DNA of 64,000 bases from Caulobacter soli (GTDB lineage: Bacteria; Pseudomonadota; Alphaproteobacteria; Caulobacterales; Caulobacteraceae): the NCBI RefSeq assembly GCF_011045195.1, contig NZ_CP049199.1, forward strand, positions 186,001 through 250,000, written 5' to 3'. The translations under genes and the position numbers were made by a program. Under the pieces are notes generated by a model. That model was not told the DNA's origin, ran no database searches, and saw nothing but the letters and a program-made list of their open reading frames with translations. Positions 1 to 64,000 of the stretch are shown in pieces (within the stretch, counting starts at the first letter, position 1; the number at the start of each line of letters is the position of its first letter).

Positions 1-1400
<1,400 letters not shown>

Positions 1401-1529
1401 GAAACGGTCCTGGTCAGTCGGATCAGCAGGTTTGGCGGATCTGGTGGCGGGTCGGGGAGGTGGAAACAAAGTCGCCGCCCGCGTCCCTGTCTTGCAGGAA
1501 GCGGGCGGAATCAGGTCGGCGCTCCAGGC

Positions 1530-2012
1530 TTATTTGCCCAAGGTCGCATCCGCGTGACCGTCGAGCCGGGCGCGCAGCACCTGGTCGTAGTCGGCGGCGC
1601 GCGGCAGCAGGTCGGGGCGGATCTCGGCCAGGCGCTGTTCGAGGCGGTTGCAGGCTTCGCGCAGCTCGATCAGGGCGCCGTCGATGTCCTCGCGCTGCTG
1701 CTCCAGTGCGCCGACGCGCTCGCGGAACTTCTTCAGCGACCGGGCCATCTGGGCCGCGCCGTCGTCGTTCTCGTCATAGAGGTCGAGCAGTTCGCGGATT
1801 TCCGACAGCGACAGGCCCACGCGCTTGCCGCGCAGGATCAGCTGCAGGCGGACGCGGTCCTTGTGGGAATAGACGCGGTTGAGGCCCTCACGAGCCGGCG
1901 TCAGCAGGCCCTTGTCCTCATAAAAGCGCAACGCGCGCGGCGTGGCTTTGAACTCGTTGCACAGCTGGCGAATTGTAAAGGTGCGCTCTGGACGTCGCAG
2001 GTCGGCCAACAT
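1530..2012 (-). CDS. MerR family transcriptional regulator, probably of fatty-acid/acyl-CoA catabolism
   Basis: A 160-residue protein. The N-terminal winged-helix MerR domain covers about residues 11-80 (FTIRQLCNEFKATPRALRFY, then EDKGLL and the RVRLQLILRGKRVGLSLSEI segment). A long C-terminal coiled-coil dimerisation helix follows (about 85-130). There is no cysteine-rich metal-binding tail, so a metal sensor is unlikely. MerR regulators beside acyl-CoA dehydrogenases typically control branched-chain or fatty acyl-CoA degradation (LiuR-like). This gene lies directly upstream of such a dehydrogenase on the same strand and is divergent from the S24-type gene. A palindrome 88 bp upstream of the start is a plausible autoregulatory operator. 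The ATG at 2012 sits where the conserved domain begins, so the start looks right. Confidence 0.9.
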   Translation of the reverse strand: MLADLRRPERTFTIRQLCNEFKATPRALRFYEDKGLLTPAREGLNRVYSHKDRVRLQLILRGKRVGLSLSEIRELLDLYDENDDGAAQMARSLKKFRERVGALEQQREDIDGALIELREACNRLEQRLAEIRPDLLPRAADYDQVLRARLDGHADATLGK

Positions 2013-2092
2013 TCGAACCCTCCCTGGGCAGGCCCGACTTCTGCGGCCGAGCCGGTTGGTTATCGTCGATCACCATATGCCCGCGACAAACT

Positions 2093-2119
2093 GACGTCAA
2101 CGTTTACGTAAACGTCAAC
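2093..2119. promoter_or_regulatory. Candidate operator: palindrome in the divergent MerR/S24 intergenic region
   Basis: The 16 bp stretch at 2100-2115 (acgtttacgtaaacgt) is a perfect palindrome, flanked by further GACGTC/CGTCAAC half-elements. It lies in the 180 bp between the divergently transcribed MerR and S24-like genes. MerR proteins bind dyads of this kind inside promoters, so autoregulation is the simplest reading. Control of the divergent gene by the same site is also possible. The binding protein is inferred from position only. Confidence 0.5.
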
Positions 2120-2192
2120 TTGGCCGTATCGCCTTAGGTTTACATTCCTAGGGCCTGGGCATATTTTTCGGGACCACGGCTAGGAGGCCGCC

Positions 2193-2855
2193 ATGTCGTC
2201 CCTGTCGCATACCGAGATCTGGACCGCGATCGACGCTTTGGCCAAGCGCTTCGAGATGAGCCCGTCGGCCATGGCCAAGATGGCGGGCCTGGATCCCACC
2301 GCCTTCAATCGCTCCAAGCGCGGCGACGGCGACGCCCGGCCGCGCTGGCCCTCGACCGAGAGCCTGGCCAAGGTGCTGGAGGCGACGGGGGTCGGTTTCT
2401 CGGAATTCGCGGCCCTGACCGAACGGGCGCCCCTCCAGCGGGGGGCGGGGCCCAATCCGCGTCCCAACTCGCACAGCGTGCCGCTGATCGGTTTCGCCCA
2501 GGCCGGGGCCGAGGGGATGTTCGACGAGACCGGCGCGCCGATCGGCGCCGGTTGGGACGAGATCGATTTTCCGGGTCTGGCGGACGAAGGCGTCTACGCC
2601 CTGGAGATCGCCGGCGACGCCCTGGCCCCGGTGTTCCGCGACGGTGACCGCATCCTGGTCTCGCCATCGCTCGAGCCGCGCCGGGGCGACCGGGTGGTGG
2701 TGCGCACCACGGGCGGGGAGCTGCTGGTCAAGGAACTGGCGCGGGTCACGGCCCGCAGCGTGGAACTGGCGTCGCTGACGCGAGAGGGCCAGGATCGCAC
2801 GCTGGACCTGGCCGAGGTGGTGTGGATCGCGCGGATCCTCTGGGCCAGCCAGTAA
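2193..2855 (+). CDS. LexA/S24-like transcriptional regulator lacking the catalytic serine
   Basis: A 220-residue protein. The N-terminal helix-turn-helix region (about 8-72) has the motif SAMAKMAGLDPTAFNRSKR. The C-terminal S24/LexA-like fold covers about 96-215. In active S24 proteins the motif is G-D-S-M-x-P followed by D-G-D. Here residues 141-146 read GDALAP, so alanine replaces the nucleophilic serine at 143. The downstream lysine (about 180, in ELLVKEL) and the FRDGD segment remain. The protein is therefore predicted to be a DNA-binding repressor that cannot self-cleave. An AGGAGG-like ribosome site precedes the ATG. It is divergent from the MerR gene across the candidate operator. Its target genes are unknown. 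Confidence 0.85.
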   Translation: MSSLSHTEIWTAIDALAKRFEMSPSAMAKMAGLDPTAFNRSKRGDGDARPRWPSTESLAKVLEATGVGFSEFAALTERAPLQRGAGPNPRPNSHSVPLIGFAQAGAEGMFDETGAPIGAGWDEIDFPGLADEGVYALEIAGDALAPVFRDGDRILVSPSLEPRRGDRVVVRTTGGELLVKELARVTARSVELASLTREGQDRTLDLAEVVWIARILWASQ

Positions 2856-2873
2856 AGGCCCAGTCTATCCAGG

Positions 2874-3083
2874 TCAGGTGCGCGGGCAGTCGGCGTGCTT
2901 GCTTTGCAGCCAGGCGGTCAGGTCGCCTTCCCACGGGGCGTCGCACGAGATGTCGACGCGATAGGACGCCCAGTTGTCGTTGTGGGCGGCTTCGACATGA
3001 GCGGACGGGAACTGGGACGCCAGTTCGCCGAGCAACGAGTCGAATTCCGAGCGGTCCGAAGGACGGAGGGTGAAGCAAGCCAT
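2874..3083 (-). CDS. Small hypothetical protein (69 aa)
   Basis: A 69-residue frame starting MACFTLRPSDR on the minus strand, convergent with the S24-like regulator and only 18 bp from its stop. It is acidic and soluble, with no signal peptide or membrane segment and two cysteines near the C-terminus (SCDAPW and HADC). Third codon positions are GC-rich as expected for a real gene here. I do not recognise a family. Overlapping plus-strand frames have poorer composition. Confidence 0.6.
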   Translation of the reverse strand: MACFTLRPSDRSEFDSLLGELASQFPSAHVEAAHNDNWASYRVDISCDAPWEGDLTAWLQSKHADCPRT

Positions 3084-3469
3084 GAGACTAACCTTGGTTC
3101 TGATGCAACCAGACTAGACGCCAAATAGCGGACAGACCCTTAACCGGCGATTTATCTGTTGTTCATCTATCGGGGCATGGTGTCGCAGGCGTGGCGCGCC
3201 CGATCAATGTTGTCCGGAAAACGGCGCGCCGCGCCCGGCCATGATCTGATGATTTTCGGCGGGGAAGCTTGAGCGTTTGGCCATGTTCTCGACGTCAAGA
3301 CGCCTGATCAATCGACGCCGCGCGCCTAATTAAATGCCGTGTTCTACGCCTGACACAAACATTCGGCATGGCGTACGGTGGTTTGGGGTTGCTACCGACC
3401 GTTGGGCGGGCGACTAGCTCGCAGACTATTTTGTCCCGCCACCTTGGGCGGGTTCCGACAGGGGACTTT
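3084..3469. other. Intergenic region upstream of UDP-glucose dehydrogenase copy 1
   Basis: This 386 bp stretch holds no convincing gene. It is locally AT-richer around 3130-3180 and 3325-3365 and probably carries the promoter of the glycan cluster. A short hairpin (cccgcc, 6 nt loop, ggcggg) at about 3436-3453 lies in the likely 5' leader close to the start codon. No sigma-54 or riboswitch signature was found. Confidence 0.4.
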
Positions 3470-4773
3470 ATGCGCGTAGCGATGATTGGCACGGGCTATG
3501 TGGGCTTGGTGTCTGGTGCGTGTTTTGCGGACTTCGGGCACGTTGTGACGTGCATCGACAAGGACCCGAGCAAGATCGAGCGGCTGGAGAAGGGCGAGAT
3601 CCCGATCTTCGAGCCGGGGCTGGACGCGCTGGTGGCGCGCAACGTGCGCGAAGGCCGGCTGTTCTTCACCCTGGACGGGGCCCAGGCGATCAAGGACGCC
3701 GACGCGGTGTTCATCGCGGTGGGCACGCCCACGCGGCGCGGCGACGGCCATGCGGACCTGTCCTACGTCTATGCCGCGGCCGAGGAGATCGCCGGCCTGA
3801 TCGAGGACTTCACCGTCATCGTCACCAAGTCGACCGTGCCGGTGGGCACCGGCGACGAGGTCGAGGCGATCATCCAGCGGGTCCGGCCCGACGCCCAGTT
3901 CGCCGTGGTCTCCAATCCCGAGTTCCTACGCGAGGGCGCGGCCATCGAGGATTTCAAGCGTCCCGACCGCGTGGTGGTGGGCACCGAGGACGAGCGGGCC
4001 CAGGCGGTGATGCGCGAGCTCTACCGTCCGCTGAGCCTGAACGAGACGCCCATCGTCTTCACCGGCCGGCGCACCAGCGAGCTGATCAAGTACGCGGCCA
4101 ACGCCTTCCTGGCCATGAAGATCACCTTCATCAACGAGATGGCCGACCTGTGCGAGAAGGTCGGGGCCGACGTCCAGCAGGTGGCGCGCGGCATCGGCCT
4201 GGACAAGCGCATCGGGTCCAAGTTCCTCAACGCCGGTCCCGGCTATGGCGGCAGCTGCTTTCCCAAGGACACCATCGCCCTGGTGCGCACCGCCCAGCAG
4301 TACGGCGCGCCGGTCAAGCTGATCGAGACCACCGTCAGCGTCAACGACGCGCGCAAGAAGGCCATGGCCGACAAGGTCGCCGCGGTCCTGGGGGCCGAGG
4401 ACCTGACGGGCAAGACCGTCGGGGTCCTGGGCGTGACCTTCAAGCCCAACACCGACGACATGCGCGACGCCCCCAGCCTGGACATCCTGCCCGCCCTGCT
4501 GGCCCGGGGCGCCAAGGTCCAGGCCTTCGATCCCGAAGGCGCCAGGGAGGCCGCCCACATGATGCCGGGCGTCACCTTCGTCGGCGGCCCCTACGAGGCC
4601 GCCCAGGACGCCGACGTCCTGGTGATCATCACCGAGTGGGACCAGTTCCGCGCCCTGGACCTGGAACGCCTCAAGACCCTGCTCAAGGCCCCCGTCGTCG
4701 TCGACCTGCGCAATGTCTACAAACCCGCCGAAATGGTCCGCGCCGGCTTCACATACGCCTCCATCGGACGGGG
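3470..4773 (+). repeat. Inverted repeat copy A: whole UDP-glucose dehydrogenase coding sequence
   Basis: This block matches the reverse complement of 28399-29702. Comparison of translations in several frames, and of the 5' and 3' ends at base level, shows a single substitution (T at 4714, corresponding to C on the minus strand at 28458). Identity begins at the ATG, since the upstream sequences differ completely, and ends inside the last glycine codon. The arms are about 1304 bp with about 23.6 kb between them. Confidence 0.9.
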
Positions 4774-4777
4774 GTGA
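3470..4777 (+). CDS. UDP-glucose 6-dehydrogenase, copy 1
   Basis: A 435-residue enzyme that oxidises UDP-glucose to UDP-glucuronate with two NAD+. The N-terminal Rossmann motif is GTGYVGLVSG (residues 7-16). The catalytic cysteine is C263 in GPGYGGSCFPKD. The C-terminal UDP-binding domain contains GVLGVTFKPNTDDMRDAPS. An upstream extension to 3368 is possible, but the ATG at 3470 is chosen because homology begins there and because the second copy (28392-29702) starts at exactly this codon. The two coding sequences appear identical except for one silent T/C at 4714, and copy 1 ends one codon earlier. The first glycosyltransferase of the cluster follows after 4 bp. Confidence 0.95.
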   Translation: MRVAMIGTGYVGLVSGACFADFGHVVTCIDKDPSKIERLEKGEIPIFEPGLDALVARNVREGRLFFTLDGAQAIKDADAVFIAVGTPTRRGDGHADLSYVYAAAEEIAGLIEDFTVIVTKSTVPVGTGDEVEAIIQRVRPDAQFAVVSNPEFLREGAAIEDFKRPDRVVVGTEDERAQAVMRELYRPLSLNETPIVFTGRRTSELIKYAANAFLAMKITFINEMADLCEKVGADVQQVARGIGLDKRIGSKFLNAGPGYGGSCFPKDTIALVRTAQQYGAPVKLIETTVSVNDARKKAMADKVAAVLGAEDLTGKTVGVLGVTFKPNTDDMRDAPSLDILPALLARGAKVQAFDPEGAREAAHMMPGVTFVGGPYEAAQDADVLVIITEWDQFRALDLERLKTLLKAPVVVDLRNVYKPAEMVRAGFTYASIGRG

Positions 4778-4781
4778 CGCC

Positions 4782-6119
4782 GTGACGCTGTCCGCCCCGT
4801 TGTCTTCCATCGCCCAGGACGTCGAGGCTACGGCCCGCGCCGCGAAGGGGGCTGATCCTGGACGGCCGTTCCGCGTGCTCATCGTGGCGCTGAACTACGC
4901 GCCGGAACTTGTGGGCTGCGCCAAGTACACCACCGAGCTCGCCGAGGAGCTCGTCGCCCGAGGGCACGTGGTCGAGGTGGTCGCGGCGCCGCCCTACTAT
5001 CCTCAATGGAAGATCGCCGAGCCCTATTCCGGCGCGCGGTGGAGTCGCGAGGTCCGATCCGGCGTGACCATCAACCGGACGCCCCTTTACGTGCCCTCCG
5101 CCCCCAGTGGCGTGAAGCGCATCCTGCACCTGGCCTCGTTCGGCGCGGCGGCCCTGCCGACGGCCGTTCGGGCGGCCAAGCGGTTTCGTCCGGACCTGGT
5201 GTTCGCGGTCGCGCCGACCCTGGCCGCGGCCGGCGCGGCCTTGGCCGCCGGCAAGGCGGCCGGCGCGAAAACCTGGCTGCATGTTCAGGACTTCGAGGTG
5301 GACGCCGCCTTCGGATTGGGCTTGCTGAACAACGGCGCGGCCCGACGCCTGGCGTTGGGAATGGAAAACTGGCTGCTGCGACGGTTCGATCGGGTGTCCA
5401 GCATTGCGCCGGCCATGGTGAACCTGTTGCGGACCAAGGGTGTCGCGGCCGATCAGGCGCTCGAGCTTCGAAACTGGGTGGATCTGGACGCCTTCCCCAC
5501 CTGGGTCAGCTCGGACACGGCCTATCGCGCGCAGCTCGGCATCGCGGCCGATCAGATCGTGGCGCTGTATTCCGGTAACATGGCCGGCAAGCAGGGCATC
5601 GAAGCCTTGGCGGATGTCGCCAAGAGCTTGAAGGCCGTTAAGGCGCCCGTGACCCTGTTGCTGTGCGGGGAAGGACCGGCGCGCGCGACGCTGGAGTCAG
5701 CCTGCCAGGGGCTGGCCAATGTGAAATTTCTTCCCCTGCAGCCGTTGGAACGGCTGCCGGAACTGTTGGCGACCGCCGATATCCATCTGTTGCCTCAGCG
5801 CGCCGAGGCCGCCGATCTGGTTCTGCCCTCGAAGCTGACCGGCATGCTGGCCTCTGGCCGGCCGGTCGTCGCGATGGCGACACAAGGCACGGGCCTGGCC
5901 GAGGAGGTCGCGGGATGTGGTCTGGTCGTCGAGCCGAACGCGGCGGCCATGACCGAGGGCGTCTTGACGCTGGCGGCGGACGCGGACCTGTGCCGCGCGC
6001 TCGGCACGGCCGGCAAGGCCCGGGCCAAGAGCCGCTGGCGCAAGCGCGCGATCATCGACGGCTTCGTGAATGAGGTCGCCAGCGTCCTGAAGCTCGGCGA
6101 TATTTCGGTGGCGTCATGA
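4782..6119 (+). CDS. Family 4 glycosyltransferase, WcaI-like
   Basis: A 445-residue transferase with GT-B fold. The N-terminal acceptor domain starts near FRVLIVALNYAPELVGCAKY, a stretch typical of the colanic-acid WcaI group. The C-terminal donor domain has VALYSGNMAGKQGIE and a late LPSKLTGMLASGRPVVA segment with the conserved nucleotide-sugar contacts. A GTG at 4782 is taken as the start because it lies just after the dehydrogenase stop. An ATG at 4713 would overlap that gene by 65 bp. The stop overlaps the next gene (ATGA), which implies translational coupling. It probably adds one sugar to the lipid-linked repeat unit on the cytoplasmic side. Donor and acceptor are unknown. Confidence 0.9.
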   Translation: MTLSAPLSSIAQDVEATARAAKGADPGRPFRVLIVALNYAPELVGCAKYTTELAEELVARGHVVEVVAAPPYYPQWKIAEPYSGARWSREVRSGVTINRTPLYVPSAPSGVKRILHLASFGAAALPTAVRAAKRFRPDLVFAVAPTLAAAGAALAAGKAAGAKTWLHVQDFEVDAAFGLGLLNNGAARRLALGMENWLLRRFDRVSSIAPAMVNLLRTKGVAADQALELRNWVDLDAFPTWVSSDTAYRAQLGIAADQIVALYSGNMAGKQGIEALADVAKSLKAVKAPVTLLLCGEGPARATLESACQGLANVKFLPLQPLERLPELLATADIHLLPQRAEAADLVLPSKLTGMLASGRPVVAMATQGTGLAEEVAGCGLVVEPNAAAMTEGVLTLAADADLCRALGTAGKARAKSRWRKRAIIDGFVNEVASVLKLGDISVAS

Positions 6120-6682
6120 CCCAGCCCGTCGTTCAAGATCTCGCCAGTTTCCGCAATCCGCCCGGCTTTCGTGGTCGGTCGGGCGTGGTGGTGCAGCTTT
6201 GGTGGCTGGTGCAAAGCTCGCTGTTCCGCTGTTCGCCACAGTTCATGTACGGCTGGCGCAATGGGCTGCTTCGGCTGTTTGGGGCCCGCATCGGCAAGGG
6301 CGTCATCATCCGCCCGACGGTGCGCGTCACCTATCCGTGGAAGCTGACGATCGGCGACCACAGCTGGATCGGCGATTTCGTCGAGCTATACACCCTGGGC
6401 GAAATTCGGATCGGCCAGAACGCCGTGGTCTCGCAGAACAGCTATCTGTGCACCGGCTCTCATGATTTTCGCGCGCCGGCCTTCGACATCTACGCCAAGC
6501 CGATCGTCGTCGAAGACGAAGCCTGGGTCGCGGCCGGAGTGTTCGTTCACCCCGGCGTGACGGTGGCCAGGGGCTCGGTGGTCGCCGCGCGATCGGTGCT
6601 GTCCCGCGACACCGAGGCCCTGACGATCTGGGCCGGCTCGCCCGCCAAGAAGGTCGCCGAACGGCTGAACCGTTCGGCTTAG
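6116..6682 (+). CDS. WcaF-like colanic-acid-type O-acetyltransferase
   Basis: A 188-residue left-handed beta-helix (hexapeptide repeat) acetyltransferase. Repeats such as IGKGVIIRPTVRV, IGDHSWIGDFVEL and IGQNAVVSQNSYL run from about residue 55 to 150. The motif CTGSHDF carries the probable catalytic histidine. Enzymes of this group use acetyl-CoA to acetylate a sugar of an exopolysaccharide repeat unit in the cytoplasm. It overlaps the preceding glycosyltransferase by 4 bp and converges with the next gene with a 4 bp overlap of coding ends. Confidence 0.9.
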   Translation: MTQPVVQDLASFRNPPGFRGRSGVVVQLWWLVQSSLFRCSPQFMYGWRNGLLRLFGARIGKGVIIRPTVRVTYPWKLTIGDHSWIGDFVELYTLGEIRIGQNAVVSQNSYLCTGSHDFRAPAFDIYAKPIVVEDEAWVAAGVFVHPGVTVARGSVVAARSVLSRDTEALTIWAGSPAKKVAERLNRSA

Positions 6683-7752
6683 TCGCCCACCGCGATCACC
6701 GGTTCCGGCTTCCTGCGGCGAATCAGCGAATTCAAGCGGCGACGGATCGGATCCTCGACGAGATAGTAGCTGACCAGCCCCGCTCCGATCGCGACCGCGA
6801 GCATGAGGGGATAGGCGAACTTGCCGCCCACCTGCGCGCCGTGCAGCGCGGCGAGCATGTAGAAGGGTTGTTGCCACAGGTAAATCGAAAACGAGACCAG
6901 CCCGAAGAACGTCAGGGCGCGCATCGACAGGATGTCGAGGGCGAACTTGGGGGCCCAATGCAGTGTCGCCAAGCTGCCGGCGACCAGCATCGTGCCCAGC
7001 GAGTATTTGATCGGATCCGGAACCGGGTTCACCTGCAAGGCCACGCCCGCGAGACCCAAGGCGATGGGCAGCCAGGCTGGCGTCCGGACGCCACGCTCGT
7101 CCAGGCCGTGAACCAGAAGATAAGCCGCGGCTCCCGCCAAGATTGAAGCCCCGCGCACGTCGCTGCGCCAGTAGACCTGGAAATAATCGTGGCCCTGCGC
7201 TGAAAGAACTGCGCCGAGGCCCATCATCGCGACCATGATCGCGCAGAGCAGCGACAGAATCTGCGTGGCCGATAGCGACAGGCGGCGCGAGGCGAACGCC
7301 AGCAGACCGAGCAGGATGTAGAGGTGCTCTTCGACGCAAAGCGACCAGACGTGTTCGATCCAGGGCAGCCGGAAGCCCGCCGCCGAGATATAATTGCTGG
7401 TGAAGGTGAGCGCTCCGACCCAGTTGAGCACCACCAGTTTCGAATCCGAGGCGACCATCACGATCGCGGTGGTGATCGTGGCGAAGACCGCCAGACCTGG
7501 CCACACTCTTGAAAATCTTCTCGCGTAGAACTCCGCCAGGGCGGCCTTGTGGATGAACAATATGTGAGCCATCAAGCGACCGCTCAGCACGAAAAACAGT
7601 TCAACGCCAAATCGCCCGACGTTGATGGCGGAGAGATGTATGAAGTGGCCGGCCAAAACCGATAGGATCGCCATGCCGCGCCATCCATCGAGATAGAGAA
7701 CGCGGGTTTGATGAGCAGCAATCGTGTGACCGTTCACGTACTTAGCAGCCAA
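6679..7752 (-). CDS. Integral-membrane acyltransferase (acyltransferase 3 / OafA family)
   Basis: A 357-residue polytopic membrane protein. The family signature is present at the N-terminus (YLDGWRGMAILSVLAGHF, with the conserved histidine, then GVELFFVLSG), followed by FYARRFSRVWP. About ten hydrophobic segments follow and the tail is basic. The family transfers acyl groups, usually acetyl, to extracytoplasmic glycans. It lies opposite in orientation to its neighbours: convergent with the WcaF-like gene and divergent from the second acyltransferase across an AT-rich 113 bp promoter region. Confidence 0.9.
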   Translation of the reverse strand: MAAKYVNGHTIAAHQTRVLYLDGWRGMAILSVLAGHFIHLSAINVGRFGVELFFVLSGRLMAHILFIHKAALAEFYARRFSRVWPGLAVFATITTAIVMVASDSKLVVLNWVGALTFTSNYISAAGFRLPWIEHVWSLCVEEHLYILLGLLAFASRRLSLSATQILSLLCAIMVAMMGLGAVLSAQGHDYFQVYWRSDVRGASILAGAAAYLLVHGLDERGVRTPAWLPIALGLAGVALQVNPVPDPIKYSLGTMLVAGSLATLHWAPKFALDILSMRALTFFGLVSFSIYLWQQPFYMLAALHGAQVGGKFAYPLMLAVAIGAGLVSYYLVEDPIRRRLNSLIRRRKPEPVIAVGD

Positions 7753-7865
7753 GATTCACCCAATGGCCCCTGTGCGGGGAAGTTTCTACTGATTAGATTT
7801 TTCTCTAACAAAAATATTACGCAATCTGGGTATCCTAAAAAGGTACGTCAAGCGAGAGCAAATTG

Positions 7866-8987
7866 ATGACCACAGATAGAAGAAAGCAGATTGTGGGCCT
7901 GCAACATCTGCGTGGGCTGGCGGCTCTCGCTGTTGTTGTGGATCACGGCGCCGGAATGGCGGCATTTCCGAAGTATTTTGGTCAATCTATTCTTAGTGGT
8001 CACCTTGAAAAAGGCACGATAGGTGTTGATCTTTTCTTCGTGATCAGTGGATTGATTATTGCCACGGTCGCGCTGGAGATCACGACGCTGCGGGCGAAGA
8101 TCTCAATCACGGACTTCGCGCTTCGACGGCTTATTCGTATCGTGCCGTTGATGTGGATCGCGATCCTGTCCTACGCCGCGCTAAGGCTCGCCGGGCGCGG
8201 TCTTTCAGACTTTTCGCCCTATGTGAACGCTCTGTTCTTGTTGCCGACTGGGCCAGTGGTTCCGCAAAACATCTGGACACTGCGACATGAGCTGGTGTTC
8301 TACTCGGCCTTCGCGTTGACGTTTCTGCTGTTTCCACGTGCGCGCTGGTTGATCCTGATTTGGATCTTCAGCTTTATACCCGTCGCTTTGTTCGCCCATT
8401 TCCATCCCGCCGACAACCCGGCCCTCTACGCGGCCAAGATCTTCGGAAATCCGGTCAACATCGAATTCGGCGCTGGGTTGGCGTTGGGGCTTCTTTGTCG
8501 CCGCCGAGATATCAGGAGCGATCTTTCGACGCCGGCGCCGGCGCTTCTGCTGATCGCGGCCTTTGTGGGCTTCTTTCTGCTGGCGATCGTCCTGGACCTC
8601 AAGATCGATCAAATTCAGGGCACGATGATATCGGCGATCGTCGCTTCGGCGATCATCTTCCTGGCCGTGAAGCTGAAGTTCGCCGATTCCGGCCTGAACA
8701 GGGTCGGTTCGCTGCTCGGCGACGCCTCATATTCCATCTATCTGTTTCACCCGCACTTCCAGTCGGCGATGCTGGGGGTCTGGAAACATTTCCTGCCTCA
8801 GACCAACATCTGGATCGTGATCCTGGGGGTGGTCTTGCTGTCCACGGCCGCTGGCGTGCTGATCCACCTGTTCGTCGAGAAGCCGCTGCTGACTTGGCTG
8901 GGGCGATTTCTGCCAAGGCGTGGCGACCATCACGGCAAGGTCGCGGCCGACCCGGTGCTGGCGCCGACCCTGCAGCCTCCTGGCTGA
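7866..8987 (+). CDS. Second integral-membrane acyltransferase (acyltransferase 3 family)
   Basis: A polytopic protein of about 373 residues with the family hallmarks QHLRGLAALAVVVDHGAGM, GVDLFFVISGLII and FALRRLIRIVPLMW. A C-terminal LFHPHF and VEKPLL end is typical of exopolysaccharide acyltransferases (ExoZ-like). The ATG at 7866 is preferred over an adjacent TTG. The first half is clearly AT-richer than neighbouring genes, which hints at separate ancestry. The likely role is O-acylation of the cluster's glycan at the inner membrane. The paralogue upstream is divergent and only distantly similar. Confidence 0.9.
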   Translation: MTTDRRKQIVGLQHLRGLAALAVVVDHGAGMAAFPKYFGQSILSGHLEKGTIGVDLFFVISGLIIATVALEITTLRAKISITDFALRRLIRIVPLMWIAILSYAALRLAGRGLSDFSPYVNALFLLPTGPVVPQNIWTLRHELVFYSAFALTFLLFPRARWLILIWIFSFIPVALFAHFHPADNPALYAAKIFGNPVNIEFGAGLALGLLCRRRDIRSDLSTPAPALLLIAAFVGFFLLAIVLDLKIDQIQGTMISAIVASAIIFLAVKLKFADSGLNRVGSLLGDASYSIYLFHPHFQSAMLGVWKHFLPQTNIWIVILGVVLLSTAAGVLIHLFVEKPLLTWLGRFLPRRGDHHGKVAADPVLAPTLQPPG

Positions 8988-9051
8988 TGTCGGGCGAGCG
9001 TTTCGTCGCCGACAATTCATATAGATACAGTGCGCCCGATCTTCAGGAGAA

Positions 9052-9969
9052 TTGGCTATTCGTGCTTCCGTTGTAATACCGACCTTCAGGCGACTTGATC
9101 GGTTGCGGGAGGCGGTGGCGAGCGTCGCTTCGCAGGCTCGGCCTCCTGAAGAACTGATCGTCGTGGCGGCCGATCCCGATGAGCGGGAGGCGGTGCGCGC
9201 GCTGCTGGACGGCATCGACTTCGCGGGACGCGCGGAGGTCGTCGCCAGCGATCGTTGCCTGTTGGGCGGCGGGGCGCGGAACCTGGGATGGCGGTCGGCG
9301 ACTGGTGACGTCGTGCTGTTCCTGGATGATGACGACTATTGGGCGGCCGATAAGGTCGGAGACCATGTCGCCGCGCACGACAGCGGTCAGTCGGATGTCG
9401 TCTATTCGGGTGTCTGGTACGTGTTTCCGGGCGCGCGGGATGCGCGGCCCTACAATGCCACGCCCGTCGCCGCGGACATGGTCCGCGGGCTGACCCTCGA
9501 TGGCCTGTGCCCACCGACCACCAGCTGCGTCTCGATTCGACGCGCGGCGCTCGAGGCCGTGGGCGGCTTCGATGAAACGCTGCCATCGTACCAGGACTGG
9601 GAGCTGTGGTACCGGCTGGCGCTGGCCGGGTCCAAGTTCGCCAGCCTGCCGCAGCCCTTGACCTATTTCGTGCAGCACGAAGGCGGGCGCGTTTCGATGA
9701 ACATCGAGGGGCGGTCCAGGGCCGCGGGCCTGGTGCTGGCCAAGCATGGCTCGTCGCCGGACCTCGTCGCCTTCTTCGGGAAAGAGCGTCGGCAGATGTT
9801 GGAGCGAGTCATCGTCTTCTCCGCTCAGCGCGGCGAATGGACCTGCCTGGACACCTTCCGGCGCGCGCTGTCCGACAAGATCTTCTCGCCGCTGGAATGG
9901 CGGCCCTATTGGATCGCCGCCAAGGTGGCGGGCAATCTGGCTCTGGCTTCGGTGCGTCGTAACCCATGA
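9052..9969 (+). CDS. Family 2 glycosyltransferase
   Basis: A 305-residue GT-A transferase. It begins with ASVVIPTFRRLDRLREAV and has the metal/nucleotide-binding acidic cluster in VVLFLDDDDYW (about residue 93) and a later ED-type region SYQDWELWYRL. The start is a TTG at 9052. It is chosen because an AGGAG box lies 5 bases upstream and the family's first beta strand begins within five codons, with no ATG or GTG nearby. The stop overlaps the flippase start (ATGA). It is presumably one of the transferases building the repeat unit. Confidence 0.88.
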   Translation: MAIRASVVIPTFRRLDRLREAVASVASQARPPEELIVVAADPDEREAVRALLDGIDFAGRAEVVASDRCLLGGGARNLGWRSATGDVVLFLDDDDYWAADKVGDHVAAHDSGQSDVVYSGVWYVFPGARDARPYNATPVAADMVRGLTLDGLCPPTTSCVSIRRAALEAVGGFDETLPSYQDWELWYRLALAGSKFASLPQPLTYFVQHEGGRVSMNIEGRSRAAGLVLAKHGSSPDLVAFFGKERRQMLERVIVFSAQRGEWTCLDTFRRALSDKIFSPLEWRPYWIAAKVAGNLALASVRRNP

Positions 9970-11468
9970 CAAGCGTGGAATCCTCGGCGCCGAGCCCCCC
10001 GCCCGTCGCCGAACCGAGCCTTCAGGGCCGCAGTGTCAAGGGCACAGCGGTCACCATGGTGTTCCAGGGCTGCAAGATGCTCGTGCAGATCGGATCGGTC
10101 GTCGCCCTGGCGCGGCTGGTCTCGCCACACGAGTTCGGCATCTACGCCATGGCGTTGCCGATCTACGTCTTTTCGCTGCTGTTCCAGGACTCCGGCACGA
10201 CCCAGGCGATCATTCAGCGCGAGCTGACCAAGACCGACCTGAACAACATCTTCTGGTTCAACCTGGCGGTCTGCGGGGCGATCGTCCTGCTCCTCGCCCT
10301 GGCCGCGCCCTTTATCGCCCTCTTCTACAAGACGCCGGTCGTCGCCCAGCTGGTGTGGGGGTTCTGCGGCGTCACCATGCTCAACTGCCTTTCGGCTCAG
10401 CCGCTGGCCCTACTGACGCGCAGGCTGCACTTCGGCTTCCTGGCGGGGATCGATCTGGCGTCCTATGTGCTGGGCGCCGCCGCCTCGCTGGCGGTGGCCC
10501 TGATCCATCCGGGCTACTGGGCGCTGTTCGCCATGCCCCTGGTGACAGCTTTGACCAATGTCGTCGGCGCCTGGATCAAGGCGTCGTGGAGTCCCGGCCT
10601 GCCGACGCGCGACCCCAAGTTCCTCAATCTGGCGCGGTTCGGATCCGGCGTCTTCGCCTTCAACCTGCTCAACTACTTCACCCGCAACGCCGACCTGGTC
10701 CTGCTGGGCCGCTACGCGTCGGCGGCCGCCCTGGGCGCCTATGACCGGGCCAACCGCCTGATCCTGTTCCCGATCCAGCAGATCAACATCCCGCTGGGAC
10801 GCATCTTCCTGCCGGTGCTGAGCCGCCTGGCGGACAAGCCGGAAGAGTATCGCGCGTTCTATCTGAACGGCGTCGCGGCGATCCTGTTCGCCACCCAGCC
10901 GGGGATGGTCTGGCTGATCTGCGACGGCCGCGAGATCATTCCGATCCTGCTCGGCGCCGAATGGCGTGGCGCGGCGGACATCTTCGTCTGGATCGGCGCG
11001 GCGGCCCTGTGGCAACCCCTGACCTACACGGCAGGCTGGATCTTGGTCAGCCAGGGTCGTACGGGCGCCTTTTGGAGGTGGGGTCTCTTCAACGCCATCG
11101 TGTCGATCGGCGGTTTCGCCGCGGCCGTGCCGTGGGGGGCGATGGGCTTCGCGGTGGTCTACGCTATTCGTGAGAACGTGATCCGCTTGCCGGTCCTGAT
11201 CTGGCTGATGGGGCGCCGGGGGCCGGTGACCATTCTCCACTTCCTTAAAGGTTTCGCGCCGTATCCCGCCGGCTGTGTCGCAGCGGCCGCGATCATTCTG
11301 GTCCGGCGCAGCCTGATGGGATCGAGTTTGATCTCGTTGGGCGTGGATTTGGTGTTGGCCTACCTAGCCTACGGGGTCGCCATCATGCTGTTCCCGGATG
11401 GGCGGAAGTTCTGGAATTCGGCGCTTCACGCCGGCCAGGGACTGATGAGGAAATCCATCAAGGCCTAG
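9966..11468 (+). CDS. Wzx-like lipopolysaccharide/oligosaccharide flippase
   Basis: A 500-residue polytopic protein of the polysaccharide-transport (MOP) superfamily. It starts SLQGRSVKGTAVTMVFQGCK, with LVSPHEFGIYAMALPIYVF typical of WzxC/TuaB-like flippases, and has about 12-14 hydrophobic segments. It would move undecaprenyl-linked repeat units across the inner membrane for periplasmic polymerisation. It is translationally coupled to the glycosyltransferase before it. It ends the plus-strand run, and the polymerase-like gene converges on it 134 bp further on. Confidence 0.9.
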   Translation: MTSVESSAPSPPPVAEPSLQGRSVKGTAVTMVFQGCKMLVQIGSVVALARLVSPHEFGIYAMALPIYVFSLLFQDSGTTQAIIQRELTKTDLNNIFWFNLAVCGAIVLLLALAAPFIALFYKTPVVAQLVWGFCGVTMLNCLSAQPLALLTRRLHFGFLAGIDLASYVLGAAASLAVALIHPGYWALFAMPLVTALTNVVGAWIKASWSPGLPTRDPKFLNLARFGSGVFAFNLLNYFTRNADLVLLGRYASAAALGAYDRANRLILFPIQQINIPLGRIFLPVLSRLADKPEEYRAFYLNGVAAILFATQPGMVWLICDGREIIPILLGAEWRGAADIFVWIGAAALWQPLTYTAGWILVSQGRTGAFWRWGLFNAIVSIGGFAAAVPWGAMGFAVVYAIRENVIRLPVLIWLMGRRGPVTILHFLKGFAPYPAGCVAAAAIILVRRSLMGSSLISLGVDLVLAYLAYGVAIMLFPDGRKFWNSALHAGQGLMRKSIKA

Positions 11469-11602
11469 TTGCGATCAGCGTCGCGCCTCTTCCTTCGGGA
11501 CATCTCGTCCATGAAACTTGCTTGATGGCGGGTCAGTACGCGCCGTTGGGTAGATCTTAGGGGCGGGGCCTGGCTTCACACCCTGAGCAGAGTCTCGGGG
11601 CG

Positions 11603-12847
11603 CTAAGTGATAGCGCTCCGAGGCGGAAGCGTGATGCGATCTTCCTCGCCTCCACCATTGCGGGCGAGGTGCGTGAAGTGGGAGTGCAGCAACACGGCAA
11701 GGCTCACGATCGCCAATTTATCGACTGATAGAAGAGCGCCGTTGAAATTCGCACACACGAAAAGGTAGGCAAGCATCGAAACGGTGCGTGCGGAGATTCC
11801 GAGTGTGACTATGACTAGTAACCCTACGAATCCGTAGAGAAAAGAAGCTGTTATAAGTGCGTTGTCGATGGATTTGATCGGAAATCCTATGAATTTCATA
11901 GAAATATCCGATACATTATAAAGCAATTCTGAATTTGCAGATCCAAATGGGTAGGCGAAAATGTACTCCAGGAGTACCTGGAGCGGGTAGAAAATACGAA
12001 CGTTAGCGGAGAAGTCGTTTCCGCTCATGATCGTTCCGACACGGTCGAATAGCCTTACGCCCTCGAATTTCCCGAGCGAAGCCAAGGTGATCAGCGCCAG
12101 TATGGCCGTGATTCCAATTGCGACCGGGATATGCGTTCGCGTCGACATCCATCGTTTAAAGCTTTTGGAGTTCGAGAGGTGAACGAGCAAGGTTATTGTG
12201 ATGGCAACTACGAAAGCCATACTCTGAGAGAGGAGGCCAATTGCAATATTTCCGAATATAAGAATATTCGATATTTTCCTAAACTTCCCGCTTTCCGAAT
12301 TTCCAAGCAAGACGAAGATAAGTGAGGTGGAGTAGAAGCCCAGATACGAAGGTTCTCCAAAAGTTCCCATTGGGCGAATTCTGGCATATATCATATCCAG
12401 TAGTGTCGGGAGGGTGTTTTCATTCTGAATAAAGAATGACTTTGGAATCCCGATATACACTTTTTGAAGTACGACGCTCTGGATGGCCGTGAGCACGAGC
12501 ATGCCGCCGGTTATAATGGCTATCGTGGTTATTATGCCTCGGCTGGGGGCTTTGATGCCTAGGTCAGATCCCAGCATGATCAGGCACAGCAGGGCAAAAA
12601 TCACACCCTGGCGGGTCACCAACAGCAGGTCATGCACCGGATCATTGGTCGCCGACGTCAGTACGCTGAAGTACATGGCCACGAAAATCAGCAGCACGAA
12701 GGCCGCCATGGGGCGCCTCAAAGCGACGGCGATGTTCCGGCGCGCGGCATAGATGGTCATCAACGAGAGCAGCGTGCCGCAAGACACCCAGTAGGACAGT
12801 CCGGTTTGGACCAGGGGCGAGAGGGCGAGGGCGAGCAGGAGAATCAT
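11603..12847 (-). CDS. O-antigen polymerase/ligase-like membrane protein (Wzy candidate)
   Basis: A 414-residue protein with ten or more hydrophobic segments. The extracytoplasmic region contains RIRPMGTFGEPSYLGFYS, a pattern seen in Wzy/O-antigen ligase proteins, and a GSANSELLYN segment later. The ATG at 12847 overlaps the stop of the upstream glycosyltransferase (ATGA) and fixes the start. Longer readings would run through that gene's antisense frame. The stretch at about 11700-12500 is markedly AT-rich with relaxed codon use, unlike neighbouring genes, as is common for horizontally exchanged polymerases. It probably polymerises the repeat units flipped by the adjacent Wzx-like protein. 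Confidence 0.8.
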   Translation of the reverse strand: MILLLALALSPLVQTGLSYWVSCGTLLSLMTIYAARRNIAVALRRPMAAFVLLIFVAMYFSVLTSATNDPVHDLLLVTRQGVIFALLCLIMLGSDLGIKAPSRGIITTIAIITGGMLVLTAIQSVVLQKVYIGIPKSFFIQNENTLPTLLDMIYARIRPMGTFGEPSYLGFYSTSLIFVLLGNSESGKFRKISNILIFGNIAIGLLSQSMAFVVAITITLLVHLSNSKSFKRWMSTRTHIPVAIGITAILALITLASLGKFEGVRLFDRVGTIMSGNDFSANVRIFYPLQVLLEYIFAYPFGSANSELLYNVSDISMKFIGFPIKSIDNALITASFLYGFVGLLVIVTLGISARTVSMLAYLFVCANFNGALLSVDKLAIVSLAVLLHSHFTHLARNGGGEEDRITLPPRSAIT

Positions 12848-14055
12848 GGGGTCGAGTCCGCCTTCGGCGCGTGATCCTTGCCGACCAGCGCGATGATATT
12901 CTTCGTCGCCATCGTGAGGCCGTAGCGCTCGACATAGAGGGTTCGCGCCGCTTCGGACATCCTGAGTCGGTCTTCGGGCGAGGATCGCATCCACGCCGAC
13001 AGTTGGTCGGTGACGCCGGGAAGGTCGTCGCTGCACACCAGGCCCGCGCCGGCTTGGTCGACGGTCTCCCAGATGTTGACCTTGTCGGTGATCAGCACGG
13101 GCAAGCCGCAGGCCATCGCCTCGGCGACGACGATCCCGAAGTTCTCCTGGTGGGACGGCAGGGCGAAGGCCTCGGCGGCGTAATAGGCGCCCCATTTGGC
13201 GTCGTCGAACAGCGGGCCCGGCCAATGGATCCGGTCGGCGACGCCCAGGTCGGCGGCCATCTTCTGCAACTGAGCCTGCCAACCTTCCTGGTCAGGACCC
13301 ACAACAACGAGATCGAGCGTCGGGTCCTTGGCGGCCGTGGCGGCGTAGGCTTGCACGAGCAGGTCGCAGCCCTTCTTGGGATGGATGCGGCCCAGGAACA
13401 GGATGAACCGACGGCCGGCCACGGCGGGAACGTGCCGATGGAAAGCGTCGACGAGCGCGGGGGTGCGTGGAGGCGGGGCGACCGCGCCGAGCGGCGCGAT
13501 ATCCGATCTATAGGCGTGGCCCCAGAAGGCGCCGCGCGCCTGGCGTTTTTCTTCCTCGCAGGTGAACAGCGTCGCCCTGGCGCCGGCCAGCAACCGGCCT
13601 TCGCCGATGGTCCAGAAGCCCTGCTTCAGCAGATGCTTACGCGGGTAGGCCTTCCGGAACCAGGGATCCATCATCCCGTGGGGAAACACGTAGTAGGGAA
13701 CGTCGCGGCGCGGCAGAACCTGGGACGCGGCGAAGGGCGCGTAGTTCCAGAGCCCATGGACGATCGCCAGGTCGAAGCGGTCGAGATTGGCTTCCAGCCA
13801 GGGCTTGAACTTGGGGCTATAGCGGTAGTGGTTCAGGAAGCGATCGACCGGGCCGCGGCCTGGCCGGTCATCGCCGAGGGCGTGAACCGTGATCGGCGGC
13901 TCCGAGCGCGAAAGGGTTTCGGGCAGGTCCAGGCAGACGATTTCGTCGCCGCTGGTCAGTCCGTCGCGTACGCAGGTCTCGGCCAGGCGCAGCACCGCAT
14001 CCGCAACGCCGCCGTTGCGTTCGTCGACCGACGCGGTGATGTGCAGGATTTTCAT
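12844..14055 (-). CDS. Family 4 glycosyltransferase
   Basis: A 403-residue GT-B transferase. It begins MKILHITASVDERNGGVADA. The donor half includes FILFLGRIHPKKGCDLLVQA and the E-x7-E type site in LPSHQENFGIVVAEAMACG. Retaining enzymes of this family transfer a sugar from a nucleotide donor to the growing lipid-linked oligosaccharide in the cytoplasm. It is translationally coupled to the polymerase-like gene. The base composition is high-GC, in contrast to the next gene. The sugar specificity cannot be read. Neighbouring gmd/fcl make a fucosyl- or mannosyltransferase possible. Confidence 0.9.
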   Translation of the reverse strand: MKILHITASVDERNGGVADAVLRLAETCVRDGLTSGDEIVCLDLPETLSRSEPPITVHALGDDRPGRGPVDRFLNHYRYSPKFKPWLEANLDRFDLAIVHGLWNYAPFAASQVLPRRDVPYYVFPHGMMDPWFRKAYPRKHLLKQGFWTIGEGRLLAGARATLFTCEEEKRQARGAFWGHAYRSDIAPLGAVAPPPRTPALVDAFHRHVPAVAGRRFILFLGRIHPKKGCDLLVQAYAATAAKDPTLDLVVVGPDQEGWQAQLQKMAADLGVADRIHWPGPLFDDAKWGAYYAAEAFALPSHQENFGIVVAEAMACGLPVLITDKVNIWETVDQAGAGLVCSDDLPGVTDQLSAWMRSSPEDRLRMSEAARTLYVERYGLTMATKNIIALVGKDHAPKADSTP

Positions 14056-14297
14056 GTTCGGACTTGGGCTTCCGTCAGGCTTCTCGCGCCCCGCCTTGGC
14101 GAGCCCACGATCAGAGTCGAGGCAAGATAGGCGCCAGGCATCAATATTGTGTTGGTGCGAACAGGGTTGAATGTCGCTCGCCGTTCGCGGCGCTTATGAG
14201 CGCGTCCAAGGGGCGGGTTCGGGTTGGGGCGCCGGATGCAACGGCATCCAAGCGATCGAACCGTACAAGTGTCGACGCTACAGCTGCTGAGCGCATT

Positions 14298-15164
14298 CTA
14301 GTTCCGACCCTGAAGGGGTTCCTTTGCCCGCTGAAGTCCCGAAGCTATCATCTTGATATAGCGGAAAGCAAAGTTCACGGGCCATATCGGGCCGCCATGA
14401 TCTTTGCAAAATTCGAACCATTCCCGGAAGGGAACTCCCTTTGGGCTGATCAGTATGTAGCGCCAATTTTTCATTGTAAGGACGCTGATAGAGTCCATAT
14501 ATGATAGATTGAACTCTTGATATCCAACGGGATCTTTTGTTTGAATTATGTTGTAACCGGCTCGGCGGGCTCTTAGGCCATAATCTATATCGCCAAATGC
14601 ATGTCGATACTTGTCTGAATTTATGCCGATATGAGTAACGGCGGATGATGGAATGAGAACGCAGTTGCCGTTGACGGTGTCGGCGACATCCTTCGAATTT
14701 CCGAGTAGTTCAAAGGAGAGTTGAGACAACCCTCCCCGCTTTCGGTAGCCGCCATAGGTTACCTCGCCAGTTTTCGGGTGAACGACTTTTCCGACGATAA
14801 TAACATTTTGGCCGTATTGCTCCGTCGCATGCGTGTATTCGTCTACTGCGGTGCGAATAAAATTCGGAGCCAGCTCCAGATCGTCGTTTAGCCAAAGGTA
14901 GAAATCGACACTTGGATCCAAGGCTTCCTGCCAGGCACGCCTCATGCCGCCGTTCCAGTACAGATCGCCGCTGCCGACGACAACATTCACTTCTGGATAC
15001 TGGTCCTGGACGGCTTCGCGGGTGCCATCTCGGCTGCCGTCATCGACAAGGGTCACCTTGACGTCGAAGCCGTGAGCGCTTTCGCGGATGCCCCTCATCG
15101 CACTCAAGGTGTGCGCTTTCCGATTGAAGCAGGTCAGGATGACCGCAATTTTCAAAGGAGCCAT
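14298..15164 (-). CDS. Family 2 glycosyltransferase (rhamnosyltransferase-like)
   Basis: A GT-A enzyme of about 288 residues. It starts MAPLKIAVILTCFNRKAHTL, with the acidic motif FYLWLNDDLELA and a late HAFGDIDYGLRARRAG segment that matches the E/D-D-x-D region of the family. The stretch GSGDLYWNGGMRRAW is typical of rhamnosyltransferase-type GT2 proteins. The ATG at 15164 is preferred, and a GTG nine bases upstream is possible. The 3' two thirds (about 14300-14900) are distinctly AT-rich, as in the polymerase gene, suggesting acquisition with a glycan module. Confidence 0.85.
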   Translation of the reverse strand: MAPLKIAVILTCFNRKAHTLSAMRGIRESAHGFDVKVTLVDDGSRDGTREAVQDQYPEVNVVVGSGDLYWNGGMRRAWQEALDPSVDFYLWLNDDLELAPNFIRTAVDEYTHATEQYGQNVIIVGKVVHPKTGEVTYGGYRKRGGLSQLSFELLGNSKDVADTVNGNCVLIPSSAVTHIGINSDKYRHAFGDIDYGLRARRAGYNIIQTKDPVGYQEFNLSYMDSISVLTMKNWRYILISPKGVPFREWFEFCKDHGGPIWPVNFAFRYIKMIASGLQRAKEPLQGRN

Positions 15165-15362
15165 GGCGATCACCGTTGATTGAGAGCGGGCTTATCGCGC
15201 GCTGATATTCACGTCCAAAATAACTCTGCGGTATAAGCGGCTAGGCCGCGCCCGCCATGATGTTCGCCCCGAACATCGCGTTGATCTTGTCGGTCGAGAT
15301 AGGGGCGAAATAGTAGACTTTGCCAGGGCCTGCCGACATCAATCCCAACCTCAAAACAACCC

Positions 15363-15395
15363 CGCGGTCCTGGGCTCCGAGAGCCCAGGACCGCG
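15363..15395 (-). terminator. Rho-independent terminator after fcl
   Basis: A perfect 15 bp stem (cgcggtcctgggctc and its complement) with a 3 nt loop lies 26 bp downstream of the fcl stop. Read on the minus strand it is followed by GTTGTTTT. It most likely ends the gmd-fcl transcript and insulates it from the AT-rich glycosyltransferase gene beyond. Confidence 0.85.
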
Positions 15396-15420
15396 CGCTA
15401 TGGCGAGCCCGCGAGGTCCC

Positions 15421-16392
15421 TTAGCCGGCGGCTACGGTCTGGCCGGCTTCGTGGTGCTTCAGGAACCAGCCGTAGGCTTCCGCCACGCCGTCGCGAAGTT
15501 CGATGGAAGGCCGCCAGCCCATGCCCCGCAGCTTTTCGGCGCTCATCAGCTTGCGCGGCGTGCCGTCGGGCTTGGAGGTGTCGGTGACGATCTCGCCGTT
15601 GAAGCCGACGACCTCGCAGACCAGCTGGGCCAGTTCGAGGATCGTCACGTCTTCGCCCGAGCCGACATTGACGTGCTCGAAGTCCGAATAGGTCTTCATC
15701 AGAAACACGCAGGCGTCGGCGCAGTCGTCGGCGTTGAGGAACTCGCGGCGCGGCGTGCCCGTACCCCAGATCGTGATGCTGTCGGCGCCGGCCAGCTTGG
15801 CTTCATGGGCCTTGCGGATCAGGGCGGGCATCACGTGGCTGGAATTGAGGTCGAAGTTGTCGCCCTGGCCGTAGAGATTGGTCGGCATGGCGCTGATGAA
15901 GTCGGCGCCGTGCTGCTTGCGATAGGCCTGGGCCAGCTTGATGCCGGCGATCTTGGCGATCGCGTACCACTCGTTGGTCGGTTCCAGCGCCCCGGTCAGC
16001 AGGCTGTCCTCGCGGATCGGCTGCTCGGCGAACTTGGGATAGATGCAGGACGAGCCGAGGAACACCAGCTTGGACACGCCCTGGGTATGGGCGGCCTCGA
16101 TGATGTTGGCCTCGATCATCAGGTTGTCGTAGAGGAAGTCGGCCGGAAAGGTGTCGTTGGCCAGGATGCCGCCGACCTTGGCCGCCGCCAGGAAGATGGC
16201 GTCGGGCTTTTCCTTGGCCATCCAGGCCTGGACCTGGTCCTGGCGCTTGAGGTCGACGACATCACGCCCGGCGGTGATCACCTCGCAGCCTTCGGAGGCC
16301 AGCCGGCGGACGATGGCCGAACCGACCATCCCCCGGTGGCCGGCCACCCAGACGCGCTTGCCCTCGAGGGGAAAGATCACGTCATTCGGCAT
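15421..16392 (-). CDS. fcl: GDP-L-fucose synthase
   Basis: A 323-residue extended SDR. It has the nucleotide-binding motif [10 protein letters not shown] (residues 18-27), the serine region [15 protein letters not shown] and the catalytic YxxxK in [11 protein letters not shown]. It performs the epimerase/reductase steps that convert GDP-4-keto-6-deoxymannose to GDP-L-fucose with NADPH. The start overlaps the end of gmd by 11 bp, so the two are a coupled operon supplying GDP-fucose. A strong terminator follows. Confidence 0.96.
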
Positions 16393-17458
16393 TGCGGCGT
16401 TGCTCCCTGGCGACGGCGATCATGTCGGCCGCCACCATCTCGGCGCACAGCTGTTCCCACTTGGTGTCGTGGACCCAGCCCAGCTTTTCCTTGGCCTTGG
16501 TGGGGTCGCCGATCAGCAGCTCCACCTCGGTGGGGCGGAAGTAGCGGGGATCGACCTCGACCAGAACCTTGCCGGTTTCCGCGCAGGTTCCCTTTTCCTC
16601 GACGCCCTTGCCCGACCAGGTGAGGGTCACGCCGGTCTCCGAGAAGGCCTTGGTGACGAAGTCGCGCACGATCGTCGTCTCGCCGGTGGCCAGAACGTAG
16701 TCGTCGGCCTCTTCCTGCTGCAGCATCAGCCACATGCCGCGGACATATTCGCGGGCATGGCCCCAGTCGCGCTTGGCGTCGAGGTTGCCCAGATAGAGCT
16801 TGTCCTGGAAGCCTTGCTTGATGGCCGCGACGGCGCGGGTGATCTTGCGGGTGACGAAGGTCTCGCCGCGCAGCGGGCTCTCGTGGTTGAACAGGATGCC
16901 GTTGCTGGCGTGGATGCCATAGGCTTCGCGATAGTTGACCACGATCCAGTAGCTGTAGAGCTTGGCGGCCGCATAGGGGCTGCGCGGATAGAACGGGGTC
17001 TTCTCGCTCTGGGGCACTTCCTGCACCAGGCCGTACAGTTCCGAGGTCGAGGCCTGGTAGAACTTGGTCTTCTTTTCCAGGCCCAGGATGCGGATGGCTT
17101 CCAGCAGGCGCAGCGTGCCGGTGCCGTCGGCGTTGCTGGTGTATTCCGGAGTCTCGAAGCTGACCGCCACGTGGCTCTGGGCCGCCAGGTTGTAGATCTC
17201 GTCCGGCTGGGTCTGCTGCACGATCCGGATCAGGTTCGTGCTGTCGGTCAGATCGCCGTAATGAAGGATGAACCGTTGATCCTTCTCGTGCGGATCTTGG
17301 TAAAGATTCTCGATCCGGCCGGTATTGAACGACGACGAGCGGCGCTTCACGCCGTGCACCGTATAACCCTTCGAAAGCAAAAGTTCCGAAAGATAGGCCC
17401 CGTCCTGGCCCGTCACGCCGGTAATAAGCGCCACCTTGCCGTTGCTGGCTACACTCAT
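16382..17458 (-). CDS. gmd: GDP-mannose 4,6-dehydratase
   Basis: A 358-residue extended SDR that makes GDP-4-keto-6-deoxy-D-mannose from GDP-mannose. The NADP-binding motif [10 protein letters not shown], the active-site segment [10 protein letters not shown] and the YxxxK in [13 protein letters not shown] are all present. The characteristic late stretch [17 protein letters not shown] confirms the family. The ATG at 17458 (MSVASNGK) is chosen over a 15-codon upstream extension because homology begins here. It is first in the gmd-fcl operon. The phosphomannomutase at 56.1 kb could feed its pathway. Confidence 0.96.
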
Positions 17459-18093
17459 AAAATCCCCCGTACTGTCCAATGGACCGGGCGGTCCCACACA
17501 CAAGCCTGCTCAATAGCCGAGTGGTTCATTGAAGGCGAGCGAATGTTGCGGCGCACACATGCATTGCTCGTCTAGGGCGACGGGCGCGCCGTTTTCGCTT
17601 GTTTTCCGGGGGCGGCGCGATGCGATCGCCTGGATGAAAGGCGCCCGCGAAAAGATTCGCGCGCCATATTATGGAAGGCTTGGCGTCCGTGGATGTGCGT
17701 CCAAGCTTCAATCAAGCGGCTGTATCTATTGCATTTTCATGACTATCGGGCGCGCGGTCCCGCTCAAGGTCGTGTTGGCGCGGCGATTTTCGCGGGCGCG
17801 TCCCCGGCTCGGATAACGCTGGGGAAGCCTGAGGCTGGAAAATCGCGCCCCACAAGAGCCGTGCATGATTTCTGTGCAGCGTCTTTATTCTGTAATGACT
17901 TTGCAGCCTTCGCAGAAGTGTCCCGAGACGCTTTCGCGCGAAGCGGGGCTTGGCGCCCATCGAATTTCACGAGGCTAGCCGAGAAGGCGCCGCCGAAGCG
18001 GCCCACGAGACTTAGGCGTCGGGCGCTCCAGGCGCGGACCTGCCCAAGAATTCTTCTTTGGGGTGCTGGAGCAGGTCTGAGAGCGCGAGCCGT
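17459..18093. other. Gap of 635 bp between gmd and lysK
   Basis: No open frame here has convincing codon composition or a recognisable product. The right part (about 17780-18060) is GC-rich without clear repeats. The left end should contain the gmd promoter. Neither a tRNA cloverleaf nor a riboswitch signature was seen. Confidence 0.4.
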
Positions 18094-19749
18094 CTAGCCC
18101 AACTTTTCCTCGATCAGGGCCGTTGTCCTGTCCAGTCCGAAGATCGCCGCGAAGGAGCCGAAGCGGGGGCCTTGGCTCTGGCCGAGCAGAACTTCGTACA
18201 GCGCCTGGAACCAGGCGCGCAGCGGTTCAAACTCATGGTCCTTGCCGACCGCGAACACCTCGTTCTGGATCAGCTCGGCGTCCTGGCAGTCGCTGGGCAG
18301 GGCCTTCAGGCGGCCCAGCAGGTCGACGATCGCCGCGCGTTCCTTGTCGTCGGGCGCGCGGAACGCCTTCGTGGGCTTCACGAAGTCGTCGTAGTAGTTG
18401 ATCGCGTAGCCGGCCAGGCGGTCCAGCAGCGGCTGGCTCTCGGGCGTCGCGCCCGGGATGTAGCGCGACAGGAAGCCCCAGAGGATTTCCTTGTCCGAGG
18501 CGTTGGCGGCCGAGACCAGATTCAGCATCAGGCTGAACGACACCGGCGAGCCGTACTGCGGCGGGCGGCCCGAATGGACGTGCCACACCGGGTTGTCCAG
18601 CTGCTTGGCCGCTTCCTGCCTGGGATAGGCGTCCAGCTGCTGCAGGTACTCGTCCGTCGCCTTGGGGATGACGTCGAAATACAGCTTCTTGGCCGACTTG
18701 GGGCTCTGGAACATGTAGTAGGACAGGCTTTCGGGCGCGCCGTAACGCAGCCAGTCCTCCATCGACAGGCCGTTGCCCTTGGACTTGGAGATCTTCTGCG
18801 AGTTCTCGTCCAGGAAGAGCTCGTAGTTGAAGCCCTCGGGCGGCACGCCGCCCAGCGCCTTGCAGATCTGGGCGCTGGCCTTGACCGAGTCGATCAGGTC
18901 CTTGCCGCTCATCTCGTAGTCGACGCCCAGGGCCGTCCAGCGCATGGCCCAGTCGGGCTTCCACTGCATCTTCACATGGCCGCCGGTGACCGGGACCTCG
19001 ACCTTGGAGCCATCCTCGTCCTGGAAGACGATCGTGCCTTTCTCGACGTTGCGTTCGAGGGTCGGGACCTGCAGCACCTTGCCGCTCAAAGGGCTGATCG
19101 GCAGGAACGGCGAATACGAAGCGCGGCGCTCCTCGCCCAGGGTCGGCAGCATGACCTTCTGGATGGCGTCGAAGCGGGCCAGGGCCGTCAGCAGGGTCTC
19201 GTCGAACAGCCCGCCCTTGTAGCATTGCGTCGACGAGACGAACTCGTACTCGAAGCCGAAGCCGTCCAGGAACGCGCGCAGGCGGGCGTTGTTGTGGGCG
19301 CCGAAGCTGTCATGCGTGCCGAACGGGTCGCGGACCACGGTCAGCGGCTTGCCCAGGTCCTCGATCAGCGGCTGCTTGTTCTCGATGTTGTCGGGAACCT
19401 TGCGCAGGCCGTCCATGTCGTCGCTGAAGGCGATCAGGCGCGTGGGGATGGCGTCGTCGACCAGGGCGCGGAAGGCGTTGCGCACCATGGTCGTGCGCGC
19501 CACCTCGCCGAAGGTGCCCAGGTGCGGCAGGCCCGACGGGCCGTAACCCGTCTCCAGGATCACCGGTTTGGCCAGCGCCGGAAAGGTCTTCACGGCCTCG
19601 TCGGCCTTGCCGCTGTTGATCAGGGTCGAGGCGAGGTCGCGTTCGGCGTCGGACAGACGCAGGCGCAGGATGCGGGCGAGCAGGGCGCGCGCCTGCTCGA
19701 ACGGCCAGGAACGAGCGTCGCGGGCGAGGGGGGAGAGGCCTTCAAACAT
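18094..19749 (-). CDS. lysK: Lysyl-tRNA synthetase, class I
   Basis: A 551-residue class I enzyme that charges tRNA-Lys. The HIGH-like signature appears as [10 protein letters not shown] (residues 71-80) and the KMSKS loop as KISKSKGNG (about 320). The C-terminal helical anticodon-binding domain follows. Alphaproteobacteria commonly carry this archaeal-type class I LysRS in place of class II LysS, so it is ordinary for the group. It is transcribed alone, with the DUF1330 gene 77 bp upstream on the same strand. Confidence 0.96.
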
Positions 19750-19826
19750 GCGCCGGGGTATAGGCGGTGTGGGCGGTGGTGGCTAGGTTTTGGGTGAGGG
19801 GGCCGGCTTTTGGTCCAGGGCAGCCT

Positions 19827-20117
19827 TCACGCGCAGCCGTCGACGAGGATCAGCTTGCTGTCGGTGGTCGCGTGGCGGAGGGAGAACAGCGCCTGGGCGT
19901 CCGGGTCGTCCAGAAACGCCTTGGCGTGCTGGGGCGAGGGAAATTCCAGGATCACCATCCGCTCGGGCGCCCAGTCGCCTTCCATCACGGTCGGCTTCGC
20001 GCCTTGGACGATGTACTTTCCACCGTGCTTTTCGATGAAGGCCGGGATCGCGGAGACGTACGGCATGAAGCCGCGAAGGTCGCGGACGGAGAAGTCGAGC
20101 ACGAGGTAGGCGGTCAT
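19827..20117 (-). CDS. DUF1330 family protein
   Basis: A 96-residue soluble protein matching the DUF1330 ferredoxin-like fold. It has a short first strand (MTAYLVLDFSVRD), a central HGGKYIVQGAKPTVMEGDW segment, then RMVILEFPSPQHAKAFLDDP. Members form small dimeric alpha-beta barrels and their reaction is not established. It lies just upstream of lysK on the same strand. Confidence 0.9.
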   Translation of the reverse strand: MTAYLVLDFSVRDLRGFMPYVSAIPAFIEKHGGKYIVQGAKPTVMEGDWAPERMVILEFPSPQHAKAFLDDPDAQALFSLRHATTDSKLILVDGCA

Positions 20118-20147
20118 CGGTTCTCCGGGCGCTAGGTGTGGCGCGGG

Positions 20148-20336
20148 TTAGTCAATGGCGCGAGCGGCGATAGCTTTCTCGAGCCGGTGAATTCGCTTCT
20201 CGATTCCCTTGCGCGGGAGGGGGCCGAGTTGGGGGGCTCTGAGCTTGGCGTTTTGAAGGGCACGTTCCAGATCGGCCGTGGTGAGGCGGGCAAAATCGTC
20301 GTCCGTCTCGGCAACTCCACTACGTTTCCCATTCTC
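20148..20336 (-). pseudogene. Small protein frame with no start codon (possible gene remnant)
   Basis: On the minus strand an open frame ends at 20148 with protein-like composition. It reads GVAETDDDFARLTTADLERA, continues through a basic stretch with PLPRKGIEKRIHRLEKAI, and ends AARAID. An in-frame TAG at 20337-20339 closes it upstream. No ATG, GTG or TTG lies between that stop and the conserved-looking part. An ATG with AGGAGA beside it lies in another frame, so a one-base indel could explain the break. It may be a decayed gene or a sequencing error. I do not recognise the family. Confidence 0.4.
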
Positions 20337-20402
20337 CTAGCGCGGCTCCCGTTGCCCATCGGCCCCGGATGGGGCCACGCCTTAAAGCCTTGGTGGATCG
20401 GA

Positions 20403-20493
20403 GCTCTGGCGTCTGGCCGTGTCAAGGACGACCCGCAGGGTCGCCGCGACGCGGCCGCCAGAGGCGGTCCTTGACACGGCCAGACGCCAGAGC
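20403..20493. repeat. Intergenic inverted repeat with 27 bp perfect arms
   Basis: The arm at 20403-20429 (gctctggcgtctggccgtgt, then caaggac) is the exact reverse complement of 20467-20493, with a 37 bp GC-rich spacer. Imperfect complementarity continues outward for about 20 bp more (ggccacgcctt versus aaggcgcggcc). No open frame uses it. It looks like a mobile palindromic intergenic element or a strong transcript hairpin. Confidence 0.85.
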
Positions 20494-20570
20494 AGGCTCG
20501 CCTCCAAGGTTTCAAGGCGCGGCCTCGCCGCTGGCGGATGACGTCAGGGGTGTTTGCGGAAAGGGTGCTT

Positions 20571-20754
20571 TTCTTGACCCCTCTCTCTTAGAGAGAGGGA
20601 GGGGCCCGCCGCGTAGCGGTGGGAGGGTGAGAGGTTTCACCCTGTCCGGTTTCACACCGAGCGCCCTGCCGGCACGCCGGTTGACGTTTTAACCCCTCAC
20701 CCTCCCAAGCTTCGCTTGGGCCCCGCCCTCTCCCTCTGGGAGAGGGTTCAAGAA
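20571..20754. repeat. Long imperfect palindromic repeat element
   Basis: The left half (ttcttgacccctctctct onward to about 20636) pairs with the right half (about 20692-20754, ending ggttcaagaa). Each half itself contains nested hairpins (ctctctcttagagagag; ccaagcttcgcttgg). The shared blocks GGGGCCC and GGGAGGGTGAG are nearly identical in both arms. This compound palindrome resembles the REP-like elements scattered in alphaproteobacterial intergenic space. Confidence 0.75.
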
Positions 20755-21282
20755 GGGCGTCTATCCTCGGCGCATAGTGATTGAAGTTAAACGATTTCAA
20801 CGCCCTGAACTTTCTCGACCCAATCTTGTCCCCACCCTTCCAAACCCGCCGTATCCTGATCTCACCTCGACGCAGGGAAAGGGCGCATGGCCAGCGACCG
20901 ATGCGGCGGCGGGGGGCGATCGAGCGGGAAGCTCTGTCGGCGGTTCTGTCCGCGTGAGTAAGGCGGGACCAAACCTTGCGTCTCTGGTGCCGGTCGGGCC
21001 TGGAACACAGATACGACGTGACGTGAGGGCTGAATTGGCGGCAGGCGAGCGATGACAGGCTCGCGGTCCGGGACTGGGGTTCGTTGATCCAGCCCGCCCG
21101 TCGGAGGCTTCAAGGCGGCGAGGCTCTAATAGAGCTCAGCGTCGCGGGCTTCCGGATAACGACCGCGCGGAGCGAACGGGCTTCGTCGAAACGGTTAGTT
21201 CTTCAATCTCCTCCGGACGTCGTCCGGCGCTCCGCGACCCTTTCCATCAACTCACAGCCAGATTGGCGTGGGATCACACTCC
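20755..21282. other. Gap between repeat elements, no clear gene
   Basis: A plus-strand frame of 92 codons (20777-21055) exists, but its codon use is not biased like real genes here and no family is recognised. Short GC-rich inverted segments are present. A structured RNA cannot be excluded. I looked for SRP RNA, RNase P, tmRNA and cobalamin riboswitch cores and found none. Confidence 0.35.
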
Positions 21283-21394
21283 CTTGCCCCCACCTGACGG
21301 CTTCGCCGTCTGTCCGCCCCCATAGGGGGCGGAGGACATCCCTCTTCCCCCCCTTTGGGGGAAGACGACCGCGAAGCGGTCCGTAGGGGGCAAG
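21283..21394. repeat. Palindromic REP-like element near the pgm 3' end
   Basis: The stretch begins cttgcccccac and ends gtagggggcaag. Inside are nested hairpins: gacggcttcgccgtc, cgcccccatagggggcg and cttcccccctttgggggaag. The two halves are imperfect reverse complements. It lies 10 bp downstream of the pgm stop and may also act as a transcription terminator for pgm. Confidence 0.75.
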
Positions 21395-21404
21395 TGTTCG
21401 CCGC

Positions 21405-23042
21405 CTACCCCTTCAACGCCGTCGCCACGACCTCGCGCGCCTCGGCTTGCACGGACTTCAGGTGATCGGGACCCAGGAACGACTCCGCATAGATCTTGTA
21501 GACGTCCTCGGTGCCCGACGGCCGGGCGGCGAACCAGGCGTTCTGGGTGGTCACCTTCAGCCCGCCGATCGCCTCGCCGTTGCCGGGGGCGTTGGTGAGG
21601 ATGTCGGTGATCGGCTCGCCGGCCAGGGTCTTGGCCGACACGTCGCTCGGGCTCAGCGCGCCCAGCCGCGCCTTCTCCGCCCGGTTGGCCGGGGCGTCGA
21701 TGCGGGCGTAGGACGGCGCGCCGTACTGGTCGGTCAGGCCGGCATAGAGCTGGCTGGCGCTCTGGCCGGTCTTGCCCTGGATCTCGGCGGCCAGCAGGGC
21801 CAACAGCAGGCCGTCCTTGTCGGTGGTCCACACCGTGCCGTCGCGGCGCAGGAACGAAGCCCCGGCCGACTCCTCGCCGCCGAAACCTACCGATCCGTCC
21901 AGCAGGCCCGGCACGAAGTGCTTGAAGCCGACCGGCACTTCCAGCAGGCGGCGGCCGAGGCCCGCGACCACGCGGTCGATCATCGAGGACGACACCAGGG
22001 TCTTGCCCACGGCGACGTTCGCGCCCCAGGCCGGCCGGTTGGCGAACAGATAGGCGATGGCGGCGGCCAGGTAGTGGTTGGGGTTCATCAGCCCGCCGTC
22101 GGGGGTGACGATCCCGTGCCGGTCGGCGTCGGCGTCGTTGCCGGTGGCGACGTCGTAGCCGGCCCCGCCCTTCATGGCGTTGATCAGGTTGGCCATGGCC
22201 GCCGAGGACGAGCAGTCCATGCGAATCTTGCCGTCGTTATCCAGCGGCATGAAGGCCCAGCGCGGGTCGACGGCGTCGTTGACGACGGTCAGGTCCAGGC
22301 GGTGGCGCGTGGCGATCTCGCCCCAATAGGCGACGCTGGCCCCGCCCAGTGGGTCGGCCCCGATCTTCACCCCGGCGGCGCGGATGACGTCCAGGTCCAG
22401 GATGCTGGGCAGGTCGTCGACATAGTGGGCCAGGAAGTCGTAGCGCTGGGCGCCGGCCAGGGCGCGCTCGAACGGGATGCGCCTGACGTCCTTCAACCCG
22501 CCTTCGAGCAGCTGGTTGGCGCGGGCGGCGATCACCGAAGTGGCCTCGCCGCCGGCCGGGCCGCCCGACGGGGGATTGTACTTGATGCCGCCGTCGCGCG
22601 GCGGGTTGTGCGAAGGGGTCAGCAGGATGCCGTCGGCCTGGCCCGGATGGGCGCGGTTGTAGGCCAGGATGGCGTGCGAGACCGCTGGGGTCGGGGTAAA
22701 GCCGTCGCGCGAGTCGATCAGGGTCTCGACGCCGTTGGCGACCAGCACTTCCAGGGTCGAGCGCCAGGCGGGCTCCGACAGGCCGTGGGTGTCGCGGCCG
22801 ACGAAGACCGGGCCGTTGATCCCCTGGGCCGCGCGATAGTCCACGATGGCCTGGACGACCGCCAGGATGTGATCCTCGTTGAACGCCGCGTCCAGGCTGG
22901 AGCCCCGGTGCCCGGAGGTGCCGAAGGCGACGCGGTGCGCGACGTTCGAAAGGTCGGGGTGAACGTCGAAATAGGCGCGGGTCAGGGCGTCCAGGTCGAC
23001 GAGGTCTTCGGGTCGGGCCTGACGGCCGGCGTGTTCGTGCAT
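21405..23042 (-). CDS. pgm: Phosphoglucomutase, alpha-D-glucose phosphate-specific
   Basis: A 545-residue enzyme interconverting glucose-1-phosphate and glucose-6-phosphate, which supplies UDP-glucose for the glycan clusters. The phosphoserine is S144 in [12 protein letters not shown]. The metal loop is [10 protein letters not shown], the sugar loop [10 protein letters not shown] and the phosphate-binding loop ARPSGTED. The ATG at 23042 (MHEHAGRQ) is preferred because an AAGGGTG box precedes it. A 12-codon extension upstream is less likely. Its length matches the family. Confidence 0.95.
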
Positions 23043-23093
23043 GCGTTCACCCTTATCGATCGCTGGTTCGCCGTTCAATGTTCGTGGACTTGC

Positions 23094-23966
23094 CTAGAAC
23101 GCTTCGGCGACGATCGTTCCATCCGGCAGCAGGGCGGCGCGCTTCAGGCCGCTGGACGCGAAGGGCATGGCGACATTGCCGTCGCGGTCGACGGCGACCA
23201 GGCCGCCGTGGCCGCCCAGTTCGGCCACGCCCTGGATGGCGGCCTGGGCGGCGGTCTCCAGGCTTTCGCCGCCGAACCGCACCCGGTGGGCGATCTGCGA
23301 GGCGACGGCGGTGCGGATGAAATATTCGCCCTGGCCGGTGCACGACACCGCCGCATGGCCATCGGCCCAGGCGCCGGCTCCGATGATGGGCGAATCGCCC
23401 ACCCGGCCGGGCAGCTTGCCGAATACGCCGGCCGTCGAGGTCGCCGCCGCCAGCCGCCCTTCGCCGTCGCGGACCACGCAGCCGACCGTGCCCGTGGGGA
23501 GGGCGGCGGTATTGTCCTCGAAGGCGCCGGCCTGGGTGAACCAGGTCGCCGGATCGTCGATGGCCTTCAGGCCCTGGGCGCGGGCGAAGGCCATGGCGCC
23601 TTCGCCGGCCAGCATCACGTGCGGGGTCTTTTCCATCACCGCCCGGGCGGCCAGGATCGGGCTCTCGAAACCCTGCAGCGCGGCCACCGATCCAGCCCGC
23701 AGGGTGGCGCCGTCCATCAGGCTGGCGTCCAGCTCGTATTCGCCGTCGGCGTTGGGCGAGGCGCCCTTGCCGGCGATGTAGAGGCCGCTGGCTTCCAGGG
23801 CGACGACGGTCTCGACGGCGACGTCCAGGGCCCCGGCGCCCGCCGCCAGTCGATCGCGGGCCGCCTCGACCAGGCCGCGCATGTGGGCGATCTCGACGGC
23901 GTAGTCATGGCCGCGCTTGGCCCCGGCGCCGCCGTGTAGGGCGAGAGTAAAACGTTTGTTTGACAT
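23094..23966 (-). CDS. iaaA: Isoaspartyl peptidase / L-asparaginase (Ntn-hydrolase)
   Basis: A 290-residue plant-type asparaginase precursor. It has HGGAGAKRG at the N-terminus and the autocleavage site GTVGCVV, where T160 becomes the N-terminal nucleophile of the beta subunit. The later [14 protein letters not shown] and TGQGEYFIR segments form the substrate pocket. The family hydrolyses isoaspartyl dipeptides and L-asparagine. It lies 51 bp upstream of pgm on the same strand, so the two may share a transcript, and it is divergent from the oxidoreductase. Confidence 0.92.
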
Positions 23967-24035
23967 TATGCTTCCTTGGCCGGGCGGCCTGCGCTAGCGT
24001 CCGGCCTCTTAACGACAAAAGACGGGAGAGGCGAG

Positions 24036-25034
24036 ATGAAGGCGGTGCTCAGCAAGACGGTCGGCGGACCCGAGACCCTGGTGCTGGAAGACCTGCCCGA
24101 TCCCGTTGCCGGTCCGGGCCAGGTGGTGCTCGCGGTCAGGGCCTGCGGCGTCAACTATCCCGACGTGCTGATCATCGAGGACAAGTATCAGTTCAAGCCC
24201 GAGCGGCCCTTCGCCCCCGGTGGCGAGGTGTCGGGCGTGATCACGGCGGTAGGCGAGGGCGTCACGACCTTCAGCGTCGGCCAGCGAGTGTTGGCCTCGA
24301 CCGGCTGGGGCGGCATGGCCCAGCAGGTGGCGCTGGACGCCGCGCGCTGCACGCCGATCCCCGACAACATGCCTTTCGACGAGGCCGCCGCCTTCATCCT
24401 CACCTATGGCACTTCCTATTACGCCCTCAAGGATCGCGGCCATCTGAAGGCCGGCGAGACCCTGCTGGTGCTGGGCGCGGCCGGCGGCGTGGGCCTGGCG
24501 GCGGTCGAGCTGGGCAAGGCGGCCGGGGCGCGGGTGATCGCCGCCTGCTCCAGCCAGGAGAAGGTGGATCTCGCCATCAAGCACGGCGCCGACGCCGGCG
24601 TGGTCTATCCGCGCGGTCCGTTCGACAAGGACGGCCAGAAAGCTTTGGCGAGCCTGATCAAAGACGCCTGCGGCCCCAATGGCTGGGACGTGGCCTATGA
24701 CGCGGTCGGCGGCGACTATTCCGAAGCCACCATCCGCGCCGCTGGCTGGAACGGTCGCTTCCTGGTGATCGGTTTCCCGTCGGGCATTCCGAAGATCCCG
24801 CTGAACCTGACCCTGCTGAAGTCCTGCGACATCGTCGGGGTGTTCTGGGGCGCGGCGGTGGCTCGCGATCCCAAGGGCCACGCCCAGAACGTGCGCGAGC
24901 TGATGGATCTCTACGCGGCGGGCAAGATCAAACCCTACGTCTCCGAGCGCTTCCCGCTGGCCAAGGCCGGCGACGCCATCGCCCACCTGGCCAGCCGCAA
25001 GGCCATGGGCAAGGTGGTGGTGGTCAACGACTAA
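24036..25034 (+). CDS. NADPH:quinone oxidoreductase family protein (zinc-independent MDR)
   Basis: A 332-residue medium-chain dehydrogenase/reductase starting MKAVLSKTVGGPETL after a GGGAGAGG ribosome site. An earlier in-frame ATG at 23976 lies outside the homologous part. The catalytic domain has RACGVNYPDVLIIEDKYQ and GGEVSGVI. The coenzyme domain has the motif VLGAAGGVGLAAVELG. The cysteines that bind zinc in alcohol dehydrogenases are absent, as in quinone oxidoreductases. The physiological substrate is unknown. Confidence 0.9.
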   Translation: MKAVLSKTVGGPETLVLEDLPDPVAGPGQVVLAVRACGVNYPDVLIIEDKYQFKPERPFAPGGEVSGVITAVGEGVTTFSVGQRVLASTGWGGMAQQVALDAARCTPIPDNMPFDEAAAFILTYGTSYYALKDRGHLKAGETLLVLGAAGGVGLAAVELGKAAGARVIAACSSQEKVDLAIKHGADAGVVYPRGPFDKDGQKALASLIKDACGPNGWDVAYDAVGGDYSEATIRAAGWNGRFLVIGFPSGIPKIPLNLTLLKSCDIVGVFWGAAVARDPKGHAQNVRELMDLYAAGKIKPYVSERFPLAKAGDAIAHLASRKAMGKVVVVND

Positions 25035-25299
25035 AGCCTGGCGGCCGGAGGCGTGAGCGGTTCGGCGCCCGCCACGCTGTTAAAGACTCGAGGCCGCGAC
25101 ATTGCGACACATACGGATCAACGTTATCCGAGACGGAAGTTTTCGATATGGTTGGTCCGTGTGTGTCGTCAGGCGTTTAAATGGTGAATCATTCTTCAAT
25201 AAGGACATTCAAGGTTAAGTCTCGCTAAGCATTCTTATTGGGGAACAGCTAAGCCTATCCCCGTAAACCTGTGCTCCAAGTTGTCGGAGTCGGGCCAAG

Positions 25300-26220
25300 A
25301 TGTTTCTTCCAGCGAGAGACGCCTTCTCTCCAGAGGTGCGTCAAAACTTCCGTATGAGCCGCCGCCCCGAAGAGCGGGTGCAGGTTCTTGGCGGATCCAT
25401 GGACTTGGTGCGTCCCGAGGAAGTCTTCCATTTCGTGGCGGGCAAGATCGCCGCGCGTGAAAGCGCCATCGTCGCCAACCACAATCTCCACAGCCTTTAC
25501 CTGATCCGCAAGGACGAGAAGATCGCCGAGTTCTTCCGCAAGTCCGACCTGATCGAGGTGGATTCCGTGCCGCTGATCTTCTGGGCCCGCATTGTCGGTC
25601 GGGCCAGCCGCCGGTTCCATCGCTGCACCTATCTGGACTGGCGCGACGCCTTCTGGGAACGCGCGATCCAGGAGAACTGGAAGGTCTTCTTCGTCGGCGG
25701 CGCCCCGGGCGTCGGCGAGGCGGCGACGGCCCGCATCCAGGCCGATTGGCCGGGCGCGCAGATCCGCACTCATCACGGCTATTTCGATGTGGCCTCCGGT
25801 TCGGACGAGAACCAGGCGGTGATCGACGCGATCAACGCCTACAAGCCCGACATCGTGCTGGTGGGCATGGGCATGCCGCGCCAGGAGGTCTGGGTCCTGG
25901 AGAACCAGCCCAAGCTCGGACCTTGCGTGACCTTCACGGTCGGCGGCGCGTTCGACTACGAGGCTGGCGTCCAGATCCCCTCGCCCCGCTGGATGGGGCA
26001 GGTGGGCATGGAATGGCTGTTTCGCCTGATGGTTGATCCGCAGCGCCTGTTCACCCGCTACTGCGTGGAGCCGTGGTCTCTGGTGGGGCCGGCCATACGC
26101 GATTTGGGGAAAGCGCTTGCGAGGCAGGCCGCTTCCGGCAAAGCTTCCGAGGCCAGCCGCGCGGAGTACGTGCGGGCGGCTGAATTGGCGCGCTCTGACG
26201 TTCTGGGGGGACGACGATGA
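25300..26220 (+). CDS. hfsJ: WecG/TagA/CpsF family glycosyltransferase, probably holdfast HfsJ
   Basis: A 306-residue GT26 enzyme. It has ANHNLHSLYLIRK, the strand VFFVGGAPGVGE, and the family core DIVLVGMGMPRQEVWVLEN followed by VGGAFDYEAG and PRWMGQVGMEWLFRL. The C-terminal tail (about 265-306) is basic and helical, typical of membrane-associated GT26 proteins. In Caulobacter crescentus the GT26 enzyme HfsJ acts in holdfast polysaccharide synthesis and is the target of the inhibitor HfiA, to my knowledge. The proximity here to an MHYT-GGDEF-EAL gene and gdhZ resembles that region, so the orthology is an inference. A 265 bp upstream gap should carry its promoter. The stop overlaps the next gene (ATGA). 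Confidence 0.8.
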   Translation: MFLPARDAFSPEVRQNFRMSRRPEERVQVLGGSMDLVRPEEVFHFVAGKIAARESAIVANHNLHSLYLIRKDEKIAEFFRKSDLIEVDSVPLIFWARIVGRASRRFHRCTYLDWRDAFWERAIQENWKVFFVGGAPGVGEAATARIQADWPGAQIRTHHGYFDVASGSDENQAVIDAINAYKPDIVLVGMGMPRQEVWVLENQPKLGPCVTFTVGGAFDYEAGVQIPSPRWMGQVGMEWLFRLMVDPQRLFTRYCVEPWSLVGPAIRDLGKALARQAASGKASEASRAEYVRAAELARSDVLGGRR

Positions 26221-26414
26221 GCTTGAATATCTCCATGCCGCCGCCGACCGGAAAGGTCGAGCGGCCCGGCATCGCGCAACGTGTCGCGGCGATCTTCGGC
26301 CTGGCCGGCCTGGTTCTGGCCTGGGCCGTCGTTCTGCTGCCCTGCGCGGTCTGGCTGCTGTTCAGCCTGGTGGCCAACCGGCTGCAGCCGGGACCGGCTC
26401 GCCAACAAGCCTGA
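26217..26414 (+). CDS. Small single-pass membrane protein coupled to the GT26 gene
   Basis: A 65-residue protein with a proline-rich cytosolic N-terminus (about 1-22), one strong transmembrane segment (about 24-53, VAAIFGLAGLVLAWAVVLLP and onward) and a short basic tail. The start codon overlaps the stop of the HfsJ-like gene, so translation is probably coupled. A membrane anchor or partner for the transferase is the simplest hypothesis. No family is recognised. Confidence 0.75.
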   Translation: MSLNISMPPPTGKVERPGIAQRVAAIFGLAGLVLAWAVVLLPCAVWLLFSLVANRLQPGPARQQA

Positions 26415-26521
26415 ACGCTGTTCACTTAGTCCTAGCCAGGCGCGGCTCGCCGCGCCAGGATGGTCGCGCCTGACGCAGCGGCCCGTTTCCAGAGGCCGCG
26501 CGCGGCCAAAGGGAGCGGCGC

Positions 26522-27415
26522 ATGACGGGACGTCTGGACGGCAAGGTTGCGGTGATCACCGGCGGATGCTCGGGCATCGGGCTGGGCACGGTGGAGCTGT
26601 TCGTGGCCCAGGGCGCCCGGGTCGTGGCCGCGGACGTCCAGGCCGAGAAGGGCGCGATGCTGGAAAAGCGTTTCCCCGACGCCGTCCGCTTCGCTCCCTG
26701 CGACGTCACGCATGAAAGCCAGATCGCCGCGGCCATGGAACTGGCCCAGGAGGCGTTTGGAGGTCTCGACATCCTGTTCAACAACGCCGGCCATGGCGGG
26801 GCGCCCAATGGCGTGGCCGACATGACCGCCGAGGGCTGGGACGCCACCTTCGCCCTGCTGCTGCGCGGGCCGGTGCTGGGCATGAAGCACGCCCTGCCGC
26901 TGATGCTGGCGCGCGGCGGCGGCAGCGTGATCAACACCGCCTCGATCGCGGGCCTGCAGGCGGGCTTCGGTCCGCTGGCCTATTCGACGGCCAAGGCGGC
27001 GGTGATCCAGCTGACCAAATGCGCGGCGGCCGAGCTGTCACCGCAGAAGATCCGGGTCAACGCCATCTGTCCCGGCCTGATCGCCACCTCCATCTTCGGG
27101 GCCTCGATGGGCCTGCCGCGCGAGGTCGCCGACCAGATGGCCGCCCGGGTCGCCGAGGTGGGACCCAAGATCCAGCCGATCCCCAAGGCCGGCCTGCCCG
27201 ACGACATCGCCCGCGCCGCGCTCTACCTGGCCAGCGACGATTCCGAATTCGTGACCGGCACGCACATCGTGGTCGACGGCGGCATCACCATCGGCGGCCG
27301 CAGCAGCTGGGACCACAAGGCGCCCTCGCCGCTGCTGGCCGCCATGGGCATCACCCCCGAACAGGCCGAGCAGATGCGGGCGGCGATGGTCGCCTCGCAA
27401 ACTCAGCCTGGATAG
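26522..27415 (+). CDS. SDR family oxidoreductase
   Basis: A 297-residue classical short-chain dehydrogenase. It has the cofactor motif TGGCSGIG (residues 13-20), NNAG (87-90), catalytic S141, and Y154/K158 in YSTAK. A C-terminal extension of about 35 residues (HKAPSPLLAAMGITPEQAEQ) exceeds the classical 250 residues. The aspartate after beta strand 2 (AADVQ) suggests NAD preference. The substrate is unknown. Its 3' end overlaps that of the convergent epimerase gene by 13 bp. Confidence 0.9.
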   Translation: MTGRLDGKVAVITGGCSGIGLGTVELFVAQGARVVAADVQAEKGAMLEKRFPDAVRFAPCDVTHESQIAAAMELAQEAFGGLDILFNNAGHGGAPNGVADMTAEGWDATFALLLRGPVLGMKHALPLMLARGGGSVINTASIAGLQAGFGPLAYSTAKAAVIQLTKCAAAELSPQKIRVNAICPGLIATSIFGASMGLPREVADQMAARVAEVGPKIQPIPKAGLPDDIARAALYLASDDSEFVTGTHIVVDGGITIGGRSSWDHKAPSPLLAAMGITPEQAEQMRAAMVASQTQPG

Positions 27416-28395
27416 AAGCTCCGGTACCAGTCGACGAAGCGGCCCAGCCCTTCCTTGAGCTTCACCTTTGGCCGGTAACCGATCAGGGCGTTCAGCTTGG
27501 AGATGTCGGCATAGGTGGCGGTGACGTCGCCGGGCTGCATCGGACGCATGATCTTGACCGCCTCGCGGCCGAGCGCGGCCTCCAGCGTGGTGATCATGTC
27601 CATCAGGCCGACGGGGTCGTTGTCGCCGATGTTGTAGATCTCGTGTCCGCCCGAGGGCGGAGGATTGTCGAGCACGCCGATCACGCCATCGACGATGTCG
27701 TCGATATAGGTGAAATCGCGGGCCATCCGGCCTTCGCCGTAAACTTCGATCGGCTCGCCGGCGAGGATCTTCTGGGTAAAGCCGTAATAGGCCATGTCCG
27801 GACGGCCCCACGGTCCGTAGACGGTGAAGAAGCGCAGGCCCGACATCGGAAAGGCATAGAGCTTGGCGTAGCTGATGCTCATCAGCTCGTCGGCGCGCTT
27901 GGTGGCGGCATATAGCGACACCGGCGCGTCGACGGCGTCGGTCTCGGTGAAGCCCGCGCTGTCGCCGCCGGCCAGGGATTGAGGCCGATCGCCATAGACC
28001 GAGCTGGACGAAGCGTAGACCAGATGGGTCACGCCGTTGTGGCGCGCCGCCTCCAGCACCGACAGGTGGCCGGCGAGGTTGGAGCGCTGGTAGGCGAAGG
28101 GGTTTTCGATCGAGTAGCGCACGCCGGCCTGGGCGGCCAGGTGGACGATGCGCTTGGCGCCGCTGTCGCGGACCAGGGCGAGAAAGGCCGCAGCGTCGGC
28201 GATGTCCAGGCGCACCATGGAAAATCCCGGCCGCCCGTCGAGGCGGGCGGCGCGGGCGGCCTTCAGGGCCGGGTCGTAATAGTCGTTGAACACGTCGACG
28301 CCGATCACCGTCTCGCCTCGGTCGAGCAGGCGCTCGGCCACGTGCAGGCCGACGAAGCCGGCGGCGCCGGTGACGATGACCGGCCCGGCGCTCAT
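27403..28395 (-). CDS. UDP-glucuronate 4-epimerase-like NAD-dependent epimerase
   Basis: A 330-residue extended SDR. It has TGAAGFVGLHVAE at the N-terminus, the active-site segment ASSSSVYGDRPQ and the YxxxK in YAATKRADELM. The stretches DYYDPALK and FFTVYGPWGRPDMAYYGFTQ are typical of UDP-glucuronate/galacturonate epimerases (LspL, Cap1J type). The start overlaps the stop of UDP-glucose dehydrogenase copy 2 (ATGA), so UDP-glucuronate made by that enzyme is the probable substrate, giving UDP-galacturonate. Confidence 0.92.
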   Translation of the reverse strand: MSAGPVIVTGAAGFVGLHVAERLLDRGETVIGVDVFNDYYDPALKAARAARLDGRPGFSMVRLDIADAAAFLALVRDSGAKRIVHLAAQAGVRYSIENPFAYQRSNLAGHLSVLEAARHNGVTHLVYASSSSVYGDRPQSLAGGDSAGFTETDAVDAPVSLYAATKRADELMSISYAKLYAFPMSGLRFFTVYGPWGRPDMAYYGFTQKILAGEPIEVYGEGRMARDFTYIDDIVDGVIGVLDNPPPSGGHEIYNIGDNDPVGLMDMITTLEAALGREAVKIMRPMQPGDVTATYADISKLNALIGYRPKVKLKEGLGRFVDWYRSFYPG

Positions 28396-29702
28396 GCGCC
28401 CCGTCCGATGGAGGCGTATGTGAAGCCGGCGCGGACCATTTCGGCGGGTTTGTAGACGTTGCGCAGGTCGACGACGACGGGGGCCTTGAGCAGGGTCTTG
28501 AGGCGTTCCAGGTCCAGGGCGCGGAACTGGTCCCACTCGGTGATGATCACCAGGACGTCGGCGTCCTGGGCGGCCTCGTAGGGGCCGCCGACGAAGGTGA
28601 CGCCCGGCATCATGTGGGCGGCCTCCCTGGCGCCTTCGGGATCGAAGGCCTGGACCTTGGCGCCCCGGGCCAGCAGGGCGGGCAGGATGTCCAGGCTGGG
28701 GGCGTCGCGCATGTCGTCGGTGTTGGGCTTGAAGGTCACGCCCAGGACCCCGACGGTCTTGCCCGTCAGGTCCTCGGCCCCCAGGACCGCGGCGACCTTG
28801 TCGGCCATGGCCTTCTTGCGCGCGTCGTTGACGCTGACGGTGGTCTCGATCAGCTTGACCGGCGCGCCGTACTGCTGGGCGGTGCGCACCAGGGCGATGG
28901 TGTCCTTGGGAAAGCAGCTGCCGCCATAGCCGGGACCGGCGTTGAGGAACTTGGACCCGATGCGCTTGTCCAGGCCGATGCCGCGCGCCACCTGCTGGAC
29001 GTCGGCCCCGACCTTCTCGCACAGGTCGGCCATCTCGTTGATGAAGGTGATCTTCATGGCCAGGAAGGCGTTGGCCGCGTACTTGATCAGCTCGCTGGTG
29101 CGCCGGCCGGTGAAGACGATGGGCGTCTCGTTCAGGCTCAGCGGACGGTAGAGCTCGCGCATCACCGCCTGGGCCCGCTCGTCCTCGGTGCCCACCACCA
29201 CGCGGTCGGGACGCTTGAAATCCTCGATGGCCGCGCCCTCGCGTAGGAACTCGGGATTGGAGACCACGGCGAACTGGGCGTCGGGCCGGACCCGCTGGAT
29301 GATCGCCTCGACCTCGTCGCCGGTGCCCACCGGCACGGTCGACTTGGTGACGATGACGGTGAAGTCCTCGATCAGGCCGGCGATCTCCTCGGCCGCGGCA
29401 TAGACGTAGGACAGGTCCGCATGGCCGTCGCCGCGCCGCGTGGGCGTGCCCACCGCGATGAACACCGCGTCGGCGTCCTTGATCGCCTGGGCCCCGTCCA
29501 GGGTGAAGAACAGCCGGCCTTCGCGCACGTTGCGCGCCACCAGCGCGTCCAGCCCCGGCTCGAAGATCGGGATCTCGCCCTTCTCCAGCCGCTCGATCTT
29601 GCTCGGGTCCTTGTCGATGCACGTCACAACGTGCCCGAAGTCCGCAAAACACGCACCAGACACCAAGCCCACATAGCCCGTGCCAATCATCGCTACGCGC
29701 AT
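28392..29702 (-). CDS. UDP-glucose 6-dehydrogenase, copy 2
   Basis: A 436-residue enzyme identical in sequence to copy 1 (3470-4777) apart from one extra C-terminal alanine. All catalytic features are shared (GTGYVG motif, C263 in GGSCFPKD). The start is the ATG at 29702, preceded by AAGGAGCGCGC. It is translationally coupled to the epimerase gene downstream. That pairing is metabolically logical and suggests this is the ancestral location, while copy 1 may have been placed in the first glycan cluster later. Confidence 0.95.
   Translation of the reverse strand: MRVAMIGTGYVGLVSGACFADFGHVVTCIDKDPSKIERLEKGEIPIFEPGLDALVARNVREGRLFFTLDGAQAIKDADAVFIAVGTPTRRGDGHADLSYVYAAAEEIAGLIEDFTVIVTKSTVPVGTGDEVEAIIQRVRPDAQFAVVSNPEFLREGAAIEDFKRPDRVVVGTEDERAQAVMRELYRPLSLNETPIVFTGRRTSELIKYAANAFLAMKITFINEMADLCEKVGADVQQVARGIGLDKRIGSKFLNAGPGYGGSCFPKDTIALVRTAQQYGAPVKLIETTVSVNDARKKAMADKVAAVLGAEDLTGKTVGVLGVTFKPNTDDMRDAPSLDILPALLARGAKVQAFDPEGAREAAHMMPGVTFVGGPYEAAQDADVLVIITEWDQFRALDLERLKTLLKAPVVVDLRNVYKPAEMVRAGFTYASIGRGA
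28399..29702 (-). repeat. Inverted repeat copy B: whole UDP-glucose dehydrogenase coding sequence
   Basis: This is the partner of 3470-4773. The upstream flank (ACCTTTTAAGGAGCGCGC before the ATG) has no similarity to the flank of copy 1 (GTTCCGACAGGGGACTTT). The downstream flanks diverge after GGACGGGG. The identity is thus confined to the coding sequence. Confidence 0.9.
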
Positions 29703-30315
29703 GCGCGCTCCTTAAAAGGTCCACCAGCTAGGATTCGCTTTGGGCGGATCGCTCCGCGTCATCGATCAATCGTCGCACGGAAACAAGCCCATCGGCGGAC
29801 CACGTCGCGGCGCTGGACGTCATTTTTCCGTCCTATGGACGTCAAATGACGCGTTTAAGAACGCGGTTACGATAAAATGTGCTTAGATGTCGCGGTGCAG
29901 CAAAAGCCGTGGTATTGCCCGCTGCACTGTTGGTCGCTTTCAGGTTGCTGTTGTTTTGCCTCTCTCCTGATTGGAGAGGTGCGGTCGCCGCGATGTTCGA
30001 CTGAGACCCTTGGCGACCTTAACCATTCTAGTGGCCGCCATTGAACTTGAGCGAAGTCAACAGTCTCAATTAGAATCTTCAAAGGGGCTAATGCCTAGAC
30101 GAATAGGCGAGTCTCGATGGGGATTCCCTCGATTAACTACGAGAAACTGTGCTGGGCGTTTCATCGGCTTGATCCAAAATCGCCCTGAAAGCGTGCATAA
30201 AGGTGTCACCTGTCGGGAATCTTGAATTCACTCCACCCTGGCAGGCAAATAATGCTGGAGTGTTCCGAACCGCTGGACTATTAGGACTTTCGAAACCTTA
30301 ACTAGGAGGGTCGTC
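29703..30315. other. Gap of 613 bp, divergent regulatory region
   Basis: This region separates the minus-strand dehydrogenase operon from the plus-strand polysaccharide cluster. It is AT-richer than average (notably 29860-29960 and 30010-30100) and should carry both promoters. A short hairpin (ctctcc, 5 nt, ggagag) lies at about 29963-29979. An 84-codon plus-strand frame at 29971-30225 lacks coding character. No riboswitch was recognised. Confidence 0.4.
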
Positions 30316-30870
30316 ATGTCATCGCGTCTTGTAAGCGCCGTCGTCGCCGGCCTGGCCATCGCCATTGCGCCCATGGGCGCATCGATTGTGTCGGCTCAAA
30401 CACCCGCCCCCGCCAGCACCGCGCCCACCGCGGCGCAATTGCAGGCTCTGATCTCCGCCTCGGCGCGGGAAGCGGCCGCAGCGCCAGGCTTCGCGAGCAT
30501 GACGCCCGCGGCCAAGCTGGACGCCATCAAGGCGGCCGTCGCCAAGGCTCTTGCCGCTAGCGGCGCATCGCCCGCGATGATCCAGGCCGCCCTGATCCAG
30601 GCCGTGGCGTCGGGCGTCATCAGCGCCGGCGTCGCGATCGCCGTGGCCGCCTCGATCTCGCCCGAGATGGCGCAGGCTGTGTCGCAGGCTCCCGCGGTCG
30701 TCGCTCAGCTGAAGGCCACGGGTCAATCGGCCACCGTCACTGGAGCGACCTCGGACGCCGGCAATCCCAGCGTTCTGGTGAACCTGCAGGGTGACGGCGG
30801 CGGTGGTGGCGCGGCCGCTACGCCCTACGATCCTTGCGCCGGTGTGATCGCGAGTTACTGCGGCGGCTAA
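30316..30870 (+). CDS. Secreted alanine-rich protein of unknown function
   Basis: A 184-residue protein after a strong AGGAGG site. The signal peptide (about 1-28) ends near SIVSAQ|TPAPA. The mature part is dominated by alanine-rich helices (about 40-125, with LQALISASAREAA and a hydrophobic ASGVISAGVAIAVAASI stretch). A glycine-rich linker (GDGGGGG) and a C-terminus with two cysteines (DPCAG, YCGG) follow. No family is recognised. It sits 86 bp ahead of the beta-barrel porin and Wzc genes on the same strand, so a periplasmic or surface role in the polysaccharide system is plausible. Confidence 0.75.
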   Translation: MSSRLVSAVVAGLAIAIAPMGASIVSAQTPAPASTAPTAAQLQALISASAREAAAAPGFASMTPAAKLDAIKAAVAKALAASGASPAMIQAALIQAVASGVISAGVAIAVAASISPEMAQAVSQAPAVVAQLKATGQSATVTGATSDAGNPSVLVNLQGDGGGGGAAATPYDPCAGVIASYCGG

Positions 30871-30956
30871 CGCCGCCGGGTCGGTTCAGCAGCGTACTCA
30901 CTCAACGTGTTTGTCCTAGCGGGGCCGTTTGGTCGCCGTAAGGCGGGGATAGGATC

Positions 30957-32216
30957 ATGAAACTTTTGGCAACGGCCGCCTTGGCGGCGGCCTTTTCCGT
31001 GTCGATGCCTCTGGTGGTCTCGGCGCAGGACCTGGGTTCGAACTTCAAGCGTGACAAAAGCGTCAGCGTTCGCCAGCGCCCGCGTCCTGATTTCGAAGCG
31101 ATCGGGATCAAGGCCGGCGGCTTCACGGTCTTTCCGCGCGTCACGCTGAGCGCCACGCATGACGACAACATCTACGCGACGGCGACCGACGAACAGAGCG
31201 ATACGATTTGGCGCGTGAAGCCCGAAGTGGCCGTGCGATCGAACTGGTCGCGCAACGCCCTGGGGGCGTTCGCTTCGGCCACGATCAACCGCTACAGCGA
31301 TTTCGACACTGAAAATACCGAGGAATACACCATCGGCGCCAACGGCCGGCTGGACCTCGAACGCGGATCGAACATCGCGGGCTCGCTGCAGTATCAGGCC
31401 CTGACCGAGCCTCGCACCTCTCCGACCTCTCCGGTGGCGGCGACCGCGCCCGTTGAATATACCTTGGTCACCGGCAACCTGACCGCGATCAAGGAATTCA
31501 ACCGGTTGCGCCTGACGGGACGTCTGGACAACAAGACCTACGATTATGACGACGCGCGTAACGCCGCCGGCGGCGTGATCGATCAGGACACGCGCGACCG
31601 TGATGAATTCTACTACGGCGGCAAGGCGGAATACGCCGTTAGCCCCGATACGGCCGTGTTCTTCTCGCTGGTCGGCAACAAGAAAGACTACGATCTGGCG
31701 ATCGCGGGGCGCGACTCCGACGGCTACGTGGTCAGCGGCGGCGTGAACTTCGAGATCTCGCAAGTCGCGCGCGGTGAAATCGAAGGCGGCTACATGGATC
31801 AGTCCTATGACAATCCCGCCTACGCCAATGTCAGCGGTTTCAACGCCAAGGGGCGCGTGGAATGGTTTCCGACCGAACTGACGACCGTCACGTTGAACGG
31901 GTCGCGGACCATCGAGGAAGCCGTGGCCGCTGGGTCGCAGGGCTATATCTCCAACAACCTTTCGGCCGGCGTCGACCACGAGCTGCTGCGTAACGTCCTG
32001 CTTTCGGCCCAGGCCAGCTATGGCAAGGATAACTACCAGACGATCGACCGCGACGATAAGCGGACCGGCTTCAATGCCTCGGCCACTTATTTGATGAACC
32101 GGAACGTCGGCCTTATCCTGGCGTACACTTTCTTGAAGCAAAACTCTTCGGGCGGCGCTCGCGGCGCCTCGTTCGACGACAACAAGATCGCGGCTTCTGT
32201 CGCTTTTCAGTTCTAG
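30957..32216 (+). CDS. Outer-membrane beta-barrel protein (putative polysaccharide-cluster porin)
   Basis: A 419-residue protein. The signal peptide (1-23, cleaved near VVSAQ|DLG) is followed by alternating amphipathic strands. Examples are FTVFPRVTLSATHDDNIYAT and RDEFYYGGKAEYAVSPDTAV. It ends in KIAASVAFQF, with the terminal phenylalanine expected for BAM-dependent insertion. It resembles the putative beta-barrel porin 2 group often found beside Wzc/Wza genes. A role in exopolysaccharide passage or surface attachment is inferred from context. It is followed by wzc 42 bp downstream. Confidence 0.85.
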   Translation: MKLLATAALAAAFSVSMPLVVSAQDLGSNFKRDKSVSVRQRPRPDFEAIGIKAGGFTVFPRVTLSATHDDNIYATATDEQSDTIWRVKPEVAVRSNWSRNALGAFASATINRYSDFDTENTEEYTIGANGRLDLERGSNIAGSLQYQALTEPRTSPTSPVAATAPVEYTLVTGNLTAIKEFNRLRLTGRLDNKTYDYDDARNAAGGVIDQDTRDRDEFYYGGKAEYAVSPDTAVFFSLVGNKKDYDLAIAGRDSDGYVVSGGVNFEISQVARGEIEGGYMDQSYDNPAYANVSGFNAKGRVEWFPTELTTVTLNGSRTIEEAVAAGSQGYISNNLSAGVDHELLRNVLLSAQASYGKDNYQTIDRDDKRTGFNASATYLMNRNVGLILAYTFLKQNSSGGARGASFDDNKIAASVAFQF

Positions 32217-32258
32217 ATAGGGCCTGCCTCACCTAGCTGGGGCGCCTGTGAGAGTAAC

Positions 32259-34478
32259 ATGGACGGCTCAGCCTTTGAGACCTCGCACACTCCGGCGCCT
32301 AGCGCCGGAGTGATGGCGTTTGATCTGAACATCGCTATCGCCACGTTCCGACGCAGGCTGCGCCTTTTCGCGGCTGTCGCTCTGGCGGTGTTTGTCGCGG
32401 TGTTGCTCTACACGCTTCAGGAAAAGCCTCGCTATACGGCCGTCGCGCAGGTCATGCTGGATGTGCGCACCGAGCAGGTCACGGATATGAACGCCGTGCT
32501 CTCCGGACTTCCCGCCGACTCCTCGGTGGTGGACACGGAGGTCGAGATCCTGCGCTCGCGGTCGCTCGCGGCGCGCGTGGTCAAGCAGCTCAAGCTCGAC
32601 CAGGATCCCTATTTCAATCCCAACCTGGCGACCGCGCACGGCGCCTCGTCCTGGCTGCCCTGGGTCAAGAAGGCGGTCGCTCCCACCGCCGTGGTCGATC
32701 CGGTCGAACTTCAGCGTCAGCAGGAAGCCCTGGTCGATCGTGTCCTGGCCGGGCTTCGCGTCCGCCGCGCCGGACTGACCTATCTGATCTCGGTCGAGTA
32801 CACCCATCCCAAGGCCACGGAAGCGGCTCGTCTCGCGAACGCCTTCGCCGACCTCTATCTGACCGAACAGCTGGAGGCCAAGTTCGACGCCACCAAGAAG
32901 GCGAACGAGTGGCTCGACACGCGGGTCGTGGAACTGCGCGATCAGCTCCAGCAGGCCGAGGCCGACGTCCAGCAGTACAAGATCGCCAACAATCTGCTGA
33001 GCGCCGAAGGCGCCACCCTGACCGAGCAGGAGATTTCGGGCCTCAACCAGCAGCTCGCTTCCGCGCGCGCCGGGCAGGCCGAGACCGACGCCCGCCTGAA
33101 AATCGCTCGTGACCAACTGGCTCGAGGGAGCAACGGCGAAGACGTCGGTGAATCGTTGAATTCGCCGGTCGTGCAGGCGTTGCGCAAGCAGCGCTCCGAG
33201 CAAAGCGCGAAGGTGGCCGATCTGGACGGGCGCTACGGCCCGCTGCATCCGGAACTCCTGAAGGCCAAGCGCGAGCTCGCCGACATCGACACCCAGATCC
33301 AGAGCGAAATCCGTCGCATCATTTCGAACCTGGAAGCCCAGGCCCAGGTCGCGCGTCAGCGCACCGGTTCCATGGCTGGCAGCGTCGCTTCGTCGAAGGG
33401 CACTCTGGCGGGCAACAACCGGGCCGGGATCCGGCTCGGAGAGCTTGAGCGCAAAGCTGAATCGGTCCGTACGCTGTACGAATCCTTGCTGGCGCGCTTC
33501 AAGCAGACGACGACCAACCAGGGTATCGAACAGCCTGACGCGCGCGTCGTGTCCGAGGCGAAGATTCCGACGAAGCCCAGCTATCCCAAGCCATCGATGA
33601 ACCTGCTGTTCGGCCTGGTCCTGGCGATCGGCGCGGGTGCGGCCGCGATCGTTCTGGCCGAGATCCTGATGGCGGGTCTGTTCACCGAAGACGAGGTCGA
33701 GCGTCGGCTGCAAGTGCCCTATCTGGGCGCCGTGCCGCTGCTCAGCTCGTCGATGGAAAACCCCAAGAGCGCCCGGAAGATCAAGCCGACGGACTATCTG
33801 CTGGCCAAGCCGCTTTCCAGCTTCGCGGAAAGTTTCCGCAAGCTTCGCGCGGCGATCCTGTTCTCGAAGGTCGGCGAAACCGTCAAGGTGGTGGTGATCA
33901 CCTCATCGCTGCCAGGCGAAGGCAAGACCACGACGACCTTCTCACTGGCGCGCACCTTGGCCACGGCGGGATCGAACGTGGTTGTCGTCGATTGCGATCT
34001 GCGCCAAAGCGCCATCAACGCCTTCCTGCCGCATGTTCCCACGGTCGGCCTGCTGGAAGTGCTCAACGGGGTGTGCACGCTGGATCAGGCGCTGTTTACC
34101 GACGCGAGCGGCGCCCAGGTGCTGCCCCTGGCCAAGTCCGCCTATACGCCGCGTGACGTCCTGGGTTCGCCGGCGATGTTGAAGCTGCTGCAGGAGCTGC
34201 GTCAGCGCTTCGACGTGGTTCTGCTGGACACCGCGCCGCTGCTGGCGATCGCCGATACGCGGATCCTGGCGCCGCATGCCGACGCCGTCGTCATGCTGGC
34301 GCGCTGGAAGAAGACGCCGATCAAGGCGATTACCTCGGCCCTGTCGCTGCTGCAGGGGCGCGGTATTTTCGTCGCGGGCGTCGCGCTGACCCAGATGGAT
34401 CTGAACGCCCAGTCCCGCTACGGCTATGGCGACTCGAACTACTATTACAAGAGTTACCGCAAGTACTATGCCGAGTGA
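32259..34478 (+). CDS. Wzc-type polysaccharide co-polymerase with tyrosine autokinase domain
   Basis: A 739-residue inner-membrane protein. The Wzz domain starts at TM1 (about 35-56). A periplasmic coiled-coil region covers about 200-390. TM2 (about 448-470) is preceded by the proline-rich KIPTKPSYPKPS motif. The cytoplasmic BY-kinase domain has Walker A SSLPGEGKTTT (K556), Walker A' VVVDCDLR and Walker B VLLDTAPLL. The C-terminus carries a tyrosine cluster (YGYGDSNYYYKSYRKYYAE), the usual autophosphorylation site. It controls chain length and export with the Wza-like protein at 39.6 kb. It overlaps the next gene by 11 bp. Confidence 0.95.
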   Translation: MDGSAFETSHTPAPSAGVMAFDLNIAIATFRRRLRLFAAVALAVFVAVLLYTLQEKPRYTAVAQVMLDVRTEQVTDMNAVLSGLPADSSVVDTEVEILRSRSLAARVVKQLKLDQDPYFNPNLATAHGASSWLPWVKKAVAPTAVVDPVELQRQQEALVDRVLAGLRVRRAGLTYLISVEYTHPKATEAARLANAFADLYLTEQLEAKFDATKKANEWLDTRVVELRDQLQQAEADVQQYKIANNLLSAEGATLTEQEISGLNQQLASARAGQAETDARLKIARDQLARGSNGEDVGESLNSPVVQALRKQRSEQSAKVADLDGRYGPLHPELLKAKRELADIDTQIQSEIRRIISNLEAQAQVARQRTGSMAGSVASSKGTLAGNNRAGIRLGELERKAESVRTLYESLLARFKQTTTNQGIEQPDARVVSEAKIPTKPSYPKPSMNLLFGLVLAIGAGAAAIVLAEILMAGLFTEDEVERRLQVPYLGAVPLLSSSMENPKSARKIKPTDYLLAKPLSSFAESFRKLRAAILFSKVGETVKVVVITSSLPGEGKTTTTFSLARTLATAGSNVVVVDCDLRQSAINAFLPHVPTVGLLEVLNGVCTLDQALFTDASGAQVLPLAKSAYTPRDVLGSPAMLKLLQELRQRFDVVLLDTAPLLAIADTRILAPHADAVVMLARWKKTPIKAITSALSLLQGRGIFVAGVALTQMDLNAQSRYGYGDSNYYYKSYRKYYAE

Positions 34479-36438
34479 GGCAGGCGATCGAACAACGGCC
34501 GGCTCGCCGAAGCGCGCCGGCCAAGTTCGCGCTAGACGACTGGCGCCCTCCGAGATCGCGGCGTCCAGCGTTCTTGTTGGCCTGGTCTTCATGGCCGTGC
34601 TGGCTTTCGGCGCGAGCGACCTGGGTACGGCGACCCTGTTCACCGGCCTCTATGCTCTCTTTCTGATTGGACTGCTGACGACCTGCGCCTGGGCGCGGCG
34701 TGATCTTGCCCGGCAGAAAGGGCTGAAGACCACGGGTGGTCTGTTCCTCCTGCTGCTGGTCGTCGTGCTGCTGCCGCTCACGCCGTGGGGTCCCGGCGGC
34801 TCTAACGTCGTCTGGACCTACCTGCCCGAGGCCTCCCCAAAGATGGGCGGCTTGGCGATCGACAGGTCCGCCGTCATCCTCAACGTCGTTCAGTTCCTGG
34901 GGTTAGCCTGCCTGTTCCTCACGGGACGGGTCATCGGCGCGTCGGAAAGCCGCGCGCGCTGGTTTCTGCGCGCGAGCGTCCTGGCGACGGGGCTGTATGC
35001 CGCGGCCGCGTTCGCCGACTATGTCGGCGTTCGCCGCACGGCGCGTCTTGTCGCGACCCTTCTGAGTCCCAACAGCGCGGCCACGTTGTTCGGGAGCGGT
35101 ATGTTGATGGCGATGGCGTTCGCCGCCCAGCGGCTGCGGCGCGGCATCGGCCTGGCGGTTCTGAGGCGGGGAGACCCCGAGGCCATCCTGGCGATGGCCG
35201 TCGCCAGCGTCCTGCTTGTCAATCTCCTGCTGACCGCGTCTCGCGGCGGCGTCGTCGCGACCCTGATCTGCGTCGCGCTCTTCCTGGCCTGGGAAGGCCT
35301 GTCGCAACGTCATAGGATGCGTACGACCGCGGTTCTGGCGGTGATCGCGATGGTCATCGTCGTTGGCGCGGTCGCGCTTCGCAGCTTCGAGATCGTCGCC
35401 GAGCGGTTTAGCCTTGCCGAGCAGGACGCCGGAATTCGCGCCGCGATCTTCGCCCCGCACTGGGACGCGTTCCGCTCCGCGCCCTGGTTTGGGTTCGGTC
35501 TGGGCTCGTTCCCGACCGTGAACCAGCTCATCGTCACCCAGGCCAATCTGCCGGCGTTGTTCAACGTGCGAGCCGTTCACAACCTCTATCTCCAATGGCT
35601 GGAAGAGGCCGGCGTCGTGGGGGCGCTGGCCATGACGGCGTTGTTCGTGGCCCTGATCTGGCCGATCCTTCGCGGCGGTTTCCGCGAAGGCGCGGTTGGG
35701 ATCTGGTGTCGCGGCGCGGTTTGCGCCGCCTTGCTGTTCCTGATCCATGGAAGCACCGACTTTGCCTTGCAGGTGCCGGCCATCCAGGCGCTCGCGGCGC
35801 TGATACTCGGCGTTGTGGGCGGCATGGCCGCGCCGCAGTCGAACTCGCGAACTGTGCGTATTCAGCCTGTCTGGCCAACCTGGGCCGCGGGCGGAGCCGC
35901 GGCTGTGGTGACGCTGATCGCCGCTTCGCTGGCGCTTCCCATGTTGGCGGGAAAGCTGGGCGGCGATCTGTCGGCCTGGCCCTCGGCGCCGGCCGACGCC
36001 CTGGCCGGTGGCATAGAGGCAAGGCTTGTCCAGCCGGGGATGACGGCCGAGCGCGGTCTTGCCCTGGAGCGCCTCAGCGCGCGCGAACTTTCGTTGCGTC
36101 CGGCGTCGGGCTCGGCCTGGCTGCGCCGAGCGGCGATCTATCGGGCCCTGGGCCGGGATGACGCGGCCAATTTCGCTCTGGAACGATCGTTCGCGGTTGC
36201 GCCGCTGCAGACCAGTCTGTTCGAGCGCCGGACGGCCCTGGCCTACGAGTCCTGGGATCGACTGAGCCCGCTGGCCCGCGAGCAGGAAATTTATCAGTTC
36301 GGCGTCGAATGGCGGCGACTGCGCAATCCCAGACACTTCATCGCCCTGGCCAACAGCCTCCACAACCCGACGGGCCGGGTTGGCATGGCGCTTCAGATCA
36401 CGGTGCAGCGCATGACGCCGTTCGATCCGATCACGTAG
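34468..36438 (+). CDS. O-antigen ligase/polymerase family membrane protein (Wzy)
   Basis: A 656-residue protein. The ATG at 34468 is chosen because it overlaps the wzc stop by 11 bp. An in-frame ATG at 34426 would lie deep in wzc. About ten membrane segments cover residues 30-500. The Wzy_C-type periplasmic segment contains WFGFGLGSFPTV and VRAVHNLYLQWLEEAG, a well-conserved H-N-x-x-L-x-x-x-x-E pattern. A C-terminal domain of about 150 residues (from about 500) with helical, TPR-like character follows. It probably polymerises the exopolysaccharide controlled by Wzc. Confidence 0.88.
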   Translation: MPSEAGDRTTAGSPKRAGQVRARRLAPSEIAASSVLVGLVFMAVLAFGASDLGTATLFTGLYALFLIGLLTTCAWARRDLARQKGLKTTGGLFLLLLVVVLLPLTPWGPGGSNVVWTYLPEASPKMGGLAIDRSAVILNVVQFLGLACLFLTGRVIGASESRARWFLRASVLATGLYAAAAFADYVGVRRTARLVATLLSPNSAATLFGSGMLMAMAFAAQRLRRGIGLAVLRRGDPEAILAMAVASVLLVNLLLTASRGGVVATLICVALFLAWEGLSQRHRMRTTAVLAVIAMVIVVGAVALRSFEIVAERFSLAEQDAGIRAAIFAPHWDAFRSAPWFGFGLGSFPTVNQLIVTQANLPALFNVRAVHNLYLQWLEEAGVVGALAMTALFVALIWPILRGGFREGAVGIWCRGAVCAALLFLIHGSTDFALQVPAIQALAALILGVVGGMAAPQSNSRTVRIQPVWPTWAAGGAAAVVTLIAASLALPMLAGKLGGDLSAWPSAPADALAGGIEARLVQPGMTAERGLALERLSARELSLRPASGSAWLRRAAIYRALGRDDAANFALERSFAVAPLQTSLFERRTALAYESWDRLSPLAREQEIYQFGVEWRRLRNPRHFIALANSLHNPTGRVGMALQITVQRMTPFDPIT

Positions 36439-36543
36439 CGTTTGGTCTAGGGGGCAGCCCAGGCGGCGTGTTTCGCACGCACATCATTCCGCCGGAGGTC
36501 AGGTCTCGGCCCAAAGCGTGGCCGACCGCTGAAGCGTCTCCGC

Positions 36544-37197
36544 CTAGTAGGCGTTCTTGGCCAGAAGCAGGTGGGGAACCGTCAGCAGGGCGATGCGCAG
36601 GTCCGACATCAGCGACCAGTTGTCGATATAGTCGATGTCGGCCTTCACGCGCTTGGCCATGTCGTCGACATCGGTCGTGCCGCCACGCAGGCCGCTGATC
36701 TGAGCCAGCCCCGTCAGTCCGGGGCGCGCCTGGAAGCGAAGCGCATAGGTGGGAATGAGCGCGCCATAATATTCGTCGTGGGCCGCCGCGTGGGGCCGTG
36801 GCCCGATCATCGACATGTCGCCCTTCAGCACGTTGAGCAATTGCGGCAGCTCATCGAGGCTGGTGACGCGGATGATGCGACCCGTACGCGTGACGCGGTC
36901 GTCGCCGCGCGCAGCCTGAACGACGCTCTGGCCGTTCTCCTCGCAACGCATCGAGCGCAGCTTGTAGATCGTGAAGTTCCGCCCGTTGAGGCCGCCGCGC
37001 GTCTGTCGGAACAGCGCCGGACCCGGGGACTCGATCTTTATCAGAATCGCCGCCAGCAAGAGCACGGGCGCGAAAAACACCAACAGCAAAGCTGACGCCA
37101 AAATGTCAAAAGCGCGCTTTGCCGGATTCAATGCCACAGCTGAAAAGAGTACCGTCGTTTCGTGGCTCAGCACATCAGTGTTTGCGCCCCCGCTCAC
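36544..37197 (-). CDS. pssY: Polyprenyl-phosphate sugar-1-phosphate transferase (PssY-like initiating transferase)
   Basis: A 217-residue short-form sugar transferase. A single N-terminal hydrophobic reentrant segment (about 28-54, FDILASALLLVFFAPVLLLA) is followed by the catalytic core with KIESPGPALFRQTRGG, YKLRSMR, RVTSLDELPQLLNVLKGDMS and MIGPRPH. It transfers hexose-1-phosphate to undecaprenyl phosphate and so starts the repeat unit. Caulobacter crescentus has three partly redundant enzymes of this type (HfsE, PssY, PssZ), and I assign PssY from the Wzc/Wzy context. The start is a GTG with GGAG 7 bases upstream. Confidence 0.85.
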   Translation of the reverse strand: MSGGANTDVLSHETTVLFSAVALNPAKRAFDILASALLLVFFAPVLLLAAILIKIESPGPALFRQTRGGLNGRNFTIYKLRSMRCEENGQSVVQAARGDDRVTRTGRIIRVTSLDELPQLLNVLKGDMSMIGPRPHAAAHDEYYGALIPTYALRFQARPGLTGLAQISGLRGGTTDVDDMAKRVKADIDYIDNWSLMSDLRIALLTVPHLLLAKNAY

Positions 37198-37387
37198 TAC
37201 GCGTCTCCACGGCTGTGCCGGAGGAACCCTTCCTACGGCGCTCTCGATGCTTCTAGCGTAACTCCCGCAAGTCGTCGCTCATAAACGAGCTGGTAACCAT
37301 AGATAAATCGTAAAGGCGCCTAAACCCTATTCGTTAAATGGCGCTTAGGGCTGCTCCGGTAGGTTTTCCCAACACGGAGACAAGCCT

Positions 37388-37546
37388 ATGTCGATAATCC
37401 CGGCTCAGATTAATTTCGCTGATATTCCGGCTGTCCATGCGGCGCCCGTGCGCCGGCTGCCGCGCGCGATCGGCTGGGGATTGGCGGCCCTGGCCAGCGG
37501 CGGACTGTGGTCTGGCCTGGTGATCATCATCCACCGCATCTTCTGA
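37388..37546 (+). CDS. Small single-pass membrane protein (52 aa)
   Basis: An ATG at 37388 opens a 53-codon frame beginning MSIIPAQINFADIPAV. It has a basic middle (VRRLPRA) and one membrane segment (IGWGLAALASGGLWSGLVII), and ends HRIF. The arrangement suggests N-in topology. It is divergent from pssY and followed by a strong bidirectional terminator, which supports it being a separate transcript. No family is recognised. It may interact with the glycan machinery. Confidence 0.6.
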   Translation: MSIIPAQINFADIPAVHAAPVRRLPRAIGWGLAALASGGLWSGLVIIIHRIF

Positions 37547-37595
37547 TCCCACGATCGAGCGGCCCAGCTGGGCCGCCGCCGAGACCACGAAGAAA

Positions 37596-37631
37596 AAGAA
37601 GGCCCCGCGGTTCGCACCGCGGGGCCTTCTT
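37596..37631. terminator. Bidirectional terminator between the small membrane protein and the BTLCP gene
   Basis: A 16 bp perfect stem (aagaaggccccgcggt and its complement) with loop TCGC. It is followed by CTTG on the plus strand, and the A-rich left flank gives a T-rich run on the minus strand. It lies between two convergent genes and probably stops both transcripts. Confidence 0.85.
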
Positions 37632-37677
37632 CTTGCGCAGTCGGCTCTTGTCGAACCGATCAGGCGTATCGAACCGA

Positions 37678-38517
37678 TCAGGTGATGCTCTTCCACTCGG
37701 TCGAGCCGGGAACTTGACGCTCAACCCAGTGATAGTTGAGCTCGTTCCAGGGCGTGGCCCACGGGGTCAGGTTGTCCAGGACCCAGTCGCCAGATTCGAA
37801 GCTGACCACCAGAACGGCGTGGGTTTCGCCTCGCGCGGTGACGGCGACGGCCATCGACAGGGCTTCGGCCGGCACGCCAGCCGCGATCAGGCGGCGGCGC
37901 TTTTCAAGCGCGTAGTCCTCGCAGTCGCCATACATCTTGCCGTCGATCACGCGTGGCAGCGACCAGAATTCCTGCAGGCCATAAAGGTCGAAATCGCTGG
38001 CCTTCAGAACTTCGCGGTTAACATCGCGGTTCAGGGTGTTGACCAGGCGCATCAGCGACTTCGAGACCACGGCGGGGCCGGTGTTCGAGGCGAGGGGCGC
38101 GGGCGCGACCGCGGCCTGCGCCGTCTGCACGCGTTCGCCGCCGACCGCCACGAAGGTGTTGTCGATGATCGGCCGGTAGGCGTCGAGCTGCTCGACCTGG
38201 GCCAAGCCGGTCGTTTCCTCTTGCGGGGCGCCGCCGAGGTGAAGACCGCGCAGACGCGTCAGGACTTGCGGATCCGTAGGGCCGCCGAGCGACGACGTCG
38301 CGAGAGGCGCGCTGGTCAAGGCGATGGCGGGCGCCGCATCGGCGCCGTTCGCACCGCAGGCCGAGGCGTCGCGCTGGCACAGGTCCAGAAAGCCCGGCGG
38401 GGCCGCGGCGACCTCGCCTTGCGGCATAAAGGCGCGACGTTCGGCGTGTGCAAATGTAGCCACAGAAAGGAAAGCAGCAACGCTTGCATATTTCAGCAGT
38501 GCAGACCGGAAAGTCAT
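37678..38517 (-). CDS. Transglutaminase-like cysteine peptidase (BTLCP family), secreted
   Basis: A protein of about 279 residues with a signal peptide (1-25, cleaved near TFAHA|ERR). It has a linker with three cysteines and then a BTLCP domain (about 100-275). The catalytic triad is visible: C199 in MYGDCEDYA, H233 in GETHAVL and D248 in WVLDNL. Family members include LapG, a periplasmic protease that cuts adhesins at a di-alanine site. There is no LapD-like receptor next to it. Start: ATG at 38517, or a TTG two codons earlier with AGGGCGAG closer to it. It sits beside polysaccharide export genes and is divergent from the metallophosphatase. Confidence 0.9.
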   Translation of the reverse strand: MTFRSALLKYASVAAFLSVATFAHAERRAFMPQGEVAAAPPGFLDLCQRDASACGANGADAAPAIALTSAPLATSSLGGPTDPQVLTRLRGLHLGGAPQEETTGLAQVEQLDAYRPIIDNTFVAVGGERVQTAQAAVAPAPLASNTGPAVVSKSLMRLVNTLNRDVNREVLKASDFDLYGLQEFWSLPRVIDGKMYGDCEDYALEKRRRLIAAGVPAEALSMAVAVTARGETHAVLVVSFESGDWVLDNLTPWATPWNELNYHWVERQVPGSTEWKSIT

Positions 38518-38771
38518 GTCCAACTCGCCCTAATTTCTAAGGCGAATTTGGATTACGGCCATAAATATGCGTTCAATATTTGTAGTGATATCTTCTTGAA
38601 TAAGTTTGCTTACTTGAAAGGTAAGCTTAATCGGGGGTAAATGACTGAGTAAATGCCGCCTGATATTACATGGTTTATTCTCTGATAATAATCTCGACAG
38701 CCGGTTGAAGGGCGGCTCGGTCTGAGGCAGTTTCCAGACCGGTTCAGCGCTTTCAGCGCGGCGGCACGGTG

Positions 38772-39563
38772 ATGGTGTTCAACTTTCTTCGCTCAAAGGC
38801 GCGCGCGCCTCGCTACGCTTCCACGGAGGGGCGGGTGATCTACGCGATCGGCGACGTACACGGTCAGCTCGAGCTTCTGGATCTGATGCTGGACAGCATC
38901 GCGGCCGACTTCGCGGCGCTGGGGCGGACCGACCGGCCGGTGCTGGTCCTGGTGGGCGACTATGTGGATCGCGGCCCGGATTCAAAGGGCGTGTGCGACC
39001 GATTGATCGCGTTGCGGGCCGCCTCGGTCGACGTCAGCGCCTTCGAGATCCGCACTCTTATGGGTAATCACGAGCAGACGATGCTCTCGTTCCTCGACAA
39101 CGCGGAAGCGGGGCCGGCGTGGGTCGAGTTCGGGGGAGGCGAGACCCTGACGTCCTACGGCGTTTCCCGACCCGCGCTGCGTCCCGAACCCGACGAGTGG
39201 GTCGAGATCCAGAGCCAGCTACGACAAAAGCTTCCCGCGGAGCATCTGCGGTTTCTGCAGGGCCTGGAGCTGTCGGCGGCCTACGGCGGCTACCTGTTCG
39301 TCCATGCCGGCGTGCGTCCGGGCATTGCGTTGGAGCGGCAAAATTCCGAAGACTTGATGTGGATCCGCGGTGACTTCCTGTCGCAGCCGCATCGACTGGA
39401 CTGGGTTGTCGTGCACGGTCACACGCCGGCCGAGGAGCCTTTCCTTGGTACTGATCGGATTAATATCGATACAGGCGCCTACGCCACGGGCGTCTTGACC
39501 GCGGTTCGTCTTGACGGAGGGCCGCCGACAATCCTGCAGGTTCGAAAGACCCGCCGACACTAA
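38772..39563 (+). CDS. Serine/threonine-type metallophosphatase
   Basis: A 263-residue PPP-family phosphoesterase with the full metal-site signature: GDVHGQL (27-33), GDYVDRG (62-68), LMGNHEQ (97-103), and the later histidines in VHAGVRPG and VHGHTPAEEP. It is cytoplasmic with no signal peptide. The ATG at 38772 is preferred over an adjacent GTG. Phosphatases of this type sit in other alphaproteobacterial exopolysaccharide loci, and the Wzc tyrosine cluster is one conceivable substrate, though tyrosine activity is not implied by the motifs. It is divergent from the BTLCP gene over an AT-rich 250 bp region. Confidence 0.9.
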   Translation: MVFNFLRSKARAPRYASTEGRVIYAIGDVHGQLELLDLMLDSIAADFAALGRTDRPVLVLVGDYVDRGPDSKGVCDRLIALRAASVDVSAFEIRTLMGNHEQTMLSFLDNAEAGPAWVEFGGGETLTSYGVSRPALRPEPDEWVEIQSQLRQKLPAEHLRFLQGLELSAAYGGYLFVHAGVRPGIALERQNSEDLMWIRGDFLSQPHRLDWVVVHGHTPAEEPFLGTDRINIDTGAYATGVLTAVRLDGGPPTILQVRKTRRH

Positions 39564-39640
39564 GCGCCGTACTTGTCGCGTCTTTGCGCCCGTGTCATGA
39601 CGTCGAAAAGGGACGACCGCTTTTTCAGAGATATAGACCG

Positions 39641-40240
39641 ATGTACGTCGTGCGACGCATCTTCCGTTCTACCTTGGCCGTGCTGGCCGCCGTTTTTGTG
39701 GTCTCGACGCTCCCACTTTCCGCGGCTCAGGCTCAAACGCCGCCGGCGGCTGTCGCCGGCGAAGCGCCGCCCGCTTCGGCTTCGGACTACCTTCTGGGCT
39801 CGGGCGACAAGGTTCGTGTCACCGTCTATGGCGAGCCTGAGCTTTCGGGCGAATTCTTCGTCACCGGCAGCGGCCTGGTCTCGCTGCCGTTGATTGGCGA
39901 GGTCAGAGCCGCCGGATTGAACGTTCGCCAGTTCCAGGACACCGTGCAGAACGCCCTGAGCAACGGCTATCTCAAGGAGCCTCGCGTCAGCGCCGAGGTG
40001 CTGTCCTTCCGCCCGTTCTATATCCTGGGTGAAGTCGATAAGCCGGGCACCTATCCCTACACGTCGGGGCTGACCGTGTTCAACGCCGTGGCCACGGCGG
40101 GCGGGTTCACCTATCGGGCCGACAAGGGCAAGGTCTTCATCAAGCGCCTGGGCGAGGCTGTCGAGCACAAGTACACGCTCGATCCGACGGTCACGGTGGC
40201 GCCGGGCGACACCATCCGGATCGGCGAGCGCTTCTTCTGA
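39641..40240 (+). CDS. Polysaccharide export protein (Wza/ExoF family)
   Basis: A 199-residue periplasmic/outer-membrane protein. The signal peptide (about 1-31) is cleaved near AAQAQ|TPPA. There is no lipobox cysteine. The Poly_export domain begins with DYLLGSGDKVRVTVYGEPEL, followed by a SLBB segment from RPFYILGEVDKPGTYPYTSGLTV. The protein is shorter than classical Wza and lacks the C-terminal amphipathic helix that forms the outer-membrane pore, so the upstream beta-barrel (30.9 kb) may provide the outer-membrane part. The ATG at 39641 (MYVVRR) starts the signal peptide. galE follows after 45 bp. Confidence 0.92.
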   Translation: MYVVRRIFRSTLAVLAAVFVVSTLPLSAAQAQTPPAAVAGEAPPASASDYLLGSGDKVRVTVYGEPELSGEFFVTGSGLVSLPLIGEVRAAGLNVRQFQDTVQNALSNGYLKEPRVSAEVLSFRPFYILGEVDKPGTYPYTSGLTVFNAVATAGGFTYRADKGKVFIKRLGEAVEHKYTLDPTVTVAPGDTIRIGERFF

Positions 40241-40285
40241 TCCGCGGCCGTCGGTCGCCCGCGCAGCGGCGACAAGGATAAGATC

Positions 40286-41281
40286 ATGAAGCCTGTCCTT
40301 GTCGCAGGCGGCGCCGGATACGTCGGATCGCACACCTGCCTGCGTCTAGCGCAGGCAGGGTTCCGGCCGATCGTGTTCGACGACCTGTCGAACGGCCATC
40401 GCGAACACGTCCAATGGGGGCCGCTGGAAATCGGCGACATCCGCGACGGGGCGCGCCTGGACGCGGTGTTCGCGGCGCACAGGCCGGTCGCCGTTGTGCA
40501 TTTGGCCGCCAGCATCGAGGTCGGAGAGTCGGTCAGGAATCCCGGCAAGTTTTTCGACAACAACGTTGGCGGCTCGATCTCCCTGATCGAGGCGACGCGT
40601 CGGGCGGGCGTCGAGGCGCTGGTGTTCTCCTCGACCTGCGCGACCTTTGGCGATCCAGTGCATTTGCCGATGGCGGAAGATCATCCGCAGATCCCGCTCA
40701 ATCCCTATGGTCGCAGCAAGCTCATGGTCGAACAGGTCCTGGCTGACTACGCCCGGTATGTCGGTTTTCGGAGCGTGATCCTGCGGTATTTCAACGCGGC
40801 CGGCGCGGATCCGGAGGGGCGCATTGGCGAGTGGCACGAGCCGGAGACCCACGCCATACCCTTGGCCATCGACGTGGCCCTGGGGCGGCGGGAGCATTTC
40901 ACGATCTTTGGTTCCGACTACGACACCCGCGACGGCGCCGCCGTGCGCGACTACGTGCACGTTCTCGACCTCGCCGACGCGCATGTTCTGGCGCTGCGTT
41001 ACCTGTTGGATGGCGGCGCGGCGGGAAGTTTCAACCTGGGCACGGGGCTCGGAACGACCGTTCGGGAGTTGGTCGAGGGCGTGAAGCGCGTGTCGGGGCG
41101 GCCGTTGCCGGTTGTCGAAGCGCCACGCCGCCAGGGCGACGCCCCGGTGCTCGTCGCCGACAATATCCTGGCCAAGCAGGTGCTGGGCTGGTCTCCGACC
41201 CACGATCTGAACAGCATCCTGGATAGCGCCTGGCGCTGGCACGCCGGCCGGGTCGCGGGGGCGGAAGCGACGCCCGGATAA
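40286..41281 (+). CDS. galE: UDP-glucose 4-epimerase
   Basis: A 331-residue extended SDR interconverting UDP-glucose and UDP-galactose. The NAD-binding motif is GGAGYVG (8-14). The active-site region is FSSTCATFGDP, with Y141/K145 in NPYGRSK. The typical RYFNAAGADPEGRIGE and RDYVHVLDLADAH stretches confirm GalE. It closes the second polysaccharide cluster and supplies galactose. It is transcribed in line with the export protein gene. Confidence 0.95.
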   Translation: MKPVLVAGGAGYVGSHTCLRLAQAGFRPIVFDDLSNGHREHVQWGPLEIGDIRDGARLDAVFAAHRPVAVVHLAASIEVGESVRNPGKFFDNNVGGSISLIEATRRAGVEALVFSSTCATFGDPVHLPMAEDHPQIPLNPYGRSKLMVEQVLADYARYVGFRSVILRYFNAAGADPEGRIGEWHEPETHAIPLAIDVALGRREHFTIFGSDYDTRDGAAVRDYVHVLDLADAHVLALRYLLDGGAAGSFNLGTGLGTTVRELVEGVKRVSGRPLPVVEAPRRQGDAPVLVADNILAKQVLGWSPTHDLNSILDSAWRWHAGRVAGAEATPG

Positions 41282-41355
41282 CGCGTCCCTGTAGCGAAAC
41301 GCTTTTTTTGCATCTTCCCCGGTATTCATAGGACGAATTCCCTGGGGGACCCCGC

Positions 41356-43788
41356 GTGCTGAAGGTTTTGACCTGCCTGACGACGGAGCACGACCTGCGT
41401 TTGGTCGTGGTCGCCGGTCTGATCTGCTTCGCCGCCTGCTTCACGGCGTTCCGCCTCTACTCGCGCATGCGCGGGGCCAAGGGGGTGGTGCGGGCCGCGT
41501 GGCTGCTGCTGACCGGCCTGGTGGCGGGTTCGGGCGTCTGGGCTACCCATTTCATCGGCATGGTCGCCTATTCGCCGGGCCTGAAGACCGGCTACAGCCC
41601 GTCTGGCACCCTGTTGTCGCTGATGATCTCGGTGCTGTTCATGGCCGGCGGCTTCGCCGTGGCCTCGGCCCAGCGCACGCGCACCAACGACTTCGCCGGC
41701 GGCCTGATCCTCGGCATGGGCATCGCCGCCATGCACTATACCGGCATGTCGGCCTTCGTGACCCAGGGCTTCGTGCAGTGGGAGCAGGCGACGATCGCCG
41801 TCTCGGTGCTGGCCGGCGTGATCGGCGCGGCGGGCGCCCTGCAACTGGCCGGACGCGCGCGCAGCCTGCTGAAGCAAGCGGGCGGCGGCGCGGTTCTGGC
41901 GATCGGCGTCTGCGCCCTGCACTTCATCGGCATGGGCGCGATCACCATCGTTCCCGATCCCTCGATCAACGTGCCCGACCAGATGCTGTCGGGCGCGATC
42001 CTGACCCTGGCCGTGACCTCGATCACCGGCATGATCATCCTGGGCGGCCTGGGCGCGGTGACCATCGAGTCCTCGACCAGCCGTTCGGCCCTGGATCGCA
42101 TCCGCCGCCTGGCCAACGCCGCCTATGAAGGCATCGTGGTGATCCAGGACGGCCGCATCAACGACGCCAACGCCGCCTTCTGCGAGCTGGCCGGCGTCGA
42201 GCTGGACGCTCTGCTGCGTACGCCACTGTCCGACCTGCTGACCTTCGATACCGAGGGGCCGACCCGCGAGGGCGTGCGCCGCGAGGGCGTGCTGCAGCCC
42301 GCCGACGGCGGTCGCGCGATCCCGGTCGAGGCGTTCTCGCGCCTGATGGACGACGGCGCCCGCGCCGAAACCTCGGGCCTGACGGTGCTGGCGGTGCGCG
42401 ACCTGCGCGAGCGCCGCTCGGCCGAGGAGAAGATCCGTTACCTGGCCGAACACGACGGCCTGACCGGACTGCCCAATCGCAATTCGCTGCAGGCCCGCCT
42501 GGCCGCGGCCCTGGACCGCGTCGAGGCCTCGGGCGAGAGCCTGTCGCTGATCTGCATCGACCTGGACCATTTCAAGGAAGCCAACGACCTGCACGGTCAC
42601 CTGGCGGGTGACGCCCTGCTGGTCGAGACCGCGCGCCGGCTTCAGGACTCCCTGACGGCCCCGTCGTTCGCCGCGCGTCTCGGCGGCGACGAGTTCATCG
42701 TCGTCCAGGTGGCCGCCGGCGACCAGCCCGCCGCCGCCGCCGAGCTGGCGGGCCGCCTGCTCGAGGCCCTGTCGGTTCCCGCCGTCTACGAGGGCCAGGA
42801 GCTGGCCATGGGCGCCAGCCTGGGCGTGTCGCTGTTCCCCGACGATGGCCGCACCGCCGAGGCCCTGCTGGCCAACGCCGACATGGCCCTGTACCGCGCC
42901 AAGGAAAGTGGCCGCGGCGCCTATCGCTTCTTCAAGCGCGAGATGGACGAGTCGATCCGCGAACGGCGGACCCTGGCCCGCGAGCTGCGCCAGGCGATCA
43001 CCGATGAGGAACTGATCGTCTACTACCAGCCGCTGGCCAAGGCGTCCGACGGCGAGGTCTGCGGCTTCGAGGCCCTGGTGCGCTGGAACCATCCGGTGCG
43101 CGGCATGGTCCCGCCGCTGGAGTTCATCCCGATCGCCGAGGAGAACGGCCTGATTGGGCAGCTCGGCGAGTGGGTGCTGCGTCGCGCCTGCGCCGACGCC
43201 GTGACCTGGGAGCGACCGCTGCGCATCGCGGTGAACCTGTCGCCGCTGCAGCTGAACCAGCCCAACCTGCCGACCCTGGTGCACGAGGTCCTGGTCCAGA
43301 CCGGCCTGTCGCCCAAGCGGCTGGAACTGGAGATCACCGAGAGCGCCCTGTTCAAGGACTATCAGCGCGCGTTGGACAATCTGCGCCGGCTGAAGGCCCT
43401 GGGCGTGCGCATCGCCATGGACGACTTCGGCACCGGCTTCTCGTCGCTGTCGACCCTGCAGTCGTTCCCGTTCGACAAGATCAAGATCGACAAGAGCTTC
43501 GTCGAGAACATCCATCGCCACGACCGCGCGACGGTGATCGTTCGCGCCGTGCTGGGCCTGGGCCGCAGCCTGGAGATCCCGTGCGTGGCCGAGGGCGTGG
43601 AGACCCAGGAGCAGATCGACTTCCTGCGCGGCGAGAATTGCGCCGAGCTGCAGGGCTATGCGATCGGCCGTCCGTCGCCCGTCGACAGCCTGTCGGCCTG
43701 GACCCTGGCCAGTGTGACGGCGGCCAAGCCGGCCCCTGAAGCGGCGCCGACTCCGAAGAAGCCGCGCCGCAACAGCAAGGCCGCCTAG
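41356..43788 (+). CDS. MHYT-PAS-GGDEF-EAL cyclic-di-GMP signalling protein
   Basis: An 810-residue membrane protein. The MHYT domain (about 1-235) has seven hydrophobic segments and the three histidine motifs THFIGM, MHYTGM and LHFIGMGA. A PAS-like region covers about 245-355. The GGDEF domain has an intact RLGGDEF (about 443). The EAL domain has GFEALVRWNHP (E572), LEITESAL, DDFGTGFSSL and KIDKSFV with all metal-binding residues. Both domains look competent, and phosphodiesterase activity is likely. In C. crescentus the protein annotated CC0091 has this architecture, by recall. The start is a GTG at 41356. Confidence 0.93.
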   Translation: MLKVLTCLTTEHDLRLVVVAGLICFAACFTAFRLYSRMRGAKGVVRAAWLLLTGLVAGSGVWATHFIGMVAYSPGLKTGYSPSGTLLSLMISVLFMAGGFAVASAQRTRTNDFAGGLILGMGIAAMHYTGMSAFVTQGFVQWEQATIAVSVLAGVIGAAGALQLAGRARSLLKQAGGGAVLAIGVCALHFIGMGAITIVPDPSINVPDQMLSGAILTLAVTSITGMIILGGLGAVTIESSTSRSALDRIRRLANAAYEGIVVIQDGRINDANAAFCELAGVELDALLRTPLSDLLTFDTEGPTREGVRREGVLQPADGGRAIPVEAFSRLMDDGARAETSGLTVLAVRDLRERRSAEEKIRYLAEHDGLTGLPNRNSLQARLAAALDRVEASGESLSLICIDLDHFKEANDLHGHLAGDALLVETARRLQDSLTAPSFAARLGGDEFIVVQVAAGDQPAAAAELAGRLLEALSVPAVYEGQELAMGASLGVSLFPDDGRTAEALLANADMALYRAKESGRGAYRFFKREMDESIRERRTLARELRQAITDEELIVYYQPLAKASDGEVCGFEALVRWNHPVRGMVPPLEFIPIAEENGLIGQLGEWVLRRACADAVTWERPLRIAVNLSPLQLNQPNLPTLVHEVLVQTGLSPKRLELEITESALFKDYQRALDNLRRLKALGVRIAMDDFGTGFSSLSTLQSFPFDKIKIDKSFVENIHRHDRATVIVRAVLGLGRSLEIPCVAEGVETQEQIDFLRGENCAELQGYAIGRPSPVDSLSAWTLASVTAAKPAPEAAPTPKKPRRNSKAA

Positions 43789-43791
43789 AGG

Positions 43792-45336
43792 CTACCGCCG
43801 CCGCGACATGCCGCCCAGCAGGCCACGCATGATCTCGCGGCCGGCCTGGCTGGCGATTGTGCGCACCAGCGAGGTGGCGAAGGCTTCGGCCACGGATTGA
43901 CGGTTCGAGGCGCGCGGTCGCGGCGCGGCCCGGACCTCGCGCGCTTCCTCTCGTTCACGAACCTTCTCGGCGGCGGTGCGCTGGCGCTCGGCTTCCGCCG
44001 CCGCCGCGGCGCTCTGAGCCTGCTGCTGCGCCTGGGTGGCTCGGCCTTGCAGCACCTCGTAGGCGGACTCGCGGTCCAGGGTCTGGTCGTAGAGACCGGC
44101 GACCGGGCTCTTGGCGATCAGGGCCGCGCGCTCCTCCGGCGTCAGCGGACCCAGGCGCGAGGCCGGCGGGCGGATCAGTGTCTTCTGCACCACGCAGGGC
44201 GCGCCCTTGGCGTCCAGGGTCGAGATCAGCGCCTCGCCCACGCCCAGGGCCTGGATGGTCTCGGCGGTGTCGAAGGCCGGATTGACCCGGAACGACTGGG
44301 CGGCGGCCTTCAGGCCCTTCTGGTCGGCGGGCGTATAGGCGCGCAGGGCGTGCTGGACGCGAGCGCCCAACTGGCCCAGCACGGCGTCGGGGATGTCGGC
44401 CGGGTTCTGGGTGACGAAATAGATGCCCACGCCCTTGGAGCGGATCAGGCGCACGACCTGCTCGATCTTCTCCAGCAGCGGCTTTTCGGCGTCGTTGAAC
44501 AGCAGGTGGGCCTCGTCGAAGAAGAACACCAGCTTGGGCTTCTCTGGATCGCCCACCTCGGGCAGCTCCTCGAACAGCTCCGACAGCAGCCACAGCAGGA
44601 AGGTCGAATAGAGCTTGGGCGACTGGATCAGCTTGTCGGCGGCCAGCAGGTTGACGTAGCCGCGCCCGGCGACGTCGGTGCGCATGATGTCGGCCAGCTT
44701 CAGGGCCGGTTCGCCGAAGAAGTTCTCGGCGCCTTGGCTCTGCAAGGTCAGCAGCTTGCGCTGGATCGCCCCCACCGTGGCCGGCGAGACGTTGCCGTAC
44801 TGCGTGCCGATCTCGGCGGCGTGGTCGGCGACATACTTCAGGGCCGCCTGCAGGTCCTTCAGATCCAGCAGCAGCAGGCCGTCCTGGTCGGCGACGTGGA
44901 AGACCACGGTCAGCACGCCCTCCTGCACGTCGTTCAGCTCCAGCAGCCGCGACAGCAGGACGGGGCCCATCTCGGAGATGGTGGTGCGGATCGGATGGCC
45001 CTTCTGGCCGAACAGGTCCCAGAAGACGACGGGCGGGGCGGACGGCGTCAGGGTCAGGCCCATGGACGCGGCGCGCTCCAGCATCTTGGCGTTGGGCGCC
45101 CCGATCGCGGCCACGCCCGACAGGTCGCCCTTCACGTCGGCGGCGAACACCGGCACGCCGGCGTCGGAGAAGGCCTGGGCCATGACCTGCAGGGTGACGG
45201 TCTTGCCGGTGCCGGTCGCGCCGGCCACCACGCCGTGCCGGTTGGAGCGATCCAGCCGCTGCGTTACGGGTCCTTCCCCAACTCCCTCTTGGCTAAGCCC
45301 GATGAGGATTTCGTCTTCGCCGATCGCCAGGGTCAT
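43792..45336 (-). CDS. HerA-like / DUF853 ATPase
   Basis: A protein of about 514 residues of the helicase HerA-like C-terminal (DUF853, YjgR) family. It has Walker [11 protein letters not shown] (about 41-50), Walker [13 protein letters not shown], and a C-terminal coiled coil rich in Ala, Gln and Arg (about 440-490) before a basic GGMSRRR end. The family's cellular role is not settled. The ATG at 45336 is preferred to a TTG two codons earlier. It is convergent with the GGDEF-EAL gene, only 3 bp apart. Confidence 0.92.
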
Positions 45337-45469
45337 ACGCAACGTCCTTCACATTGAAGATTTAAGCCTAGCCCTGGCCTTGCGTCGCGCCAATCGGCTC
45401 GCGCAATGTGGCGCCAGTCTTTTACAGACGCTCCAAGACTACCAGACGCCCGAGAAAGAGATTTCGCTC

Positions 45470-46615
45470 ATGTCCATCCCCGCGTCGATCACCGGACGCA
45501 ACGCCCTGGTGTTCCTGGCGGTCATCGCCGGCGGAGCGGCGCTGTACTGGATGCGCGGCATTCTCACGCCGCTGGCCATGGCCGTGTTTCTGGCGGTGAT
45601 GATCGACAGTTTCGCCCGGGTGTTGGTCCTGCGGGTGCCGCGCTTTCCCCGGACCCTGGCGCTGCCCGCCGCCATCTTCCTGTCGATCGCCATCTTCGGC
45701 GGGGCGGTCTGGGTGGTCACGGCCAACGGGACCGAATTCGTTCTGCAGATGCGCGAATACGCGCCGCGCCTGAACGGGGTGATCGCCAAGGTCGCGTCGC
45801 TGGTCGGGATCAAGGTCGCGCCGACCATCGGCGACCTGATCAACCAGCTCAATCCCAGCAAGTACGCCGGGGCGGCGGCCCAGAGCCTGCAGAACTTCGC
45901 CTCCAGCGCCATCCTGGTGCTGATCTATCTGGGCTTCATCATCGCCTCGCGCCGGGGCTTCAGTCGCAAGATCGTCGCGCTCTATCCGCACCATGCCGAG
46001 CGGGACGGCGCGATGCAGCTGTTCCAGCGCATCCGCAACGGTGTGGAGCAGTACCTGTGGATCCAGACCGTCACCGGCCTGATGATCGCCATCGCCGCCT
46101 TCGTGGTGATGCTGCTGCTGCGCCTGGACAACGCCCTGTTCTGGGCCTTCCTGATCTTCGTGGCCGCCTATATCCCGATCCTGGGCGGGGCGGTCGGCTG
46201 CATCCTGCCGCCGCTGTTCGCCCTGGTGCAGTTTCCCGACAGCTTCTGGCCGGCCCTGATCCTGTTCGGCGCCCTGGAGCTGATCTTCTTCGTGGTCGGC
46301 AACGTCATCTATCCGCGCATGCAGGGCGACAGCCTGAACATCGACCCGACGGTGGTGCTGCTGTCCCTGGCGGTCTGGGGCGCCTTGTGGGGCGTGACCG
46401 GCATGTTCCTGTCCACGCCGCTGACCGTGGCCTTGATGCTGATCATGGCCCAGTTCGAGGGCACGCGCTGGATCGCCATCCTGCTGTCGGAGGACGGCGA
46501 CCCCAGCGGCGCGGGCCTGGACCGCAAGGCTCCGGGAGCCTCCCACAAGGGGCCTTCGGACAAAAAAGCGGGCGCTTCGACAGGTTCGCGACAGAAGTCG
46601 GCCAAGGGGGCTTAA
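45470..46615 (+). CDS. AI-2E family transporter
   Basis: A 381-residue polytopic membrane protein (UPF0118/PerM-like). It starts MSIPASITGRNALVFLAV and has about eight hydrophobic segments. The conserved AAYIPILGGAVGCILP and GNVIYPRMQGDSLNIDP stretches are typical of the family. The C-terminal tail (from about 345) is hydrophilic and Lys/Ser-rich. Family members export small molecules or act as Na+/H+ antiporters, and the substrate here is unknown. Confidence 0.92.
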   Translation: MSIPASITGRNALVFLAVIAGGAALYWMRGILTPLAMAVFLAVMIDSFARVLVLRVPRFPRTLALPAAIFLSIAIFGGAVWVVTANGTEFVLQMREYAPRLNGVIAKVASLVGIKVAPTIGDLINQLNPSKYAGAAAQSLQNFASSAILVLIYLGFIIASRRGFSRKIVALYPHHAERDGAMQLFQRIRNGVEQYLWIQTVTGLMIAIAAFVVMLLLRLDNALFWAFLIFVAAYIPILGGAVGCILPPLFALVQFPDSFWPALILFGALELIFFVVGNVIYPRMQGDSLNIDPTVVLLSLAVWGALWGVTGMFLSTPLTVALMLIMAQFEGTRWIAILLSEDGDPSGAGLDRKAPGASHKGPSDKKAGASTGSRQKSAKGA

Positions 46616-46736
46616 AATCCCAAATGGCCTTCCTATCTAGATCCTGTCGGCAGCCCCCCATGCCGACCCCGCGCGACGCAGACCGATTTTCTGGAGCGTC
46701 CGATGCGGAACCGCCCGCCGCCCCCTCGGCGGGCCC

Positions 46737-46766
46737 GCGCCGCCGGTTTCCCCCCACCGGCGGCGC
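46737..46766 (+). terminator. Stem-loop between the AI-2E gene and gdhZ
   Basis: An 11 bp perfect stem (gcgccgccggt and its complement) around an 8 nt C-rich loop. There is no T-run after it, so it may be a Rho-assisted end of the transporter transcript or a leader structure of gdhZ, whose ATG is about 135 bp downstream. Confidence 0.5.
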
Positions 46767-46901
46767 TTCCGCGTCCGCTCCGCGCCAGGTCTCCGCCGGG
46801 CCGGTTCCTCCTTGGTAAGATATTCTGCCTATTTGCCTGGTTGCGGTTGAAGCCGAGCCCGGAAGGGCTAGGTTATCGCCAAAAATTCGCGAGGAAATCC
46901 C

Positions 46902-49900
46902 ATGGTCGGTGCAAAACTTGACCCCAAGTCGGACGCAGCTCAGTCGGAAGGCCTGATTTCGGCCTTCAGAGCCGCGCTTGGCGTGGAGGTTCTGACGCCG
47001 CCGCAAGCCGCGTTCGCCGCCCAGGTTCAGGAAGACTGGTCGGCCGAGGAGCTCCCGGGGTTCGAGCCCGCCGACCTGGCCCAGAGCTGGATCGATTTCT
47101 GGCGCTTCGGCGAGACCGCGTCCCAGCCGCTGTCCATCCGCGTCCGCCCCGCGCGGCGTTCCGACGGGACGGACCTCAAGAGCGATCTGCTGGAGATCGT
47201 TCAGCCTGACCGCCCGTTCTTGGTCGACAGCATCATGGGCGCCATCGCCGAGGCCGGCTTCTCGGTGCGGGCCATGTTCCACCCGGTGATCGACACGCCA
47301 GCTGGCCGGCGCTCGATGATCCAGGTCTATCTGGCCCCGGTGGGCGAGGACCGCGAAGAGGCGCTGATCGCCGCCGTCCGCGACGCCCTGGGCGACGTGC
47401 AGGTGGCCGTCGACGACTTCGACGCCATGAAGGCCCTGATCCATCGCACGATCGACGAGCTGCGCGCCTCCAAGGCTCCGATTCCCGAGGGGGAGCGCGA
47501 CGAGGGCCTGGCCTTCCTCGACTGGCTGGAAGGCGACCGCTTCGTGTTCCTGGGCGCTCGCGTCTACGAATATCCCCGCACGAGCGACGGCGGCTATGCG
47601 GCCGAGGAGCCGCTGTACCAGCCCGAGGGCAGCCTGGGCGTGCTGCGCGACCAGACCCTGACCGTGCTGCGCCGAGGCAGCGAGCCGGCGATCCTGTCGC
47701 CCCAGGTCCGCGACCACCTGCTGCTGGGCGCGCCCCTGGTGGTGGCCAAGTCGAACCTGCGCTCCAAGGTCCATCGTCGTGGCTACATGGACTATGTCGG
47801 GGTGCGCCGGTACGGCGCCGACGGCAAGCCCTCGGGCGAGGTCCGCTTCGTGGGCCTGTTCACCGCCGAGGCCTACGAGACGCCCGCCCACGAGGTGCCG
47901 GTGATCCGCCGCAAGGTCGAGCACGTGCTCAAGGAGGCCGGCAAGGATCCCGAGGGCCACAGCGGCAAGCGCCTGCGCAACATCCTGGAGACCTGGCCGC
48001 GCGACGAGCTGTTCCAGATTTCCGAGGAAGAGCTGCTGTCGATGGCCATGGGGGTGCTGCACCTCTATGACCGCCCGCGCGTGCGGCTGTTCGCCCGCAA
48101 GGACCCGTTCGACCGCTTCATCTCGGTGCTGATGTTCGTGCCGCGCGAGCGCTATGACAGCGGCGTGCGCGAAAGGGCCGGCAAGATCCTGGCCGACGCC
48201 TATGAAGGCCGGGTCAGCGCCTACTATCCCAGCTTCTCCGACGCCCCCCTGGCTCGCGTGCACTATGTCCTGGGCGTGACGCCCGGCAAGCACGGCGATC
48301 CGGACCTGGCCGCGCTGGAGGCCGCCGTCGCCGAGACCGCCCGCACCTGGGAAGACCGCTTCGAAGCCGCGGTTCGAGATGGCGGAGCCCCTGGCCGCGT
48401 GGCCAAGACCCTGGCCCGCTGGCAGGGCGCCTTCCCGCCCGGCTATCGCGACCAGTACGACGCCGCCGAGGCCCTGGCCGATCTGGCGGTGGTCGACGAT
48501 CTCGCCGCCGACGAACAGGTGCGGGTCCGCGCCTTCCGCCATGCCGACGACGACAAGCTGACCTTCCGCTTCAAGCTCTATCGCCCCGGGGCCGCGGCGC
48601 CCCTGGCCGACGTGCTGCCGATCCTAGAGCACATGGGCCTGAAGGCGCTGATCGAGGACGGCTTCAAGCTGACCCCGACCCAAGGTGCGCACGGCAAGGT
48701 CTGGGTCCACGAATTCACCCTGCGCGACGAGCGCGGCGAACACCTGTCGTTCGCCGATATCAAGACCGCCTTCGAGGCGGCCTTCGTCGCCATCTGGACG
48801 GGCCGCGCCGAGAGCGATGGCTTCAACCGCCTGGTGCTGGAACTGGGCGTCGGCTGGCGCGAGGCCGCCCTGGTCCGGGCCCTGGCCCGCTATCGTCAGC
48901 AGACGGGCCTCGACCCCAGCCAGGGCGTTCAGGAACAGGCGCTGTCGGACAATCCCGGCGTCACCCGCCTGATCCTTGATCTGTTCCGCATCAAGTTCGA
49001 TCCGGCCGTGCGCGCCGACCTGGCCGCCCGCGAGGAGCAGGCCAAGGCCGTCGAAGCCAGCATCGTCGAGGCCCTGCAGGCGGTCGAAAGCCTGGACGCC
49101 GACCGCGTCCTGCGCCGCATCGCCGCCCTGATCGGCGCCGTCCAGCGGACCAACTTCTTCCAGCTGGGCCCCGACGGCGAGCCCAAGCCCTATATCAGCT
49201 ACAAGATCGCCTCGCGTGAGCTGGAGGACCTGCCGGCTCCCAAGCCCTATCGCGAGATCTATGTCTCGGCTCCGCACGTCGAGGGCGTGCACCTGCGCTT
49301 CGGCCCCGTCGCCCGGGGCGGTCTGCGTTGGAGCGACCGCCGCGACGATTTCCGCACCGAGGTGCTGGGTCTGGTGAAGGCTCAGCAGGTCAAGAACGCG
49401 GTGATCGTGCCGGTCGGCTCCAAGGGCGGCTTCTATCCGAAGAACCTGCCGCGCGGCGGCGACCGCGACGCCATCCAGGCCGAGGCGATCCGCGCCTACA
49501 AGACCTTCCTGTCGGGCCTGCTGGACATCACCGACAACATCGACGCCGACAACCGGATCGTGCCGCCGGTCGGCGTCATCGTCCATGACGGCGAGGATCC
49601 TTATCTGGTCGTCGCCGCCGACAAGGGCACGGCCACTTTCTCCGACATCGCCAACGGTGTGGCCGAGGACTACGGCTTCTGGCTGGGCGACGCCTTCGCC
49701 TCGGGCGGCTCGGTCGGCTACGACCACAAGGTGATGGGCATCACCGCCCGCGGCGCCTGGGAGGCGGTCAAGCGCCACTTCCGCGAACTGGGCAAGGACA
49801 TCCAGACCGAGCCCTTCACCGTGGTCGGCGTCGGCGACATGAGCGGCGACGTGTTCGGCAACGGCATGCTGCTGTCCAAGCAGACCAAGCTGCTGGCCGC

Positions 49901-51737
49901 CTTCGACCATCGCCACATCTTCCTGGATCCGGACCCGGACGTGGCGGCCTCGTGGGCCGAGCGCGACCGGATGTTCAAGCTGCCGCGCTCGTCCTGGGAC
50001 GACTACGACAAGAGCCTGATCTCCAAGGGCGGCGGGGTGTTCCCACGCACGCTCAAGCAGATCCCGCTGTCGCCGGAAGTGCGGGCGATGCTGGACCTGA
50101 AGGCCGAGACGGTCGCGCCCAGCGAACTGCTGACCGCCATCCTCAAGGCCCGGGCCGAGCTGCTCTATTTCGGCGGTATCGGCGGCTACGTGAAGGCCAG
50201 GACCGAAAGCCACGCCGACGCCGGCGACAAGGCCAACGACGCCATCCGCGTCAACGGCGTCGATCTGCGGGTCAAGGTGATCGGCGAAGGCGCCAATCTG
50301 GGCGTCACCCAGGCCGGCCGCATTGAGTTCGCTCAAGCCGGTGGCCACCTGAACACCGACGCCATCGACAACTCGGCTGGCGTCGACAGCTCCGACCACG
50401 AGGTCAACATCAAGATCCTGACCGGGATCCTGGAGCGCGGCGGCAAGCTGACTCGCGAGGCGCGCAACCAGCTACTGCCGACCATGACCGACGACGTGGC
50501 CAGCCACGTCCTGGCCGACAACTACGACCAGACCCTGGCCCTGTCGCTGATGGAAAGCGACGCGGTCTCGGAGGTGGAGTCCCATGCCCGGTTCATGGCC
50601 GAGCTGGAGGCCAAGGGTCGCCTGGACCGCAAGGTCGAGGGGCTGCCCGAAGCCGCCGCCCTGACCGACCGCGCCCAGGCGGGCAAGGGCCTGACGCGGC
50701 CCGAATTGGCCGTGCTGCTGGCCTATGGCAAGATCGACCTGTTCGACGACATCGTCGCCTCCCAGGCGCCGGATGACCCCTGGTTCGAGGCGACGCTGAA
50801 GGGTTATTTCCCGCCGGCCTTGGGCCAGTACGGCGACGCCATGCAGCAGCACCGACTGAAGCGCGAGATCATCGCCACCGTGCTCGACAACCAGATGATC
50901 AACATGTGCGGCCCGACCTTCCCGAGCCGCCTGCGGGCCGCCGCCGGTTGCGACACCACGGCCCTGGTCATCGCCTTCGCCGCGGCTCGCGAGATCCTAG
51001 GCGTCGACGCCCTGTGGGACCAGGTCTCGGCCCTGGACGGCAAGGCTTCGGCCAATGGCCAGCTGGCCCTGTACAAGGCCCTGGCGTACGCCCAGCGCAG
51101 CCTGACCTTTTGGCTGGCCCGCCGGGCGTTCAAGGACAAGTCCGGCGTCGAGGCCCTGGTCCAGGCCTACGGGCCGTCGGTCAAGGCGCTGTCGGCCCTG
51201 GGCACGGCGATCCTCTCGCCCTTCGAGCAGAAGGCGGCCGCAAAACGGGCCAAGGCCTATGTCGCCGACGGCGCGCCCGAGGCCCTGGCTCTGGCGGTGG
51301 CGGCCCTGCAGCCGGTGACCACGGCGGCCGACCTGGTCGACCTGGGCAACGCCTCCAGCTGGTCGGTCGAGAACGTGGCCCGCCTCTATCACCAAGTGGG
51401 CGCGGCCTTCGGCTTCGACCGGTTGCGCTCGGCGGCCGGTTCGTTCGTGGGCGGTGACGCCTTCGAGCGCCTGGCCGTCCGTCGCCTGATCGAGGACATG
51501 CTCAGCGAACAGACGGCCATCACCCAGGCGGTGCTGAAGTTCGCGGCCAACGCCCAGGCCGGCGATGACGAGGGGGCGGCCAAGGCGGCGGTCAATTCCT
51601 GGGCCGCCCTGCGCACCGACGGGGTTCGCTCTGCCAAGCGCACGGTCGAGGACATCGAACAGGCCGGCGGCGGCTGGACCTTCGCCAAGCTGACCATCGC
51701 CAACGCGGCGCTGCGGGGCCTGGCGAGCGCTTCTTAG
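46902..51737 (+). CDS. gdhZ: NAD-dependent glutamate dehydrogenase (large, GdhZ type)
   Basis: A 1611-residue enzyme of the L_180-type NAD-GDH class (about 1600 residues is usual), converting glutamate to 2-oxoglutarate and ammonia. The long N-terminal regulatory part contains ACT-like modules (for example around PFLVDSIMGAIAEAGFSVRA). The catalytic core (about 780-1130) has RWSDRRDDFRTEVLGLVKAQ, VGSKGGFYPKNLPRGG and the NAD-domain motif VVGVGDMSGDVFGNG. In C. crescentus GdhZ also slows or disassembles FtsZ rings and so couples nitrogen/carbon metabolism to division, by published work I recall. A GAGGAAA box precedes the ATG. Confidence 0.96.
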   Translation: MVGAKLDPKSDAAQSEGLISAFRAALGVEVLTPPQAAFAAQVQEDWSAEELPGFEPADLAQSWIDFWRFGETASQPLSIRVRPARRSDGTDLKSDLLEIVQPDRPFLVDSIMGAIAEAGFSVRAMFHPVIDTPAGRRSMIQVYLAPVGEDREEALIAAVRDALGDVQVAVDDFDAMKALIHRTIDELRASKAPIPEGERDEGLAFLDWLEGDRFVFLGARVYEYPRTSDGGYAAEEPLYQPEGSLGVLRDQTLTVLRRGSEPAILSPQVRDHLLLGAPLVVAKSNLRSKVHRRGYMDYVGVRRYGADGKPSGEVRFVGLFTAEAYETPAHEVPVIRRKVEHVLKEAGKDPEGHSGKRLRNILETWPRDELFQISEEELLSMAMGVLHLYDRPRVRLFARKDPFDRFISVLMFVPRERYDSGVRERAGKILADAYEGRVSAYYPSFSDAPLARVHYVLGVTPGKHGDPDLAALEAAVAETARTWEDRFEAAVRDGGAPGRVAKTLARWQGAFPPGYRDQYDAAEALADLAVVDDLAADEQVRVRAFRHADDDKLTFRFKLYRPGAAAPLADVLPILEHMGLKALIEDGFKLTPTQGAHGKVWVHEFTLRDERGEHLSFADIKTAFEAAFVAIWTGRAESDGFNRLVLELGVGWREAALVRALARYRQQTGLDPSQGVQEQALSDNPGVTRLILDLFRIKFDPAVRADLAAREEQAKAVEASIVEALQAVESLDADRVLRRIAALIGAVQRTNFFQLGPDGEPKPYISYKIASRELEDLPAPKPYREIYVSAPHVEGVHLRFGPVARGGLRWSDRRDDFRTEVLGLVKAQQVKNAVIVPVGSKGGFYPKNLPRGGDRDAIQAEAIRAYKTFLSGLLDITDNIDADNRIVPPVGVIVHDGEDPYLVVAADKGTATFSDIANGVAEDYGFWLGDAFASGGSVGYDHKVMGITARGAWEAVKRHFRELGKDIQTEPFTVVGVGDMSGDVFGNGMLLSKQTKLLAAFDHRHIFLDPDPDVAASWAERDRMFKLPRSSWDDYDKSLISKGGGVFPRTLKQIPLSPEVRAMLDLKAETVAPSELLTAILKARAELLYFGGIGGYVKARTESHADAGDKANDAIRVNGVDLRVKVIGEGANLGVTQAGRIEFAQAGGHLNTDAIDNSAGVDSSDHEVNIKILTGILERGGKLTREARNQLLPTMTDDVASHVLADNYDQTLALSLMESDAVSEVESHARFMAELEAKGRLDRKVEGLPEAAALTDRAQAGKGLTRPELAVLLAYGKIDLFDDIVASQAPDDPWFEATLKGYFPPALGQYGDAMQQHRLKREIIATVLDNQMINMCGPTFPSRLRAAAGCDTTALVIAFAAAREILGVDALWDQVSALDGKASANGQLALYKALAYAQRSLTFWLARRAFKDKSGVEALVQAYGPSVKALSALGTAILSPFEQKAAAKRAKAYVADGAPEALALAVAALQPVTTAADLVDLGNASSWSVENVARLYHQVGAAFGFDRLRSAAGSFVGGDAFERLAVRRLIEDMLSEQTAITQAVLKFAANAQAGDDEGAAKAAVNSWAALRTDGVRSAKRTVEDIEQAGGGWTFAKLTIANAALRGLASAS

Positions 51738-51746
51738 GCTTCCGAT

Positions 51747-51774
51747 TGGGGACACGCACATGTGCGTGTCCCCA
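51747..51774. repeat. Perfect 28 bp palindrome downstream of gdhZ
   Basis: The half-site tggggacacgcaca at 51747-51760 is followed immediately by its exact reverse complement, with no spacer. It lies 10 bp after the gdhZ stop and 47 bp before the MFS gene. There is no T-run, so intrinsic termination is uncertain. The GGGGACACGC sequence resembles REP-type palindromes mobilised by RAYT transposases in other bacteria, by recall only. Confidence 0.8.
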
Positions 51775-51820
51775 GCCGTGAAAGCTTGGCGTATAAGCGA
51801 CCCCTCAGTGGGGGCGCGTC

Positions 51821-53149
51821 ATGAACCAAGGTGATCGGCAGCGGGCGGCTTGGGCGCTCTATGAGTGGGCCCAGCAGCCCTATTGGGCGCTGATCGCCAC
51901 CTTCATCTTCACCCCCTATTTCGCCGCCGGGTTCGTCGGCGATGCGGCGCGAGGCCAGAGTCTGCTGGGCTATGCCGGCGCGGTCTCTGGCCTGCTGATC
52001 GCGGTGTTCAGTCCGCTGGTCGGGGCCAGCGTCGACGCGCGGCGCAATCCGCGCATCTGGCTGGTGGGCCTGGCCGTGCCGTTCGTCCTGGCCAGCGCCG
52101 CCCTCTGGATGGCTGCGCCGGGCGACGCCAGCCGCGTGCTGCCGATCCTGATCTGCCTGGTCGTGGCCGGGGTCTCGGCCGAGCTCAGCGGCTCGGTGAT
52201 GAACGCCCTGCTGCCCCTGGTCGCCAAGCCCGGTCAGGTGGGGCGGCTGTCGGGCTCGGCCTGGGCCCTGGCCTATGTCGGGGCGCTGATCACCCTGTTC
52301 GTCGTCTTGCTATGTTTCTCGCTGCCCAAGGTTCCGATGCTGGGCTTGTCCAAGGCCCTGCACGAGCCCGATCGCATCGTCGGGCCGCTGGTGGCCGTAT
52401 GGTTCCTGCTCTTCTCATGGCCCCTGATGGTGATGGCGCCCCAGCCGCCCAAGATCGCTGGCCAGAAGCCGTTGGCCGAACTGTGGGCCACGCTGCGGTC
52501 GCTGCCGGGCAAGCCGTGGATGCTGCGCTTTCTCATCGGGCGGATGCTGGTGGGCGACGGCATTTCCAGCTTCATCGCCTTCGGCGGCGTGCTGGCCGCC
52601 GGGCTGTTCGGCTGGACCACCACCCAACTGGGCCTCTACGCCATCGCCCTTTCGGTGATGGCCGGGATCGGCACCTTCATCGGCGGTCGGGTGGACCAGA
52701 AACTGGGCTCCAAGACCACGGTGCTGATCGCCGCCGGGGTGGTGCTGTTCGGGGCGTTCGGGATCGGGCTGGTGGGACGCGACAGCCTGGCCTTCGTGAT
52801 CAAGGTCGCGGCGCCGGTGGCCGGCGGCGGCCTGTTCGCCAGCCTGCCCGAGCGGGTGTTCCTGGGCTTTTCGCTGTTCGTCGGCCTGACCTTCGGGCCT
52901 GCCCAGGCCAGTTTGCGCGCCTGGATGGCCCAGCTGGCGCCGGCGGGCGAGAGCGGGCGGTGGTTCGGGCTCTACGCCCTGTCGGGCAAGGCCACGGCCT
53001 TCATGGCGCCGCTGGTCATCGCCGTCGGCACCCGAGTGGTCGGCGACCAGCGCATCGCGGTGGCCGTCTCGGCCCTGTTCCTGGCCACCGGCGCGGTGGT
53101 TCTGGCCCGGGTGCCCCGCCAGGGACCGGACGCCGCGCTGATCGCATAA
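51821..53149 (+). CDS. MFS transporter (UMF1/Atg22-like)
   Basis: A 442-residue protein with about 12 hydrophobic segments. The N-terminus QRAAWALYEWAQQPYWALI and the following IFTPYFAAGF are typical of the UMF1/Atg22-like MFS group. So is the late ERVFLGFSLFVGLTFGPAQASLRAW. Members are thought to export amino acids or small metabolites, and the substrate is unproven. It may be co-transcribed with the DUF418 gene 64 bp downstream. Confidence 0.9.
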   Translation: MNQGDRQRAAWALYEWAQQPYWALIATFIFTPYFAAGFVGDAARGQSLLGYAGAVSGLLIAVFSPLVGASVDARRNPRIWLVGLAVPFVLASAALWMAAPGDASRVLPILICLVVAGVSAELSGSVMNALLPLVAKPGQVGRLSGSAWALAYVGALITLFVVLLCFSLPKVPMLGLSKALHEPDRIVGPLVAVWFLLFSWPLMVMAPQPPKIAGQKPLAELWATLRSLPGKPWMLRFLIGRMLVGDGISSFIAFGGVLAAGLFGWTTTQLGLYAIALSVMAGIGTFIGGRVDQKLGSKTTVLIAAGVVLFGAFGIGLVGRDSLAFVIKVAAPVAGGGLFASLPERVFLGFSLFVGLTFGPAQASLRAWMAQLAPAGESGRWFGLYALSGKATAFMAPLVIAVGTRVVGDQRIAVAVSALFLATGAVVLARVPRQGPDAALIA

Positions 53150-53213
53150 CCCAGGGTTGTCGTCCGCGCCAAGTCGGTCCAGGATCGCCGCCGATTGGCG
53201 TTTGGGGGCGTGC

Positions 53214-54434
53214 ATGGTCAAGGATCGTATCGTTCTGCTGGACTCCCTGCGGGGTCTGGCGGTCCTGGGCATCTTGCTGTGCAACATTCCGATCTCGGCC
53301 CAGCCGCATTCGGTGGCCACCAGCCTGACCTTGTGGCCCTTGGGCATGGCGCCGGCCTCGGTGGCCGTCTGGTGGATCACCCAGGTGTTCTTCCAGCAGA
53401 AGTTCTACTCGATGTTCGCCATGCTGTTCGGCGCCTCGATCCTGATGGTCGGCGGCGAGGGCGGTGATGCGGAGCGGCGAAGAATCCTGATCCTGCGCCT
53501 GGTCAGCCTGCTGGCCATCGGCCTGTTCCATGGCTTCGTGATCTGGCAGGGCGATGTGCTCAACACCTATGCGGTGGTCGGCCTGCTGGCCATGTGGGCG
53601 CGCTCGTGGTCGCCCAAGCGCCTGCTGCAGGCCGGCGTGGCCGTGCACCTGTCGCTGTCGGTGTGGAGCGCCTGGAAACTACTCAAGCACGCGGCCGAGG
53701 GCGGCGGCGATCCGTCGTCGGCCGAGATGGCCAAGTTCCTGGCCGGGGTGCAGGCCGACAGCGCCCAATACGCCGGAACCTTCCAGCAGTCGTTCGTCCA
53801 GAACGCCAAGGACTTCTGGGACTTCACCTTCGACTCGTTCGTCAGTTGGCCGCAGACCTGGCCGATCCTGGTGCTGTCGCTGATCCTGATCGGCATGGGC
53901 CTCTACAAGCTGGGCGTCCTCAGCGGCAAGGCCCCGACCGGGGTCTACCAGGGCCTGATCGGCGCGGGTCTGGGCGCCTTGGCGATCGTCGGCCTGGCCG
54001 AGACGATCTACATGCTGCTGCCCAGCCATCCGTGGGCGCCGCGCGCCCTGGCCCGCTGGCTGCAGAGCGCCACGGCCCCGGTCGTCAACCTGGGCTATGT
54101 GGGCCTGATGGTCCTGGCCATGCGGTCGAGGCTCTGGAAGGCGATCCCGGCCGTCCTGGCCCCGGTCGGCCAGATGGCCTTCACCAACTATCTGACCCAG
54201 TCGATCCTGATGACGACGCTGCTGTACGGCGGCCGGGGGCCAGGTCTCTACGGCAAGGTCGACCGGCCGTTCCTGGCCGGCGCGGTGGCGACGATCTGGC
54301 TGATCCAGATCCTGTGGTCGCGCTGGTGGATGGCGCGCTTCACCATGGGACCGCTGGAGTGGCTGTGGCGGCTGGCCTATCGCGGGCCCATGCCTCTGCG
54401 CCGCGCGCCCGAGGCGGCGCCGGTCGCCGCCTAA
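53214..54434 (+). CDS. DUF418 domain-containing membrane protein
   Basis: A 406-residue polytopic protein. The N-terminus VKDRIVLLDSLRGLAVLGIL resembles acyltransferase-3 proteins, as is known for this group. The C-terminal DUF418 part includes GQMAFTNYLTQSILMTTL, LYGKVDRP and GPLEWLWRLAYRG. The function is unestablished. The ATG at 53214 is chosen over an upstream in-frame start because the conserved N-terminus begins here. Confidence 0.9.
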   Translation: MVKDRIVLLDSLRGLAVLGILLCNIPISAQPHSVATSLTLWPLGMAPASVAVWWITQVFFQQKFYSMFAMLFGASILMVGGEGGDAERRRILILRLVSLLAIGLFHGFVIWQGDVLNTYAVVGLLAMWARSWSPKRLLQAGVAVHLSLSVWSAWKLLKHAAEGGGDPSSAEMAKFLAGVQADSAQYAGTFQQSFVQNAKDFWDFTFDSFVSWPQTWPILVLSLILIGMGLYKLGVLSGKAPTGVYQGLIGAGLGALAIVGLAETIYMLLPSHPWAPRALARWLQSATAPVVNLGYVGLMVLAMRSRLWKAIPAVLAPVGQMAFTNYLTQSILMTTLLYGGRGPGLYGKVDRPFLAGAVATIWLIQILWSRWWMARFTMGPLEWLWRLAYRGPMPLRRAPEAAPVAA

Positions 54435-54435
54435 C

Positions 54436-54780
54436 CTAGGTCGGCGGGTTGGACTTCAGGAAGGTGTCCAGCGCCGTGTTGATCACCGAGAGGGTCACCG
54501 CGTCGCGCAGGCGTTGGGCGTCGGCCTGGCTGATCCCCGCGGCGGTATAGCCGGCGATCTCGGTCAAGTCGGTCTCGCCCTGCACCAGGTTCTTGAACTC
54601 GGCCTGGCTCAGCTGGCCGGTCGCCAGTTGTGCGGTCCAGAGCCGCAGGTTGGTCTGCGCCTTGTCGAGCGCCGCCTGGGCCATGGCCTTCACCTCGGCG
54701 GAGTAGCCCTCGAAGCTCTCCCTGCCCAGCACCGACAGATTGGCCTTGGCGGCGGTCAGGAAATCGTCGAACTGGCTCAT
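54436..54780 (-). CDS. Hypothetical alpha-helical protein (114 aa)
   Basis: A soluble, almost wholly helical protein starting MSQFDDFLTAAKANLSVLGR, with amphipathic segments through LWTAQLATGQLSQAEFKNLV and no signal peptide. The start overlaps the stop of the upstream lipoprotein-like gene (ATGA), so the two are coupled. No family is recognised. It could be a partner of the upstream secreted protein. Confidence 0.75.
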   Translation of the reverse strand: MSQFDDFLTAAKANLSVLGRESFEGYSAEVKAMAQAALDKAQTNLRLWTAQLATGQLSQAEFKNLVQGETDLTEIAGYTAAGISQADAQRLRDAVTLSVINTALDTFLKSNPPT

Positions 54781-55247
54781 GACGCGCCTTCCTCGAGCTG
54801 GCCGCAGGACGTAGCCTGACCCTTGTTGGCCTCCAGACAGAGGATGTAGTCGAAGGCCCGGCCGATCTGGATCTTCTTCTGATCGCGGAAGGTCGGGCTC
54901 AGCGTTCCTTGGCTCTGCCACAACACTACGGTCCCGCCGTAGAGCGCGCGGTTCGGGTCGCGCAACACCGACCATTGCCGCGCGGAGAAGGTGTTGAGCG
55001 GATCGGCGGCCGCGGCGCTGGCCGCCGCGTCGATCCTGGCGCTCAAGGCGGCAACCTCGGCGGCGTGGCTGGCGTAGGGATCGCCGGTCACGTCCAGCAA
55101 CGACAGGGTCTGGCTCTTCAGGCTGGCGGCGTTGACCTGGGCGACCGGGTTGGGCGGCGGGGCCACGGGCGCGCACGCGACCGGCGCCAGGGCGGGCAAT
55201 AGAAGGGTCAGGGCGAGCGCGGCTCGCGCTATCGGCGCCAGCGTCAT
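54777..55247 (-). CDS. Putative lipoprotein/secreted protein of unknown function (156 aa)
   Basis: The frame starts MTLAPIARAAL after a GGGAGG site. The hydrophobic leader ends LLPALAPVAC|AP, with a cysteine at about 26 that fits a loose lipobox. The mature part is helical with two further cysteines (YILCLEAN and SCGQLEEG) that may form a disulfide. Translation is coupled to the downstream 114-residue protein. I recognise no family for this pair. Confidence 0.7.
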   Translation of the reverse strand: MTLAPIARAALALTLLLPALAPVACAPVAPPPNPVAQVNAASLKSQTLSLLDVTGDPYASHAAEVAALSARIDAAASAAAADPLNTFSARQWSVLRDPNRALYGGTVVLWQSQGTLSPTFRDQKKIQIGRAFDYILCLEANKGQATSCGQLEEGAS

Positions 55248-55334
55248 GGAAGGCCTCCCGCTTGGTGGCGCGACCCTGGCATACAATTTCGAGACGAACA
55301 ATCTTGACGGGAATAATGCGCGCTGAAGGCGAGT

Positions 55335-56102
55335 TTAGGCCGCGCGCACGACCTCGAGGGCCTTGGCGAAATAGGCCTGGGTCTGGGTAAAGAGATCCGG
55401 GCGATAGCGGGCGCGCGGGTCGTTGGCGCGATCGTCGTCGAAGGCGTGGGTGGCGTCCGGATAGAAGACCGTGTCCACCGCCAGGCCGTCGCGCTTGAGG
55501 CGCTCGAGCGCTTTCTGGGGGTGTTTCCAGCCGACCACCTGATCCTTGCCGCCGACGACGGAGAACACCTTCAGGCTCGTGAATTCCTCGACGCCCCAGC
55601 CCCGGCTGGAGGTCAGGGACGGATAGGCCGCGTACGGATAGACCAGCAGGGCGCCCTTGACCCGAGTGCGCAATTTCAGCGGATCGGCGTCGGCGAGCCC
55701 GGTGGCGCGGGCGGCGTTCTGGCCGATGGCGTAGCCGTCCATGATCGACCAGCCGCCATGGCTCCAGCCGGCCAGGAACACGTGCTCGGCGTCGGCCCAG
55801 GGCTGGCTCTCCAGCCAGGCCAGCATGGCGAAGATGTCGCCCGAGCGCTTGAGGCCTTGCAACGCCACGCCCGTGCAGACGAACAGCTTGCCGTCCAGGG
55901 TCGACATGCCGCGCGGCTTGAGGCTGTCGACCACCACGGCCGCCCAGCCCGCGTCGACGGCGACCTGGGCGTAGGTCTCAAGGAAGGGCGTCTTGCCGCC
56001 GCAGCCGTGCAGGATCAGCGCCACCGGGAAGGGGCCGGGCCCCGAAGGCTTGAAGACCTTCGAGGCGGCGGCGACCTTGGCTCCCCAATCGGCGCTGAGC
56101 AT
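55335..56102 (-). CDS. Dienelactone hydrolase family protein
   Basis: A 255-residue alpha/beta hydrolase. The nucleophile elbow is GWSHGG (S114), the acid is probably the aspartate in VVGGKDQVVGW, and the histidine is in PDATHAFDDDR. The oxyanion region is LILHGCGGKTPF. There is no signal peptide, so it is cytoplasmic. The substrate is unknown. The phosphomannomutase gene lies 19 bp upstream on the same strand, so co-transcription is likely. Confidence 0.9.
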   Translation of the reverse strand: MLSADWGAKVAAASKVFKPSGPGPFPVALILHGCGGKTPFLETYAQVAVDAGWAAVVVDSLKPRGMSTLDGKLFVCTGVALQGLKRSGDIFAMLAWLESQPWADAEHVFLAGWSHGGWSIMDGYAIGQNAARATGLADADPLKLRTRVKGALLVYPYAAYPSLTSSRGWGVEEFTSLKVFSVVGGKDQVVGWKHPQKALERLKRDGLAVDTVFYPDATHAFDDDRANDPRARYRPDLFTQTQAYFAKALEVVRAA

Positions 56103-56121
56103 GCGTTCCCGCTCCGGAGCC

Positions 56122-57618
56122 TCAGATTTCCTGGTTGTACTTGCCGACCCGGTCGCCCAGGCGCGGCTTCACTTCCTGGCGGAACAGGGCCCGCATGTCG
56201 TCGGCCGACTGGGTGCTTTCGACCACGACCACGATCTCGGGCTTGTTGGACGAGGCGCGGACCAGCACCCACGAGCCATCGTCGAGGTGCACGCGCACGC
56301 CGTTGACGGTGATCACCTCGGTGATCTTGCGGCCCAGGATCGAGCCGCCGGCGGCGAACAGGTCCTCGTATTCCTTCACCACGTCGGCGACGACGCCGTA
56401 CTTCACCTCGTCGCCGCAGTGCGGGCTCATGGTCAGCGAGGTGAAGGCCACCGGCAGGGCCTTGCGCATGTCCGACAGCTTCACGCCGGGGTTGCGGTCC
56501 AGCATGGCCAGGATGGCGGCGGCCGCGGTCAGGCCGCAGTCGTAGCCGTAGCCCAGGTCGCCGTTCATGAAGAAGTGGCCGCTCTTCTCGAAGCCGGCCA
56601 GGGCGCCCAGCTCGGCGCTCTTGCGCTTGATGTAGCTGTGGCCGGTCTTCCAGTAGATCACCTTGCAGCCGTTGGCGGCCAGGATCGGGTCGGTGGCGTA
56701 GAGGCCCGTGGACTTGACGTCGACCACGAAGGTCGCGCCGGGGTTCAGCGGGGCCAGGTCGCGGGCCAGCATCAGGCCGATCTTGTCGGCGAAGATCTCC
56801 TCGCCCTCGTCGTCGACCACGCCGCAGCGGTCGCCGTCGCCGTCGAAGCCGAAGGCCAGGTCCGCGCCGTGCTCACGGACGGCGGCGGCCATCGAGTGCA
56901 GCATCTCGACGTCTTCAGGGTTCGGATTGTACTTGGGGAAGGTGTAGTCGAGCTCGACATCCATGCCGACCACGTCGGCGACGCCCATGCGCTGCAGGGC
57001 GTCGACCGCGAAGGCGCCGGCCGTGCCGTTGCCGCAGGCGGCGACGACCTTCAGGGGGCGGGTGATCTGGGCGCGCTTGGCGACGTCGGCGATGAAGCGC
57101 TCGGCCTCGCCCTCGACCCGGATCAGCTTGCCGCCATCACGCTCGACGAAGGCTCCGCCCAGCACGATGTCGCGCAGGCGGCCCATCTCGTCGGGACCGA
57201 AGGTCAGCGGCTTTTGGGCGCCCATCTTCACGCCGGTCCAGCCGTTCTCGTTATGGCTGGCGGTGACCATGGCCACGCAAGGGATGTCCAGGTCGAACTG
57301 GGCGAAGTAGGCGGTGGGCGACAGGGCCAGGCCGATGTCGTGAACCTCGCAACCGGCGCTGATCAGGCCCAGGATCAGGGCGTTCTTGATCGAGCTGGAA
57401 TAGGAGCGGAAGTCGTGGCCGACCACGATCTTCGACAGGCCCAGTTCGTGGATATAGGTCCCAAGACCCAGACCCAGGGCCTGCACGCCCAGCAGGTTGA
57501 TGTCGGGTCCGAACAGCCAGCGCGCGTCATATTCCCGGAACCCGGTCGCCTTGACCAAGGGTTCGTTCTCATAGGCGGCGGTATTCGGAACGAGATCGGC
57601 GCGGGGCTTGGAGAACAT
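56122..57618 (-). CDS. manB: Phosphomannomutase/phosphoglucomutase
   Basis: A 498-residue alpha-D-phosphohexomutase. The phosphoserine is S121 in TASHNENGWTG, the metal loop is FGFDGDGDRCG (about 265), the sugar-binding loop is FEKSGHFFMN and the phosphate loop RASSNKPE. It interconverts mannose-6-P/mannose-1-P (and the glucose pair), giving GDP-mannose precursors for gmd/fcl. The symbol is generic, and AlgC/Pmm names are equally used for this family. Confidence 0.92.
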   Translation of the reverse strand: MFSKPRADLVPNTAAYENEPLVKATGFREYDARWLFGPDINLLGVQALGLGLGTYIHELGLSKIVVGHDFRSYSSSIKNALILGLISAGCEVHDIGLALSPTAYFAQFDLDIPCVAMVTASHNENGWTGVKMGAQKPLTFGPDEMGRLRDIVLGGAFVERDGGKLIRVEGEAERFIADVAKRAQITRPLKVVAACGNGTAGAFAVDALQRMGVADVVGMDVELDYTFPKYNPNPEDVEMLHSMAAAVREHGADLAFGFDGDGDRCGVVDDEGEEIFADKIGLMLARDLAPLNPGATFVVDVKSTGLYATDPILAANGCKVIYWKTGHSYIKRKSAELGALAGFEKSGHFFMNGDLGYGYDCGLTAAAAILAMLDRNPGVKLSDMRKALPVAFTSLTMSPHCGDEVKYGVVADVVKEYEDLFAAGGSILGRKITEVITVNGVRVHLDDGSWVLVRASSNKPEIVVVVESTQSADDMRALFRQEVKPRLGDRVGKYNQEI

Positions 57619-57751
57619 CTGGGCTCGCTTGAAAGACTACGGGCAAGCTCTAGCCACGCGATCGTCCGCCGACTAGCGCATTCGTATGACATCGTTCCAG
57701 ACGCCGGTGGATCGACACGAATTAGGCAGTCCGTGCTCATCATGGTCCCGC

Positions 57752-57787
57752 GATGACCCGCCGCGAAATCTGCGGCGGCGGGTCATC
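57752..57787 (-). terminator. Probable terminator after purH
   Basis: Inverted arms gatgacccgccgc and gcggcgggtcatc (13 bp, perfect) with a 10 nt loop lie 11 bp downstream of the purH stop on the minus strand. The run of T residues after it is weak, so its efficiency is uncertain. Confidence 0.65.
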
Positions 57788-57798
57788 CTGGATCGGAA

Positions 57799-59388
57799 CT
57801 AGTGGCGGAAGACGCGCACGCCAGTGAAGGCCATGGTCAGGCCCAGCTTGTCGGCGGCTTCGATCACTTCCGGATCGCGCATCGAACCGCCCGGCTGGAT
57901 GATCGCCGTGGCGCCGGCTTCGGCGGCCTGGATCAGACCGTCGGCGAACGGGAAGAAAGCCTCCGACGCGCAGGCGCAGCCCTTCAGGTCTAGGCCGAAA
58001 TCGGCGGCCCGGAGCGCGGCGATGCGCGCGCTGTCCTTGCGGTTCATCTGGCCCGCGCCGACGCCCAGGGTCTGGCCGGCGCGGGCGTAGACGATGGCGT
58101 TGGACTTGACGTGCTTGCCCACGGTGAAGGCGAACAGCATGTCGCGCACTTCCTCGTCCGTGGGCTGACGCTGGGTGACGATCTTCAGGTCCGAGGCCTT
58201 GATGCGGGCGTCGTCGCGGGATTGAACCAGGAAGCCGCCGGCCACCGACTTGAAGGTGTCGCCGGTCGACAGGGCGTCCGGCAGACCGCCGGTCACCAGC
58301 AGGCGCAGGTTCTTCTTGGCGGCGAACACTTCGATGGCGTCGTCGTCGGCTTCCGGGGCGATCACCACCTCGGTGAAGATCTCGACCATCGCCAAGGCGG
58401 CCTCGCGGGTCAGGCGCGAGTTGACGGCGACGATGCCGCCGAAGGCCGAGGTCGGGTCGCAGGCCAGGGCCCGCTCATAGGCTTCGCGCTGGGTTCCGCC
58501 CACGGCCACGCCGCAGGGATTGGCGTGCTTGATGATCGCCACGGCCGGACCCTGGGCCGGATCGAACTCGGCGATCAGCTCGAAGGCCGCGTCGGTGTCG
58601 TTGATGTTGTTGTAGCTGAGCTCCTTGCCCTGCAGCTGGGTGGCCGTGGCCACCCCGACGCGCGGGTTCGGGAAGGCGTAGAAGGCCGCCTTCTGGTGCG
58701 GGTTCTCGCCATAGCGCATCACTTGGCGCAGCTCGCCGGCGATGGCCTTGCGGGCCGGGAAGTCCTGGCCCAGCTGGGCGGCGAACCAGGTGGAGATCGC
58801 CGCGTCATAGGCGGCCGTGCGGGCATAGGCGCGGGCCGCCAGGGTCTGGCGCAGGGCCAGGGTCGTGCCGCCGGTCTTCAGCGCTTCCAGCACTTCGGAA
58901 AGGTCGGTCGGATCGGTGCAGACGGCGACATAGCCGTGGTTCTTGGCCGCCGAGCGGATCATGGCCGGGCCGCCGATGTCGATGTTCTCGACGCATTCGG
59001 CGTAGGAACCGCCCTTCGCGACCGTGGCCTCGAACGGATAGAGGTTCACGTACAGGATATCGATGCCGCCGATGCCGTGGTCGGTCATCGCCTTGGCGTG
59101 CTCGGGGGCGTCGCGCACGCCCAGCAGGCCGCCGTGGACGATCGGATGCAGGGTCTTGACCCGGCCGTCCATCATCTCGGGGAACTGGGTCAGGTCCGAG
59201 ACGTCCTTGACCGGGACGCCGGCCGCCGCGATCGCCGCCTTGGTGCCGCCGGTGGAGACCAGCTCGACCCCGGCCGCGTGCAGGATCTGGGCGGCCTCGA
59301 CCAGGCCGGTCTTGTCGGAAACCGACAGGAGGGCGCGCTTTGGGGCGACGAGATCGGGGGCGGACGGATAGTCGGGGGCGGCGGGCAC
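57799..59388 (-). CDS. purH: Bifunctional AICAR formyltransferase / IMP cyclohydrolase
   Basis: A 529-residue bifunctional enzyme performing the last two steps of IMP synthesis. The N-terminal cyclohydrolase (about 10-160) has [25 protein letters not shown] and GRVKTLHP. The C-terminal transformylase contains the K-H catalytic pair in [14 protein letters not shown] and the late [14 protein letters not shown] and [17 protein letters not shown] at 59388 is chosen because AGGAG lies 7 bases upstream. The ATG at 59445 would add 19 residues without homology. Its next gene upstream is on the opposite strand. Confidence 0.96.
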
Positions 59389-59672
59389 GGCGGAACTCCT
59401 GGCTAGTCTGGTTGGACGAGAAAACGGAGCCCAGGCGCGCGGCATATGAGGTTCGCGCTCCCCGATGGTTGCCCATCACTAGCGCCAGTCACGCGAACGG
59501 GCGGAAAATACGGAGGCGGGCGAGGGAGTCAATGTGCTGGGCGGCGACGGTCCGCGAGCCCGACGATTGGGTGGGGACTGGTTGGGTGCGCCGTTCCAGT
59601 GGCGGCTTTCACTGAGCCGTGGAAAGGGTTCCATCGGATAGTCGCCACCAGACGAGCCTTTAGTGTTGAGGG

Positions 59673-60395
59673 ATGTCCCAGCAGAACCCCAACCGTCGCG
59701 GCGCGATCCAAGGTCTTCTGTTGGTCGTGGGAAGCTTGTCGGCCGTCGCCGGTCCGGCTCTCTCTCAGACTCGCAGGGACGGTCCCTGGCTGATCACCAA
59801 GACCGACTACCCGCCCCGCCTGAAGGCCAGACTGGTTGCGCTGGAACAGGGGTGGACGGCCACCGATGTGGTGCTCCAGAAGAGCGATATCCGCGAAATC
59901 CGTGACTACCGCGGCTTTCTCGACACCAAGGCCAGGGACGCGAAGGACGAGGCGGCCAAGCTGGAGTTGGTGAACACCTATGTGAACACCCACGTCAAAC
60001 GCGTCGAGGACTACAGGCTGTACGCGGCGGATGACGTCTGGTCTCCGCCGGTCAACACCCTGACGATCGGCGGCGATTGCGAGGACATCTCGCTGGTCAA
60101 GTACTGGGGTTTGCGCCGGCTGGGATTCGCGGCCGAGGACCTGTTTCTGATCTTCGGCCTGTCGACGTTCAAGACCCCGCCGGAGGGGCACGCGGTGCTC
60201 GGCGCGCGGTTGCGGGACAAGCGTGTCTACGTCCTGGATATCCTGGAGACCTCGGTGATCCCGGGCAACGATCTCACCCATTTCGAACCGGCCTACGCGA
60301 TCAATACGATCGGCTTCTGGCAAGTGGACTATGCCGATCGCAAGGACGGCGACGCCTGGCGCATGCAGTTCCAGATGACCGGTACAGGCGGCTAG
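59673..60395 (+). CDS. Second transglutaminase-like cysteine peptidase (BTLCP family)
   Basis: A 240-residue secreted protein. The twin-arginine-free signal peptide (about 1-31) is cleaved near GPALSQ|TRR. The BTLCP domain has C136 in GGDCEDIS, H173 in EGHAVLGA and D189 in VYVLDIL. It is divergent in sequence from the BTLCP protein at 37.7 kb, with only the triad neighbourhoods alike. It is an isolated gene between purH and the histidine kinase, with no evident adhesin or LapD-like partner in the window. Confidence 0.88.
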   Translation: MSQQNPNRRGAIQGLLLVVGSLSAVAGPALSQTRRDGPWLITKTDYPPRLKARLVALEQGWTATDVVLQKSDIREIRDYRGFLDTKARDAKDEAAKLELVNTYVNTHVKRVEDYRLYAADDVWSPPVNTLTIGGDCEDISLVKYWGLRRLGFAAEDLFLIFGLSTFKTPPEGHAVLGARLRDKRVYVLDILETSVIPGNDLTHFEPAYAINTIGFWQVDYADRKDGDAWRMQFQMTGTGG

Positions 60396-60408
60396 CGGTA
60401 CGCCCCGC

Positions 60409-62136
60409 TCAGGCCAGCCGCACCGGTAGCACCGCGCGCACCCCCTCGACGGCGAAGGTCAGCTTGGGTTGACCGCCCAGGTCGGCCGCCACGCCGCGAT
60501 GTAGCAGCCGGGTGCCGAAGCCCTTGCGTTCCGGGGTCCGCACCGGCGGTCCGTCGCGCTCGGTCCAGGTCAGGATCGCGCCGTCCGGTCCTGTCGGCTC
60601 CCAGGCGATGACCACCTTGCCGGCCGGGGTCGACAGGGCGCCGTATTTCGATGCGTTGGTGGCCAGTTCGTGCACGGCCAGGGCCAGGGACAGGGCGGTG
60701 CTCGCCCCCACCCGTAGGCTGGGGCCGCTGATCGCGATCCGGTCCGGCTCCTGGTCGTCGACGAAGGGGGCGATGCCCTGAAGGACGATCTCCTCCAGCC
60801 CCGCGCCTTCCCAGCTTTCGCGGGTGAGCACGTCGTGGGCGGCCGACATCGCCAGCAGCCGGTCGATCAGCCGCTCGCGCACATGCACCGGGGTTTCGTC
60901 GGGCCGCAGGGTCTGGCGGGCGATCGACTGGATCGAGGCCAGGGTGTTCTTGACCCGGTGATTGAGCTCGTTGATCAGCAGGCGCTGGCGGGCCTCGGCG
61001 ACCTTGGTCTCGGTCATGTCCATGGCCATGCCGATATAGCCCTGGAACTGGCCTCGGGCGTCGATCTGCGGGCGGGCGTTGGCGACCATCCAGCGATAGA
61101 TGCCGCCGGCGCACAGGAACCGCGCCTCGAATCCGTAGGCGCGGGGACCCTCCGGCGCGTCGCGAGCCGCCGCGCGCTTGGCGCCGACCCCGGCGAGGTC
61201 CTCCGGATGGATCAGGCCGATCCACGCATCGCCCAGCAGAGCCTTCGCGTCGACGCCGGCGAATTCCGCGAAGGCTTCGTTGGCGAAGGTGATCCCGCCT
61301 TCAATCGAGGTCATCCAGACTGGGGCGGGCGCGGAATCGGCCATGGCCCGGAAACGCGACTCGCTCTCGCGCAGACGCTCCTCGGCCCGTTTGCGCTCGG
61401 TGATGTCGGTGTGCACGCCGATCCATTCGCGAATCGAGCCGTCGGCCTCCAGCACCGCCACGGCGCGGATCGCGAAGTCGCGCCAGACGCCGTCCTGTCG
61501 GCGCACCCGATGCTCGAAGTTGAACGGACCGCCCTGGGCGACGGCGGTGTTCCAGGCCTCGACGGTCGGCCCGGCGTCGTCGGGATGGACCGCGTCGGCC
61601 CAGCCGAAAGCCTGGTACTGGTCGAAGGTCTGGCCGGTCAGGCTGGCCCAGCCGGGCTGGTCGCCGACCATCCGGCCCGAGGCGTCGTTGGTCCACAGGA
61701 TGCCGTCCACCGCCCCGATCGCGGCCCGGAAGCGCGCCTCGCTGGCGGCCAGGCGGTCGTGGACCTCGACGCGGTCGGTGATGTCGCGAATGAAGCCGAG
61801 GAACACGCCGGCGCCGGGCTCGCCGAACGCGGCCAGAGACACTTCGATCGGGATCTCGACCCCGTCCTTGCGCACCGCCATCAGTTGCGACTGCTGGCGC
61901 GCGGCCGGTGGTTCGCCGGCGGCCAGGCGCTTGACCAGGATCTCGCGGTAGGCCGCCTGGTGGCGCAGCGGCGCCAGCACCTCGATCAGGCCCCGGCCCA
62001 GAACCTCGGCGTGAGTCCAGCCGAAGGCCGCCTCGGCGCGAGGACTCCAGTCGAGAATGACGCCCCGGACGTCCATCACCACGACCGGATCGATCGCGGT
62101 TCGTAAGATGGGCTGCAGAGCGGCGAGGTTCGTCAT
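60409..62136 (-). CDS. PAS-domain HWE-family sensor histidine kinase
   Basis: A 575-residue cytoplasmic kinase with no membrane segments. It has three PAS/PAC modules, at about 10-130 (VILDWSPRAEAAFGW), 140-260 (WTNDASGRMVGDQPGW, WADAVHPDD) and 270-385 (ITFANEAFAEFAG, WIGLIHPED). The HWE kinase core has the phosphoacceptor in INELNHRVKNTLASIQSIA (about 390), the RESWEGAGL motif and the ATP-binding AVHELATNASKYGAL, with WTERDGPPV later. HWE kinases are common in alphaproteobacterial light, redox and stress sensing. No response regulator is adjacent. The PAS ligand is unknown. Confidence 0.92.
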   Translation of the reverse strand: MTNLAALQPILRTAIDPVVVMDVRGVILDWSPRAEAAFGWTHAEVLGRGLIEVLAPLRHQAAYREILVKRLAAGEPPAARQQSQLMAVRKDGVEIPIEVSLAAFGEPGAGVFLGFIRDITDRVEVHDRLAASEARFRAAIGAVDGILWTNDASGRMVGDQPGWASLTGQTFDQYQAFGWADAVHPDDAGPTVEAWNTAVAQGGPFNFEHRVRRQDGVWRDFAIRAVAVLEADGSIREWIGVHTDITERKRAEERLRESESRFRAMADSAPAPVWMTSIEGGITFANEAFAEFAGVDAKALLGDAWIGLIHPEDLAGVGAKRAAARDAPEGPRAYGFEARFLCAGGIYRWMVANARPQIDARGQFQGYIGMAMDMTETKVAEARQRLLINELNHRVKNTLASIQSIARQTLRPDETPVHVRERLIDRLLAMSAAHDVLTRESWEGAGLEEIVLQGIAPFVDDQEPDRIAISGPSLRVGASTALSLALAVHELATNASKYGALSTPAGKVVIAWEPTGPDGAILTWTERDGPPVRTPERKGFGTRLLHRGVAADLGGQPKLTFAVEGVRAVLPVRLA

Positions 62137-62263
62137 CTGCCCTCCCTCAGCCGACGCGGTCGAAAACTGCTACAGGACGCGCCCGGGACTGTGAATTCCA
62201 CGGCCTCGGCGAGCGCCTGGGACGTAATGTCGCAGGAGTTGCGCGCGTTCCATCGCCGACGCC

Positions 62264-64000
62264 CTAGTGGTCGGCCGCCCGAACCAGCTTCCAGCGGATC
62301 TTGGCGCCCTTTTCAGGGCGGACCTGGCTCTTGAGCACGATGGCCCCGGCCCGGCGGGCATGGCCGTGATCGAAATAGGCCGAGGGCGCGATGCTCACGT
62401 CGACCGCGTCGTTCCTCAGCCACCAGCCGACATTGGACGCGCCCTTGATCAGTACGCTCTTGCCGTCGCGGGCCAGGGAGGCGCGGGCGTCGGGGTGCAG
62501 GTGGAACGTCGCCGAGAACGGCAGGTAGCGGCGCGGGCCGTCGGCGTTGGCCGCGCCGATCGGGATCAGGCTGTCCTCGCCGCGCAGTTCGTCGGCCTTG
62601 AGGTCCAGATAGAGGCGGCGGGCGTGGGTCAGGCCCAGACGCCGCCAGCCGTCATGCTGGATGTCCAGCCAGACGCCGATGTCGGCGTCGTGGCGCTTGA
62701 TGTCGACATCGACGGCCCCGTCGATCAACCAGGGGCCCAGGGCCTCGGAGCGCCAGCCCGACAGGGGGCGTCCGGCCGAACCGTCGCCCACCGACAGGGT
62801 CGAGGCGGCGTCGGACAGACGGAAGGCGTTGGCGCCGGTCGCCTCGGGGCTCCAGCCGCAGCTGGTGATCAGCCGGTCCTTGCCGCAGACGATCTCGACG
62901 GCGGCCGGCTGGGCGCAGGCGGCGACGCTGAGCATGCCCGTGGCGGGCGGACCGGCGTCGGCCATCACCTGGATGCTGCCGCCCTGCATCTTCTGATAGC
63001 CGACGTGGGGCGCGGTCTGGGGCGGGCGCGGGCCGTGGTCGTCATGGGCCAGGGCCGCGGCGATCCGCTTGGGCTCGACCGCTTCGCCGCCCTGGAAGGC
63101 CGCCAGGTGGCCGTCGGCCAGGGTGAAGAACCGCACCGAGGAGCTCAGACGGTCGATGGCGCGGGTCAGCGGCTCGGGCGGCGGGCGGCCGCGCTGGCCC
63201 AGGGCGTCGTCCAGGGTCAGCAGGTCGAACAGCAGCTCCAGCCCCGCCTCGGGCGAGCGGCTGGCGTGGCCGCCGTCGGGCAGGACGATGGCGTCGAGCA
63301 GGGCGCTGACCCGTTTGAGGCCTTGGGCCATCAGCCGGTCGCTGGCCTTGCCGGTCAGGGCGCAGCCGGCGATCGTCACGACCACGGCCCGCTCCAGCCG
63401 GCGGTGAGGGGCGTCCGAGGCCTTGAGCAGCTGGCGGGCGCCGCGGGCGATGTCCAGCGCCATGGCCGAGATCTCGGCGTCGGAGGCTTCGGGCGACAGG
63501 GCGCGGGCCGCGCAGGCCAGGTGGAACGTGCGCCGCTCCAGCCGCTCGCCGCTCCACGAGAAGGCGTTCCAGGTTCCGAACACCCGCCGCCAGTCCTGCA
63601 GCAGCCGCAGGGCCAGGCGCGCCGAGCCCGGGCCGGCCGCCATCAGGTGCGGCAGCCAGTCGAAGCCGTGCAGGGCGGTGGCGAACTGGCGCGTCGGGCT
63701 GGGCTGGTCGAACGGGTCGCCGGTCTCGCCCAGCCGCAAGGCGCCGCCGTCCAGGGCCATCACACCGTCCAGCAACTGGCGGCCGCGTTCGGGATCGACC
63801 GGACGGGGGTCGTGGGGATGGGCGGCGAGGCCGACCGGGCGCGGGCTGCTGATCGCGGCGCGATGCGGCGGCGAGCCGAACCATTCGCGTTCGAGGTTGC
63901 CCTTGATCGACGCGCTCAAGGCCTTGAAGAACAGGCCCTTCGGCGGCTTGGCTCGCCCACGGGCTTTAGGGCCGCCGGCCAGGGCGGAGGACTTGCGGGC
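62264..64000 (-). CDS. Heparinase II/III-like protein (partial, 5' end outside the window)
   Basis: The frame is open from 64000 to the stop at 62264 (about 578 codons) with no upstream stop, so the true start lies outside. A TTG at 63919 is merely internal. The visible part has an N-terminal alpha/alpha-toroid region (FDWLPHLMAAGPGSARLALR, WNAFSWSGERLERRTFHLA) and a C-terminal beta-sandwich (about the last 250 residues, with GVWLDIQHDGWRRLGLTHAR) matching heparinase II/III family proteins of Caulobacterales. Substrate and activity are unproven. In this group the gene is usually found near purH, which fits here. Confidence 0.88.
   Translation of the reverse strand, partial: ARKSSALAGGPKARGRAKPPKGLFFKALSASIKGNLEREWFGSPPHRAAISSPRPVGLAAHPHDPRPVDPERGRQLLDGVMALDGGALRLGETGDPFDQPSPTRQFATALHGFDWLPHLMAAGPGSARLALRLLQDWRRVFGTWNAFSWSGERLERRTFHLACAARALSPEASDAEISAMALDIARGARQLLKASDAPHRRLERAVVVTIAGCALTGKASDRLMAQGLKRVSALLDAIVLPDGGHASRSPEAGLELLFDLLTLDDALGQRGRPPPEPLTRAIDRLSSSVRFFTLADGHLAAFQGGEAVEPKRIAAALAHDDHGPRPPQTAPHVGYQKMQGGSIQVMADAGPPATGMLSVAACAQPAAVEIVCGKDRLITSCGWSPEATGANAFRLSDAASTLSVGDGSAGRPLSGWRSEALGPWLIDGAVDVDIKRHDADIGVWLDIQHDGWRRLGLTHARRLYLDLKADELRGEDSLIPIGAANADGPRRYLPFSATFHLHPDARASLARDGKSVLIKGASNVGWWLRNDAVDVSIAPSAYFDHGHARRAGAIVLKSQVRPEKGAKIRWKLVRAADH

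Follow-up and report, generated by a model that had tools for sequence, protein, structure and literature searches.

Results

The window, the whole 64,000-nucleotide stretch of the Caulobacter soli chromosome analyzed here, carries two copies of ugd in inverted orientation. Copy A (3470..4777, plus strand) encodes 435 amino acids, and copy B, the home copy (28392..29702, minus strand), encodes 436. A Pfam scan of the copy A sequence returned PF03721, PF00984 and PF03720 above their cut-offs, the three-domain UDPG_MGDP_dh architecture, and the copy B protein is 100% identical across 435 aa; family membership and an epimerase neighbor predict that both are UDP-glucose 6-dehydrogenases. BLASTN aligned the genes with 1303/1304 identities and no gaps, from the A of each ATG to positions 4773 and 28399, respectively. 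The sole internal difference, at window position 4714, is a T in copy A and a C in copy B and is synonymous (AAT versus AAC). At the 3′-ends, copy A reads GGG-TGA and copy B GGC-GCA-TGA, which gives copy B one additional alanine. Outside the gene, a BLASTN comparison of 4 kb upstream (3.5 kb for copy A, where the window ends) and 7 kb downstream of the ATG found no match between the two loci, and a repeat search of the window (length ≥60, seed 16) found only the ugd pair. The genome (5.68 Mb, two contigs) holds a single further ugd match at E ≤ 0.001, a 31%-identical paralogue. A preliminary description had proposed a near-identical inverted pair with one difference at 4714, identity from the ATG to the last shared codon, and unrelated flanks; the base-by-base alignment and both searches bear this out, with no flanking homology detected by BLASTN past the coding sequence. 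Because third codon positions are 99.54% identical between copies A and B and at most 79.5% identical to any of the 55 other aligned genomes, neither chance nor selection on the protein explains the identity of the pair.

The two genes sit in different surroundings. Copy A lies at one end of a polysaccharide island with approximate limits 3084..18093. Its leader (3407..3452, plus strand) has one BLASTN match at E ≤ 0.01, the leader of the lone ugd in G067 (87.2% over 47 nt, E 2.5e-8); by local score it is more weakly similar to the leaders of G002b, G088, G006, G065b and G004a (0/300 shuffles each). Directly 3′ of copy A is a gene with Pfam glycosyltransferase domains (4782..6119, plus strand), relatives of which at E ≤ 1e-60 occur in six of 75 genomes, the present one among them; a relative stands directly after ugd in G002, and a truncated one after ugd in G001. 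The island also encodes a predicted hexapeptide-repeat acyltransferase (6116..6682, plus strand; Pfam Hexapep), which has a 69% relative in the G002b locus, and a predicted flippase-type polysaccharide export protein (9966..11468, plus strand; Pfam Polysacc_synt_3). In four relatives (G033, G067, G020 and G035) the island-flanking genes are closely spaced, only 0.1 to 1.7 kb from the next conserved gene, and the island was not seen at the corresponding site of any of them. Copy B, as the preliminary description had it, is coupled to an NAD-dependent sugar epimerase (27403..28395, minus strand; Pfam Epimerase), the start of which is overlapped by the copy B stop codon and which is the single match at E ≤ 1e-40 in this genome. 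Copy B shares flanking genes on both sides with G004b, whereas the ties of the copy A locus, the 47-nt leader match to G067 and one downstream gene in common with G002b, fall short of full synteny. The segment between the copies (4778..28391) is bounded by inverted arms (3470–4773 and 28399–29702) across which a crossover could flip it; no inversion of this segment was observed.

Several other readings of the gene and its leader were tried and set aside. An RNA element within the 5′ coding sequence was rejected, synonymous diversity per 20 codons being 0.37 there and 0.17 to 0.38 elsewhere, which is not low. A conserved hairpin in copy A-type leaders was also rejected, since the consensus fold of 16 leaders had approximately zero energy; single leaders do look hairpin-like, and three of five consensus pairs carry two-sided changes. 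Rfam, applied to the whole window at the gathering threshold, gave one hit, far from ugd.

We compared the pair with ugd across 75 genomes in the genus; a match at E ≤ 1e-60 is present in 63. Two whole or near-whole, closely related copies occur in 11 of the 75: this genome (G000), G001, G002, G004, G005, G026, G030, G032, G065, G071 and G072, with G001b truncated at codon 14 by a contig end. The alignment comprised 69 copies from 56 genomes, with fragments, the G035 and G086 copies and a few others excluded. In all 11 pairs, identity within the genome (93.7 to 99.85%) was higher than that between either copy and its closest counterpart in another genome, the smallest margin being the 0.8 points of G026 (93.72% within, 92.9% to the best other genome). 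Third positions behaved likewise, at 86.7 to 99.5% within genomes versus at most 88.0% between, and were higher within for every pair. On a 49-row tree, 10 of the 11 pairs were sisters with support of 100/99 or more; the G026 pair, which has a mosaic identity profile, was not. AU tests on groups that were chosen from neighbors after the identities had been seen rejected trees that grouped copy A with G004a (p 7e-6), copy B with G004b (p 1e-56), or the second-locus copies of G026, G030, G032 and G072 with one another (p 9e-7). This within- versus between-genome comparison, which the preliminary description had proposed, supports concerted evolution.

Some second copies have escaped homogenization, and conversion was not seen where the copies are roughly 72 to 79% identical. 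The second paralogues of G008 (74% within the pair) and G012 (72%) are un-homogenized and group together; identity between the G035 copies is 79%. Fragments of ugd in G019 and G061 are nearest to G004 (94 to 96%); compared with the intact ugd in the same genome, they reach only 83 to 90%. The two G003 copies agree over 57 nt at their 5′-ends and diverge across the final ~50 coding bases. The diverged 3′-end of G001b was considered as a sequence like that of G002b or copy A and rejected, as nt 1180–1305 are nearest to G001a (83%) and next to G006 (77%).

In several species, the DNA around ugd points to two loci that are older than the identity of the genes they contain. In G004, G009, G095 and G098, leaders are 87 to 99% alike between species at the same locus, whereas the two leaders within a genome can be aligned over only 3 to 18 of 150 nt; likewise, downstream DNA is 80 to 97% identical at the same locus versus 64 to 75% over 22 to 79 nt within a genome. 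The coding ends of the same four, which for G009, G095 and G098 are all that is known of ugd because their contigs stop inside it, follow the opposite pattern: the last 105 coding nucleotides show 0, 0, 1 and 1 differences within genomes and 3 to 9 in 24 comparisons between genomes. At codon 15 both copies of a genome agree on a base particular to it, TCG in G098, TCT in G095 and TCC in G009. The first 110 coding nucleotides (0, 0, 0 and 1 differences within, 0 to 2 between at the same locus) are less informative than the last 105.

The neighboring galE serves as a control. It adjoins both ugd copies in G026 and G029. The two galE genes of these genomes are 77.1% and 78.0% identical, respectively, and the AU test rejects placing them together (p 1e-8 and 1e-55), whereas the adjacent ugd is 93.7% identical in G026 and 98.5% over the 267 nt available in G029. 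In G032, galE is 88.7% identical within the genome and groups by genome; there conversion may reach galE too and hence may not be special to ugd. A single clade of the five second-locus galE genes was not the best tree and was not rejected (p 0.47). The galE tree was built without G008a, G017, G005b, G061y and G004b, which are distant or partial.

The limits of the matching blocks recur. In all 10 pairs with both starts measurable, the 5′ edge of the block falls at −11 to +1 relative to the ATG. At the other edge, six pairs (G000, G002, G004, G005, G030 and G072) cease to match within ~10 nt of the ugd end; in the remaining four (G026, G032, G065 and G071), those with an epimerase beside both ugd copies, the match stops within ~40 nt of where that downstream epimerase ends. 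Because the starts and ends recur at gene limits, including the end of the epimerase where both copies have one, we take the block edge to be the end of homology, which is what conversion between long-separated paralogues in unrelated surroundings should produce. The preliminary description had argued from the boundaries of the window pair for ongoing conversion, or a very recent duplication trimmed to the gene, over a simple segmental duplication; concerted evolution is indeed supported, but a sharp edge by itself fits either conversion or a trimmed duplication. Differences within pairs are also clustered: for 9 of 11, the longest difference-free run exceeds the expectation from shuffling at p < 0.05, by p values that are uncorrected and that uneven rates along the gene would lower as well. 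The extremes are G001 and G072 (0/10000 each); the window pair, with only two differences, gives 0.0075, and G004 (0.55) and G032 (0.25) are not significant.

Discussion

Recurrent concerted evolution of ugd is well supported at the level of the genus and probable for the window's own pair. The process behind it is probably recurrent gene conversion, as in tuf, limited by the end of homology. Under this mechanism, paralogous ugd copies would supply UDP-glucuronate to two surface-polysaccharide loci of predicted function, in this genome an old home locus with ugd and epimerase (copy B) and a separate island headed by copy A. Slow divergence of ugd may keep the paralogues similar enough for homologous recombination, by which one copy would repeatedly overwrite the other; a conversion tract unable to pass the end of homology would stop at the ends of the gene, and leaders and partner genes would retain the history of their own locus. 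We infer that such events depend on RecA and usually resolve without crossover, and alike copies may bring some selective gain.

A broader reading treats the coding region of ugd as a portable joint at which Caulobacter surface-polysaccharide loci recombine, homogenizing the copies, swapping the pairing of leaders with operons and, where the pair is inverted as here, allowing the intervening 24 kb to flip. Arriving islands would bring a ugd or meet one, and recombination would occur inside it. We regard this extension as speculative and rather doubtful.

The main alternative to conversion is a recent, independent duplication in each lineage, in which ugd alone was copied to another polysaccharide locus and the pairs are young and have never been homogenized. 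The 99.85% identity of the window pair and the lack of a counterpart to the copy A island in G033, G067, G020 and G035 are what such an event would produce here. However, G004, G009, G095 and G098 have both loci in common, each with its own leader, the galE beside ugd is old in G026 and G029, the mosaic pairs of G001 and G072 are at odds with one recent event, and trimming to the ATG would be needed afresh in 10 pairs. We therefore consider recent duplication unlikely as the general explanation. It is quite unlikely, too, that ugd is simply the crossover point of island exchange, so that the gene at the junction is the host's own and homogeneity is a by-product of integration. This account draws on the observation that ugd copies with similar leaders have differing downstream genes, namely the glycosyltransferase in G000A (copy A) and G002b, other genes in G004a and G067, and an epimerase in G065b, G030b and G006, but it leaves unexplained the species-private bases that two old loci with orthologous downstream DNA have in common. 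That assemblers copied a single ugd in silico into two places is extremely improbable: contigs of G003, G009, G029, G095 and G098 do end inside ugd, a sign that assemblers struggle there, yet such breaks are a consequence of two real near-identical copies, G002, G004, G026 and G065, each of one contig, hold two copies that are not fully identical, and the present genome has only two contigs for 5.68 Mb.

Returning to gene conversion, the likely history of the pair in this window is that an island headed by ugd settled near the home locus and that one ugd then overwrote the other. Alternatively, the resident gene may have been copied into the newly inserted island, or a crossover may have occurred at ugd during insertion. 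The preliminary description favored copy B, coupled to the epimerase, as the better candidate donor. We dropped the attempt to read the donor from the single differing site, which is uninformative (of 49 aligned copies, 33 carry AAC and 16 carry AAT). The sequence shared by copies A and B is nearest to G033, and the epimerase linked to copy B is nearest to G033 and G022 among the loci compared; this nearness is a mild hint in favor of the resident copy B as the source.

If this interpretation is true, a sugar-nucleotide enzyme joins the short list of bacterial protein genes under recurrent concerted evolution, in a setting in which the two copies serve exchangeable polysaccharide loci. The homogenized ugd beside the un-homogenized galE in G026 and G029 would offer a natural experiment on the extent to which divergence restricts conversion. 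There are also practical consequences, in that ugd trees in the genus would reflect genomes and not loci, and that short-read assemblies break at ugd and may seem to be without it (G003, G009, G029, G095 and G098).

A search of titles and abstract openings in the open-access literature found no report of ugd conversion in Caulobacter. The nearest known system is tufA and tufB of Salmonella, for which gene conversion has been measured between copies of 1185 nt that are 762 kb apart (PMC5485169). Like these, the ugd copies are two near-identical protein genes of similar length in inverse orientation; unlike them, they are 23.6 kb apart, encode a sugar-nucleotide enzyme, and occupy loci one of which is often rebuilt, and their proposed conversion is read from sequence. 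Recurrent concerted evolution has been described for 26 genes in prokaryotes (PMC6053082); ugd is absent from the 26 in Tables 1 and 2 of that study, and Caulobacter from its main text. The ugd pairs nonetheless resemble those genes in that, for at least five species, paralogues within a species are more alike than syntenic orthologues between species, and this holds at synonymous positions too.

Irregular ugd copies among the compared Caulobacter genomes

Among the 75 genomes compared, G019 and G061 carry the UDP-glucose 6-dehydrogenase gene (ugd) divided between two loci, with the 5′ part at one old locus and the 3′ part next to the epimerase gene at the home locus, and in both a third, intact ugd stands at another place (in G019, L111 9930-9109, L064 4524-4030 and L039 5391-4087; in G061, L080, L081 and L079). 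On sequence comparison, the pieces are similar to ugd of another genome of the genus, G004, and not to the intact copy.

The two ugd copies of G035 (L061 5272-4065 and L112 10227-9009) are 79% alike, and each lacks about 90 nt and changes frame near codons 190 to 220; faulty assembly of the most conserved stretch may be the cause. In G021, the absence of ugd is probably an assembly gap, because contig C7 starts 33 nt before the end of the gene (L206) and the rest was not found in that genome. The draft genome G089, in 680 contigs, yielded a single whole ugd (L227, G089:C329:1647-2951), and this gene contains an in-frame TAG.

Leaders and surroundings of ugd

Many ugd leaders have a G+C-rich inverted repeat directly upstream of the ribosome-binding site, as at 3425-3469 in the window. 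These repeats differ in sequence from copy to copy, and a consensus fold of the aligned leaders gave them no clear support. Elsewhere in the window, a ZMP/ZTP riboswitch (RF01750, 59.7 bits) lies on the minus strand at 59422-59502, directly upstream of the minus-strand ORF 57799-59445.

In G075 and G088 (L212 and L214), ugd directly follows the gene that occupies 18094-19749 in the window and is directed toward the S24 regulator, whereas at 2193-19749 in the window copy A (3470-4777, plus strand) adjoins the S24 gene and is directed the opposite way. From the gene arrangement, it is as if the orientation of the polysaccharide island differed between species.
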